Source: Tetradesmus obliquus
Lineage: Eukaryota > Chlorophyta > Chlorophyceae > Sphaeropleales > Scenedesmaceae
NCBI GenBank assembly: GCA_030272155.1
Contig: CP126204.1
Location: 2,037,501 to 2,101,500, forward strand
Direction of reading: 5' to 3'
Length of the DNA stretch: 64,000 bases
Shown here: in pieces, positions 1-64,000 of the stretch
Position numbering within the stretch: the stretch's first letter is position 1
How the letters are laid out: every line of letters starts with the position of its first letter
Made by a program: the position numbers and the translations under genes
Notes under the pieces: generated by a model
Database searches by the model: none
What the model was told of the DNA's origin: nothing
Seen by the model: the letters and a program-made list of their open reading frames with translations, nothing else

Positions 1-734
1 AGCAGTGTGTTTACATTGCACCAGTGCGCAACATGCTTGTTGTTGCGGGTGGGCGGCATTGCGCTCACTTGGCGCTAATCAGTGCTGCTTTCAGTCAGAG
101 CTTCCACATTCCTGCAATTGTCGAGTGGTGTCAATGGCACACAGTCGCATTGTTATTACTTGTGTGTTACCTGCAACTCTGTACACTTGCTGAGTCGGCA
201 GCACCAGCTGCAGCTGCCTCAGAGGCACTGCAGCTAAGCTGCTTGATGTAATACGTACACTGGTCCATTCACAGCTTGTTTGTATGCTTGTAGCAAGGTT
301 CTACTGTACCAGCTACGCCTGGGTCGCCATTGACATGTGCATAACGGTCCTGCAAACAAGCTACAGGGCGAGCCCGTCACATGTATTTGTACTGCCGCCA
401 AAGTCAGCATCTTCGCCGTGCATATTCTGACAAGTCCTGCAGCTTTAAAACTAAATGCTATCGCTTTTCCTTGCGCCGTGACCTTGCACCAGCAGCTGCT
501 GTGGTAGCGGTGAGCCAGCGCGCGGCAAAACAGGTGACGGGCGCTGCAGGACAGCCAGCAGGTTGTTGTACTTCAATATTAAACTGTAGTTACTTGTAAG
601 TACTTTTCAGGTAAGAGCGTATGTTGAGTGTACGCCCTTTCCTAACCTTGACACCATCACGCCATGCAGCAACAGCATGATGTGCTAAACGTGCTGCCCC
701 TGACTGCTATGCACTGCCCGCACAACAGCCTCAG
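1..734. other. intergenic, no gene recognised
   Basis: Short overlapping open frames without introns, domains or recognisable composition. It probably holds the upstream region of the Kazal gene that starts at 735, but no core promoter element stands out. Confidence 0.4.
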
Positions 735-1178
735 ATGACAAGAAACAGGATGCTCAAGGCTGCAGCAGCAGTAGCAGCACTACTGGCAGTGCTCTGCTGC
801 ATCAGCAGCATGAGGGTAGCAGCAGCAGCAGCAATGCCAGCACAGCAGTCGCCAGACCCGTGCGGGTGTTTGAACACCTACCGCCCTGTATGCGGGGGCG
901 GCACTCGCTTTATCAACAGCTGCAAAGCGGAGTGCGCTGGCTTCGCAGCAGCAGAGCCGATCGGCCCGGACAACTGCAACGCAACAGACAGCAGCAGGAA
1001 TGACGACGACTGGCCAGACTTCCCAGACATTTGCACCTGTGGTGGCATCTATGCACCTGTGTGTGCTGGCAGGAACTTCACCAGGTACTTTGCAAATGCA
1101 TGTGAGGCGAGGTGTGCTGGTTTCTCTGTGAGCAAAGCAGTAGGGCGCAGCGGCACCTGCCCTCCGTCAAGGCCTTGA
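735..1178 (+). CDS. secreted two-domain Kazal-type protease inhibitor-like protein
   Basis: Single-exon frame of 147 residues starting at an ATG. Residues 1-33 form a signal peptide: a basic start (MTRNRMLK) followed by an Ala/Leu-rich core. Two Cys-rich repeats follow, at about residues 41-80 and 99-142. Each has CxC, then (Y)xPVC, then a Cys pair ending in C-A-GF, then a final Cys, giving six Cys per domain. That is the Kazal pattern of serine protease inhibitors. An acidic DDDWPD linker separates the repeats. By family, the protein should be extracellular or in the secretory pathway and may block a serine protease; the inhibited protease cannot be told from the sequence. A possible TGTAA poly(A) signal lies at 1280-1284, about 100 nt past the stop. 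The last coding bases are duplicated behind the stop (see repeat at 1238). Confidence 0.8.
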   Translation: MTRNRMLKAAAAVAALLAVLCCISSMRVAAAAAMPAQQSPDPCGCLNTYRPVCGGGTRFINSCKAECAGFAAAEPIGPDNCNATDSSRNDDDWPDFPDICTCGGIYAPVCAGRNFTRYFANACEARCAGFSVSKAVGRSGTCPPSRP

Positions 1179-1200
1179 GCAGCACCTGCAGCAGCAGCAG

Positions 1201-1237
<37 letters not shown>

Positions 1238-1238
<1 letters not shown>

Positions 1239-1271
1239 GCACCTACCCTCCTTCAAGGCCTTGAGCAGCAC
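1238..1271 (+). repeat. duplicate of the Kazal CDS end in the 3' UTR
   Basis: About 34 bp nearly identical to 1152-1185, which carries the last codons, the stop and the following bases. The two copies are separated by a (CAG)n tract at 1188-1237, so the duplication may have arisen by slippage or unequal exchange at that tract (inference). Confidence 0.75.
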
Positions 1272-1600
1272 TGGCAACGTGTAAATGAGCTGCCAGCTTT
1301 GTTCAAACATTGTGCGCCTTGCAATATGTTGACTAGCATCCTTAGGTAGCATGATGAGGAAAGATCAGCAGACGTGAGCAGCACTGGTAGCGTGTGCATG
1401 CGCTGCCAGCTTTGTTCAAACATTGTGCGCGTTGCAAGATGTTGTCTACTAGTAGCATCCTTAGGTAGCATGATGAGGAAACATCAGCAGGCATGAGAAG
1501 CACTGCCAGCGCGTGATGTGCATGATGGCTGTATTTTTGAGCCGTGTGTAGCTTGCAGGATATTGTCTAGCATCCTTAGGTAGCATGTGTAGGTAGTGTT
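1261..1600. repeat. three-copy minisatellite, unit about 115-125 bp
   Basis: Three direct, diverged copies. Each carries a GAGCAGCACTGG-like start and the shared block CTAGCATCCTTAGGTAGCATG or a close variant (near 1335, 1453 and 1568). The first two also share GCTGCCAGCTTTGTTCAAAC. No coding sense is seen. Confidence 0.75.
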
Positions 1601-3771
1601 AGCAAACTTACAGACAGTTTTGAAGCTGCATATGGCATTGCACTGTGCTTGAATCTGCTTGTGAGTGTGTGTCCAGCGCGATACTTTGTCTGGGGAGCAG
1701 GGAAGAGGGTGGGAATGAAGCGCACGCAATGCAGGTGCCAGTTGTTAGCAGCGATAAGGCCAGCAGCATCAATGGTTGTTGTTTTGCATCGCACAGCCTT
1801 CACCAGAACAGTTGTAGCATCTGCAATCCTACAGTTTGATGCAGGGGTTTTGTTTGCGGCAACTGTGACACAGCTTTCAGCATACCAGTTGCCACATCTG
1901 CAGTCTGCCGCATTCAATGCAGCAGGTGCCACATGTATCTATGTGGCGAACTTGTTTCTATCATGGCATCCAGCATGGTCGTATATTGTGTGTGATGTCA
2001 GTTGTCCATGTCAGGCCTGTTCTTTTTCATGCCAGGCACGCTTTTCAGCAGCTTACAATGTGTACTGCTTTCAGGGTCGCACGTTAAGCCAAGCAGGGCT
2101 TCCAGCAGTGCATTGTGACGTCATTCAACGTTATTATTTTGACAGCACGTGCCAGAACATCATTTGTGCAGCATAGTAGCACTTCCGCAGCAAGGCAATG
2201 CCAATCAGTACTCAGGCACACCCGTTCTGCTACGCCTGTTGTGTCTGAGCGGGGCAGTTGCGCATTGGCTGTTTTCAGGAGCAGTATAAGTTTGTTCCAC
2301 ATCTTTTGACACATGGTTTGGCAGCAGACAGGGCAGATGCGAGGGCCGTGCTTCTGCAGCTGTTCACAGAGAGTTTGCATATAGCATGAAAGCATGGAAG
2401 TATCCTCAGCACGTTCGCTGTAAACACTTTGTGGTGGCCCCAGCTTGACTTTATGGCTCCGTGCACAGCGCAATTGATGTGAATATGCAGCCATATCTTG
2501 CGCGCTGTGTGACATGTGAGACGGTATTGACATCACCAGCACCAGCAGCAGCATGATTACAATCAAGCAATGAGCAATTTGCAGTGAACATGTGGGCTCC
2601 TGAAGAGCTTAACACCCTGGCGTGCTGCATGCGGCTGTTATGTTGCGGCTGCGGCTGTTATGCGGCTGTTATGTAGCGGCCTCAGCTGTTGTGTAGCAGC
2701 TGCAGCTGTTATGTAGCGGCTGGCTGGCAGGGAGCAACGCCGCTATGGGAGCGTGGTGACTTTGGTGTACGTGAGTCCGGCCCTGTGTCAGTACCCCTTG
2801 CACTGGTTCACTGTACTATGCCTGCGGTCCCGTCGCGGATGGAGTGCCTGGCTTGGCATGGCCTCCACCTCTGTCAGTGGAATGCCATCAAGACGGATAT
2901 GCAGCTGGCTTGAACCCGCGACACGATTGAATGAATACGCTCATTACGTTGTACCCGGACGAATCAGGATGAGGACGGAGACTGTGGCCTTCCGGCTGGG
3001 TTACTTTTTCTGTTACAGCTTACGTGTCATCGCCAATTACGCTCGCATGTCTAAGCCTGAGATGGAGTTTGAGGGCGCAAACCCAATAAGACACACAACG
3101 ATAAATATAGCGGAACTGCTATTGCGCGAGGCGCTGCCATTGCAGAGCGTCGAAGGGCATTAACAGTCGCTGGATACGTCGAAGCAGGCCATCGAATCTA
3201 CATTAGTTGTATATCAATGTTGTTTTAAAGCAATTTCGATAATAACGACCACTGGTTCTGCTTCTTCGTCACGTTCAATGGTCGCTGGTGTTTGTATGCG
3301 TGGGTTTTGACGTTGCCAGAGGTTGCGCGCTGGTGTTTCCCAGTAGGAAGTCAGATAGAAACTAAAACTAAATGTGAGCAAAGGAAAAAAATGCGCCTCG
3401 AAGATGGTGGGAGGGGTGGGTGGTGGCCGGAGGGCTTCATCTGCTGTTGCACAGCTATCCTGGGCCCAGGAAACTGTAGGACTGGCTGTCAAGCCACTGG
3501 CTGTCACACAAGCAAGGAAACGATGGTCCGGGATACGGAGTCACCGACTCCCCAATTTACTACAGGTAGAGGTTTGTAAAGGATCCGCTGCGTGTGTTAC
3601 AACAAGCGCTACGTCAAGCCACATGCACTCTTCACACACCATCTGTTGACTAGACACAGATGTGAAAACTCTGCACAGGAGCCAGTAGGCGGCTCCCGGG
3701 TAATGTCCAATCGCAGTCAGACATTGCAGACACCAGCGCCTCAGTTCCCCACAGGATACAACAGCAGCTAC
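1601..3771. other. intergenic, partly AT-richer, no gene recognised
   Basis: Open frames here are short, mostly lack a true ATG and show no domains. Bases 2625-2715 hold short tandem units of the form GCGGCTGTTATGTA. From about 2750 to 3650 the CAG density falls sharply. The low end of the CCDC97 transcript (minus strand) probably reaches here: a minus-strand TGTAA lies at 3597-3601. Confidence 0.4.
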
Positions 3772-3830
3772 TCTGCATCAAAGTAGGCATCCTCCCCGTC
3801 CTGAGCTTGCTGCGCCCGCATGCCTCAGGC
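3772..3830 (-). repeat. duplicate of the CCDC97 C-terminus behind the stop
   Basis: On the minus strand this reads AQQAQDGEDAYFDAE-stop. It closely matches the true end AQQAQDAEDAYFDAD-stop at 3891-3940. It lies downstream of the real stop, so it is a 3' UTR copy unless an alternative terminal exon is used. Confidence 0.75.
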
Positions 3831-3890
3831 GCAGAATCGATGCCCTCAAGTTGTGTGCAACTTGAGAGGCAGAGCCTGCCGATACGGCTG

Positions 3891-4445
3891 CTAGTCTGCG
3901 TCAAAGTAGGCGTCCTCAGCGTCCTGTGCCTGCTGTGCTGCCCAGGCCTCATCCAGCGCTGCGTCAGCATCGATGTCTGCATACTCCTGGTGAGCGCCAT
4001 CCAAGCCCAACAGGAAACGGGACTGCAGCAGCAGCAGCAGCAGCAGCAATGCCAGCAGCAGCAGTGCCCCCAGCAGCAGGGGTGACAAGTTGTGTTCAGG
4101 AGGTCAAGCAACAAACATGCATCAGCAGCAATGCGCGACTTGCACCAAGTGCTTGACCACCTGTTCCCGCAGATGCAGTTTATTTGTTGCCCTGACCATC
4201 AGCAATGCTGCCCTCACAGCAGCAGCAGCAGCAGCAGTGCTGCCCTCACGCGCCACCTGCATTTCCTCCAAGTGATCTGCCGTTCAAGGAGGTGAACAAG
4301 CAACAAACATGCAGCAGCAGCAGCAGCAGCGGCAGCAGCAGCAGCAGTAACAGCAGTGGCAGCAGCAGCAGCAGTGCTGCCCCCACCTGCATCTCCTCCA
4401 GGAAGTCCTGCCGCCTGCGCCGCATCGCGCCAGCACTCATGTCCA

Positions 4446-4484
<39 letters not shown>

Positions 4485-6044
4485 GCCGAGATGCAGCGTC
4501 AGCGTCCTGCATCGCTGCATCGCCATTTGGCTGCTGTCTCTGTCTCTCCTGCTGCTGTCTTTGCTGCTGCTGCTGCTGCTGGCTCTTGGCAGCCGGGCCC
4601 TCATCTTCGCTCTCACTCTCCTCTTGCTCCGAAAGCTGGCACTCCTCTTCCTGCAGCTGCTGCTGCAGCCGTGTCTGCACCAGCACCTCATCATGTGCAC
4701 TCAGCAGGCTGCCTGCAAACCCTAAACCCAGCCCTAAACCATCACCTGGCTGTGGGCCAGCGTGGGGTGGCGGCTGGCCCTCGTACTGCCCTGCGGTACA
4801 TATGTGCAGTACAAATGCGAAGTGCAGAGGTGCAGTACAGATGTGCAGGAGCGGGGTGCAGTACATATGTGCAGTTCAGATGTGCCGTACGAGCGCAGTA
4901 GGTCGATTGAAGTGCGCTGTGTGACGTGGTGTGTGTGCAGTTGTGATGACCGGGGGCTACGTGCACGTGAGGACAAGTGGTGACAGCCAGCAGTGAAAGC
5001 CGAGACTAACAGCCAAAGGATCTTAACACACACACATTCCGATGACCAACATCAAACAAGCAATCCCCAAACACCCACAACATCAAAACGGCAGCAGCAT
5101 CTTCAACCAAAGCCCCCTACAGACATTTGTTTTATCTTCTGCATATTCAAAACAGTGCCGCACCTATATACTCGTGCCAGACCAGTGGCTCCCGAGCCCG
5201 CATGCTGCTTTCTGAAAAGTACTCGCCCTTCTGCTCCAGTTGGTACATGAATGCCAGCCGCCTGTTTGCAGCCGTCTTGTTGGCAGCCTTGCTCCTGCCG
5301 CTGCTGTGAGCTGCTGACCCCTGCTGCTGCTGCTGCTGCTGCTGGCCTGGTGTTTGGCCATGCTGCTGCTGTGCGTGATCCAGCCAGTAGTTGACTTCGT
5401 AGTTGCTGCGCAGAGGCTGAAAGCTTTCGAGGTCGCTGCTGCTAAGCAGGCTGCTGTAACGCTCCAGGAACACTGCAGCAAAGTAGACAACGGCAGGTTT
5501 GGGTGCAGGTACAGGTGCAGGTCCCTCAGTATGCCTGTCACGGGGCTGAAAGAGTGCTGGGTAGAAGCAAGATGCTTGAGTAGATGGCACTGCTGCTGCA
5601 GCACACGTTGCACCAGCTGAACATCATGAGTGCCAGAACCCTCTAACCCTTATCGATGCCACCCAACACAATCAGAGGCACATCTAGTGTGTTGCTGATG
5701 GCACTGAAGACAGCATACGCGCTACAGAGCAACTGAGCCCCTGAGCTGTCCCAAGCAGCGCTGCACCTAGCATGGCTCTTTCATTCAACCACACCCACAC
5801 ACAGGCCCCTTCTGGGTAGTTCAAGCCAAGAATCAGATTGTAAATGACAGCGTTTGAATGTACCTGCTGGGTCTCTCTGCAGCAGGCCTTGCAGGAAAGT
5901 TTGGATGGCATCAGGCGCAGGCTGCGGCTGTGCTCTGCACAGCGAAGATGGCAGCTGCAGGTCTGGTGCTGCGCTCAGGCGTGTGCACAGAGCAGCACAA
6001 AACGATGCGTCCAAGGCGCTGCCAGGCGCTGAGGCAGCAGCCAT
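3891..6044 (-). CDS. CCDC97: CCDC97-like protein (DUF2052 family)
   Basis: Four exons on the minus strand: 6044-5864, 5472-5164, 4790-4387 and 4022-3891. All phases close, giving 341 residues, close to the human protein's length. The join of exons 1 and 2 restores LLQRDPAVFLERYSSLL, and exon 2 continues with LRSNYEVNYWLDHA and RRLAFMYQLEQKGEYFSES plus MRAREPLVWHEYIG, the family core. Exon 3 holds an acidic segment, poly-Q runs and AMRRRRQDFLEEMQ. Exon 4 joins as SRFLLGLDG and ends in the acidic DAEDAYFDAD. CCDC97 is a nuclear protein reported with the SF3b/U2 snRNP; that role is transferred by homology. Poly-Q from (CAG)n makes exon 3 longer than usual. It shares a 525-bp divergent promoter with TFIIA gamma. 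Confidence 0.85.
4246..4285 (-). repeat. intronic copy of the CCDC97 exon 3 donor edge
   Basis: On the minus strand this reads GGAGGAAATGCAG|GTGGCG, a degraded copy of the real junction GGAGGAGATGCAG|GTGGGG at 4387. Following intron blocks (GGAGGT..AAGCAACAAACATGCA, near 4099 and 4288) are also duplicated. Confidence 0.65.
4795..4905. repeat. short tandem repeat in a CCDC97 intron
   Basis: Imperfect direct repeats of about 20-30 bp built on GTGCAGTACAnATGTGCAG, four to five copies, inside the intron between exons 2 and 3. Confidence 0.6.
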
Positions 6045-6569
6045 GCTCGCTGCTGCAGCTATGGGGATGTGTGCAGGGCGCCTCAGCAGCAGAGCTGTGC
6101 TAGGTGTGCTGTAGCTGAAGCACTGGACAAGGAGTCAGGGATGATCAGTGGTAGCAGGGCGCAATAGGCTGGTCAAACACAAAGTTTACAAGCAAGAGGT
6201 TCACGTTCGTGTGATCGGTGCGTATGCCAGGGCGCCTGAAATGCACTGATGCACCCCTGGAAACCCTCTGCAGCAGAAGCCTGGTGTGACAAGTCTCACG
6301 CGCAACAAAGCTCTACGTCACGTTTCTCGGTGCGTCCTACTATAAGTAGCGTCGAGTTTGACGGAAAAACTACCCACCGGAAGACGGACATTTGCAAGCT
6401 TTGCTACTGCTTGGTTCGGACCGCAGACTTGCCCGCTGTGCTGCAGCACGTCGTTATCCACATCCAGACACCCATGTAACTGTTTACATTGCTGAGATCG
6501 CGGCAGCAGCGGGGCTGCAGGTTGCAGCAGGGACTGTAGCAGCTTGGGGAAGCTCTTAGCAGCAGCAAC
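6045..6569. promoter_or_regulatory. divergent promoter between CCDC97 and TFIIA gamma
   Basis: 525 bp between two opposing start codons. The segment is poorer in CAG than its surroundings and holds a TATA-like TATAAG at 6341 oriented to the plus strand, about 230 bp before the TFIIA start. Shared regulation is inferred from the arrangement alone. Confidence 0.5.
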
Positions 6570-8423
6570 ATGGCAGCCCAGCTGTATTCAAACACGCAGT
6601 TGGCCCAGGCGCTGTATGAGGTCCTGCAGGAGCTGGTTGCTGACGGCAAGGTGCCAGAGGAGTTGGCAGTAGCCACCCTGGACCAGGTGAAACACACAGG
6701 AACAACTTTGGTGCTACCACGTGCCTTATATCCTGTGCTCCACTGCAATGCTGCGCTTGCTACCTAAGCTGAACTCTGAGCCGTGGCTTCTGCCACTTGT
6801 GAAGGTGAAGATGTGTTAAACGTCCGTGCGCCGGCAACACCTTCTGCTGACATGCTGTCTGCCCTGCTGCTGTGGTGCAATCACGGTCCATGGCGCCTTT
6901 CACTTGGCCTCAGCTCGATCAGGTAACCATGATCTGCAGCTGCGCAACTCGCAGCCCACACTGTAGTATGCATTCATCTTGACATGATTGTGCAGCGTTG
7001 ATATTGTGGCGGCAGCAGCATGCAGGACAATGCAGATGACAGCTGCACTGCTGAGCCTGTGTGTTCCCACAAATCCAGTGCGTGTCAACAGAGAGGCTGC
7101 ATGCTGTGTCATGCGAGCATGCCAGCGTTGCATGTGTTCGCAGCGTGCAGCGGCTCATCAGCTCTGCAGCAGCCACTTTGAGAGTTTTGAGCTATTACTC
7201 GACATGCTGCTGTGCAGTGTGATCCTTCAGCAGCTGCCTAGAACCACAACGCAGCCTTCCTCACCTGCCAAATTGTTGTAAATGCCGCCTGATGTAATTT
7301 CATGTTTTTGCTCGCAGTCCATCCTGAGTGCGCTCAAGAATGAGATCCCCGCAAAGAGTGAGGTGAAGGGCAACCTGGACACCTACAAGTACTACGACAA
7401 CGTGAGCAGACGTGATGTATGATGTTGATTGCTTGTTCAATGCAGAGCTGCCGCAAGCAGTGGTGCTGTCGCAGCCACAGGCAGTGGCATGGGGGTGCAG
7501 GTACCCACAAATACTACGACAACGTGAGCAGCAACATCGCCCAGCACCAGCACCTGATGTAGCTTATATCATTGATATTATACGTTAAACTGCATTTGGC
7601 TAAGCCTCTGAAAGAGTTGCAGGAAGCACACTTTGGAAAATCATAAATCCAAACATAATGCTTCACTCCCTGTATGGCTTGCATGCAACCTTATGTGTTA
7701 AAAACACCTCATGTATCACCCAGCAAACACCTTCTGGTTACTTCACAACATGTACGTCTCGCTGCAGGTGTGGCAGTTCACGCTGTCTGATGTGGCCTTC
7801 AAGTTGAATGTCACACCGTTATCATGACTCTCACTATCTGTCACACCACTTGTCACACTTGTTATCACACTCCCTGTCTCGCTGCAGGTGTGGCAGTTCA
7901 CGCTGTCTGACGTGGCCTGCAAGCTAAATGCCGCTGGCCACCCTGTGTCACACATGACACGCCACGCTAACACAGTTGTTACATTGGTTACATGCTGCAG
8001 GTGTGGCAGTCTGACGTCTCAGCCCACGTGTTTGGTGTGCCCTGCTGACTGTGACACACTGTGTTTGTGTTGTCTTTTCACGCTGCAGGTGTGGCAGTTC
8101 ACGCTGTCTGACGTGGCTTTCAAACTGAACGCCGCTGACCACCCCGTGTTGCATTGCATGTCACACTAACACAGTTGTTACATTGGTGACACGCTGCAGG
8201 TGTGGCAGTCTGACGTGTCAGCCCACGTGATTTGGTGTGCCCTGCTGACTGTGACACACTGCATTTGTGTTGTCTTTTCACGCTGCAGGTGTGGCAGTTC
8301 ACGCTGTCTGACGTGGCTTTCAAACTGAATGCCAGCGGCACCGGGTCCCTCAAGAAGGCCCCGGAAGTGACGTGCGACAAGGCCAAGATCGTGTGCGTGG
8401 ACATCAAGCTGGCGCCGCAGTAG
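6570..8423 (+). CDS. TOA2: transcription initiation factor IIA gamma subunit
   Basis: Exons 6570-6686, 6914-6922, 7318-7401 and 8289-8423 give 114 residues, the usual family length. The protein starts MAAQLYSNTQLAQALYEVL, contains GNLDTYKYYDN|VWQFTLSDV (the conserved TYR.CDNVW region) and ends in KAKIVCVDIKLAPQ, all TFIIA gamma landmarks. TFIIA gamma pairs with TFIIA alpha/beta, binds TBP-TATA in the nucleus and stabilises the preinitiation complex. The 9-nt micro-exon CTCGATCAG (LDQ) sits exactly where the family has FDK. Without it the conserved helix would be three residues short. All junctions are phase 0. The intron before the last exon carries three copies of that exon's 5' edge. Confidence 0.9.
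7502..7523 (+). repeat. copy of the TFIIA exon 3 donor edge
   Basis: ACAAATACTACGACAAC|GTGAGCAG repeats the real exon 3 end at 7385-7401 about 120 bp downstream, within the intron. Confidence 0.7.
7768..8188 (+). repeat. three intronic copies of the TFIIA last-exon acceptor edge
   Basis: Copies begin after GCTGCAG at 7768, 7888 and 8099. Each repeats about 40-50 bp of the exon starting at 8289 (GTGTGGCAGTTCACGCTGTC) and then diverges into intron. The last copy belongs to a roughly 195-bp unit (7977-8174) repeated at 8175-8333, so intron and exon edge were duplicated together. Confidence 0.9.
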
Positions 8424-8510
8424 CTGCATTGCAGATGTGCCGCAGCAACGACCTTAAGTCTAACACCTACGAGAAGGTGGCTGCAGTCGAGCACTGCACG
8501 TAGCGCCGAC

Positions 8511-8541
8511 TTGTGGGTGGACATCAAGCTGACGCTGCAGT
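8511..8541 (+). repeat. copy of the TFIIA CDS end behind the stop
   Basis: GTGGACATCAAGCTGACGCTGCAGTAG repeats the real end (GTGGACATCAAGCTGGCGCCGCAGTAG, 8397-8423) about 115 bp downstream, stop included. Confidence 0.8.
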
Positions 8542-8545
8542 AGCA

Positions 8546-9407
8546 TTAGCAGCTGGCACAGCAACTGACGGGGCAGGGCCGCAGCAGCTGGCCGCAATCA
8601 TGCGGCAAAGTGTACAGCTACTGACAGGGCTGCTGCAACAGTCTTGCCCTGCAGCTTCGGGTCATCCAGCCAATTTTTTCTTATAAATCTGCCAGGGCAG
8701 GGCAAATCACAGGCCTGCTGGCATGAGGCATGGGCCGGCAGGGAAGCAGTGAAGCAGCATACATGATCGTGCTGTTTTATGGATGGTTTCTGGGTGGTGG
8801 AGACTTGTAAGGGTGTCAAGGGATTAATCGACGGGGCTTCCGGGTGTAAACTGACTGCTTGAGTGGCTGTCTGGGTGAGGGTACATTCACTGTGGTATCT
8901 GCAGGCCATGGCTGCAACTGCACAGAGCATCCATGCGCATATTCAACAGTCAACCTGTCGATGTATCTTCCCATCTGCGGCCCATGTCGAGCGGATGAAG
9001 GCTGTGCTGCTGGATCAAAACCCTAGTCAGCCGTTGCGTGCGCCATGCTTCACTGTTCACACAGCGTTTCCAATTATCCCTAGGCTTCGTGTAGATTTTA
9101 TTCACCCGTTTAACGAGCTACCGCTTACACTCAATTGGGCGCAGAACGTCCGATGTAACCGTCGCGTGCACATGCCTTGGCGCCTCATTGGGCTCGGCCT
9201 GCCGACAGCCGTTGCGTGTTCGCAAGACTTGTTCATAGCCTCGGTGTATGTGCGTTGTACCGCACTGTAAAAGAGGCTACGTTGAGTGAAGCAGCCAGAA
9301 CAGTTGAACAGCCTCTCGTCCCACTGCTGGAGCTGCCATCCCCACCCCACGATATCGATGCGGCAGGTGAGGAAGCTCTTGCAGGACGTTGATGCCGTGA
9401 TGCCGTG
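8546..9407. other. intergenic, unassigned
   Basis: A plus-strand open frame from an ATG at 8908 to 9270 (121 codons) has no recognisable domain. Composition is less CAG-rich. It probably holds the end of the TFIIA transcript and the upstream region of the next gene. Confidence 0.4.
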
Positions 9408-11016
9408 ATGTCTTGTAGTGAGGACAAACACGATAAACATTGCAACAATGACACGTGCAGTGGGGCGCCGCAGGTGACTCTGGTCGCTGCAGCTGTTGCG
9501 CTGTCAGCGCTGCTGCTGCTGCCCGGCTGCGTGCAAGGCATGCAGTGCAGGTCTGCCAGCGACTGCCGTGACGGCTCAAGGTAAGCGCTTTCGGGCTGCT
9601 GACAGCACGTCCACTATGTCTGTATGGGCCAAGCTTTGCCGGGCCGGCCTTCCATAGTAATGGGCCAAGCCCGCGGCAAGCTCACAACACCTATGAGCCA
9701 CCAGCGATCAGCCGTTAGCCGTTATTAGCACCAGTGCAGCTTCCATGCACATCCAAGCTGCTGTGTGCAACGACGCTCTCACCAAAGACCCTTCTACTGC
9801 CTTGGCGCCGCTGCAGGTGTGTCAGCGGCTGGTGCCTGAGCCCCCCTGGGTCCCACAGACGCCACTAGCCGCAACCTCCCGCTCAACATGTGACAATGTG
9901 CCACTGCACTTGGTGCTGTTTTGGTGTTGGCTGTGCGTGCAGGTGTGTCAGCGGCTGGCGCTTGAGTCCTGCCGCCCCCAGCAGCCCACCACCCGCTGCT
10001 GCTGCGCCACGCGCCCAGCCGCCAGGCCCTGCTGCACCAAACTCTGGCGGATCAGCTTTGAACGGTGAGCTGCTGCCAGCACAGTGTGCCTGCACAAGCT
10101 CGAACACTGGTACGTGTTTGTACAGCGTTTTTTTACCAGGGGACAGAACCTTACTGGCTCGCTACCACAGCTCAACTGAGCGAACCCAATTTCCGGGAGC
10201 GCGAACGGGAGTGTACAGCGCTGTGACAGCTGCACCACTCCGCGTCCCTGTGCATGCAACATGCCAGTCAAGCAAAACAGACGCAGCACTGCATGACAGG
10301 CCATACGCAACGTGTGTGTGCTTTCCAAGTGTTCAGTGACAGCTGTCACCAGTGGTGACAAGGGCTGGGGAGTAACAACCTTGATATTGAGCCACCAGCG
10401 GAGACCACTCCACAACAAACACTGCAGTGCATCTGCGTTCCACATTGTCAGGCGGCCAAGCCGCTGCTGAGTGCCTGCTGCTTGTGTGCCTGTGCAGACT
10501 GCAGCAAGCGTGGCACCTGTGGGGGGTCCTCCTGCAGGGCCCGCACCGACTGTGAGAATGGCCTGAGGTAAGCCAGCGACACCTCAGTGTAGCGGGAAAG
10601 ACTGACGCCTATGTAGCAATGTCATGCAACAGCACGCTACATCAGCCTGACAGCTGCTGCCAGCTGCATGTGTCCAACGCTGCTGGACTAAGCATCAGCT
10701 GCACCGTGAGAAGTAGCTTTTGTATCTGGGTACTTGCAGTGTGCTAGCCAAGCACAGTGTTGTGAAAGATCCAGGCCATTAGCTGGACTTGACTGTTGGC
10801 TTGGATGCTCAGCGCACCTGTCATGTTTGAGAAGAGCGTACAAGAGGATACGCACGCACCCTGATGCGAGACAGCCACTTGCGTGTTGCCTGCTGCCGCT
10901 GCTGTGCTGCTGCTGCTGTCTCTTTCTGCTGCCTCTGCCGCCTCCTGTGTCTGCTCAGGTGTGTCAGCGGCACCTGCACCAAGAACCGCCACCGCCGCCT
11001 GCAGGCAGCAGCATGA
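9408..11016 (+). CDS. small secreted cysteine-rich protein
   Basis: Exons 9408-9580, 9943-10064, 10498-10567 and 10959-11016 join in phase to about 140 residues. A hydrophobic stretch (VTLVAAAVALSALLLLPGC) ends near residue 41 and looks like a signal sequence, although about 22 polar residues precede it, so the start may be wrong. The mature part has two modules of the form CRxxxDCxxGxRCVSG, each split by a phase-2 intron at the same Arg codon. A Pro/Ala linker of about 35 residues separates them, followed by DCSKRGTCGGSSC. The protein ends KNRHRRLQAAA. No enzymatic function is visible. An extracellular or cell-wall role is inference. The repeated exon boundary implies an internal exon duplication. 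Confidence 0.6.
9817..9850 (+). repeat. copy of the Cys-rich gene exon 2 acceptor edge
   Basis: CTGCAG|GTGTGTCAGCGGCTGGTGCC repeats the real junction at 9943 (GTGTGTCAGCGGCTGGCGC). It reads CVSGWCLSPPG and then meets a stop. A related edge begins the last exon at 10959. Confidence 0.65.
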
Positions 11017-11727
11017 CAGCTGTGCTACAGCTTGCACCACCACCAGTGACTGCGCCCCTGCAACAGATGCAGGCACTGTCAGTGCTAACTATTCAGACAG
11101 TGGCCTAGCCCGCAACGATGACATGTGAAAAGCCGCCTCACTTTGTGGCAAGGCCGGGCCATGTGTGTTTTCCACAAGTGCCAAATGATGCCGCTAGTGG
11201 TGCTGATTGATGCTTGATGTATCTCGCGATTGTAATACTGTGTTGTGCATAGGTCATGCAAGCTGGACATTGCTGAAGCATGATATAGTTTGAAAGCAGC
11301 TTGATATTCTTGCAGATGGGGCCCAAGGTTGTACATGTACTGCATATGCAGGCCTTCAGCTGCAGTACAATTGTACTGCGCAAGCAGGCACAAGCCAAGT
11401 ATACTGACCACCCCTCGACCGATGATGCCGGCCAGAACCGTTTCACAAACTTGACACGTGTGCAGTTCAAGCGTGGGACTTAGCATGCATTGAAGGGTGT
11501 CGAGTGTGTGGTGTAGGGTTGTGTTAACCCAACTGACAGTGCTACATGCAACTACAGGTTGAGCAGCAAACTCTGCTATGGAGCTTGTTGCCAGCTACAT
11601 GTGGAACCGGTTACAGAACTAGTAGTTGCTTAAATTTCGCGCTGAACGTGTGCAGAACCTGCTGAGGGTCGTACTTTGAGCCCCAACGTGTAAATGCGAA
11701 TCGTGGCCGTTAAAACGGCACGATCGG
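11017..11727. other. intergenic, no gene recognised
   Basis: Short open frames only. AT-richer near 11590-11760, likely the upstream region of the next gene. Confidence 0.4.
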
Positions 11728-11967
11728 ATGCTGAGATACAGAAATAATACAATAAAAGCTTTTCAACAAAGGTATAGAGCATGTGACCATGGCGGCAGGC
11801 CCGTCGGCAGCAGCTGCAGGAGCAGCAGGTGCAAGAGCAGCAGCAGGACGTGCCATGTGCTCGCTGCTGCCCTGCCTAGCCATCCAGCAACCACCACCAG
11901 CCATGAATCGTCTGAGCAATCACATCCTCAGCAGCGCAGGCAACACAAAGCTAAGCTGCAGCGCCAG

Positions 11968-12021
<54 letters not shown>

Positions 12022-14375
12022 GCAGCAGAGCTGACTGCCGCTCGTGGCATGCCGCTGCTGCTGGGCCTGAAGCAGCTGCCTGCTGGTGCCCAAAGCTTGA
12101 TGGGGTGGCAGGTGCTGCTGTGCGGCAGCAACGAGGCAGTAGGCACAGTGGTGCAGGTGAGCCTTGAGCTGTAGCTGTCAAACCCCAGTCAAGACGTATC
12201 CCCCAAAACTCAACACCTTCCCAAGCCATATCATATGCACTTCAAAATGAGGACGGTGTTTGGTTTGGGATGGTGCAGGTGCAGCAGCTGCCCTCCTACC
12301 CGCTGCTGCGCGTGACCAAGCACAGCACGCTGCAGCCGTATGGCTTCAAGGGCAGGGAGGCGCACAGCATCCCGCTGGTGCCAGCCATTGCTGACGCGCT
12401 CTACCCCAGGCAGCGAGTGCTGCTCATCACGCCGCCGCCAGGTCAGTAAGAGACGGTATCGTCCCTTTTGTATCTAGGATCTTGCAAAGGTTCTGCATCC
12501 TGTGTAGCAGAGGAAGGCAGCAACGTGCAGTGGACTGCTAGCACATGGCTGAAGAGGCAGCACATTCCCTTAGGCCTGGCCTGCTGTCTTGCTTTGCCTG
12601 GGCTAAATCATGCTGAAGATGGCTTCTTAGTCACACATCACCTGAGCTGCTGCTCGTGTTGCCGTTGCTGCTTTGACAGTCTACATACAAACGTGTACGC
12701 ACATGCAATTGCATTGCTGCAACTGCTCGGCTGCTTCCCTGCAGACTGGTTGGGGGTTGAACAAGCCGGCATCTTGTAGTATCAAGTCCCTGAGGTAGTG
12801 CCCGTGGTAAGAATTCAGCTCTGAGAATTTGCTGCACCGTACTGCACTGTCCTGTCCTGCAGGCCTGTTAGACCTGGGCAGGCGGGAGCTGCTACTGTCT
12901 TTCCTGTCAACGGAGCTGCTGCAGTATGCGCCGCTGCTGCCGCACCCGGCAGGCGTGGCTGGGCAGCTGCTGACTGACGTGAGGTGAGCTGTGGCCCCTT
13001 TGCTGCTGGTATAACCAATCCTTTTAGGATAAAAGGTTTTGAATAGGTTTGATTATGCTGTACATCTACATCACTTTTGAGCTAGCTGATGTTGGACTGC
13101 AGCAAGTCATGATGAGTGGTGCTGTCCTGCGTGTGAACTTGCCGTACGTCATTGTGGTCATCATGCTGCTGCCTGCTTGCAATTGCTATGCACTGCCCAC
13201 CACCTGAAAGCAGCTAGCGTGTTGCCGGGTGCTGCTGTTGCGGCAGGTGCATGCCAACACGGCAGCAGCTGCTGGCTGCAGGCAGGCAGGACCTTGTGGG
13301 GCTCATCAACAAGGTTGGAGGCTTCACTGAGGTGTGTGCCGGCTGTTTCATTTTATGCGGCCGGTTGCTGCCCTCTGTGCGCTTGCATTACTGCATAGTA
13401 TGTCGTGTGTGATCAACAAGGTTGGAGGCTTCACTGAGGTGAGGGGTGGCTGTTTCATTTTATGCGGCCGGTTGCTGCCCTCTGTGCGATTGCAAGCACT
13501 ACATCGTATGTTGCTTTTGATCAACAAGGTTGGTGGCTTCACTGAGGTGCGCGGTGGCTGGCAGATGCTGAGGATTGCACCACCAGCTGCTGCTGTCTGT
13601 GAAAAGTGCAAAAACAGGGCAGGCGGGCAGGCATCTATTGTGTGCGCTCTAGGTCTCTGTTTGGCGCGCGGCTTTTTGGCGTGAATGCCAGGTGAATAAT
13701 GAATGGCCGCTGCTGCTGCTGCTGGCCTCTGCTGCACCGTCAGGCCGCGCTGCTACTGGGGCTGCGTGCCACGCGTCGGCCTGCTGGCTATTGGGACTCA
13801 CATGAGGTGATGGATGCAGAGATTAATGCATTTGTGGCAGGTGCGGGGCCTGCTGGCTATTGGGACTCACATGAGGTGATGGATGCAGAGATTAATGCAT
13901 TTGTGGCAGGTGCGGGGCCTGCTGGCTATTGGGACTCACATGAGGTGATGGATGCAGAGATTAATGCATTTGTGGCAGGTGCGGGGCCTGCTGGCTATTG
14001 GGACTCACATGAGGTGATGGATGCAGAGATTAATGCATTTGTGGCAGGTGCGGGGCCTGCTGGCTATTGGGGCTCACTTGAAGTGATGGATGCAGAGATT
14101 GATGCATTTGTGGCAGGTGCGGGGCCTGTGGCTATGTGTCAGCCTCACCAAAAACCACTTGCGACTTGCATGTGTACTGCTGCAGACCGCTGCAGCTGAG
14201 TTGATGGCTGCACGATGGTGTTGAGCCAGCTGTGTGGATGCTGTTGACAGATGCGGTGAGGTGAAACAGGCGGTTGGCGGCGGTGCCTGGGGTGGTCGCG
14301 CGCTGATGCATGTGTAGATGGTGACTGAGCTGTGTGGATGCGTCACGGCAGCAAACAGAGCACCTAACACTGCTG

Positions 14376-14412
<37 letters not shown>

Positions 14413-16576
14413 GTCACCCGGCTGACGGTCCCTTAGGCTGCTGGACTGCTCTGCCGCTTGACGATGAAGGAGAGGAGCAGCAGCAGCAGGATAGGCAGCT
14501 GGCTGCTACTGCTGGCAGTGATGCTGCTGCTGCTAATGGTGCTGATGTAGCAGTGCAGCACCGCCAGCCAGCGTACTACTACTACAACATGGTGGGTGGC
14601 AAAAATCAGTGCAGAACACGTAGTACTGATTATGGCGCTTGCAAAGGTGTGGGCTGATAGCACCACTGTGATACTACAGCTCTAGTACCAGTAGCACAAA
14701 CATCACGGCAGTGCATAGTGGTGTGGTGTGGTGCTGGTATGATGGCAGCTAAATGCCATGCAGCCGAGAAATCAACAGCAGAAGCTGACAGCTGCGCTTG
14801 ACGTCGGAGGTTTCACTTCTGCTGGCCACGCTGTCATGCTGGCTACATTATAGTGCAACCTGTACAACAGCAGCATGCTTTTAAGCTCAGGCTGCCAGCT
14901 ACAATTCGTGTGCCACTGTTCTGTGTGCATATGGCTTCTCTGCCAGCCAGGCCACCCGGAGCATCCTGTGGGAGCTGCCTGCTGCTGCACGGCCGCTGAT
15001 GCCCGCTGGATTACAAACAGCACAGCAGGATTCCGCAGCAGAGGCAGCAGCAGCAACAGCAGCAGGAGGTTCGGGGGATGCCAGCACTGCAAGACGTGCG
15101 ACACCGCCAGAAGCACAGGAAGAAGTTGAACACCTTGATCATGATGGTGAAGATGACTATGAAGATGACTATGAACTTGACAGTGAAGATAGTGAAGACG
15201 AGGATGAAGATGAAGATGCGGCTGATGAATATGAAGAAGCTGCCCTCGACAGGCAGCGCAGCATTGGCTTGGGCGCAGCTGCTGCTGCTGGTGTTGCTGC
15301 TGCTGGGCTCAGCAGCAGGGCAGTGCGCCGTGCGCTGCTGGCACTTGCAGGGGAGCGGGTGATGCCATCACAGAACAGCATCAAGTCAGGTGAGGACAAA
15401 AGATGCAGAGACATTTGGTTTACTTGTCGCATGCGCTGCCTGCTGCAGCTGGCGCTGCAAAACCTGCCATCGCCCTTTTCTGCTTAGTCCTTGCAACGAC
15501 GTGTTGCATGCTGTACATGTTTGTGATGCTGCAGCTGGCCGCTGGGACTTGCATGAAGCCATCACTGGTGCCGGCGGCTACAAGCACATCGGCCAGCTGC
15601 TGGGACGGCGGCCCTCCTGGCCTGTGCCACGAGACAATGGCGGTGCTAATTATGCAGCAGCAGCACTGATAACAAGCCTGCAAGAGCTTGGAGAGGCACT
15701 TGCTGCTGCTGCTGCTGATTGCGGTTGGGGTGCTGGGCAGATGCCAAGTGTGGCGCAGCTGAGGGAGGCGGGGCGGCAGGATCTCCTGCAGGTGAGCTGC
15801 TGCTGCTGCTGCTGCTGCTGCTGAGGGTGGCTGGGGAGCTGGGCAGATGCCGAGTGTGGCGCAGCGGAAGCAGTCTGGGCGGCATGACCTCCTGCAGGTG
15901 AGCTGCTGTCACTGCTTCTGCTGCTGCTATGGCCGCAGCTGCTGCTGCAGCTGCTACTGCTGCTGCTGCTGAGGGCGGCTGGGGAGCTGGGCAGATGCCG
16001 AGTGTGGCTCAGCTGAAGGCGGCGGGGCTGCAGGTGACATCTCTTGCAGGCAACATTGGGGGTGTTCTGTGTTGCTGTACGGCTGTTTGGTGTGGCCGGT
16101 ACACGGTACACTTTCGCACTACGGCAATGCGCTTCTGCAAGAACAGCTTGGTTTGGTGGTGGGGTTTGTACAGGCTGAGCTTGACGCACAAACTGCTTAA
16201 CCCTGCCCTCTCCAACCTCCCTGCCGCACACACTGAACTTGAAAGCGTATGCGCTGCTGTCCTGCCTCTGCGCATGCTGCGTGCTGTGCCGCAGTCGATC
16301 CTGCACCACGGCGGCCGCCATGCAGTAGCAGAGCAGCTGGGGTTGCACTGCAAGCGGGCAGCGCCTGGTGCAGCAGCTGGTGCTACAGCCGAGGAGCTTG
16401 CGCAGCAGCTGCTGCAGTTCATGATGCAGCACGCACCTGACGAGCTGGGGCTAGTAGGCAAGGACAGCAGCAGCAGCAGCAGCAGCAGCACAACATTGGA
16501 CAGCAGCAATGTGCCAAGTGCTTTGGTTGGCAGCAGTGCCGGTGACAGCAGCACCACGACTGCAGCTGACTGCAAA

Positions 16577-16616
<40 letters not shown>

Positions 16617-17326
16617 TAGGCAGGAGCAGGCTGGCCAAAGTACGGCAGGGGCGCAGCGCCTGGGGCCGCCTGCCCACACAGCGGCAGCTGGTGGCCGCTG
16701 GCCGGCCCGACCTGGCTGCTGGGCTGCAGAAGTTTGGCCATGAACGAATACGGCTGCTGCTGGGGCTGCCGCAGCCTACAAGGAAGCAGCTGCGCAAGGT
16801 GTGTAGGGTGGATTTGGAACAGAGATAGCGAGAAGAGGGGTGCAGTTGGCAGAAATTGTGGCCATTACCATGGGATTTGTCAGTTCCTTTTGACTCCTTC
16901 CCACCTGCGAGGGAAGTTGTTGGTGTGTCTCTATATGCCTGCTTTCCAGCGCCTGGTGCTGCAAAAAACATATAGATACTATCGTAGTACGTGGTCTTAA
17001 ATTCACTGTTTGACACTCAATGCATCTGCTGTGCCCTTGTTTGTGTGTGCCTGCAGGGTGTGCTGCGCTGGGAGGCAGTGGAGGCTGCTGTGAGGAGTGG
17101 CTGCCACAGTTTGTCAGCCATACTGGCACACATCAGCCAGCAGGCAGCTGCTGAGCAGCAGCAGCAGCACCAGCGGCAGCAAGAGCAACAGCAGCAGCAA
17201 GATCGGCAGCAGCAGCAGCCCCCTGAGCTGGTGAGGCGGGAGCATCTTGGACGCTGTCTGAAGGCATGGTGTGATGAGGGGCTGCTGGTCAAACCTTCCC
17301 GCGGCTGGTATGACCTGCCAGGCTGA
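11728..17326 (+). CDS. large protein with repeated AGRxDL/GG/LGL modules, function unknown
   Basis: Ten exons: 11728-12156, 12279-12441, 12863-12983, 13247-13331, 13744-14116, 14437-14591, 14951-15389, 15535-15791, 16295-16798 and 17057-17326. All phases close (931 residues). Across splice sites a motif recurs: MPTRQQLLAAGRQDLVGLIN..GGFTEAALLLGL..RRPAGYWD; MPSQNSIKSAGRWDLHEAI..GGYKHIGQLLGRRP; MPSVAQLREAGRQDLLQ|SILHHGGRHAVAEQLGL; and LPTQRQLVAAGRPDLAAGL. Similar modules occur in plant and algal plastid proteins, including starch-related PTST proteins as I recall them, so a plastid role is possible. There is also a poly-acidic stretch (exon 7) plus poly-Q and poly-S from (CAG)n. The first exon and start codon are the least certain; an internal ATG at 12049 is an alternative. 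A 69-bp in-frame tandem repeat lies in exon 5. Confidence 0.7.
13304..13546 (+). repeat. donor-edge copies of exon 4 (GGFTE)
   Basis: The real exon end at 13304-13331 (ATCAACAAGGTTGGAGGCTT..ACTGAG|GT) is repeated at 13411-13438 and 13519-13546, each again followed by GTG. Reading on through copy 1 meets a stop, so the copies are intronic. Confidence 0.85.
13778..14122 (+). repeat. five in-frame 69-bp tandem repeats within an exon
   Basis: Units start at 13778, 13847, 13916, 13985 and 14054. The first four look identical; the fifth has several substitutions. Each encodes 23 residues (AGYWDSHEVMDAEINAFVAG plus GP/A). Each ends GTGGCAG|GTGCGG, so every unit carries a possible donor and isoforms with one to five units are possible. 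Confidence 0.9.
15724..16033 (+). repeat. donor-edge copies of exon 8 (MPSVAQL module)
   Basis: The real exon end 15724-15791 (GGGCAGATGCCAAGTGTGGC..CTGCAG|GTGAGC) is repeated near 15829-15897 and 15975-16033, separated by (CTG)n tracts. The copies carry substitutions and start to lose the motif. Confidence 0.85.
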
Positions 17327-17722
17327 GCGCTGCTGAGTTCAAAAGGCCCTTAATGAGGGTATTTTTTATGGGGCTGACACGTATTGCTGTCTTATACGTC
17401 CTGCTTGTTGGGACCAGGGCCAGGCTAGCTAGGCACTCGCTCACCCCTGATCCCTTCTTGTGCCACCTCTGCGTGTTCACCTGATTGGTTTGGCGTTGTT
17501 TTTGCGTACAAGAGAACTAATCTACATTTAGTTGACTCTATTCATCGTTTAGTGTGCATGGTTGCTGCAGTGCTACCGCTATAGCGAAACCTACTCACAC
17601 CAGCTCGGACACCAATTGATGTGCCGACGTAGTTGGAGCTTGCTCGTGTGTCTAGATCGGACTCTTGCCAGCAGTGTGCAGAAGAAGCTGTGCTCACCTA
17701 CAAACCCACTCACGTCGCACTC
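17327..17722. other. intergenic, likely upstream region of the FIST gene
   Basis: CAG-poor, AT-richer segment, especially 17500-17620. No gene recognised. Confidence 0.45.
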
Positions 17723-19659
17723 ATGCTGCCCTCGCTGCAAGGAGAAGTCACATTCGGAACCATACACTCACAGTTCACCCCCAAAAGCCTATTGCATTCA
17801 GCAAGACGGCTCAGGCCGCATGTAGTGCGAGCTTCGCAGCAGCAGCAGTCCTCCACTGCTGTTCCGAGTGCTGCTGCCGCTGGCTCTTTCCAATGGAGCA
17901 GCAACGTCTCCCGACGCATCAATCTTGACCTGGCTATAGAGGAAGCAGTCGCTGGAGCGCTGAGCAGCAAAGCAGCTGGCTGGGAACCGGAGCTGGCAAT
18001 TGTCTTCCTGTCATCTGCTTATGTGGCAGAGTATGATCAGCTGGTGCAGCTGCTGCGGCAGAGGGTGCCATCGTTGAAGCATACCTTCGGGTCAACGGTG
18101 GGTTTGACCAAGCAGGCCATTTCACTCTATGCCGTGTTGCAGTGTCCTGCAAGAGAAAGCGCACTGCTGGGTCAGCCCAGCAACAGGACTGTTTCCAGGA
18201 CTCTGCATGCCTGTTTCTTAGCTGCTGCCGGCAGGTATAGAGTTGGCTTGATGTTGAACCTGTTACGTTACCTCTGTGTCAAAGCTTGGGTGCCTCAGCG
18301 TCTGCACCTGCAACCAGCCAACCTGTGTAGCGGCTTGCTGAAAAAGTACGCCACCGCTCCTGGCTAGTTTATAACCACCTGCATGCCTGCTCGCCTGCAG
18401 GGCTATGGAGTGATTGGCAGCACAGCAGAAGGCCCAGAAGAAATTGAGCATGCGCCCTCAGTCAGCATCACACTCGGGTCACTGCCGGGCGTAGACGTGC
18501 GCATCACACACGTCACAGCGCAGCAGCTGCCGGACGGAGGTGTGTAGCTACAAGTTGAAGGGTTGGGCAACAGCGTAGCGCAGAGTTGTGTGCATCCTGC
18601 AGCTGTTCTGTGTATGGTTATTGCCTGCGTGCTGAGCCGAGGCTAGGTCATGCAGCAGCCGTCATGCGGGCTTCAGTGAGCGCAGCTGGAGGGTCACACG
18701 TTTGTGAGGAACGTGGTTGGTTTGCGTGGTTGCCGGCATTCGCTTGCAGCAAAACTGGCAGGAAAGCATCTCACCACTTGTGATGCGACAATCGCAAGCC
18801 CTGGGCAGGGCTACAACCCATAACAGGCAGTGCACAGGCGCCAACGCACTGCAAACAGCAAGCATCACAGCACCGCCTGAACATGTTATTTGCTTTCCCG
18901 TGCTGCTGCAGATGCACCTCCCCAGGAGTGGGCGCAGCTGCTGGGTGTGCAGCTGCAGAGCACCCATCCCAGCAGCTTCATCCTGCTTGCTGACCCAGAG
19001 TTCTCAAAGCTGACAGAGCTTACAGCTGGCCTGGACTTTGCCTTTCCGGCAGCAAACAAAATCGGTGAGCATGGGTGGCTTGGGGTGCTTACGCGCAGCG
19101 GCGAGCGGCGCAATGTAGCAGTGGTTGCAGCTGTAGCAATGCTAGTAGGACAGCGGCGGGGCGTTGGCCATGCATGAGTAACAGCAGGTCCAGCGGATGG
19201 CAGCAGGCTGGGTGTACAGCTGCACAGCACCCACCCCAGCAGCTTCAGCTTGCTTGCTGACCCAGAGTTCACAAAGCTGACAGAGCTCACAGCAGGCCTG
19301 GACTTTGCCTTCCCAGCAGCAAACAAGATCGGTGAGGCAAGCCAACGATGAGACGGATGCAGCTGCTGCTGACTCTGAAGGGTAATATGCTGCAAGCAGC
19401 GGGTCGGGTGTTCACCCTGCAGTGGGTACTCCTGCAAGTGTAGCAATGGCAGCAGTTTTTGCCTGTACATGCTTTTGCCGCTGACAGCCACCCACCTACT
19501 GCTGCATGCTGCTGATGGCGTTGCATTTGACGTGAATCATTGTTCTTCTGTGTGGGTGTGCTGCACAGGCGGCCTTGTCAGTGCAGGCAAGCTGAGTCCT
19601 GCAAGAGCCATGTTTGCCTGGAGCCAGCAGCAGCAGCAGCAGCAACCAGAGCAACAACC

Positions 19660-19694
<35 letters not shown>

Positions 19695-22364
19695 CACGTG
19701 GCATGGTGCGCACGGGTGCAGTGGTGCTGTCACTGCAGGGTCCAGTCGAGATGGAGCTGCTTGTTGCGCAGGTGAGTGTCTGGATGCCATAGTACCATAC
19801 AATGTCACTGAAACCTCATCTTGTTTGTCCTGTTGCCTATGAAACTTATGCAGCTCTGCAAGATAAGTTGGGGTGCCCTCAGACGGCGCAGCCATTCATA
19901 TGTTTGCACCTTGCCTGCTTGTACTGCTACCGCAGGGCTGCCGGCCGCTAGGCGAAGCCGTGTACAGCATAGACAAGCTGGCGGGTCATAGCAGCGTGGT
20001 GCTGCCGCTGCTGCTGCTGCTGCTGCTGCTGCTGACACCTTTGCTGCTGCTGCTGCTGCTGCTGCTGCCGCTGCTGCTGCCGCAGGGCTGCCGGCCGCTG
20101 AGCGAAGCCGTGTACAGCATAGACAAGCTGGCGGGCCACAGCAGCGTGGTACTAGGCCTGCGGGATGCAGCAGGGAGGGAAGTAAGCCCAGTGGAGGCAC
20201 TGCAGCGGGAACTGCAGCAGGTGAGCCCGAAACTTGAGCTGGACACAGGGAGCATTCTTGCAATGGTCAGCTTTGCGTGCGGTATGCCATGCACTGCACG
20301 TAGACACATATACGTGGCGGTTGTGGCATTCGCCTGCGCTGTAGGCCGCCACCAGCAAGCAGAAGTTGCTACAGCTGCTGGCCAACATAGCACGTTGCCT
20401 CTTCCTAGTAATGTTGTCATTGAACCGTGCACCGCATTTGTTGCATTGTCATTCACCTGCGCTGCTGTCGCAGGCCGGCACCAGCAAGCGGGAGCTGCTG
20501 CAGCTGCTGGCCAACATAGCACGTTGCCTCTTGCTAGTAACATTGCCATCGAACTGTCCACCACATTCATTGCATTGCCATCGCCTGCGCTGCTGTCGCA
20601 GACTGCCACCAGCAAGCAGGAGCTGCTGCAGCTGCTTGCCAACATAGCACATTGCCTCTTCCTAGTAACATTGTCATCGAACCATCCACCGCATTCATTG
20701 CGTTGCCGTCCGCCTGCTGTCGCAGGCCGCCACCAGCAAACAGGAGCTGCTGCAGCTGCTGGCCAACATGGCGCTGGGGCTCTGCCCAGAGACACTGAGA
20801 GCAGCAGACGGCCCGCAGCCTGAGGCTCAGGACTTCCTGATAAGAGGCATGGCCATTGATAAGGCTGGCTTCATGGTGGTGGGCGATGCTGTGCGGGTGG
20901 GGCAGCGCGTACGCTTCATGGTGAGTGTGTGATTCTGCATGTTTGACCATGTTTGACCATGATTGACCAGCTAAGCAATGCTGCACCTGGGCTGGGGTGC
21001 ATGGTGGTGGGGGATGCTGTGCGGGTGGGGCAGCGCGTACGGAAGTGTTTGACCAAGTTTGACCATGTTTGACCAGCCAGGTGATGCTGCCCTGAGGCCG
21101 GCTTCATGGTGGTGGGCGATGCTGTGCGGGTGGGGCAGCGCGTACGCTTCATGGTGAGTGTGCGATGCTTCTTTTCACCACAACATAACGGGTGGGGTGG
21201 ACAGTAGCTGTTGCGGCAATGTGAGGCTTCATGGTGGTGGGGGATGCTGTGCGCGTGGGGCAGCGCGTGCGCTTCATGGTGAGTGTGCAATTCTGCCTAG
21301 TTGACCAGGTTTGACCATGGTTGACCATGGTTGACCAGCCAAGTGATGCTGCATTGAAGGCTGGGGTGCATGGTGGTGGGCGATGCTGTGCGGGTGGGGC
21401 AGCGCATGCGCTTCATGGTAAGCGCAAGCTGCCTGTTTGATCATGTTTTACCGTGGTTGACCATGTTTGACCAGCCAAGTGATGCTGCTTTGAAGGCTGG
21501 GGTGCATGGGGTCAGGGATGCTGTGCGGCTGGGGCAGCGTGTGTGCTTCATGGTGAGCCAAAGCTGCCTAACCATGGTTCGACCATGGTTGACAAGGTTC
21601 TGACCAGCCACGGCTGTTGGTGGATGACACCTACATGCAGACGCATCAAGTGCACTCCCTGCTCTGCTGCTGCCGCTGCTGCTGTCAGGTGCGTGACAGG
21701 GCAGGTGCGCAGCAGGACCTTGCAAGCCACTGCATGGCATACAAGCGGCGGCAGCTGGCAGCAGCACTGTCAGGCCCAGACGCCAGCAGCAGCAGCAGCA
21801 GCAGCAGAGGCCAGGCATTTGGCATGCTGCTGTTCAGCTGCAACGGGCGCGGCATGAACCTGTACGATGAGCCTAGCTATGACAGCAGGACACTTGCGAG
21901 CTACATCCCTGTGCCTTGCGGCGGCTTCATGTGCAATGGTGAGTGCAGTGGGCCTGCTGCCGGGCATTGTGTGCGGTCTCTGCAGCCTCATAAGTGCTGA
22001 GTAATTAAAATTTTTGAGGTGTCAGCCAACCTGGCGGCATGGAGCTGCACTTGACGATCAATGGGACTGTCAGTGAGTGCCGTTGACCTGCATTGGAAGG
22101 CGTATTTACTTCAACTGATTTGTACAGCGTCCTGCAAGCCATGCTCAAGTCACTCCATGTGCGCTGCTGACTGCCTGACCTGCAGGAGAGCTTGGCAGTG
22201 TTGGCGGCACTACACACTTGCACGGCTTCACTTGCGCAACAGCAGTGCTGAGGGCAGCAGCTCCCAGCAGCAGCAGCAGCAGCAGCGGCGGCGACAGTGC
22301 TGGCAGCAGCAGCGGCAGCAGCGCTGACGGCGGCAGCGGTGGCAGCAGCGGTAGCGCCGAGTGA
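17723..22364 (+). CDS. FIST and FIST_C domain protein
   Basis: Exons 17723-18097, 18401-18539, 18912-19064, 19569-19771, 20086-20220, 20726-20920, 21689-21938 and 22186-22364 give 542 residues with exact phases. The start at 17723 gives a transit-like N-terminus (MLPSLQGEVTFG..ARRLRPHVVRA); the frame upstream lacks ATG. The FIST part spans about 60-290 (INLDLAIEEAV, ELAIVFLSSAY, HTFGSTGYGVIG, LADPEFSKLTE, NKIGGLVSAG). FIST_C spans about 330-510 and ends with LLFSCNGRGMNLY, GGFMCNGELGSVGGTTHLHG. FIST domains are proposed ligand-binding sensor modules in bacteria and in FBXO22; no F-box is seen here. The C-terminus is a Ser/Gly tail. Possible TGTAA signals lie at 22395 and 22448. The introns are rich in duplicated exon edges. 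Confidence 0.88.
19188..19331 (+). repeat. complete duplicate of FIST exon 3, candidate alternative exon
   Basis: It lies between exon 3 (18912-19064) and exon 4. It is flanked by an acceptor (AACAGCAG) and a donor (ATCG|GTGAGG). It is 144 nt, a multiple of three with the same entry and exit phase as exon 3 (153 nt). It stays open throughout: GPADGSRLGVQLHSTHPSS.., against DAPPQEWAQLLGVQLQSTHP.. in exon 3. Differences after the first third are few and mostly mild. Confidence 0.8.
19936..20002 (+). repeat. copy of FIST exon 5 acceptor edge
   Basis: GGCTGCCGGCCGCTAGGCGA follows CGCAG here, as in the real exon at 20086. The copy runs 67 bp and then enters (CTG)n that leads directly into the real acceptor. 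Confidence 0.85.
20345..20770 (+). repeat. four tandem units around the FIST exon 6 acceptor
   Basis: Copies of GCCGCCACCAGCAAGCAGGA begin at 20345, 20474 and 20602 before the real exon at 20726, spaced 129, 128 and 124 bp. Each unit includes about 45 bp of exon and 80 bp of intron (TAGCACGTTGCCTCTTCC..). Substitutions accumulate, and one copy has TAG instead of CAG at the acceptor. Confidence 0.9.
20866..21552 (+). repeat. six tandem copies of the FIST exon 6 donor edge
   Basis: The real end (GGCTTCATGGTGGTGGGCGA..CGCTTCATG|GTGAGTG, to 20920) recurs ending near 21041, 21153, 21278, 21417 and 21552. Between them is intron made of TTGACCATGGTTGACCAGCC-like repeats. Several copies keep a GTGAGT or GTAAGC donor. 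Confidence 0.92.
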
Positions 22365-23729
22365 CCGAGTTCAGCAGCAGATGCTGTTGTCATTTGTAAA
22401 GCATGCTGTTGTCCTCTTTCAGCTCTGTGTACATCTGTGTGTTGCATTGTAAAAAGGCCGAACGCTGTGTTTTGCTTGATCGGTGATATGAGCATTACAA
22501 GTGACGGCAATTGCAAGCTATCTGGCCGCAATGGATTTTGCTGGCCGCTGTTGACAGACTCATGCTAAGCGTCAGAAGCAAGCAGCTGTATAACAATCAA
22601 CACAACCATTGCTTGATGACTGCTGGCTAGCCATGGCACTCGGCAGCTGGCAGTGCTGGCGTAACCAGCATATACAACAAGGATTGCCCAAAACAGCAAC
22701 ATGCTGGTTCTGCGACAACTTGACATGTCCATGGTACTGCACAACAGCTGTGCATACTATGTGCACACTAGTAGTGTGCCAGTACAGCCGCAGGCCCACC
22801 CATGGAAATGACAAAGAACTCAAATAGCGGCTGCAACATCCCAAAAGCCGTCTGGACTGTGCATGCCATGCAGCTGCGGCAGTTGAGCTTGCATGCGGGT
22901 GGCATGCAGCGCTCCTTGGCTAGCGGAGATCAAACATCAAACATTTGCACGCAGCCTGCGGCACCGCCTGGCAGGGCTGTGTCTTAAACCTTTCTGCGCT
23001 GTCATGAAACCTTTCTGCGCTGTCATGAAACTTTTTGCCGCATGTGTGGAGGGCACAGACGGGTGCCGTGGCCGCAGCACACAGACCACCACAGCTAGGG
23101 CCACATGTACACACATTGCAGTGGCTGAAACTCAGGCTGCTGTGCTGTGAGGCGCAGGAGGCGCAATGATACAGCCACATTCACATTCTTCGACGCCTGT
23201 ACACTGCTGCTGCTGTTGTAGGTACGCCTGACGTAAATATGGCCGGCCGCCGCTGCTGGTGCTGCTGCCAGCATATTCAAAAGAATGTACTGCCAATTGT
23301 GCTGCTGCTGCTGCTGCTTTATAACATGGTTGTGCTGCCGCAAACATCCCTCAGAAAGCAAAGAGACACCATCCGCCCTGCTGCTACTGCTGCTACTGCT
23401 GCTGCTGCTTATATCATGGTTGGTGCTGGAGGGTCCCTGCAGGCATCCCCAAGTAAGAAGAAGCAGCAGCAGAAACACGAGCTCAGCGCATCAGCCACTT
23501 TGGGAGCTCCTGCAGCAAGCACTCAGATTATGCAGGTTACCCTTCCGTACAAGCATGCTGTAGGTATGCTACAGTCGCATGACATCGTAGCTGACAGCAG
23601 ACCCTCGTCACCCCCTGCCAACAAGTTCAACTGCCCACAGCAGCAGACACACCCATGCTCAAAACCAACCCCCTTGCACAAAACGGTCCCCTTCCATCCC
23701 ACTGCTCAAGTTCACACCCGACTTCACAC
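22365..23729. other. 3' region of FIST and of the SnoaL gene, no other gene recognised
   Basis: 22365-22500 is likely FIST 3' UTR. A 24-bp tandem duplication (CCTTTCTGCGCTGTCATGAA) lies near 22988-23035. From about 23440 to 23729 the plus strand is A/C-rich, as expected for a minus-strand 3' UTR. A plus-strand open frame from 23239 crosses antisense into the SnoaL gene and is not believed. Confidence 0.4.
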
Positions 23730-25050
23730 TCACATGATGAAGTTCCGGACCGCGAACTTCCACTCGCCGTTCTCGTTGACCAGCTTGTCCTCTATCATGC
23801 CAGCAGCCAGCAGCACCGGAGGGTTCTGCGCCTTATGCAGCAGCCGGTACGCTGTCACTTTGGCTGCACGCAAGCCATCTGGCTCGACCACTATGTTGCA
23901 CGTGAGGTGGCGGTTGCCTGCAGCACACATAAGTTGCGAACGCAAAGCACATGAGCAGCCGGTATGCTGTCACCTTTGCTGCACGGAGGCCATCTGGCTC
24001 AACCACTATGTTGCACGTAACGTGGTGGTTGGCCGCAGCACACATAAATTGCGAATGCAGAGCACATGAGTAGCCAATACGCTGTCACCATGGCTGCCCG
24101 TAGGCCACCTGGCTCTAGCACTATGTTGCATGTGAGGTGGCGGCTGCCTGCAGCAGTGACAGCGTAAATCGGCAGAGCACTTGCGCCATGTGGTTCTTCG
24201 CACTGTCGAAGTACTCCGGGATTGGCTGCGCGCCTTTGACTGCGCTGCTGCCAAACCTGGAAGTCCCAAATCTCGCCCGCACAACCCCGCACACCTGCTG
24301 CCGCACACTATTGATATTCCAGGACGGGCTGCGTACCTCTGACTGTGCTGCTGCTCAACTCCGGAAACCCAAAACTCGCAGCCACAGCCCCACCCACCTG
24401 CTGCCATCTGTTTCACACTTTGAAAGTACTCCAGGATCGGCTGCACGCCTTTGACTGCCCTCAGGGGCACTTTGGGATTGCTCATGTCAATGTTGACAAC
24501 GGCATCGCTGCTAAAAAAAGAGCCCAGCCTCTCCTGCTGCCCCAGGTTGAGCACCTGGTCAAACCTGCGGTCAAACATGGTGTTACACGCATGTTACATC
24601 TGTTGCGTGGAGAAGCAATGCTTAGCATGCACGTTTTGAGAGGAGGGCATCCACGCAAAAGGGACTCTGCAGAGAACAGATGCGTAGTATTGCGATGACG
24701 GTGAAAATGGGAGCAGCTGCACACAACACTCATATGAGCCAACACACTTCAGCTGCTGATGACGCATCAAGCAGCATGCTGTCCTCTGGAAGCACACCTG
24801 CACCAGGGCAACAGCTGCTGCATGCATGCGCACCCTGTTGCTGTGCCACAGCTGCAGAGTCGCTGCTGCTTCTTACTATGTTATGTTTTATAAATTCTAT
24901 CGCTCTGGTGCTGTCTGCTGCAGCCTGAGCCCCATACCTATGGCAAACTTCCATGATTTCAAACTTGTCTTCTGTTGACAGCTCATAGCTGGTGTGGTTG
25001 AAGTGTGGCGGGTTGGGGCTTGTGCTGTAGCGGCATACAGCGCCCTGCAT
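23730..25050 (-). CDS. SnoaL-like domain protein
   Basis: Three exons: 25050-24938, 24564-24398 and 23917-23730. Phases close, giving 155 residues. It reads YELSTEDKFEIMEVCHR|FDQVLN..RLGSFFSSDAVVNIDM, then GVQPILEYFQ, then NRHLTCNIVVEPDGLRAAK and GMIEDKLVNENGEWKFAVRN. This order (N-terminal helix, DAVV strand, H..NIVVE strand, closing ED.L....G.WKF) is the SnoaL/NTF2-like alpha+beta fold of polyketide cyclases, dehydratases and many uncharacterised proteins. No substrate can be assigned. The length is typical of a stand-alone domain. The start ATG is plausible but not proven. Both introns carry copies of the neighbouring exon edges. Confidence 0.75.
23953..24160 (-). repeat. two copies of the SnoaL exon 3 acceptor edge
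   Basis: The exon 3 start (minus strand CAACCGCCACCTCACGTGCA.., 23917 downward) is repeated at about 24042-23953 and 24160-24069, spacing about 115 bp, with rising divergence. Confidence 0.85.
24206..24352 (-). repeat. two copies of the SnoaL exon 2 donor edge
   Basis: The exon 2 end (minus strand, GGCGTGCAGCCGATCCTGGA..) recurs with changes near 24352-24290 and 24260-24206. These copies are more diverged than the exon 3 copies. Confidence 0.7.
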
Positions 25051-25966
25051 GCGTAAAATGGCGTTGCAGATGGCTCAGGCAGGAAGTAAGCCCATGGCTG
25101 CACACAGCTGCTGATGTAGCTCCACTGTGTCACTGCTACTGCTGCAGCACTGGCACTGCAACTGTGCCAAGGAATCACGGGCAGGGCTAAGAGCAAAATC
25201 ATACTAAGCATGTAAGGTATTCCATGACTCCATGTGATGGCTCTGAGCGAGAGGAGCAGCTGCATTCAGCCCTAGTGCTGTATCGAAGCTGTGCTACTCC
25301 GGAACAGCTCACCCTGCGGCTGCTGACCACCCCGAGCACGCGTATGGCTGAAGGAGCCACGCTCCGAGACGCATAGATCATGGTGCTTCGCTGACAACGC
25401 CCTGCAAGCATCATTGATGTGGTTTCGATGTTGATGCTGCTGTCTTGCACGCGTTCCCTGGTGTTAGACGCAAATCTGGCTTGCTTACGGCTCTCTGTCA
25501 AACGTTTTGTTCACGTTCACCGGTTGATCAAGCTGTGACAGTCGCTAGGCCGTTGCAGCTTTAACTTCCTCCCGCCCTCCACGCACACGAACCCTTGCAA
25601 TACGTCGATGACTATTTTGCGGTCCCTCTTGGACCGTACAAGCGTGTTCAAGAGCGCATAATCAGGTGCCTGATCACAGGAGGCGGCACGTCAACTTGGC
25701 ACACCATGCTCTCGTAATTTTGAAGCAGCATCACCAGAAACTGCCGCACCGTGGTGCAAGCCTCCGTCTTGCTGTTACCGCCTGCACAAAATTCAATGAT
25801 CACGACACAATAATGCTGACGCAACACCAGCGCCACTGCTGCTGCCATGTACTGCTGGCTGCAACAGCAGTACCAGCAACTTTACGGCATTAAGAACCAC
25901 AACATTTTGCAACGCCTACTGCCAGCTGCCTACTAAAATCAAGAAACTCCTAAAGCTAGATGCTGG
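25051..25966. other. intergenic between SnoaL start and PDX2 end
   Basis: No gene recognised. 25270-25660 is CAG-poor and AT-richer and likely holds the SnoaL promoter. The part next to 25967 should be the PDX2 3' UTR. Confidence 0.4.
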
Positions 25967-28353
25967 TCACTGCCTAGACAGGAACGCCTGCCCATACACT
26001 GGCAAGTCCGCAGGTCGAGTGCCCTTCACTTGCTGCTGCTCAAGGGCTGCTGCCGCTGCTGCATCGTCAGCGTCCTGCTTGTTTTGCCGCACCATGTCCA
26101 CAAACAGCTGGTGCCTGCACAGCCAACAGCAGAGCAGGATATGCACAGCAGCACAGGCAGCTTCTCAATGCTGCCGCATGTGGACACCGCCTGCAATGAG
26201 AAGCAACAAGATGCCCTTATGCAGGCTCTGGTTTGTTCGCAATCTGGCAAACCACCCAGCCGGAATTCAACACAACTGCAGCACTGAGCTTCGAGACACG
26301 GCACCCTGCAACAGGCTGCCTTACTAATAAGAGCCATGCACTTCGCTCAACTGCTTCAGCCGTGCATGGCACATCACAGTGCAGTGGCACCAGGCTTTTC
26401 CTACAGCAGTTGTGATCCCACACTCACCACCGCAGGTCCTTGGTCAGCTCTGGGTGGAAGGCTGTAGCCAGCAGCGGGCCCTGCCGTACTGCTACTGCCA
26501 CGCTGCTGCGGCCGTTCTGCGCTGCTGACTCCTCCGGCCGCAGCTGATACTCGGCAAGCACCTCCACCTGCAGCAGCAGCAGCAGGAGCAGCAGCAGCAG
26601 CACGCAGCAACAGGACAAGTGACACCACTGCACGCATGAACAGGTACAGCGCTGCAGGCAAGAGAACCCTGATACATACCAGCGCAAAGTACCCCGGGCC
26701 ATCAGGGCAGTTGGCAAGCAGCACCTCATCCTGCAGGAAGGGCCTGCAGCCACATTGTGGCTGCATCTGTGTGCGCCACCCTCTTGCTGCTGCGCAAACA
26801 CTCCCATATGCTGCAGCTGCCGAGCCATCTGCTGCTCTGTGGCTACTCCCATACTGCATGTGCATGTGCAAGTCATCAACCTGAACACCCACCTGGGGCC
26901 CTGCCTCAACCACGGCTGGCGCCCGAATGAACACCGCACGGAACTTGTCATCGCCGCCGTACTGCGTCAGCGCCTGGTGAGCTGGCAGCGGCGCCTCAAA
27001 GCTGTTGATCTGCGCGCCAAAGAAGTTGCGGGACACGCAGATGTCCAGCCCACCAAGCAGCGCCTGCCCACCCTTCTTCATGCCTGCAGGCAGGCACAAG
27101 GGAAACAGTGTGAGCCCCATATGGGGTTTGTCGTGTCGCGTAAAAGAGTATGAATCCAGCACTGCTGTCATGCCCTATACATTACCCATTGACAGTGCTT
27201 GCGGGCATGCATGCGTTCCCTGCACCTACTCATGCGTCTCCTGCAAGCAGGTCCGGTTCCTGCAAGCGCTGGTCGCTTCCTGCAAGCGCTGGCCGTTTCC
27301 TGCAAGTTCCTGCAAGCCGCTCACCCTCTGCACGCTCTGCCAGGAAGATCATGCCGGCGCAGGTGCCCCACACCGGCTTGCCTGCTTTGGCAAAGCCCTG
27401 CAGCTCAGGTATGAGGCCCCACTTCTCCGCAACCAGCGCCATGGTGGTGCTCTCGCCGCCTGCAGCACAAACATGAGCACAGAACTCAGGTGCATAACCC
27501 CTTGCAAAGCTTTCAAGCTCAGGGATAATCCCCAACTTTTCAGCGACCAGCGGCATCAGCTGCTGCACACAGCCAGGCCGTTGGCAGCACACTTGGGCTG
27601 ATCAGGCCTGAGCTGCGTGTGAAACCTTTCCGCGCTACTAATAGATAACACTGTACAGCACTGCCAGCAGCCATCCGCTGCCAGCCCGCCGGCAGCCCAC
27701 CTGGGATGATCAGGCCTGCCACTCCTGCAAGCTCCTCCTTGGTGCGCACCTCTGCCACTGCCACGCCGGGGATCTGCGCCAGCAGCGCCATGTGCTCACG
27801 GAAGGAGCCCTGCAGCGCCAGCACGCCTGCAGTAGGGGTGAAAAAAGGGGAAAAGGCAGGAGAAATCAAAAAGGAGCAAGGAAGTGTCAGGCATGGCTGA
27901 GGTAGAGCTGTTGCGTAGGTGCGGCTTAGGTGAGGCTGTGAGCAGGTTGTGAGTTGCTGAGTGCATGAAGCGAATAACTGCAGGATGTGCAAGTAATGTG
28001 TTGTGTGTGTCAGGCTGGGGTGGTGTGGCATGACAAGCTGTTTCAGCAGGTAAAATCCACAGTTGAATGCTGGCATGCCGTTTAATAGATGCATCGTGAT
28101 CCATCGCAGATGCTGCTGCTGCTTTAAGATGCAATTGGTGGTGTGCAGCTGCTGCTGCCAGCCAGCTGGCACCTTGTGTGGTGCTGCTGCACAGCTGCAC
28201 TGCTGCAACAGCCCTAGTTGGTTACCAGTCTCCAAAACGCTTTGCCAGCCATCTTGCTTATTAGTGTAGCAAAGCAAATAGCGTCTGCTGCGCTGCATGT
28301 CTTTTTGACCCACCTATGCGCACAGGCTTTGCCTCTGGCTGCGTGGTGGTCAT
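25967..28353 (-). CDS. PDX2: pyridoxal 5'-phosphate synthase glutaminase subunit PDX2
   Basis: Seven exons: 28353-28314, 27826-27701, 27459-27325, 27083-26893, 26730-26680, 26567-26428 and 26114-25967. All phases close, giving 276 residues. It reads [76 protein letters not shown] and [20 protein letters not shown]. The class I glutamine amidotransferase triad is Cys89, His219 and Glu221. The enzyme releases ammonia from glutamine and passes it to PDX1, which makes PLP (vitamin B6) from ribose 5-phosphate and glyceraldehyde 3-phosphate. PDX1 is not in this window. A C-terminal extension to [12 protein letters not shown] resembles plant PDX2. No transit peptide is seen, so cytosolic. It shares a 367-bp divergent promoter with the pyrophosphatase gene. 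Confidence 0.93.
27497..27608 (-). repeat. PDX2 segment duplication: exon 2 end plus exon 3 start
   Basis: 27497-27560 is a diverged copy of part of exon 3 (27393-27459 region; AACCAGCGCCATG versus GACCAGCGGCATC). 27576-27608 copies the exon 2 donor side (CTGGGATGATCAGGCCTG versus TTGGGCTGATCAGGCCTG). One duplication of the intron with both flanks would explain it. Confidence 0.65.
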
Positions 28354-28720
28354 GCTGAAGTAGTTGATGGAGTGTTTCTGCTGTTGCTACAAACTGAAAA
28401 GAAATATTAACCGTTAAACGTCAAGCCAGCTGCAACTTGCAGGCAGTGAATGCTTGGCTTGTCAGGCTCGGTGCAGTGCAAGGCAGGGAAACATGCACAG
28501 CTGTGAAGTTGAGACCAACGCACGTGTGCATAAAGCAGCTTTAGAACACTGTTGCACAAGGCTTCAGAGCCAATTGATGAAGTTCAGCTGCCGAGTGGGT
28601 TACTCGGGCTCAGTTGCCAAAGTCCTGCCAGACAGCTGAGTTCAATTGGCGCTCCGATCCCCGTCGCAAGCACCTTTCACCAGTTGGTACCTTTCAGAAC
28701 CGTCTGAAAAGGTCATCAAA
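28354..28720. promoter_or_regulatory. divergent promoter between PDX2 and pyrophosphatase
   Basis: 367 bp between opposing start codons, fairly CAG-poor, especially 28560-28715. No clear TATA box seen. Confidence 0.5.
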
Positions 28721-31700
28721 ATGGCAGCAGCACTGCGTGGTGCCGTTGTGCGTGCAGCACCTTTCCAGCAGGTGCGTCAATTGCTGCAGCTTGATGCAGT
28801 AGCATTTTTATACGTTTGTTAAATAGCTTCCATCGGCTGTAGGCAGTGCATGCAGCTCACGTGTGGCAGATCCCGCTCACTGCACTTCTCGATTGTCTAC
28901 CTGCAGGTGCGCAAGCTTGCTTGCCCTGCTGTCGGCCGCTCTGTGAGGCCTGCAGTGGCAGTGCGCTCCGTGGCCACCAAGGCCCCTGAGGTCGCTCACT
29001 ACAGCAACGAGGAGATCGTGAGTGCCACAGCAGCAGCACTACAGCCTTCCTCAGCTGCAGCAGCTGAACACTGAATCGTCGTTCACGCAGCTGCAATCGG
29101 TCGTTGACAGTGATGTGATGGATTGTTCCTGGTGCATGCAAGTGCTGCAGCTGTAGCTGTATGATGTTGCATGTCATGTGTGCTGCACATGGCAAGCCAC
29201 GAACGCAATCGCCAGCACTCACATTGACCGCGCATTAGCATGCATTCAGTTGCAATCATCAACGGTTAGTACCAGCAGAGGCAGCTGCAGCTGGCCTGCA
29301 GCTGTGGCAGCACCAGGCTCACATCACCCACTGCTGCCGCAGATGCCGTGTGCCACTAGCAGTGGTACTCAGCGTCAGCAAGTGCTAGGCTGATTGCTAT
29401 GCGCAGGCCAGCACGAAACATGATGAACATGATGAACATGAGTTTCAGACTAACAATATATGTGGTGTGCTGCTGCAGGGCCCCAAGGAGACCTTGGAGT
29501 ACCGCATTGCCTTTAAGCAGAATGGTGAGCTGCAGCAGCAGCAACGGCAGGCTAGGACAGTAGAGGCAGCTGCTGCAGTTTCGCATCAGGCGGGTGGCAG
29601 ATGCCCAGATGACCCTCAATGCATCCTCATCGCAACAGAGGAGGCTGTGCTGTTGTGCAACCATTGCAAACAGCAGTGCTGCAGCTGTGGTATCTTCTAT
29701 CTGCCGCTCCCAAACTCACATCAAGTCTAGCATTCTCCTACGCGCTCCTCAAACTCCTCTCCTGCTGCTGACCTGTTCATGCTGACCAACAGACAAGGTC
29801 ATCTCCTGCTGGCACGAGATCCCGCTGTGGGCTGGCAAGCCATGCAACTGAACAACTCTGCTGCTGCTGCTGCTGCTGCTGCCGCAGACAAGGTCATCTC
29901 CTGCTGGCACGAGATCCCTCTATGGGCTGGCGAGGACGAGCTGCACTTCATCTGCGAGATCCCCAAGGAGACCAGCGCCAAGATGGAGGTGGCCACGGTG
30001 AGGATGATAAGGTCTCATATATGTTGGTAACACTGACATTGTTTTGATGTTATAAATGACACTTCTATTTATCATAAACCATTGGCAAGCCTTCCTGCGT
30101 TTTCTCTTGATGCAAAGGCACATTGATGTCCTGATTCATGCGCTGCAGGATGAGCCCGGCATGCCCATCAAACACGATATCAAGAATGTCCAGCCATGCT
30201 CATTTTTCGATGCGCAGTTATATCCACCAATGACTTCATCTTTTGCATTTATGCGCCGCAGGACGAGCCCAGCACGCCCATCAAGCAGGACACCAAGAAG
30301 GGCAAGCACGACTGACCCATCAATACTTGCCAATGCAACACACCATATTCAACATGCATTGTCTCAGTAATGTGCGCTGCAGGACGAGCCCAGCCTGCCC
30401 ATCAAGCAGGACACCAAGAAGGGCAAGCCGTGCTCCAGGAATCAATGCCATGACACACTCACCAATGACTCAATTTATTGCATTGACGCACCGCAGGACG
30501 AGCCCAGCACTCCCATCAAGCAGGACACCAAGAAGGGCAAGCTGCGCTTCTACCCCTACAACATCAACTGGAACTACGGCCTGCTGCCGCAGACCTGGGA
30601 GGACCCCAGCCACAAGAACGAGGACCTGGGCGGCGTGGCGGTGAGCGCTGCTGCTGATGCTGCTGATGCTGCTGCACATGGGTTTGGGAATGTTGCAAAC
30701 CTGGATGTTGCGTGTGCTGGCTTTGTGGTTGTGGCTGTGTTGTGAAAAGCGCCGCTGCTGCAGCGCCGCTGCAGGTCAGTGTGCCTCTGTGCAGTTTCGT
30801 GGCTATGATGTGGTGTTGAGTGTGGTACTGTAGTGGTGTGGCGGTCAGCGGCTTGTTACTGCTTTGGTAATGTTACCAGTGCAGCCAGGTGTTGATTCAC
30901 ACCCCCCAGTGAAAGAAACCTCAATCACACACACAAATGTCAGACCAACCATATGGTGATCTCCTACCGGAGTTCTGCAAGTTTGAGGGGAGCTCTCTTT
31001 GCAGCTATGCAGCACACTGCTGCTGTGTTTCTATCAATATCTATGTTAGATGCATGTCTGTAGTTGCAATGGAGTGCCGGATTGCATGTTGAATGCCTCG
31101 CGTTTCATTTCAGCAGCCGTTCTCCCCGATGAAATTATCTCAATCACACACACTATCCTGTCAGACCAACTCGTGGTGATCTCCTACCGGTGTTCTGCAA
31201 GTTTGAGGGGTTGCCATCACACATCAAAAGCATGCATTATGTTATGTTGTTATCAAGTGGGGCTGGCACACTGCCCTACTTGATAACAACATAACTAAAT
31301 GCGTGCTGCATGCCCCGCGCAAGGAGATGTTACCCGGTGGACGCCGTGGAGGACACCCTCGTGGCTTCACCTTACCTTGCTGTTGTTGTTGCATCGATAC
31401 GCAATACATCTGCAGGGTGACAACGACGCCGTGGATGTGGGGCGCTGACAATGGCAAGGCCGCTGTATTGCTGCTGCTGCTGCGCAGGGTGACAACGACC
31501 CCGTTGACGTGGTGGAGATTGGCTCCGCGCAGCTCAAGATGGGCGGCGTGTACCGCGTGAAGCCGCTGGGCGTGTACGCCATGATCGATGATGGCGAGCT
31601 GGACTGGAAGGTCATCGCCATCAACAGCGCCGACCCCAAGGCAGCAGCAGTCAACAGCCTGGAGGACGTGGAGAGGTGGGTGGCGTGGCGCTGTGCGCCT

Positions 31701-32714
31701 TGGTCTGTCGCGTGGTTTGAGCATGCTGATCACGCCTCGTCCATAGCTCAAACATCATTATGATACGTGTTGGACTTTCAACTCGCTCACCAAAACTAGT
31801 CACATGTGCTGTGCTGTGCTGCCGCTGCAGGGAGTTCCCCGGGCAGCTGACTGCCATCCTGTAGTGGTTCCGTGACTGCAAGATTCCTGAACAAATGCTC
31901 TTACCTTGCGCAAACCCTAGCTTTCTATATAACTTGTGCTGTTCTCCCCCCCGCAGGGAGTTTCCCGGGCAGCTGACTGCCATCTTGGAGTGGTTCCGCA
32001 ACTGCAAGATCCCTGAACCAATGATCTTACCTCGCGCAAACCTGGACCCATTTATTTTAACTTGTGCTGTCTGTTCCTGCAGGGAGTTCCCCGGTCAGCT
32101 GAATGCGATCCTGGAGTGGTTCCGCGCCTACAAGATCCTTGAATCAAATACCTCACTCTGGCAAACCCTAACCCATTCTGTATGTACACAGTAACATGTG
32201 CTGTCTGTTCCTGCAGGGAGTTCCCCGGGCAGCTGACTGCCATCCTGGAGTGGTTCCGCGACTACAAGATCCCGGACGGCAAGCCCGCCAACGCGTTCGG
32301 CTTCGACAACAAGTGCATGGACAAGGCCTTCACACTCAAGGTGAGAGGAGATGATATGAAACTGCTGTGCTGCAGTGTGCTGCGTGTTTTAACGTGTTGG
32401 AGTGCTTGCAAATGGCTTCAGGCTCAATGTGGAGCTGTCAACTGGGCTCTGCCAAGCGCCCCGCCAGCGGTCGTCTGCTGCTGCTGCTTTGCGCGTTTGC
32501 AGGCAGGTCATTAGGCGATGTGCATGTGGGCGGCTTGGGTTGTTAGACCGCAGCCACCGCCGCCGCTGACACGCTGCCGCCGCCGCCGCTGCTGCTGCTG
32601 CTGCTGCTCCTGCTGCTGCTGCTGCTGCTGCAGGTGATTGAGGAGACGCACACCTTCTACAACAAGCTGAAGAGCGGCAGGCGCGCCAACAGCGAGGAGC
32701 TGTCCCTCATCTAA
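28721..32714 (+). CDS. soluble inorganic pyrophosphatase, family I, plastid type
   Basis: Eight exons: 28721-28771, 28907-29017, 29479-29524, 29888-29997, 30497-30640, 31488-31675, 32217-32340 and 32634-32714. Phases close, giving 284 residues. The N-terminus (MAAALRGAVVRAAPFQQVRK.., rich in Ala, Arg, Ser and Val, no acidic residue before about 50) is a plastid transit peptide. The core has LEYRIAFKQN, ISCWHEIPLWAG, RFYPYNINWNYGLLPQTWEDP, then GDNDPVDVVEIG with metal-binding Asp156, Asp158 and Asp161, GVYAMIDDGELDWKVIAI and FRDYKIPDGKPANAFGF. It hydrolyses pyrophosphate with Mg2+, pulling plastid biosynthesis such as ADP-glucose formation forward. Four introns hold decoy copies of the following exon's edge. 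Confidence 0.95.
29793..29836 (+). repeat. copy of pyrophosphatase exon 4 acceptor edge
   Basis: ACAAGGTCATCTCCTGCTGG after CCAACAG matches the real exon 4 start at 29888, 95 bp upstream. It diverges after 44 bp. Confidence 0.88.
30149..30544 (+). repeat. four tandem units around pyrophosphatase exon 5 acceptor
   Basis: GACGAGCCCAGCACGCCCAT-type starts at 30149, 30262 and 30383 precede the real exon at 30497, spaced 113, 121 and 114 bp, each after a CNGCAG acceptor. Copies run about 40-48 bp into the exon, up to KKGK. The second copy then reaches a stop. Confidence 0.92.
30911..31210 (+). repeat. intronic direct repeat, about 80 bp
   Basis: 30911-30991 and 31128-31210 share CTCAATCACACACAC and GTGATCTCCTACCGG(A/T)GTTC, 217 bp apart, wholly within the intron after exon 5. 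This shows that the duplications are not limited to exon edges. Confidence 0.75.
31416..31440 (+). repeat. copy of pyrophosphatase exon 6 acceptor edge
   Basis: TGCAG|GGTGACAACGACGCCGTGGA at 31416 copies the start of exon 6 at 31488, the catalytic DNDPVD codons, with Pro changed to Ala. Confidence 0.88.
31831..32273 (+). repeat. four tandem units around pyrophosphatase exon 7 acceptor
   Basis: GGAGTTCCCCGGGCAGCTGA begins at 31831, 31957 and 32083 before the real exon at 32217, spaced 126, 126 and 134 bp. Copies extend about 58-60 bp (to YKI). The first has an in-frame TAG in place of the Glu codon. Confidence 0.93.
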
Positions 32715-33481
32715 GCAGCCAGCCGGCCAGCAGCAGCAGCAGCTGCAGCAGCAGCGGCAGCTGGCCAACAGCATGGTAGTCCAATGTTGATGCAGCCCGT
32801 TGGTTGTTGCTTGAGGCGCTTGTGCTGCGTACAGGCTGCGGTCTCAGCAGCTGAAGCGCGGTGTGTTGTGCGGCAGCACTTGGTTGTGGCTGTGCTGTAG
32901 GTGCGAAGTAGCAGCGCAGTGCTCGAGCAGCTGCCGCTGCTGAGGCAGCTTCCTCCAACTGGAGCAGCATGCCCGGCAGCCAGCTGTGTGCTCTTGGTGG
33001 TGTACATGCTGCTATGATACTCTGGTAACGCAATTCATATCAGTCAAGACGTAAATTCATCTCTGATATCACTGCAGGCTGCCTTTCAAACTGGTCAAAC
33101 TGGATCGGCAACTTTCTTTATACTGGTACTACCAGTACTACTGAATGGAGGCGCCTTTCTCTGAAGATAGACTGCACAGCAAGGCCAGGGCAGGCTGCAG
33201 AACCTTGGCTGAGGTTTTCCATCTTCAAATGCAGCACGCGCAGTGCCGCCGATGTAATGTAGCAAGAGCCCGGGTGACCTGTCCTGCTGTCCTGCTGGGC
33301 CTGGCTCGCCAGACCCAGTCAGCAGTTATGACAGCAGAAGCTGTACGCGCATCATTCACTCCAGCAATAGCTCGTTCAATTCACTTCATGGCTTAGATCT
33401 TATGCTGATGTTGATTACGCTCGGCACTTGGTTGAGATCGTCCCTGCTCGCACTGCCAGGCACACACACTTCGTCACCACG
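32715..33481. other. intergenic: pyrophosphatase 3' UTR and LPA1 upstream region
   Basis: 32715-32990 is CAG-rich and probably 3' UTR. 33040-33140 is AT-richer with short ACTGGTACTACCAGTACTAC repeats. No gene recognised. Confidence 0.45.
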
Positions 33482-36400
33482 ATGCTAGTGCGCGGTCTGC
33501 ACCATTCACATTGTCTTGCCACATCACGCCGTGTTATTCAGGCATGGCAGACAGCCGCATGTGTACGCCCACCCACACACAGGCACCACTGCATACGCGT
33601 GGCAGCAGCAAAAGCAGAAGCAAAGCAAAGCAAGCCGCAGCCTAGCTCAGCGAAGGAGGCAGTAGAAGCGGGCCTCAACGAATTTGCACAGCAACGAAAT
33701 TATGATGAGGCAGTGCGCCTGTTCAAGACAGCAATGGAGTTGAATCCCAGCAGTGAGGAGGCAGCAGCAGCGCTGTTCAATCTGGGCTGTGCATATGCCA
33801 AGCAGAGGAAGTTTAAGGAAGCATCAGAAGCAATTGGCGAGGCCATCAACGAGCACAGCTTGAAAATCAGTGTAGCGCTCAAGGTGAGGCACTCGTTGCT
33901 GGCCACTGGCGCAGCCCTGTTGCTGCTGCACATGCTGTGCTTGCTGTGTAGTATGAGCTCTGTACAGATTAATTCATAAGCATTCACACACAAGAGACTG
34001 TTGTCACTGTCGTGATTGTCAGGAATTTGCCGCTGTTTCACTTCACACAGGCACAGTCTGTGCAAACCAACTAATATGCTGTGTACATGCTTCCATCTGG
34101 ACAGCTGATGCTCAGCTTGCAGAGAACATACACAGCATAGCAGAGCTTCCTAAGCAGCAGCTGTGAGATGTTAAACATGTGCTAAGCAGCGCAGGACATA
34201 GGCACCAGGCTGGCTACGGCTCGGGCCATCCCAGGCCATATCACTTTGCACGTGTTTGCGTTGCATGTGCCGCACAGGCCAGTGTCTGTTACACACCACA
34301 TGTTCCACGCGCCAGGAATACATAAAACCACACCACACCAAAGTTACGTCTGTTTGATGTTTGGCTTGGCATATGATGCTTGCAGGAAAGCATCAGGAAG
34401 GCTTGCCATGCATGGCGCCACATCACGGCCGTGTTGCAGGTGACTCAGGGCGTATCTCACGTCTCCTTGGCTCATGTTTTGCTTGCAGGATGACGACCTG
34501 CGGGAGCTGGCGTGTTGCCACATCACAGGCACGTCTGCTGAAGTGCTTTGCTGTGCATTGCACCTAAATGCTTGCAGGATGATGATCTGCGGGAGCTGCG
34601 CGACACTCGGGAGTGGCTGGACATGATGAGCAGCGTCAAGGGAGGCCTCACACGGGAGCAGAAGGTCACACTGCGCGCAGAGGCCAAGGTGTGACCTTCC
34701 GCAGGGTGTAAATACGTGACCTGTGTATGCAACACCAGGCCTAATGTGCGCAGCGCTCAGCAGGTAGTTGATGGGTTGGAAGCAGTTGAGCTTCAAGGGG
34801 AGCTGCAAGCACACTGGGTTGAAGTAGCAGGTGTGGTGGCTGTGGCAGCGTCACCTGGTGTGGCAGGCGGCAGCAGCAGCAGACAGACTGTCAAGAATAC
34901 CCTTGGCTGCCACGCAGGGCACACAGCATGCGTGCATGCATGAGGTGTCTTTCTCACAGCACTTCAGCCTCATACAGCTGAAGCGACTCGGCCAGCTGCT
35001 TGTCACACGCTCATTCTTCATGCTTTGCCGGTTACACCCATCCTGCGCACCCACCCACCTGCATCCATGCCACTGCCCTTCCCTTTCTCTTGCAGGCGCC
35101 CTTCCGCCTTGCGCGCATCATCCTGTTTGGTGGCCTGGGCCTAGGCGCTGCCATTGGCCTGCTGGTCATCCTAGGCAGGCTGGCCTCAGCCCTCAAAGGC
35201 GGCGAGGGCGCACCAGACTTGACAGAGACCCTGACAAACCTGGGCATCAACAGCGCCGCTGTTGCTGTGTTTGGATTCCTGGTGTTAAGGGACCTGCAGT
35301 CCAAGGAGCGGGACACGCGCGTGACAAGCAGGGAGGAGGAGCTGGGGCGCCTGCTGGTGGGTGTTATTTTTTGTTACTGTTGGTGTTGGGTTTGGTTTGA
35401 ACCTGGGACAGCTAGGCTGTGCTTTGCAGATCCAGCCGGGCGCTAAGCGTGTGCTTCCATTGCCCCTGCATCTCATCGCTGCTGCTGCTTGCCTGTTTGT
35501 GCCGTGCAGATTCAGCTAGGTCCCAAGCGCGTGCTGCCGCTCATCCGCTTCAGGGGCGCAGTGCGGCCCGTGATCATTGCTGGCGACAGGTCATTTGTGG
35601 AGCGCTGCATCAGGGACGGCGAGCAGCGGATTGACCAGCTGCGGGCGCGCGGCGTGTCGGGTGAGCTGATGTTGCTGTTTGAAGTATGTTATTCATGTTA
35701 TTGACATTTGACCTCTGTGGAGCGCTGCATCAAGGACGGCGAGCAGCGGATCGACCAGCTGCGGGCGCGCGATGTATCGGGTGAGCTGCTGTTGCCGGCT
35801 TCATCATGCAGGCACTCTGCGCACTAGATGGCGGTCGGCTCAAGCACCACACCTGGTCTGCAAGCTGTGTTGCCGGATGCTGTAACCTCCTGGCCTTTAC
35901 TTTAAAGATCCATCATAGATCCATCCCCATCAACCAACACTTTGCGCACCTCTTTTCTCGCATTCCTGTCGCCATCCTGCAGTCATGTCGGTCATCTACA
36001 GCCGCAGAGAGGATCAGAGCAGAAGCCGCGGGCCCCAGGTGCTGCATCAAACCAACCTCACGCATCCCTACAAACTTACAACCGCCCTTCCTGTGTGTTT
36101 TTGCCGTCGCGCCGGTCATCTACAGCAGCAGAGAGGACCCTGAGGAGAAGCTGCGGGCCCTCAAGCGCACCATGAGCCCCACGTGGCCCATTGTTCCCTC
36201 TCGAGTCAACAACACGCCTGCTCTGCTGCTGGTTTTTGCCTTACTTCTGCCATCTTGCAGTCGTGCCGGTCATTTACAGCAGCAGAGAGGACCCAGAGGA
36301 GAAGCTGCGGGCCCTCAAGCGCTCCATGAGCCAGCAGCAGGCTGATGCCAAGGGCTTTGCAGCAGCAGGCAGCGCAGCAGCAGCGCAGCAAGGCGGCTTG

Positions 36401-37054
36401 CAGGAGCCCGGGCCTAGCGGCAGTGGCATCGGCAACAGTGAGGTCAGCCTGACTGACCAGGACAGGAAGTGGAGGCTGGAGCCGTCAGCAGTGGCGGAGT
36501 GGGAGGTGAGACAGCTGCTGCTGCTGTTGTTGTCATTTGTTGTGTTTGTTGGCTGGCAGGCAGGCGGGCACGTAGGCAGGCAGGCAGGCAGGCGGGCAGA
36601 CAGGCGGGCAAGCAGGCTCGCTACTGCCGCGGCCAGTCCGTTTGCGGCAAAACAAACACCTGGCTGCTGTGCTGCTTGCAGGGCTGCGTTGAGGCGCAGA
36701 GGGAGTTTGCAGGAATGGAGAAGGCGCAGCACACTTTAGGCACGCTTCACTCTTGCTACTGCTGCCGCCACTGTGCCTATATTACAGTGTATTGTGTTGT
36801 TTTGTATGGTACTGTATCGCAGTACACTCAACACTTTGCTGCTACTGTGCTGCTTGCAGGGCTGGGTTGAGGCACAGAAGGAGTTCGCAGGAATGGAGAA
36901 GGCGCGGCGCAACGTGTGGATGCAGGTGCAACTGGATGGCACCGTGCGCAGCAGCGGCACTGGCACGCCACCCTGGGACCGCTTTGTCGGTGATCTGCCT
37001 ACACTGGACTCTGTGCGCACGCAGATGACTGACGGCATTGGGCCCAGCATCTAA
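33482..37054 (+). CDS. LPA1: LPA1/REP27-type photosystem II assembly protein
   Basis: Six exons: 33482-33883, 34578-34688, 35096-35356, 35510-35660, 36261-36505 and 36860-37054. Phases close, giving 454 residues. The N-terminus (MLVRGLHHSHCLATSRRVIQ..) is transit-like. A TPR region follows at about 60-130 (EAVRLFKTAMELNPSS, ALFNLGCAYAKQRKFKEA). Then LREWLD-type helices lead to two membrane segments at about 178-197 (IILFGGLGLGAAIGLLVIL) and 222-235. The C-terminal part has VRPVIIAGD, VPVIYSSRED, WVEAQKEFAG and VWMQVQLDGTVRSSGTGTPPW, matching Arabidopsis LPA1 and Chlamydomonas REP27. Those thylakoid proteins help make or repair the D1 protein of photosystem II. The low-complexity insert in exon 5 is Ala/Gln-rich. 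Five splice edges have decoy copies. Confidence 0.92.
34489..34510 (+). repeat. copy of LPA1 exon 2 acceptor edge
   Basis: GCTTGCAG|GATGACGACCTGCGGGAGCT, 89 bp before the real exon 2 start at 34578. Flanking intron (ACATCACGGCC/ACATCACAGGC) is also repeated. Confidence 0.82.
35430..35470 (+). repeat. copy of LPA1 exon 4 acceptor edge
   Basis: TTTGCAG|ATCCAGCCGGGCGCTAAGCG copies the exon 4 start at 35510 with several changes (IQPGAKRVLPL for IQLGPKRVLPL). Confidence 0.78.
35711..35780 (+). repeat. copy of LPA1 exon 4 donor edge
   Basis: 70 bp nearly identical to 35591-35660, including the GTATCGG|GTGAGC donor. It lies 120 bp downstream. Confidence 0.9.
35983..36177 (+). repeat. two copies of LPA1 exon 5 acceptor edge
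   Basis: 35983-36038 and about 36107-36177 copy the start of exon 5 (36261; GTCATTTACAGCAGCAGAGA). The nearer copy is better preserved but has lost the CAG acceptor (GCCGTCG). The farther keeps CTGCAG but is more diverged. Confidence 0.88.
36682..36730 (+). repeat. copy of LPA1 exon 6 acceptor edge
   Basis: GCTTGCAG|GGCTGCGTTGAGGCGCAGAG copies the last exon start at 36860 for about 49 bp, 178 bp upstream. Confidence 0.88.
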
Positions 37055-37827
37055 AGAGTGCGCTGGAAGAGTGCCAGATTGGTGTGTGTTTAGCTTTGGG
37101 GAGTGGTATTGCAGGTTGGTGGTCGCTGCAAGCAACTGCCTTGTGTGCTGCAGTGGGTTGGGGATGTTCAAGTGATTAGCGGTTGAATGTGTGTGTTGAG
37201 TGCGCGTGAGCATGGAGCGCAACCACGGGACCGCCTTTTGCTCGACCTGCCTACGCGGTACTGTGTGTGCACACAGACTGACGGCATCTGACCCAGCATG
37301 TAACGACTGTGGTGATAGAAGAGGTCACAGTGGGCTGATGTGTTGTGGTGTGCTTCCAGTCACCAGTAGTACTCCAAGCTACTGACCTGCTGTATCTCTT
37401 TTCTGGGTGTGTAGTTGTGCCAGCATCGTGCACCTGTAGCAGGTGTGCGACATGTAACAGGTCAAGTTTTGATTAACCGCGCCAATTGCATGCATGCTGC
37501 CATGGTGCGATTGCCAACCACCGTATCTGATAACAGTAAAGGCTTTACACCACACGGCCCAGTTGAAACCCCAACACGTGCACCTCCACATGATACCAAA
37601 ACTTGGCATAAACACAGGCAGAACGCGCTAGCTAGTAGCTGTGCCACGTGGCACACAGATGCAATGCCTCTGCTTCGCTACCACAGCAGCTGCCAGCAGC
37701 TTGCCGACCTGCATGTCTACCAGCAGCCTGCCAAGTGATGCATGGTGTTGAGCAGAGCATCAGGCACATAGCCAAACTCAGCAGCGCCACTCTACCAGAG
37801 CTTGTACAGAGCGCAGTTGCAACAGCC
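37055..37827. other. convergent intergenic region, LPA1 and MYND gene 3' ends
   Basis: No gene recognised. 37213-37301 repeats, in diverged form, the LPA1 end (ACCGCCTTTTGCTCGACCTG, CACACAGACTGACGGCATCT versus GACCGCTTTGTCGGTGATCT, CGCAGATGACTGACGGCATT), another behind-the-stop copy. Confidence 0.5.
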
Positions 37828-40604
37828 TCACACGCATGTCAGGCCAGCAGCAGCCAATCCTTTGCATGCATGCTTGTGCTGCCTCCAGTCAGCCGTCTGG
37901 CACGCCACGCTGCAGTAGTGGCACCTGCAGGCAGCACAGCGCTTGCTCGCTGCTGCAGCCTCGCTCACTCCAGCCAGGCTCTCACAGCCGGGGTTGTTGC
38001 ACACCAGCGGCAGCGGTGCAGCAGCCACCAGTGCCCTGCACAGCTCCAGGGTGTCTGTGTACTGCTGCTGAATCAGCGGCATGGCCTCAGTATTGGTGGC
38101 TGCGCATTCAGCACAGCAGCACTGCGCAATCTTGTCACACCACCCAGGCCACTTGGCATCATATTCTGCCACTGCTGCTGCCCAGCGCGGGCTGCTTCGC
38201 TGCAGCTGCAGCAGGTAGCCCCACTTAACCTGCTGGGCGCTGCTGGGGTGGCCAGGCCTGCTGCTGCTGCCGCTGGTGCTGGCTGCACTGACTTCACCAT
38301 CAGCCGGCGCGTCTGCTGTTGCTCCAGCTGCTGTGTTGTCTGCAGACTCTGCTGTTGCGGCTTCTGGTGCTGCTTGTCGAGCTGGGCAGGCTTCCTTTAC
38401 ACCAAGCACCACCAGACGCATAGCCAGCAGCATGCTGGTCTGCCAAAAGTGCCACTGGCCAGGTGCAATGTGTGTTGCACTTGGGCCCACAGGGTCAATG
38501 TGCCGAATCATGAATCCACATTCACCATCTCGCACCTCCCACCTGTCCCTGAAGTCAGGCCGCGCAATCAGACCGCTGAACAGCAGCTGCGGCCCTGCTG
38601 CCTCCATTGCATCTGATAGCTGCACCAGGCTGCGTGCAGCAAGCAAAGACAGCAGGGCAATGCTTGCAGCAGCTTGGCTGCTACTGCTGCCAGCAGCAGT
38701 GCTGCTGCTGCTGCTGCTGAAGCTGCTGCTGCTGCTGCTGCTGATACTGCTGCTGCTGCTGCTAAGGCCATTGCTGCTGCTAAGGCCGCTGCTGCTGCTG
38801 CAGAGGCTGCTGCTGATGCCGCTGGCAACAGCAGCGGTGCTTGTGGCACTGCCATGCTGCGATGTGCTCCCCAGGCTGTCAGCCAAGGCAACCTGCAGTG
38901 CATGAGTAACCTGGAAGAGAGCAGCTGGGAAGTACGCTGGTGCTGCGTCTGCAGCAGGTCCGCCACCTTGTGCTGTCGCAGCTGCTGCTGCTGCCTGGTT
39001 GTGCTGCGTGATAGCCGCCCTTGTGAGCTGCACTGCTCGCTTGACAAAGCTGTTAACAGCTGAAGCCAGGCCTGCCACAGCTGCTGTGTTGTCCAGTGCT
39101 CCGGGTAGCCTTCCAGGCAAACGCAGCACTGCAGCTGCTGCATGTGCAAGCACCCCCAATGCTGCCAGCATGTCTGCTGCTGCCAGCACTGGTGAGCGCA
39201 GGTAGCACTCGATGAGGGCTGTGAAGGCCACAGGGTGCGCTGCTGCCAGGTTGAGCAGTGGTGCTGCGCTCAACCCTGCAGCACCCGGGCACGAGACACA
39301 GACAAATCAGGTTACATGGATATGGCACAGTCAACAAGTGCTATGTCCTGCGAACTCCGTGTGGCAGTGCCACATGTCATAATTATCTTCATAATTGCGG
39401 CGCTGCTAGTGGCACTGTACACCACTACAGCTTTGCTGCTTTTTTGCGTGCTGAGCGTTGCAGCACAACTGCGTCCTGTGCTACAGGTACAGCTGAAAAA
39501 GCTTTGCTGTACTGCCTGCCAGCATGTTGTTGTGTTTGCCTATTGTCATATTCTCAGAGTCCTACACCACATGGCCACGTCGCTACAGAAAGAGAAAGGT
39601 GCAGGATGTCCACATGTGATCTGGATCAAGATGCTATCAGCCAAAGACGACCAGGCCGTCAACAGCCAAGCAGCTGCAGGTCCTCACCGGATGTTGCTTG
39701 CACTAGCTCTCTGAGGCCTAGCCCGGGCGCGGCTGCTTGGAGTGCCAGCAGCTGCAGGCTGAATGAACCAGGTTCAGAGCTTGTCGTGTTCGCCTCTGAA
39801 ACAGTCCTCAACTGGTCACCGCTTGCAGTCAGCTGCACCTGCTGCAGTGGCGCTGCCAGCGCCTGCAGCAGCTGCAGCCCAGCCTGCTGCAGCACCTCAG
39901 GCGGCAGGCAGCTGCGGCCAGCTTGCAGCGCTGCTTTCAGGTGCCATTGCAGCAGGGCCGCACTGGTCTGCAGCAGCTCTTCAGGCGTTGCTGGCTGCTG
40001 ATCGCGCTTCCTGTGCTGCACTGCACCGGCAGCCAGCAGCTGCAGCTCCAGCAGCAGCTGGAAAGCAGCTGCCGACAGCACAGCAGCAAGTCCATCTGCT
40101 GCCAAGCTTCCTTGCAGCCGGTGATGATCAAAGGTGACTTGCAGTGCTGTTGCCAGCAAGCAAGTATTTGCAGTGCTTGATATGCCAGCAGCAAAATCGG
40201 CTGCCACTAACTGACCTGCTGTATCCAGGTAGGCCTGGCCTCCTGGCAGCAGCTGCAGCATGTCCTGATGCTGGTGGAAGGCAGGGATGGGCAGCAGGTC
40301 TGCACGTAGCTGCAGCTTGCTGGTCTGCCTAGAACGCTGCTGCTGCTGCTGCCGCCGCTGCTGCCGCTGCCTGTGCTGATCATGCAGTACCATGGTGTGG
40401 ACTGCCAGCAGCTGCAGCAGCAGCTGTGCAGCTGCAGGCTCGCGTATTAAGCTGACAGCCTGAACTGCTGCTGCTGTGTCTAGGCGTGGCTGCGCAAGCA
40501 GGGCCAACACCTGGCACACGAAGTCTCCTAGCGACATCTGCAGTTTCACATATGTTGACCACACCTCTCCAGCATCGGCGTTGTCTGCTGCTGCTCCTGC
40601 TGCT

Positions 40605-40635
<31 letters not shown>

Positions 40636-41754
40636 GCGGTGCTGAATTGCCCGTTGCAAGCAGCCTGCCCCAGCACTGCAGCTGCTGCAGTAGTGGCATT
40701 GCTGCAAGCACTAGAGTGCCTGCCTGTGAGGGAACGCGAGACACTGTGTCACCCCACATTTCTGACAGCAGGAGCATGACTTCAAACATCCCCATCAGCA
40801 CTAGGCTCTCACCCTCATCTGTGTTTGACTGTTGCTGCTGCCACTGCTGCTGCAGCAGCGGCGGCATGAGGGCTGTCCAGCTGGCAAGCACGCCTGTGAA
40901 CCCAGCAGCAGCAGCAGCAGCAGCAGCAGAAGTAAGCAGAGTTGCTGTGCGCTGACAAAACCGTTTACTGCTTCAAGCAATCTGTTGTAGTGGTTTGATA
41001 GCCAAGACAGCTGAAGGAACATGAAGAGCGCCTGGTACAGCAGGGTAAGCAGCGCACTGCATATTCTGCTTGCAGGAATCGTTTCACCACGCACAGCGCA
41101 ATTCGAGAACACACTTTGTGTGCCATACACTGCCAGGCGTAGCACCTTACGCCAAGCTTGGCAATTGCAGTGCCCTTCATTCTACACTTGTATAATGTAA
41201 AGCGCCAGCCAACCATAGCAAAAACGGCAATGACAATACCCTCAGCATCTGATTCACGCACCTGACTGCAGCAGCTGCTGAGTCATCTTGACTAAAAGTG
41301 CTGCCGTTGTTGCTCTGCTGCCGCTCAATACCATGCAGTCGTCAAGCAGCGAGGCAAGGCTGGTCAGCACTGATATAGCAATGACCCACAGGCCTTCTGT
41401 TGTGCCAGGCCGCGGCTGCCAGCCATGAGCTTGCAGCGCTGCACCCAGCTGCTGTGGCTGCTGCTGCAGCCACACCAGCAGCACACCTGCGCTGTGGGCT
41501 GCCTGGTGGAGCAGTACACTGCTCAACAGCTGGACTGTTGCTGCTTTGCCTGAGTCGTTGCTGGGAGTTTTAGGCACGGCCATGAACAGCTTTGCCAGGA
41601 TACTGTGACAGCTGAGGAGCACTGTCAGCTGTGCTGCTGTTGGTTGAGCAGGCAGAGGTTGCTGCAGCAGCTGTACCACTTGAGGGCTGCGCACTAAGCG
41701 GCTCAGCTTGCTCGCTGCATCCTCTGCATGCTTCGCCCGCTGAGCAGGTCGCAT
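37828..41754 (-). CDS. MYND-type zinc finger protein
   Basis: Three exons: 41754-41262, 40893-39688 and 39275-37828. Phases close, giving 1048 residues. The C-terminus holds a MYND finger at 992-1037: CNNPGC, then CAACRCHYC, SVACQ, then H..H.AC after DWRQ, supplying the Cys/His zinc ligands. MYND fingers bind proline-rich peptides and serve as protein-protein modules. Before it stands WGYLLQLQRSSPRWAAAVAEY with FDAKWPGWCDKI-like text, a layout common in algal MYND proteins. The rest is Ala/Leu/Gln-rich helical sequence without a known domain, plus Ser and Ala homopolymers from (CTG)n. No SET domain is seen, so a methyltransferase of the SMYD type is unlikely. Localisation and partner are unknown. 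Confidence 0.82.
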
Positions 41755-42867
41755 CTGGGCTGGTCACCGTCGCCGGTTTGCCTGCAGGACACCTGCAGCT
41801 GCTTTGTGCTGCTGCGTTTATTTAGCTGCGAAGGAGCTCAGAAACTTTACTAGTTGATAGGACGTTCTCTACTCCGCAGGCAGCTGTGCTAGGGCCGACG
41901 AGACGCAAGCTGTGCGTGTCCAAGGTGTGGCGTTGCCTCAGGCCACCAGCGTCTGACAGAATTGTTACCAAGCGCCAGCCATTGTAAAACCAGAAAATTC
42001 TTATTTGTCGTCAACGTGCTCGTGACAACTGTGTTCAAAGTTCAAGCCAAAACCCCACATGACCATAACACGTTCATCGTCTCTCAGCAGAAGCCATGCA
42101 CTAGCAGCCTTCAAACAGGCCTTTGTGCAGCCGTCTCGTATCAACCATCTGCGCTTGCACAGCTCCACAGCATCGCTGCACTCTCAAAAAGTGTCATCAA
42201 GCCATGCCTGTGACAGTCACCCTATGTCCTGTGTGTTGGAATTTTTCATCAAACGATTACACAATTATAGCATCCATCTCACAAAGTAAACTGTTGGCCC
42301 TACTGCTTCCACGCGCACCTCACAGTAGCCAGCTGACAAAACATGCAGGTCGTGTGAGCAACATTGCCTGCTTGGGGAGCCTGTACAAGCCAGTGAACAG
42401 GCTCAGCATAGAGGAGTTTGACTTGTTGAAGTCGACCTGAAAGGAACAATAACTGATAATGTTGCAGGCTCTGCTGATGCACAAAGGGCGCTACTTGATC
42501 CCCATGATGTCATGGTTGCTTCATACAACCCATCAACATAAGGGTATTGCACAGACCTGCTCTGTGCCGTGGTTGAGTGTAAGACTGGCACCCTTGGCTG
42601 CTGGCTGCCAGCAGCAGCAGGTGCCACCAGTCAGCCACACCCCAGTGCTGGCAGTGCCACCTCCTGCACACCAGCACTAGCACCTGCTGCTGCCAGCAGC
42701 TGCTGTGCTGTTGGCAGCGCGGGTGCTGCTGACGCCACAACTGATGGTTCTATGGCAGCTGGCAACTGAATTACTATCGGTCACGAATAAGGATATGCCA
42801 GAAACCAAACATTGCAACAAGCACTGCAAGTGCCTGCAACTTCAGCTGCTATATGTTTTTACATGCT
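41755..42867. other. MYND promoter side and kinase 3' UTR
   Basis: 41755-41980 is CAG-poor, likely the MYND gene's upstream region. 41980-42330 is A/C-rich on the plus strand. A minus-strand TGTAA at 42254-42258 could end the kinase transcript. Short frames such as that ending at 42440 are unsupported. Confidence 0.45.
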
Positions 42868-43134
42868 CTAGCAGTACTGGCCGGTGCTCCACCTCTTGGT
42901 GACAGCGCTGCTGCGCTTGCGCCAGCTGTTGTTCTTGGGCAAGTGCACACCATCAACCCGGCCGACAGCAACTGCTAACTCAGCTGCTGCTGCCTGGGCC
43001 TGCAAATTGCAGGCAATGCTGCTGATGTCGCAGCTGTCGTTGAGACAGGTGCTGCCGCTGCTGCTGCTACCAGCAGCCAAGTTCAACCCAGCTAGCTCGC
43101 TGCTGCAGCTGGCACCACTGTTCTCACCGTCAAC

Positions 43135-43166
<32 letters not shown>

Positions 43167-44511
43167 AGGTGCAGCTGTGCTGCTCTTCATCCGCTGCTGC
43201 TTGCGCCAGCTGCACCCCGCCAGCAGCCGCACTCCCACTGAGGCACAGGCTGCGGATTGCTGCCCTGTTTTGCGCCACTACTGGCTCTGCCTTCACCACC
43301 TGCTGCCACATCTGCTGCACCACTTCAAGCAGCGCTGGATGCTGCAGCGCCTGCTGCACTGTTAGCCTCTGAGCAGAGTCAGCAGCTAGACCCCGCTGAA
43401 ACAGGTCAGCCAATTGGGGGTGTGACACTGCCAGATGCCGCAGCTGGGGGCAGCGGCTGGGGTTCCAAGCTGCGAGTGACTCACAAAACAAGTGAGTGCC
43501 GAGCTGCAAGCCATTGAGCTCTACAAATGCCTCATACTTGAGCTGAGATGGTAGATCGCCAAAAACTAGCTGCAGCGCGGTAAGGAACAGTGCCCATACG
43601 TCTGAGGCTGCGCCGGTTGCTGCTGCCATGCCCTCTGGCGTGCACAGCGCCCTGCTGCTGCTGCTGCCGGGCTGCAGCGCTGCCATCTCTGGTGCAATGT
43701 GGCTGAATGTGCATCCCGGGAAGAAGTTTGACTTGTCTGCTGCAATCATGAGGCCAAAATCTATGAGCCGGAACAGGCCAAGCTGCTCATTGTATGTTAT
43801 GTTGCCTGCTTTGATGTCTCTGTGCAGCTGCGGCACTGGCAAGCTTTGGAGCTCCTCTGTTGCCAGCAGCATGCAGGCTAGCATCTGCAGGGATGTGGCT
43901 ATGCAGACTTTAAGAGGCTCATTGGCCCAGCAGAGCTGCTGCTGCTCGATGCTGACCCCTGCATACTCGCTAACCAGGATGAAACCGCCTCCGCTGCTGC
44001 TGCTGCTGTGCTGTGCTGCAACTGGTGGTGCCAGCAGCACAGAGCACTGGTTTAAGATGTGCAATGCGGAGTTCTCTGATGCTGCCATGTCAGTGATGTA
44101 GGTGTGTTTGGCAACGGCTTGCAGCCCTGTGCTTGGGTTGGAGAATGCCACCACAGCCACGCGGCCTGGCTCGTTGCATAGCTGCAGAGGGCAACAAGCG
44201 TAACAACAACAGCAATGAGTGATATTATGCTCGGCACATGCGATTGAACATTGTGCGAATTGCGCTCCAAGTCAACAGACTGTTGGCAACTTGTGCTTTG
44301 TCGCCTACCACACAAACGCATGAACACAGCAACAGCAAGGCATGTGCACAGTGTATGACAACCTCTGGCAGTTGCCGACCCTTTTTGCAGCTCATCTCAC
44401 CGTCCAGGTACTTGTTGCCGCGGCTTCAAGCGTTTTCATCATCAGGCAGTCCTGGAATGCGACTACTAGGCTGTGCCGGCTGTGCTGCACACAGCCTGCC
44501 ACCTCCTGCGA

Positions 44512-44553
<42 letters not shown>

Positions 44554-44670
44554 AGGGGTGGGCTCCCTGGCAGCTTTGAAGCCTTGCAGGGGCTTCAGCA
44601 CGCAGAGTAGCTTTCGGAGGAGCAAGTCAGACCCTTTGTGAGTGTCGGAGCTGCTGTTGCTGCTCGCCAT
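42868..44670 (-). CDS. serine/threonine protein kinase-like protein
   Basis: Two exons: 44670-44401 and 44181-42868. Phase 0 join, 527 residues. Landmarks: a likely ATP-site lysine in LQAVAKHTY (Lys115), FILVSEYAGVSI at the hinge, catalytic loop HRDIKAGN (210-217), LIDFG (231-233), then HIAPEM in place of the usual APE and SDVWALFLTALQLVFG, the helix F Asp-Val-Trp. So both lobes are present and catalytic residues are intact. The glycine-rich loop is not recognisable; the segment before Lys115 (LCNEPGRVAVVAFSNPSTG) is atypical. The C-terminal 180 residues are Ser-rich and low-complexity, ending WRKRSSAVTKRW. The substrate and subfamily are unknown; such divergent kinases are frequent in algae. 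The frame above 44670 lacks an ATG. Confidence 0.8.
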
Positions 44671-46154
44671 CTCTACTTCACCACCAGCTGCAGCTTCGAG
44701 CTGAAGCGGGTACCTGCTGCCCGGAAACAAAGCCGGTGGCCGCGCTGAGAATGGTTGCTTCTAAATATGTATTCACAGAGATGCAATAGAGCTGCGTCTG
44801 GCAACAGGAGGGCCGGGATCTTGCCGTAGTGTGCACCTAGCGAGTTGGGCGCGAAAGGTAATGCAGCGGAAGAACACTTTCGAGAGCTGTTGACAAGGTC
44901 CGATATGGTTGCAGATAATCTTTTTCATAGATATAGCAGCGTAGCTGGCACTCTGAAGGGACATAACACCCTCGGTTGCCAGCTCGGCAATAACACCGAG
45001 CTCCAGCTGCTCTCAGCAGCTGCAGGGTGCAGCTTGCTTGGTACCCCAATTTCAAAGCTGCCAACACCTCAATACTTCTGCAACATTAGCTGCGCATTTT
45101 TGCGAGCTGCACGGGGTCGACTGCCTGAGCCAGGCTCAGCCTGCAGGTCGGCTCGGCTGGGCACACAGCAGGCCTGGTAAGACACAAGAGCGCGTGTGCT
45201 GCACAGCTCGCCGGCATCAAATGTTCAACAATGTGTTTATCTATAGGCCTGACTGAGCTAGCCACGGCCAAGCAGATGGCGAACATGACAACTCTGGACA
45301 CCACAGGGCACAGCCATTGCTCTGCAAACGTGCTGGTGCATGGTTGCACGCAAGCGTTCACAGGCATGGGTTGTATGGAACAGGTCCGTGGTGGTCTGTC
45401 ATTCCAACCGCCTTTTCACAAGCCACAGCTGCTGCTACACATGCACCCACTGCAAGCTGCAGTGACTGATGCACTGACACAGCGGGCAAGGAAATATCTC
45501 GCGTGGTCAACCATCTCGCAGAATCCCTGGTACAAGGAAAAAGAGTCGATCTGTTGCAAATGCACACATGGCGTCATAAAGCTACTAGCCTAGTAGGCAT
45601 GCATGCCAAAACATGCAAACAACAGGAGCCACCTGAACCAGCCTAACATGTGCAGGCCAGACTCCTATCAACAGCTGATACAGAGCAACAGCAGCCCATG
45701 AGCTCTGACACCAAGACATCCAATGTTCGATGCGCCGGCAGAGCATTCTAGCAGAGAAACACAGGATCTACGTGCGGAAGCAGTCTCCAGGAAAACCTCA
45801 ACACAGCGCAGAACCAATGCGTATGCAAACACTTCAACTTCCAACTTCAACGCTGCCGCAGAGGTGCCTATGCTGCCTAGCAGACAGTCCCGATGCTTTT
45901 GAGCGATGCAGCGCCGCACTGTGCCGGCACAGCAATCAACCACCTGCAGTCCACCCTCAGCATACAATACAGTATAACATCAACCACAGATGCATAGATA
46001 TATCCTCAGAACGAGGCGTGCCTACCCACTCCATACTGTACAGATAGCACAAGGCCGCAAATCAGGCCCCTGACAGAGCTTTGCACACATAACACAACTG
46101 CATGCAACTCATGCAATTCCTATGTCAACAACGCAACTACCATCGCCTCAACTT
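44671..46154. other. kinase upstream region and 3' side of the Gln-rich gene
   Basis: 44750-45000 is CAG-poor. A plus-strand ATG frame at 45231-45593 (120 codons) has no known domain and no family support. 45600-46150 is A/C-rich on the plus strand, fitting a minus-strand 3' UTR of the gene ending at 46155. Confidence 0.4.
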
Positions 46155-46491
46155 CTAGTACTGCTGCTGCTGCTGCTGTTGCCGCAGCCGCTCCTGTTGG
46201 TGGCAATACGCGCACCACTGCTGCAGCACAGTCAGCAGCACAGGCCCTAGCTGTGCGCCTCCCAACGCCTGGCCGCCGCCGCCGCTGCTGCTGCTGCTGT
46301 CAGCACCCTGCTGCAATGCATGCTGTGCTGCCGCACACGCAGCCACATCTGCAGGCCTCACAAACTCCATCCACACCTTGACATTCGCTGCATGGTTGAC
46401 TGCCACATGCAGCCAGCCTGGCTTCACCTGCACTGCCTGCCCTGCCTGCTGCTGCAGCAGCACAGCCACCTGCTGCTGTGGCACACTGCTG

Positions 46492-46527
<36 letters not shown>

Positions 46528-48759
46528 TCAGCGTCAGGCATGGGTTCTTGTTTCACAGCTGCTGCAGCAGCAGGCGCAGGCTGTGCAGGACGAGCCTGGT
46601 TCAGCTGCTGCTGCAGCCAAGCAAGATCCTGCGGCTGTAGCTGCAGGCCAAGCAGTAGCCCCTCAGCCTGTGCCTTGCACTGCTGCAGGGTTGCTGGCCG
46701 CCGGCCGCTCTGCTGCTGCTGCTGCTGCCTGCTCTTCAGTTCCTGCAGCTGCTCCACCAGCTGCTGCCATGCAGCCAGCTCAGGGGCAACAAACAGCCAT
46801 GAGGACAGCACAGCATCACCACTGCCAGCTTCTTCAGCTGCAGCACTCGCCATCTGCTGCTCTTGCAGCAGCGGGAACGCAAGCACAGCCGCTGGCACTG
46901 TGCTAACGCGCAGCTGCGAGCACGTCCCGGCAGCAGCAGCCAGCACAGCGCATTGCCCGGGCATGTCTAACGCCAGCTGCCGCTTTCCTGCAAGCCGCTG
47001 GTCAAACTTGCTCCGCAGCATGAATGCATTCAGCAAATGCAAGCCGGTCACGGCTGCATCCTGCTGCCTGATGTGCAGCAGCTGCACCTCGCGCTCAGCC
47101 AGGCAGCCTGCAACAGCAGCAGCCAGCGGCGTCTGCTGCAGCGGCGGCAGCTGTGGCACCTGCTGCGCAGCCGCCATGAGGCGCTGACCTGTTACTAACA
47201 TCAGCGTGCGCGGCCGCAACACCACCTCTCCGCGGCCTGCTTTGTACGCTGCCATCAGCTGTGCGGCCAGCTGCTGCTGCTTCTGCTGCTGCTGTGCAGC
47301 GGAGCCGCTGACCTCCTGTGCCTTTTGCTGCTGCTGCTGCCGCGCAGCATGCACAGCACGCTGCAGCTCCGAGTCCAGCACAGCTGCAAAAAAGCCTTGC
47401 AGCTGCGACTCATTCAGGCACAGCAGCTGCTGGCCGTCGAGTGCCGAGGTGCCATCCAGCAGGCATGGCGCGTCCTGTGAAGCAAAGTCACGACGCGACA
47501 ATGAGACAAGGATACTGAAGGCAGCAGCAGGAAACCACAGACGCACAGCATTGGTAATGCACCTGACTGTGTGCACCGCAGCCACAACGCAAAGATTGCA
47601 AGGCAGCAGCAGGATAACAAAAAGGCACAGCATTAGTAACGCCATCCACCCACCTGCACCAAGTTCTGCAGCGTCGGCACCCGCAGGCCCTGCTGCTGCT
47701 GCCCAAAGGCAAGGGCCAGCGAGCGCAGCGCAAGCAGCACATCCCTGTTCATGCCACCAGCCTGCTGCTGCTGCTGCTGCTGCTGCTCAACAGTGTCTTC
47801 AGCTGGGCTGCACATGCACTGCAAGCTGCTGCAATCGCAGCCTGCTGCACGCCGCTTTTGCTGCTGTTGCTGCTGCTCCTTGCTGCTGCTGCCGGCTGCC
47901 AGCTGCACATCGATGCCTGCAACCAGCTGCTGTGTGCCTGCTGCCCCGACTAGCACACACATGGCTGAAAGAAGCGCCTGCACCTCTGCAACCTCCGCAG
48001 CACTCAGCAGCGAATGATGGAACACCCGGCCTGAACCCACCCTGGCCTGCTTCTGCTTACCCTGCTGCTGCTGCTTCGGCGGCGGCTGCACAGCGCAGTC
48101 ATCTGCTGCTGCACGCTTCCGCTGCTGTTGCTGGGCCGCAGGGGCAGCTGCATTGGGCTGCTGCATTTCAGACTGTCCCTGTCCCTGTCCCTGACCTTGG
48201 TTTAGCAGCATGTCCTGAAGCTGCTGCAGCTCCTGCTGCAGCCTTTCTACCTCCTGCTGTGCTTCTGTTGTCGAGGCACGCTGCACGCAATCCTCCTCCT
48301 CATCCTGCTGCTGCTGCTGCTGCTCGGCTGGGGAGCTGTGGGGTGCTGCTGCAAGCCCTTCCTCCTGCTTCACATCAGTCAAGCCAGCAGATGATAGGCG
48401 GCCGTTGCGCAGGGCAGACCCCTGCTGCTGCTGCTGCTGCTGGGTGAGCTCCTGCTGTCGCTTGCGCAGCGACGCCTGCAGCAGCTGCACCTGAGAGGCC
48501 GACAGCAGCTGCTGCTGCTGCTGCTGCTGCGCTGTTTTGCCAGGCTCCTCCTGCTTCTGCTGCTGCTTGGCAGGGAACCCATCTGCGCCAGCTGCTGCTG
48601 CCGCCTGCTGCTGCTGCTTCATCTGCTGGATGCGGTCCGGCCGGCCTTTCAGCAGCCACGTCAGCAGCTGCAGCCGCCCCTGGCGTGACATGTTACCCAC
48701 ACGCATGCCAGCTGGCAGCCGCTTCACTACAGGTCTGCTGGCTGGCGGCGGCTGCAGCA

Positions 48760-48794
<35 letters not shown>

Positions 48795-49035
48795 GGGGGC
48801 AGCGGAGGTAGCTGGTAGGGCTGTAGCCATGTGGGCGGCTGCTGTAGCTGCCGCAGCTTGTGCACATGCATTCCTGCAGGCAGGGGCCGCGCTTTTGGAG
48901 GCAGCAACTGGCCCACCTTGTGCTGCTGCTGCTGCTGCTGCGCGTGGTTTTTAGGTGGGGTGTGCTTGTTGAGCAGATGCGAGCCTGGACCCAGCGCCTG
49001 CTGCTGCTTGGGCGTCTGCTGCCGCTGCGTTGGCG

Positions 49036-49070
<35 letters not shown>

Positions 49071-49176
49071 GTTACAAGCGCCACAGATGACAGTGGAAAC
49101 GTGAGCATGTTGGCGTTACCCGGGCTGTCAGCTGCTGCTGGCAACTGCTTCAGCAGCTTAGCTGGCCGCTGCTCTT

Positions 49177-49207
<31 letters not shown>

Positions 49208-49954
49208 TGGGGTGTCATCTCTCTGTCGCTTCGCAATGAATGGCGACTCCTGCACAACAGCAGCAGCACCATCTGCTGCTGCTGCAGCGCCAGGTGCAGC
49301 ACCAGCAGCTGCTGCTGAGGGCGACCGCTTGCGCTGCTGCTGGGGCTGCCCTTCAAGCAGGCTGCTGCTGCTGCTGCTGGTGCTGCCAGGCTGGCCATTC
49401 TGCTGCTTGACTGCCTGATCTGCCCCTGCAGCCCCAGGCTGAGACACATCTAGCGCTGCCGCTGTTGCTGCTGCAGGCGCATCACCATCTACCACACACC
49501 AGTGCGCGTCCATGCCTGCCACACCATCTGCAGCAGCAGCAGCAGCAGCAGCTCCTGCATCCTTGCCTCCTGCAACAGCACCTGCAACAGCCTGCTGCTG
49601 CTGTTGGTTGCTGCGTGGCTTGGCCTGTATCCTGTGGCCCCAGCTGATCTTGCCGCTTTCTGTGCCTGACACAGCCTCCTGCTGCGGCTGCTGCTCGATC
49701 TGATCATTCAGGTGCAGCAGCTGCGCCAGCTCTTCCGCTGCTGGCAGGTCGCGCCGCTCGGCGGGCCATTTGAATGTGACGGCCGCTGCCTTTTGAAAAT
49801 GTGGCGGGAAGCGCTGCGGGTGGATGCGGTCGGTCTGCGCCAGGTCGCTGCTGAGGCTGCGCACGTATGCTGTGAAGCTGGGGATAAAGACGCCGTGGTT
49901 CTGCAAGTAGAGCTCGAAGAGCGCCGGCAGGCACACGTAGAGGCAGGAGTTGCC
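46155..49954 (-). CDS. large glutamine-rich protein, 5' end not resolved
   Basis: Two exons are clear: 49954-47654 and 47474-46155, phase 0, giving at least 1206 residues. The first clear exon starts at an acceptor (CCTGCAG|GGCAACTCC), so an upstream exon with the start is missing. The N-terminal 90 residues are the least biased part (YVCLPALFELYLQNHGVFIP, FTAYVRSLSSDLAQTDRIHP, RFPPHFQKAAAVTFKWP). The middle carries more than a dozen poly-Q runs coded by (CAG)n with Arg/Lys/Pro patches. The second exon has Leu-rich helical segments and ends LQQWCAYCHQQERLRQ plus poly-Q. No domain recognised. The composition resembles transcriptional coactivators such as Mediator tail subunits, but that is only an impression. 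Confidence 0.7.
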
Positions 49955-52900
49955 CTGCAGGTTTGCAGGAAAGGATGGAATGGAACAGAGAAGGGAGCAG
50001 TGTGAGGAGCTGAAGTTGCAGCTGTGCTTGCATGTTTGGCGCAGCTGCAGGTAGATGAGGATAGAGGAGGGAGTGGTGGATGGTGGTGCTGGAGAGTTTG
50101 TGGAGTTGAGTTTGCTGGTGTTTGGGGATGGAGCGAGTGAGTGGATAAGGATGCTGGTGAGCGCATGCTGTGAAGCTTGTATCAAATACACATGAATCCA
50201 GCTGGATGACTGCCTTCATCCAGCTGTACTCATGTGTATGGGATGCAGTCCTGTTGCAGTGCGTAAAGGACATTGGTTGCCCCAGATGTGCCAGATATGC
50301 TGTGCATGGTGGGTGGGTGACCAACAGAGGGCAATCAGCAGCAACTAGACACTGCTTATGCAACTCTCCTCATCTGTGCAGCAGCAGACACTGCTGCATG
50401 TGCTGCGAGCGGCTGATTCTTGAGAACCAACAGGCAGCAAGACATTAGGTCTAGCAATGCTGTCTGCTGCCTTCCTGCAGAGGTTCGTGTGCTGCCATGG
50501 CAAAGCTACGAGGTCAACAGCACCCATTGGAGGTGCACACACTGCTGTGACTGCACACAGGCCCAGAAAACATGTATTGGTTGTTGAGGTGGAACACAGG
50601 CTGATGCTCGAGGTGCCCTGAACGCTTGCAGTGCACTGAGCCACGCTGCCACCCAAAACGCAATGTTGAGGACATTCAGAATCCAAATCCAGCTGCTGGG
50701 TCAGCTCGCTGCAGGGCGTCTCGCGCCTTTCACGCTTCAAATTCGAGGCGCTCGGCTGGTGCTCACCCTGTGCACTACATGCTTGATCAGCCCTCCACGA
50801 GCAATCAGAGCCTGGCAGACATCAAGGGTGTGCTTATTCGCCTCCGCTGCCCGCGACCTATTCATCGCTGCAGGTGTGGGTGATGCCGATGCAGGTGCTG
50901 CTCATGTTTCTTGCCTCATCATGTCAACTTAGACGCAAGGCACGCATGTCATGTTCGTTTCGCCGGAGCTGCCTATCATCAGGCATCGGCGGTGCTGCTG
51001 CCCAATAGATGCAGCATTCCGGCTCCTCTGAACCCTGTGACCCACGCTCATCCATCCACTCATCCACACCGTTGGCTGACCATCTGTTGCCTGGTTGTAG
51101 CATCACTGATGCTTTGTGCATGGTTTGCTTTCTTGCGACGCCTTCGACGGCTGCCAGAAGGCCGTTGCGGAACAAGGTGCTGCACAACGCGCTGGCAGAC
51201 ACCGCGTCGCTAGCTCTGCTGCGTTTCTCTGGTGAGGCTGATTACTACGTTTATTTCCTGTCATTGGTCATGTTTCTGTTTTTTAACATGGCAGGGCGCC
51301 CTGGTCTGCACCCAGCGACCTTTCTGATGCACGGTGCACTGCACGGAGCTGCCCTTGCATATTCCGCCGAATGCCATGGCATACGTCCAGCGTCAAACAC
51401 TCAAAACATGCAGCCTGAGACTTTGCATGATGTCTTTGGGCTGCACTGCTCCTTGACTTGGACGTGTATACCACGCAATGTTTTTTTTGGTCTGTTTGAC
51501 CTGCAGTCAGTTGCACTCAGCTGAGTGCAGCTGACTGCATGCTGCAACAGTGCAGGTTCAGCAAGAGTCAGAGAGGTCGCAGCTGACGGCTTGCAGCCCT
51601 TCCATTGCTCAGCAATGCTAAGAGCTTCTAACACAGTCTCGGCATGACATTGCAGTAACCACGGTCCCTACAGTCAAGAACTTGCTGTGGCATCACCATC
51701 GTCATGTTACAAGTCAAACAATGGCAACAACGCCAGAGGCTTGCTGTAACGAGCAGCGCACCAGCAGACGAAGCACAGATCCAAAGAACAGGGGGACTCA
51801 GAACACTGCCAACAGCAAGGCAGCACAGTCAGGCTTCGCACCCGGCCAGGGTGTGTGCAACAACAGCATTGTCCGCATGATGGTCAAGTCAACCACGCTT
51901 GTGCTCAGACAAAAAGACATGGTGTGGCCGGGAAACCTCACCACAAACGCTGAACAGTGAAAGAGAGCAGGGACGCTGGGACGTCTCAAAAGTACAGAAC
52001 ACCGCTGTAAACAGCCCAACGCGCTCCTGAGGGTGCCAAAAAGCCCCATGACCGACTGACAGATGACGCGTAGGCCACCTGCAGCGATCAGAGCCTCTGA
52101 CAATTCTTCTCTCTCTCACTCACTCAGCACAAGCCCACGTCTTTTTGAATACCATGCGCAACCCACCCGAAAACTGCCCGGCGCCACTTCCAAGCAGCCG
52201 AGCAACGCAGGCAGGACAGCACAGGACAGCACACTTTCTGTGGAGATACCCGTCCATCACACAACACACACACCAGGGACAAGTTTACCTAATCTACCAC
52301 ATAACAAAGGCGTAGTGACACTCTGGCCGGCCTGAACCCCCTGTCAGATCTGTACATTTAGGATGCACAATAGGATGCTGGCGGTGCGGCTGTGGATGAT
52401 ACACACAATAATGAACAAGCGTGCATTGAAGTGATATTTGCGCCTCCCGGTGTCATGTTTTAAGGTGTGGCCAAAATTGATGAGCACGACGGGGTTGTGT
52501 GTGGTTTCTTTGCAAGTCAGAACAGCGGCCAACCTAAAACCTGCGATGTAGAAGACATTCGGACCCCTAGGTAACCACACGAGAGACAACCCCTACCTAC
52601 AAGCCAGCCCGCCAAGGCAGCTGCAGTGCAGCAGCAAGCGGGCGGCTTTGCTCATGCAAGATCAGCCACACACTATGTGCATAAAACACACGATAAGCCA
52701 TGCGCAGCATAGCTTGTACTGGGTGTGTTGATCAGACACCGAGATATCCAAATGTCAGACCCCCCGCACAATGCATGCTTATTCTGGATGTGCATCACCA
52801 CAGGCCGCCGCTGCTGCGTGCATAGCCAAACAACACTGACAGAACCAGCGATGGCAGGCACGACAGCAGCTCAACACCGCCACAACCATTCACACAGCAC

Positions 52901-53612
52901 CGCTCAGCAAACGCATTCAACCCAGTCCCGCTCCCTTCAGTCAAAACAACAAAATCACTGTAGTACCCAAGTGCGCCAGCCCTCCCCATCCAACAATGCA
53001 AGCAAATGAATGTATGCTGGGGGGCACGCACATGCGTGCTGTGCAGCAACCAATTATGGGGTGAGCATCCTCACGCAAAGAGCTTTCTTCAGTAACATGC
53101 AAGACACCAGCAGCAGCGCCGCCTCAGAAAAACGGCGGCGCTGCGCGGCTGCAGCAAGCTCTTCGCTCCATAGGCAACGGCTCCCAAGGCGCGACACACA
53201 ACACCCGCTGCCCGCAACGTTTTGTCGCAACAAACTGTCACCGTTATAACAATTTGTTATAACAAATGAGTCGGGGCAAGAGTGCAAGTGCAATGTACAG
53301 CGCCGCAAGAGTCTCTGCCTGCATCCCTGTTAACGCCCACTGCCCACGGCTGGTTGCTGGCACAGCACATCAGCTCCCAGCTTAATCCCAGGCGCTCTGC
53401 TGGCCGCCATCTGCACAGCAGCAGCAGCAGCAGGAACAGGTTCAGAGCAGCGTGTTGAAGGTGAAGGTCTCATAAAAGGTTTCAAGAAAGGTCTCATGCG
53501 ATTGCAACTAACACTGCCAGCTGCTGTTGCTGGCAGGCATTGCTTGCAGGAGGTTATGGCACAACAGAGGGAGTACAGGCTGCTGTGCTAGGGCACGAGC
53601 GTGCAGCAGAAG
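49955..53612. other. Gln-rich gene upstream region and long T-poor helicase 3' region
   Basis: No gene is supported. An upstream exon of the Gln-rich gene should lie here. 50183-50235 contains an imperfect inverted repeat (ATGAATCCAGCTGGATGACT / TTCATCCAGCTGTACTCATG). A plus-strand ATG frame at 51009-51524 (171 codons, one hydrophobic stretch YYVYFLSLVMFLFFNMAG) is unrecognised. From about 51660 to 53300 the plus strand is A/C-rich and T-poor, as if it were the template of a long minus-strand 3' UTR. Confidence 0.4.
53252..53267. repeat. 16-bp perfect palindrome
   Basis: ATTTGTTATAACAAAT is its own reverse complement. The half GTTATAACAA also occurs directly 14 bp earlier (53243-53252). Purpose unknown. 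Confidence 0.8.
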
Positions 53613-58699
<5,087 letters not shown>

Positions 58700-59157
58700 G
58701 GTGAAGAACGGAAAAAGAAAGGTGGACTGAAGGGGTGCTCTTTACGAGCTAGTGATGCACAGCTGACCGGGATCGAGTGATCCAAGCGGTCTCCTGCTGC
58801 TGCGAGGGCTTGCTCAGCGCAGGGTGCCTTGATAAGGGGGTGCTGGGTGAAGCTGCAAACACTGAACCATGTATGTTCAAAAGGTGGTCTTCGCCATCGT
58901 GTATGAAGCCACAAATTGGTGAGATATTCGCTTTGTTTTGTTGTTTAGTGCATTCACACCGCAGCTGTCGAGCGCTGTCCTTACGGCCCTTGCCTGCTGC
59001 TGCGTTCTAAGCTCTTTGCCTCCTTCGCGATTACTCGCTTGGAATCGACACGGTGCTGAATATTTCTACAGCTCTTTGGACTTTGTGCTGTGAAAGGGCT
59101 GCTAGCAGACAGGTGCTGCACTGTCAGGGCAAAACAGCTGACTGGCAGCAGCAACAG
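58700..59157. promoter_or_regulatory. divergent promoter between DED1 and the ADIP-like gene
   Basis: 458 bp between opposing start codons. CAG-poor and AT-richer around 58910-59090. No defined element seen. Confidence 0.5.
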
Positions 59158-62100
59158 ATGGCCGCGGCTGGCCTGTACCATGACAGGGGCCTGGTAAGTG
59201 CTTTGAAACATCACTTTCAAAGCAAACACGTAGCAGAGCATAGGGACACGTCCAGGTGCAAGGGCTATGCGATGCACCAGCACGCTCTATCACCACGACC
59301 ATGCTCTGTGTACATGTGCTGTCCTGCAGTCGCCATACCACAGCCGGCTGCCAGGAGACTCGCCTTACACGCCAGCAGGGCAGCTGCAACAGCACTTGGA
59401 TGAAGACCAGTACTATGAAGACGCAGACAACAGCAGCAGCACACCCTTTGCCAGCAAGGACAATCTACAGTCCAGCTGCCAGTACTTGGAGCCAGTCCTG
59501 CAAGGTCAGCATGAGCTCTGCATGTGTGACAGTCCTTTTGCTCGCCACCATTCAGCATCACATGCTGCAGCACGTGACACTGGCAGCATGCTGCTGGCCT
59601 ACAATGAGGTTGCTTGCCGACTGCCCCATCAGCCAGCCAACGCCGCAATGACCATCAAGTGCAGCTGCCACAGCGTGGCAGTCCTGCGCAGTACCTGGCT
59701 GCTGCAGCTATCAGTACAGCCAGTGATCAACTGCGTCCGCATGACGCTACAGTGGCAACCGCATGCCTGCCATTTGTCAAAGTCTGCAAGAGACTCCTTC
59801 ACTGGCTGTCAGCGATTGTGTGTGAACCCTGCTGACAGCGTCGTGCTGCCATATTTGTGCCGTGCAGACCTAGGAGTGAAGCAGTGGCAGCTGCACGGCG
59901 GCGACACAGTAGCGCTGGTGAATGCCCTGTATGAAGTTGTGCAGCAGCAGCAGAGCGTACTCGGCAGCAAGGAGCATCTGCAGGTGGGGAACAGCAGGCA
60001 AGCCGCGTATCATGTGTGTGAACACAGTTGGCAGCAGTATGCTCGTGCGCACATGCTGGCTGCTGGCCTGTAGCACTTTTGCCATTTGCCTTCGCGGAGC
60101 GTCTGTGCCGGGTCCTGCATGGTGGCGGTATCCTGTAATAAGTCGGCGAATGGCTTTGACTTGATGTTGCGGCCGCGCCCGTTGCTGGCGGCAACCACGG
60201 ACACAGTCATGCAGACGCGCATGGACCGCCGTACCGCTCTTTCCAAGTAAGTTTCATTGTACACCTGCAGGATGAGCTGCAGAAGCTTAGGGTTGATGCA
60301 AAGACGGCAGACAAGACCATTCAGCGGCTGCAGTGCCAGAGCGAGCAGAAGGCGCGGGAAGCTGGCGGCCTCAACATCAAGGTGTGCTGACATGAGCAGC
60401 TGTGCGTGTTTGCAGCCTGTTGTTGCGTGCTGTGTGCTCTGCCGGTGTTCATGTTATGTGTGGTGTCCCCTGAAATAGGAGCAGCCATGTGCAGCGTGGC
60501 AATGGGTTCACAGTAGGTGCATGCTCGACACTGCCCATAGTGTGTGTATAGGCGGCAGCAGCCCTGGGCACATCATGTGGCACTGTTCGTGCAGTGGGCC
60601 TCGCCACCAGCCCACGCAGGGCTGATCTTCTGATGTGTTCGTGACGCCCTTTGCATCGAGGCTGAAAGGCTGACTGTGCCCCTCGTCCTCTCCTGTGGTC
60701 CCTGCAGCTACGGCAGCTTCACGCTCGGCGCATTAATACTAGTGCGTGCAGAGCTCATTCTCATAAATGATTGTGACTCTCTGTGCACTGACACTCCGGC
60801 CAATCATGTCCGCCACTGTCTCCTGTACCTCGCAGCTACGGCAGCTTGATGCCTGGTACAGGGACGAGACAGAGCGCTGGGCAGCAGAGCGGGACCAGCT
60901 CGCTAAGAAGTGTGCACAGATGGAGCAGCGCCACGTGCAGTTCCAGCACGAGCTGCGGCGCAAAGACACAGAGTTTGAGAAGCTGCAGAAGCAGCTGGCA
61001 GCGCGGCTGGGGGCTGCTGCTGTGGCAGGCGGCAGCGCCAGGCGCAGCGTGGGCAGAAGCGGCAGCAGCAGCAGCGGCATGCAGGCGACCGGCAAGCTTA
61101 CGACAAGCGGCAGGTGGGTTGTTTTCTGGGCAACGTTGGCCAGATGTGGAGAAACACCTTTGGGACAGCAAGAGGAGAGGTGTGTGTATGTTTAGCAGCT
61201 CCTGCAGCGTCAGGCCCATTGCTGGCGCTTTTGCTTGCAGGATCTGCCGCACCAGCAGCATACATGCAAGCTATGTAAGGATACTGTGCGCTGCGGCCTT
61301 TATGGTGTTGCATGGCTGCCAGCTTGTTGTGTCCTGACTGAGAGGTTTACTGTCCCCGTTGATTGGCTGGTGCCATGTGTCCGTGGCTGATTTCCTGCAG
61401 GAATGGCACAGTCAGCAGCAGGAGCACAGCAGCAGCCATGCCAGCAGACACCCGTCGCGCAACGAAAGCAGAGTTGGAAGAGATTCACAAGGTGGGCTGC
61501 TGCTGGCCCCTACTGTCCTTGTCAACGCTGCCTTTGCCAGCCGGCATGCTGCACAGTGACCAACGAGCTGCACTTAGTAGAGGCAGCAGCAGCAGTGCTT
61601 GCTGCTCTTGCAGCACTGTGGCACAGCAGGAACCAAACGCTGGTGCTGTTGTGGTGGCCAGCGCATGCCAGCACACGGCCAGCTGCCAGTGACAGCTGCC
61701 ATGCCTGTGCCGCCTGGTTCTGCAGCGCATACAGCAGTGCCTGCCGGCGCCAAGCCAAGGATCGGCGACTGTATATTGCACGACATCGTGCCGTAACTTG
61801 CACATGGCACAGCATCTCGCTGCACCCAGCTGGTTCCTACATCCTGCCGCAACCCACACCACTTCCCTCTTATGTCGCTTTGTTTGTTTCTGGCATTGCA
61901 AATGGTGCTGCTGCCATCACCGCCGCCATGTGGCGTTTCGCCTTTGCAATACTGCAGAGAGTGGTGGAGGCGTTCGAGGCAGACAAGCAGGAGCTGCTGC
62001 AGGACAATGCCGCGCTGCGCAAGGCGCTGGTTGATCTGCAGGTGAGAGCAACAACACAGTTGGGATAGTGTGGCGCTGTGACATGGTTGCTTGACACAGC

Positions 62101-63758
62101 TGTATCCTATCATACAGCTATCACATAATTGCTGGCGCTCAGCTGCGTGGGACCACAAGGCAGTTCTGCAGCATGCATGCCAAGTGCCAGCCTTCAAACC
62201 ATGGGCTTTGAGTCCGCAGTTTGGGGCTGCCGCAGGCCAGGAAGACGAGCAGCACTCATGCCTGCGTGCATGCGTGCATGCGTGCGTTTGCAGGCAATCT
62301 TTGAAGCTTGGCGATCGATGGCCATTCCGCCATGCTGCTAGCGGACGTGTTCACATGTGTCTTGTGCTGCTGCGCCTGCTGCCGCCATCATCTCCAACCA
62401 TCTATTGCAGAGGGAACACGTAGATCTGCTGAACAGCAGCCACGCCACAGCAGCGCCATCGCCGACAGCAGCAGCAGCAGCCAAAGCTGGCGCTAAAGGC
62501 CTAGGCTGCTCAGCAGCAGCAGCGCTGGGTGGCAACCCTATCGCAGCGCTGCAACAGATGCAGAGCAAGCTGGACGCGCTCAGGGTGCGCAAGCAGCGCA
62601 TAACAGGTGAGGGCTTTGGGCTGTTGTGCTCCGTCCCCATGTGCTGTGCTCAAACTCACTGCGCACGGCTGCAGTTCCACATGCGCAAGCTGCAGCGCTT
62701 GCAGCAGCATGGACATAAGTGTTTTGAAAGCGCCAGTTCCACATCCTGCTACTCCGCATCGGCGTGTGATCATTGCTGTACAATGCTGTGCTCTGTTCCT
62801 TAGCAGGTGGCGGGCCTTAGCAGGTGGCGGGCCTTAGCAGGTGGCGGGACAGAGGCCGCCCAGCTTGCACGACAGCGCCCATTTGAATGCCTGCTGAGCA
62901 GCAGCTGCTGTGAAGGTAGCTGCCTGTCATCATCTGCAGCAGCTGCCAAGCCATGCTGAGCTTGCCATAATGTAGCAAAGCTGCAGCGCTGTTGGCATTG
63001 TGGCTGGCGCTGAACTCACTGTGGCTGCACCTGCTTTGTGCTGTTGTGTGGTGCTCCATGCCGCTGCTCGGCAGGTGGCGGCGGTGCTGCGGAGCTGCAG
63101 CAGCTGCACCAGCAGGCCCAGACTGCGGGTGAGCGCCTGCTGGTGGTCAAGCTGCTGGAGGCATGCAACATCCTGGATGAGCAGGACGCGGTGAGTTGTG
63201 CAGTGCTACCTGCACTGTACCATACAATGTTACATCATGTCTTACGTTTGCAGCCGCCTCAAGGGGTGGAGCTCCAAACAGGTGTATACATGAGGCTGTG
63301 GTATGGGAGTGAGCAGGGAGGCAGTTGAGTTGCTGTCTTATTGCGCCTGTGGTGTTGCCAGGCTGGGTAGCAGCGTATTCTGCTGCACGTTGTATGCGCG
63401 TCGTCGGCTGCATGTAGTGTCACAAGATGACTGGCTTGCTTGATGCACTGTAACAAGTGGCACTCAACATGCCGACTGCATGCAAGCATGCAGCCGAGCT
63501 GCCGTCAGCGGAACACCGATGCAGTGGCATGGCTGGATTGATTGGCACATGCGCAGCTGCACTGACAAGGTAGCAGTGGAACTGCACTGCGTGATTGCAA
63601 TGTGTGCTGCACGATGACCACCTCACGGCCTGTAGCATAGCACACGTCTGCACACCTTGCATGCAGCGCCAACCGTAACTCGCTGCGCCCTGCCTGCATC
63701 TTCGCTGCAGGCGCTGAGCTCGGCAATGAAGGCGCTGCCCAGCATGGGGCATGTCTGA
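59158..63758 (+). CDS. ADIP/SSX2IP-like coiled-coil protein
   Basis: Ten exons: 59158-59193, 59330-59504, 59868-59983, 60271-60381, 60836-61113, 61401-61491, 61958-62041, 62411-62606, 63075-63190 and 63711-63758. All phases close, giving 416 residues. Order: MAAAGLYHDRGL start; DLGVKQWQLHGGDTVALVNA and LYEVVQQQQ; a long coiled coil (DELQKLRVDAKTADKTIQRL, WAAERDQLAKKCAQMEQRHV, HELRRKDTEFEKLQKQL); then RVVEAFEADKQELLQDNAAL RKAL; and a C-terminal helix (LLVVKLLEACNILDEQDA). This follows the afadin/alpha-actinin-binding (ADIP) domain of SSX2IP and yeast Msd1, which anchor microtubules at centrosomes and basal bodies. A basal-body or spindle-pole role here is inferred from the family. The 3' UTR may be short: TGTAA at 63774-63778. 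Confidence 0.82.
60708..60728 (+). repeat. copy of ADIP-like exon 5 acceptor edge
   Basis: CCTGCAG|CTACGGCAGCTT, 128 bp before the real exon start at 60836 (CGCAG|CTACGGCAGCTTGATGCC). The surrounding intron (CTCTCCTGTGGTCCC / GTCTCCTGTACCTC) is also similar. Confidence 0.75.
62802..62850 (+). repeat. three short tandem copies of an acceptor edge
   Basis: TTAGCAGGTGGCGGGCC is repeated three times at about 17-bp spacing. It resembles the real exon 9 start GGCAG|GTGGCGGCGG at 63075, which lies about 250 bp downstream. Confidence 0.7.
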
Positions 63759-64000
63759 TCAGAGGCAGCCCGATGTAAATGAGCGAATTCAGACGCCTAC
63801 AGAGGCCCGAGGACTACGCTGAATGCTTGGCATTTTATGTGGCTGGGCATTTTAGGTGGCTGGGCAAGCAGCAGCTGTCTGACTTGCTTGCCAACCCTGG
63901 CTGCTCTTGGTGCGGAGTGAGGTTGCAGCAGCTGCGGAGCCGGCGGAAGCTCGCAGCTATCATGCAAAATGACGAATTCTAGACAAAGCCAGGATGCCGA
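63759..64000. other. window end, downstream of the ADIP-like gene
   Basis: An ATG frame at 63779-63982 (67 codons) starts 20 bp after the stop of the previous gene and has no recognisable domain. It may be 3' UTR or the start of the next gene. The window ends too soon to decide. Confidence 0.35.

Follow-up and report, generated by a model that had tools for sequence, protein, structure and literature searches.

Local tandem copies of exon edges and coding ends in Tetradesmus obliquus genes and their possible origin from diverged haplotypes

Several genes in a 64,000-nucleotide stretch of the Tetradesmus obliquus genome (the window) carry direct copies of an exon edge together with adjoining non-coding sequence. 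An earlier note had attributed these copies to a genome-specific duplication process that builds decoy splice sites. The questions raised by this locus are whether the copies mark splicing as such, and from what source and by what process they would have arisen.

Abundance and arrangement of the copies

The sample analysed was 314 kb, made up of the window and 50-kb blocks from contigs 1, 2, 3, 4, and 7. Self-BLAST of the window, run after short-period repeats had been masked, gave 56 repeat pairs at E ≤ 1e-5, all of them direct and no more than 1.5 kb apart, with no inverted repeats at this threshold. At E ≤ 1e-4 there were 96 local direct-copy arrays in the sample: 26 in the window and 70 in the five blocks outside it (18, 9, 10, 22, and 11). 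Arrays were present on all six contigs sampled, at a density of one per 3.3 kb (about 30 per 100 kb), so the copied exon edges are real and extend beyond the window. Extrapolated to the whole genome, this is perhaps a total of about 30,000 sites.

Pfam identified CCDC97, TFIIA gamma, SNO/PDX2, pyrophosphatase, DEAD helicase, and FIST among the genes that the earlier note had listed as affected. In TFIIA gamma the C-terminal domain was over the Pfam cut-off and the N-terminal domain under it; in the PDX2 gene, SNO/PDX2 was found and SnoaL was under the cut-off. The ADIP-like gene (58-63 kb) did not keep its place on the list, as it had no array at E ≤ 1e-4; a 7.1-kb search gave a 31-bp candidate there (60689/60819, E = 0.012). 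Exons outside the Pfam-checked genes are ab initio predictions by a gene finder trained on the same 314 kb from sequence alone, and it called some of the copies exons.

Table 1. Copied exon edges and coding ends in the window
Feature	Position	Strand	Remarks
CCDC97 coding-end copy with TAG in 3' flank	3761..3827	-	real copy 3884-3951, spacing 123; Pfam
TFIIA gamma real 3' exon edge and donor	7381..7409	+	copy with GTGAGCAG at ~7503-7531; by reading and alignment; its shortness kept it below the BLAST threshold
TFIIA gamma acceptor array	7756..8334	+	5' edge copies 7768, 7888, 8089; 8289 taken as real
TFIIA gamma coding end with TAG	8392..8544	+	8392-8424, copy 8512-8544
Donor-edge array, 107 bp x 2.4	13305..13560	+	real edge predicted at 13331
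Donor-edge array	15721..16050	+	real edge predicted at 15747
FIST exon end with donor	18940..19336	+	92% copy, 267 bp downstream; Pfam
Acceptor edge and copy	19931..20149	+	spacing 150, CTG tract in between
Acceptor array	20324..20772	+	three copies ahead of predicted real edge 20726
Donor array	20854..21568	+	up to six copies
Acceptor array, SnoaL-like part of PDX2/SnoaL gene model	23839..24155	-	real exon predicted 23734-23863
Acceptor-edge copy and predicted real edge	29790..29934	+	29790-29839 and 29885-29934, spacing 95
Pyrophosphatase-gene exon acceptor array	30134..30548	+	four copies
Pyrophosphatase acceptor array	31798..32276	+	copies 31831 (in-frame TAG), 31957, 32083; real exon 32217
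Acceptor-edge copy and predicted real edge	34480..34598	+	spacing 89
Predicted real donor edge, copy downstream	35596..35795	+	spacing 120, 92%
Acceptor array	35971..36332	+	three copies
Acceptor-edge pair	36663..36911	+	spacing 178
Predicted coding end with TAA and 3'-flank copy	36966..37323	+	36966/37218, spacing 252
Donor-edge pair, predicted gene with helicase motifs	55399..55736	-	spacing 232
DEAD-helicase exon 56681-56829 donor array (DED1-like by reading)	56434..56736	-	two copies downstream on minus strand

The spacing of the arrays had a median of 122 bp (IQR 109-143), with a further hump at 200-280, and copy number reached six (family D15, 20858-21545); both agree with the 110-130 bp and the six copies first reported for the window. 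Spacing had no frame preference (11, 15, and 11) in 37 pairs in which the copy was not predicted as an exon, and fell into classes of 16, 17, and 7 in the 40 pairs in which it was. As to slippage at CTG tracts, inspection by eye of 31 two-copy break sites found no shared CTG motif. Long introns are reported for T. obliquus, with a mean of 462 bp (PMC5966456), and at a guess the arrays may bear on this. In the predicted gene models, introns touching an array were not longer than the others (median 200 versus 236), partly because copies miscalled as exons split introns.

Placement on coding/non-coding borders

A predicted exon edge was found inside 85 of the 96 arrays, compared with 52.9 ± 4.7 expected from random placement, and the best aligned pair alone contained an edge in 60 of 96 (expected 34.2 ± 4.2). 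These 85 arrays, set against 1078 predicted edges, correspond to about one edge in twelve (~8%). Arrays confined to introns were rare (5/96), and copies without a coding part were likewise rare. The repeated unit is about 120 bp, with about 50 bp coding and about 70 bp non-coding in terms of predicted exons; one copy remains in the gene, the other lies next to it within intron or 3'-flanking sequence, and likeness drops just beyond the splice signal. Three kinds of pairs were excluded before counting: those whose exon part was shorter than 20 bp, those that overlapped another pair of their locus, and those with a spacing over 200 (over 400 instead for the exon-part length count). The retained exon part had a median of 49 bp (IQR 34-65) in 273 redundant edge-anchored pairs, in line with the 20-70 bp proposed earlier. 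For exons of at least 150 bp it was 54 ± 17 bp (32 pairs), with the unit centred on the border, and its length was not uniform (KS p = 3e-6 versus uniform, 27 pairs with at least 35 bp).

The polarity and the splice signals also proved to be as the earlier note had described them. A predicted site was present in both copies of 31 of 103 pairs and in one copy only of the other 72. In these one-site pairs the look-alike lay downstream of the donor in 30 of 36 cases and upstream of the acceptor in 26 of 36, which puts 56 of the 72 on the tolerated side. Among 55 pairs with diverged introns, 51 had the same splice dinucleotide in both copies, as did 29 of 31 two-copy loci.

These results were compared with a neutral simulation of 2400 tandem duplication events, with ages uniform up to a maximum of 0.35 changes per site, which omitted exon-only, multi-edge, and intergenic events. 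If tandem duplications of about 120 bp struck at random and were visible at edges because of tolerance and ease of detection, the observed polarity is what tolerance predicts, and random placement strikes one edge and no more in 26% of cases. Intron interiors also had slightly more weak self-similarity at this spacing than controls (149 of 3844 windows at a score of at least 13, or 3.9% versus 2.7-3.1%), but this excess is small and was absent at a score of at least 16 in the same scan. By the edge count and the rarity of intron-only arrays, the arrays are enriched at exon edges over intron interiors, and their spacing is a preferred one. In the simulation, by contrast, 55% of the arrays detected were intron-only, the matched part of the unit was 1.0 compared with 0.51 in 43 single-pair arrays, and the simulated dinucleotide equality was 0.70. 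Plain neutral tandem duplication fails and is disfavoured; we consider it very unlikely, and the earlier statement that the pattern exceeds what is expected of neutral introns stands.

Copies were also found at stop codons in 3' flanks, in CCDC97, in TFIIA gamma (8392/8512), and at 36966/37218. These repeat the end of a coding sequence together with its stop codon rather than a splice site, so the coding/non-coding border, and not splicing, is the common factor. This bears on the possibility that an exon-edge copy with its splice signal may be selected for tuning splicing or RNA stability. Copies are conserved above the surrounding intron, their splice dinucleotides are mostly equal, and those lacking a coding part are rare; constraint on a copy could yield numbers similar to those of a diverged source. 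However, no splicing takes place at the stop-codon copies, donors and acceptors are about equally frequent (46 versus 44) and alike in size, and in pyrophosphatase the first copy contains a stop. There were also 14 indels in 1655 bp of copies, 13 of them with lengths that break the reading frame, although several lay where alignments end and a single poor locus supplied four. Selection of this kind is unlikely in our judgement, and a process that builds splice decoys as such is not supported, given the stop-codon copies, the balance of donors and acceptors, and the absence of a frame preference in the spacing of the 37 pairs above.

Divergence between copies and their possible source

A search of the whole genome with ten exons that bear copies gave 31 matches, 23 of them at the exons' own loci; of the eight off-locus matches, seven were to the DEAD-helicase exon (family members) and one was a 72% relative of another exon. 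Eight of the ten exons had no match elsewhere in the genome, and a paralogue was rejected as the source of the copies. For the pyrophosphatase region, off-locus matches fell only in simple-repeat stretches among the 40 scored of 779 candidates. The TFIIA gamma peptide had no relative among the genome contigs or viral contigs searched, and the Pfam model TFIIA_gamma_N matched nowhere in the genome.

The copies of two-copy loci differ much like two functional versions of one gene: coding differences are mostly at third positions, the intron is strongly diverged, the splice signal is retained, and the stop codon often is too. The third-position ratio was 4.66 (3.15-7.28) in 30 two-copy loci, compared with 1.54 in the neutral simulation, and 3.41 (2.53-4.77) over all 62 loci. 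The linked intron parts of two-copy loci were strongly diverged. Where the exon part was at least 0.95 identical, intron identity was 0.65 (0.92 in the simulation), which is far more divergence than neutral decay permits. The intron parts are nevertheless remnants of the same duplication as the exon parts, with homology at p < 0.05 in 14 of 30 two-copy loci (Fisher 2.4e-14) and 21 of 32 multi-copy loci.

Our tentative explanation, which we regard as quite possible while holding it short of probable, is that the duplications arose where homology between diverged haplotypes stops. A haplotype of the gene that had diverged from the resident one would be the source of the second copy. An exchange or a break repair involving such haplotypes would proceed along the conserved exon and fail on meeting the diverged intron at the exon border, and the ends would be joined in such a way that about 120 bp overlap. 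Longer arrays may have formed by later unequal exchange between copies, and unused copies would decay slowly. The diverged source is deduced from one genome sequence rather than observed.

Several results count against this haplotype origin. The third-position ratio was weaker in multi-copy arrays (2.61, 1.79-4.09). Over the first 15 bp or so from the donor, the intron parts of two-copy loci dropped to almost random identity, more steeply than the synonymous difference leads one to expect, and the divergence implied would be very high within one species. The synonymous share did not change steadily from the least to the most alike introns (0.46, 0.63, 0.51, 0.52, and 0.78), and the narrow size of about 120 bp is left without an accounted cause. 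Pairs in which the copy was predicted as an exon had a near-neutral codon pattern (0.056, 0.042, and 0.088), although the split into exon-predicted and other pairs is biased by codon usage, and the unsplit two-copy set was therefore relied on. Since the unpredicted pairs were the strongly coding-like ones, copies serving in place as coding exons were also rejected as a general account. Coding relatives found in block B4 were a poor yardstick: more than 80% exon on both sides in only three of seven inter-region matches, with weak third-position bias (3/5, 13/35, and 6/13 of the differences). Apart from these points, one shared age for all pairs was rejected, as differences per pair were over-dispersed (1.61 in 31 two-copy loci and 2.90 in all 86).

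Ordinary tandem duplication within one lineage, followed by repeated conversion of the copy by the exon while the intron part drifted, could account for the residual intron homology, which shows the unit to have been whole at one time. Several longer arrays with alike intron parts look self-made, and the multi-copy interval is near the value that conversion predicts. That value is a near-neutral ratio (1.54 simulated, about 1.9 at most by estimate), far from the ratio at two-copy loci, and the scarcity of intron-only arrays would be left unexplained; we find conversion distinctly unlikely. An assembly artefact, in which two diverged haplotypes or strains supplied pieces that overlap and were joined end to end, would fit two-copy loci in that they resemble two working alleles meeting where likeness stops. 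It can be given little credence: there is no N in the 314 kb, the assembly has 17 contigs, the arrays are too dense for joins if the reads were long, and partly decayed arrays of three to six copies and frame-breaking indels do not fit. Returning to the haplotype origin, a genome-wide process in which narrow (~120 bp) duplications on the border of haplotype homology each store a fragment of a diverged allele, and so record past exchange, is possible but doubtful.

Related systems and significance

Direct tandem copying of adjacent exon and intron sequence, as found here, is a mark of internal gene duplication across an intron-exon boundary. Such duplication is described in Gao and Lynch 2009, as represented by citing passages, and in PMC4974935 for potato RdRp, where a tandem segment over one exon-intron boundary, with its splice signals, was copied in a single event that gave a new intron. 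In contrast to that account, there are about 30 arrays per 100 kb here, with spacing that favours about 120 bp, and the copies are apparently unused, diverged like coding alleles, and present also at stop codons. The polarity fits one functional and one drifting copy, but for free copies that old the two-copy loci show too much conservation and too coding-like a pattern. Intron gain through tandem genomic duplication of AGGT, as reviewed in PMC3443670, likewise creates extra GT/AG sites inside genes; its expected mark, an intron that is a duplicated exon segment between two AGGT with ends copying the flanking exons, is all but absent here, since among 539 predicted introns 1 had it for one end and 2 for the other at 70% identity. 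Introners (PMC9860276) are also intron-bound and occupy many sites per genome. Here, in contrast, no sequence was common to many unrelated loci in the window, blocks, or exon searches, as introners or mobile elements would require: there were no distant repeats in the window at E ≤ 1e-5, and comparing the sampled blocks with one another gave a single match at E ≤ 1e-10. Nor do the arrays resemble minisatellites, which would show no preference for gene features and a unit alike throughout. Splicing decoy exons are exon-like pieces in introns that bear splice sites and are not known to be copies of the neighbouring exon, whereas the sequences here are direct copies of it and occur also at stop-codon ends. 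No description of the pattern appeared among the papers that searches of the open PMC literature brought up; that literature lacks most subscription papers. The linkage of third-position-biased exon parts to strongly diverged intron parts in two-copy loci is an addition to the earlier note.

On either reading, gene prediction in T. obliquus is affected. If the copies are selected, they would constitute a splicing or transcript-end feature on about 8% of predicted exon edges. If instead they are fragments of another haplotype, one genome sequence would be a readable archive of past allelic exchange. Splice borders would then serve as borders of recombination as well, owing to the divergence of introns but not of exons, and it would become directly testable how intron divergence, recombination, and gene architecture are linked.

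Arrays and gene models in the sampled sequence

Arrays of local direct copies were sought in the window, which is part of contig 14 in a 104.66-Mb assembly of 17 contigs, and in five 50-kb blocks from contigs 1, 2, 3, 4 and 7, for a total of 314 kb (GC 0.567-0.584 across the sampled sequences). A simple gene finder trained on the sampled sequence itself predicted 65 genes with 539 introns and 1078 edges, with some blurring of the edge counts by copies that were themselves predicted as exons. Its consensus was CAG/GTGAG for donors and TGCTGCAG/ for acceptors (slash, exon border). The acceptor consensus in the predicted introns of the window and blocks resembled a CTG repeat, (TGC)n TGCAG, instead of a plain pyrimidine tract, and CTG/CAG tracts were abundant in this genome. 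Six proteins from the window gene models were checked against Pfam, three of which had been spliced or trimmed by hand to exclude copies. At one Pfam-found locus, 143 of 144 residues aligned between the predicted exons and PDB chain 1fc6 (photosystem II D1 protease) were the same. This chain comes from Scenedesmus obliquus. The gene model of a predicted carboxyl-terminal protease (L026) contained the peptide VKLRREKVALSPLYYTAL as a tandem pair, probably a further exon-edge copy called as an exon. For T. obliquus UTEX393, a published report gives 108 Mb, 57% GC and a mean intron of 462 bp (PMC5966456). The sampled genome is taken as that of Tetradesmus (Scenedesmus) obliquus or of a close relative.

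All 56 repeat pairs found in the window at E ≤ 1e-5 were direct and all lay within 1.5 kb. At E ≤ 1e-4, near pairs in the six sequences together numbered 183 direct and 1 inverted, and far pairs 18 direct and 12 inverted. The copies are of tandem origin. The near direct pairs grouped into 96 arrays, 26 in the window and 70 outside it, a density of one per 3.3 kb and 9.6% of the sample. Their median spacing was 122 (interquartile range 109-143), with a further hump at 200-280. This count takes in a 69-bp repeat, which is a recent coding repeat unlike the exon-edge copies, and a gene-internal duplication in block B4, to which stretches elsewhere in that block are related. The sole match between blocks at E ≤ 1e-10 was a 57-bp sequence, perhaps a small dispersed element, and no introner-like sequence common to several loci was found in the 314-kb sample.

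Coordinates of individual repeats and of copies at predicted coding ends
Feature	Sequence	Coordinates	Description
69-bp unit x 5.2	window	13778-14135	98%; 23-codon unit; nearly all within a predicted exon
Gene-internal duplication	block B4	39163-41037	1.1 kb aligned, 74%, offset 793 (L016-L020 joined)
Intron-only pair	window	30920-31210	spacing 219, 88%; among just five arrays without a predicted coding part
57-bp match	window; block B2	2359-2415; 22611-22667	98% identity, opposite strand
CCDC97 coding end	window	3761/3884	stop codon kept in both copies
TFIIA gamma coding end	window	8392/8512	stop codon kept in both copies
Predicted coding end	window	36966/37218	stop codon kept in both copies
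Predicted coding end	block B4	18925/19050	stop codon kept in both copies; 98% across 50 bp, likeness stopping at TAG
Predicted coding end	block B1	35732	stop codon lost
Predicted coding end	block B3	41397	stop codon lost

Position and shape of the copied unit

The arrays prefer coding borders. A predicted exon edge was present in 85 of the 96, versus 52.9 ± 4.7 (maximum 64 in 300 draws) when units of equal length were placed at random outside arrays, and the best aligned pair alone carried an edge in 60 versus 34.2 ± 4.2. The 11 edge-free arrays were intron-only (5), exon-only (1), or gene-end or mixed (5); among random units of array size, 36% were expected to be intron-only and 21% exon-only. 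The predicted site lay in only one copy of 72 pairs and in both copies of 31 more. Among the single-site pairs it lay in the upstream copy for 30 of 36 donors and in the downstream copy for 26 of 36 acceptors, so that the look-alike is mostly on the harmless side.

Median likeness reached 49 bp on the exon side of the edge and 13 bp on the intron side (273 edge-anchored pairs, which are redundant). In 31 two-copy loci, identity on the donor side fell from 0.92 right before the border to 0.85 in intron bases 1-5, and then to 0.49, 0.40 and 0.34. On the acceptor side it was 0.87 in the five intron bases next to the exon and dropped to 0.59 and 0.33 beyond them. Where the exon was at least 150 bp long, the exon part measured 54 ± 17 bp (32 pairs), a narrower spread than uniform placement gives. 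Intron parts were more alike than introns at other edges (p < 0.05) in 14 of the 30 two-copy loci and 21 of the 32 multi-copy loci, and to judge from this likeness they are remnants of the same duplication as the exon parts. The residual likeness indicates that the complete unit was duplicated, its intron part having diverged afterwards or already beforehand.

Neutral duplication and codon pattern

Plain neutral duplication does not account for the arrays. In a simulation, 2400 random duplications of 60-165 bp and uniform ages, excluding exon-only, multi-edge and intergenic events, were placed on the sampled sequence and put through the identical search, with the copy and introns changing neutrally and the real exon for the most part synonymously. 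Intron-only arrays made up 55% of those detected, versus 5 of 96 observed, and the matched part was a median 1.0 of the unit versus 0.51 (43 single-pair arrays). Where exon-part likeness was at least 0.95, intron likeness was 0.92 in simulated pairs (77) versus 0.65 in observed ones (23). Splice dinucleotides were equal in 0.70 versus 51 of 55, and the third-position ratio was 1.54 versus 4.66 (30 two-copy loci). Within non-coding segments, weak likeness at array spacing was in small excess, 149 of 3844 scanning windows scoring at least 13 (3.9% versus 2.7-3.1% in controls), with no excess at scores of at least 16. Since 9 of 22 two-copy intron parts attained a score of 13, the scarcity of interior arrays is not due to detection alone.

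At the three codon positions, copy and exon in 30 two-copy loci differed at rates of 0.042, 0.038 and 0.187, a difference of coding type, and both copies at these loci seem to have a coding history. The third-position ratio was 3.41 in all 62 loci and 2.61 (1.79-4.09) in the 32 multi-copy loci; a looser selection of 85 pairs gave rates of 0.058, 0.047 and 0.146. In this looser set, 154 codons differed synonymously and 134 changed the amino acid. Two findings count against a simple account: pairs whose copy was predicted as an exon had a near-neutral codon pattern, and the synonymous share had no steady trend along intron likeness. The copies are non-coding at their present location, because there was no frame preference in spacing among pairs whose copy is not a predicted exon, 13 of 14 indels in copies were frame-breaking (several at alignment ends and four at a single poor locus), and a stop interrupted the first of the pyrophosphatase copies. 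The best fit to these data is a coding sequence with an evolutionary past elsewhere, later placed beside the exon.

Copies at stop codons and proposed origin

The main rival to the origin proposed below is that selection maintains the copies. Twelve arrays (the TFIIA end and all 11 that lack a predicted edge) were read for stop codons, and several spanned a predicted coding end, with Pfam support for the CCDC97 and TFIIA genes only. A splice-based function cannot explain the stop-codon copies; a border at which conserved coding sequence gives way to free non-coding sequence can.

The closest known kinds are internal gene duplication across an intron-exon boundary, of which a potato gene is an example (PMC4974935), and the gain of introns through tandem genomic duplication (PMC3443670). 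Predicted introns here almost entirely lack the hallmark of the second kind. No report of the exon-edge copy pattern was found among the open PMC papers that the searches listed, judged by titles and the openings of abstracts.

A paralogue was ruled out as the copy source for ten tested exons, except for DEAD-family relatives of one exon. Given a coding history elsewhere, another haplotype of the same gene would then be left as the source. This source is inferred, as are the failure of exchange and whatever sets the narrow size. Diverged haplotypes would exchange or repair DNA in a tract running along exons, which would break off at the border where homology stops, and end joining would close the failed exchange, leaving an overlap of ~120 bp. 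Unequal exchange between copies may next build up the longer arrays, in several of which the intron parts are alike.
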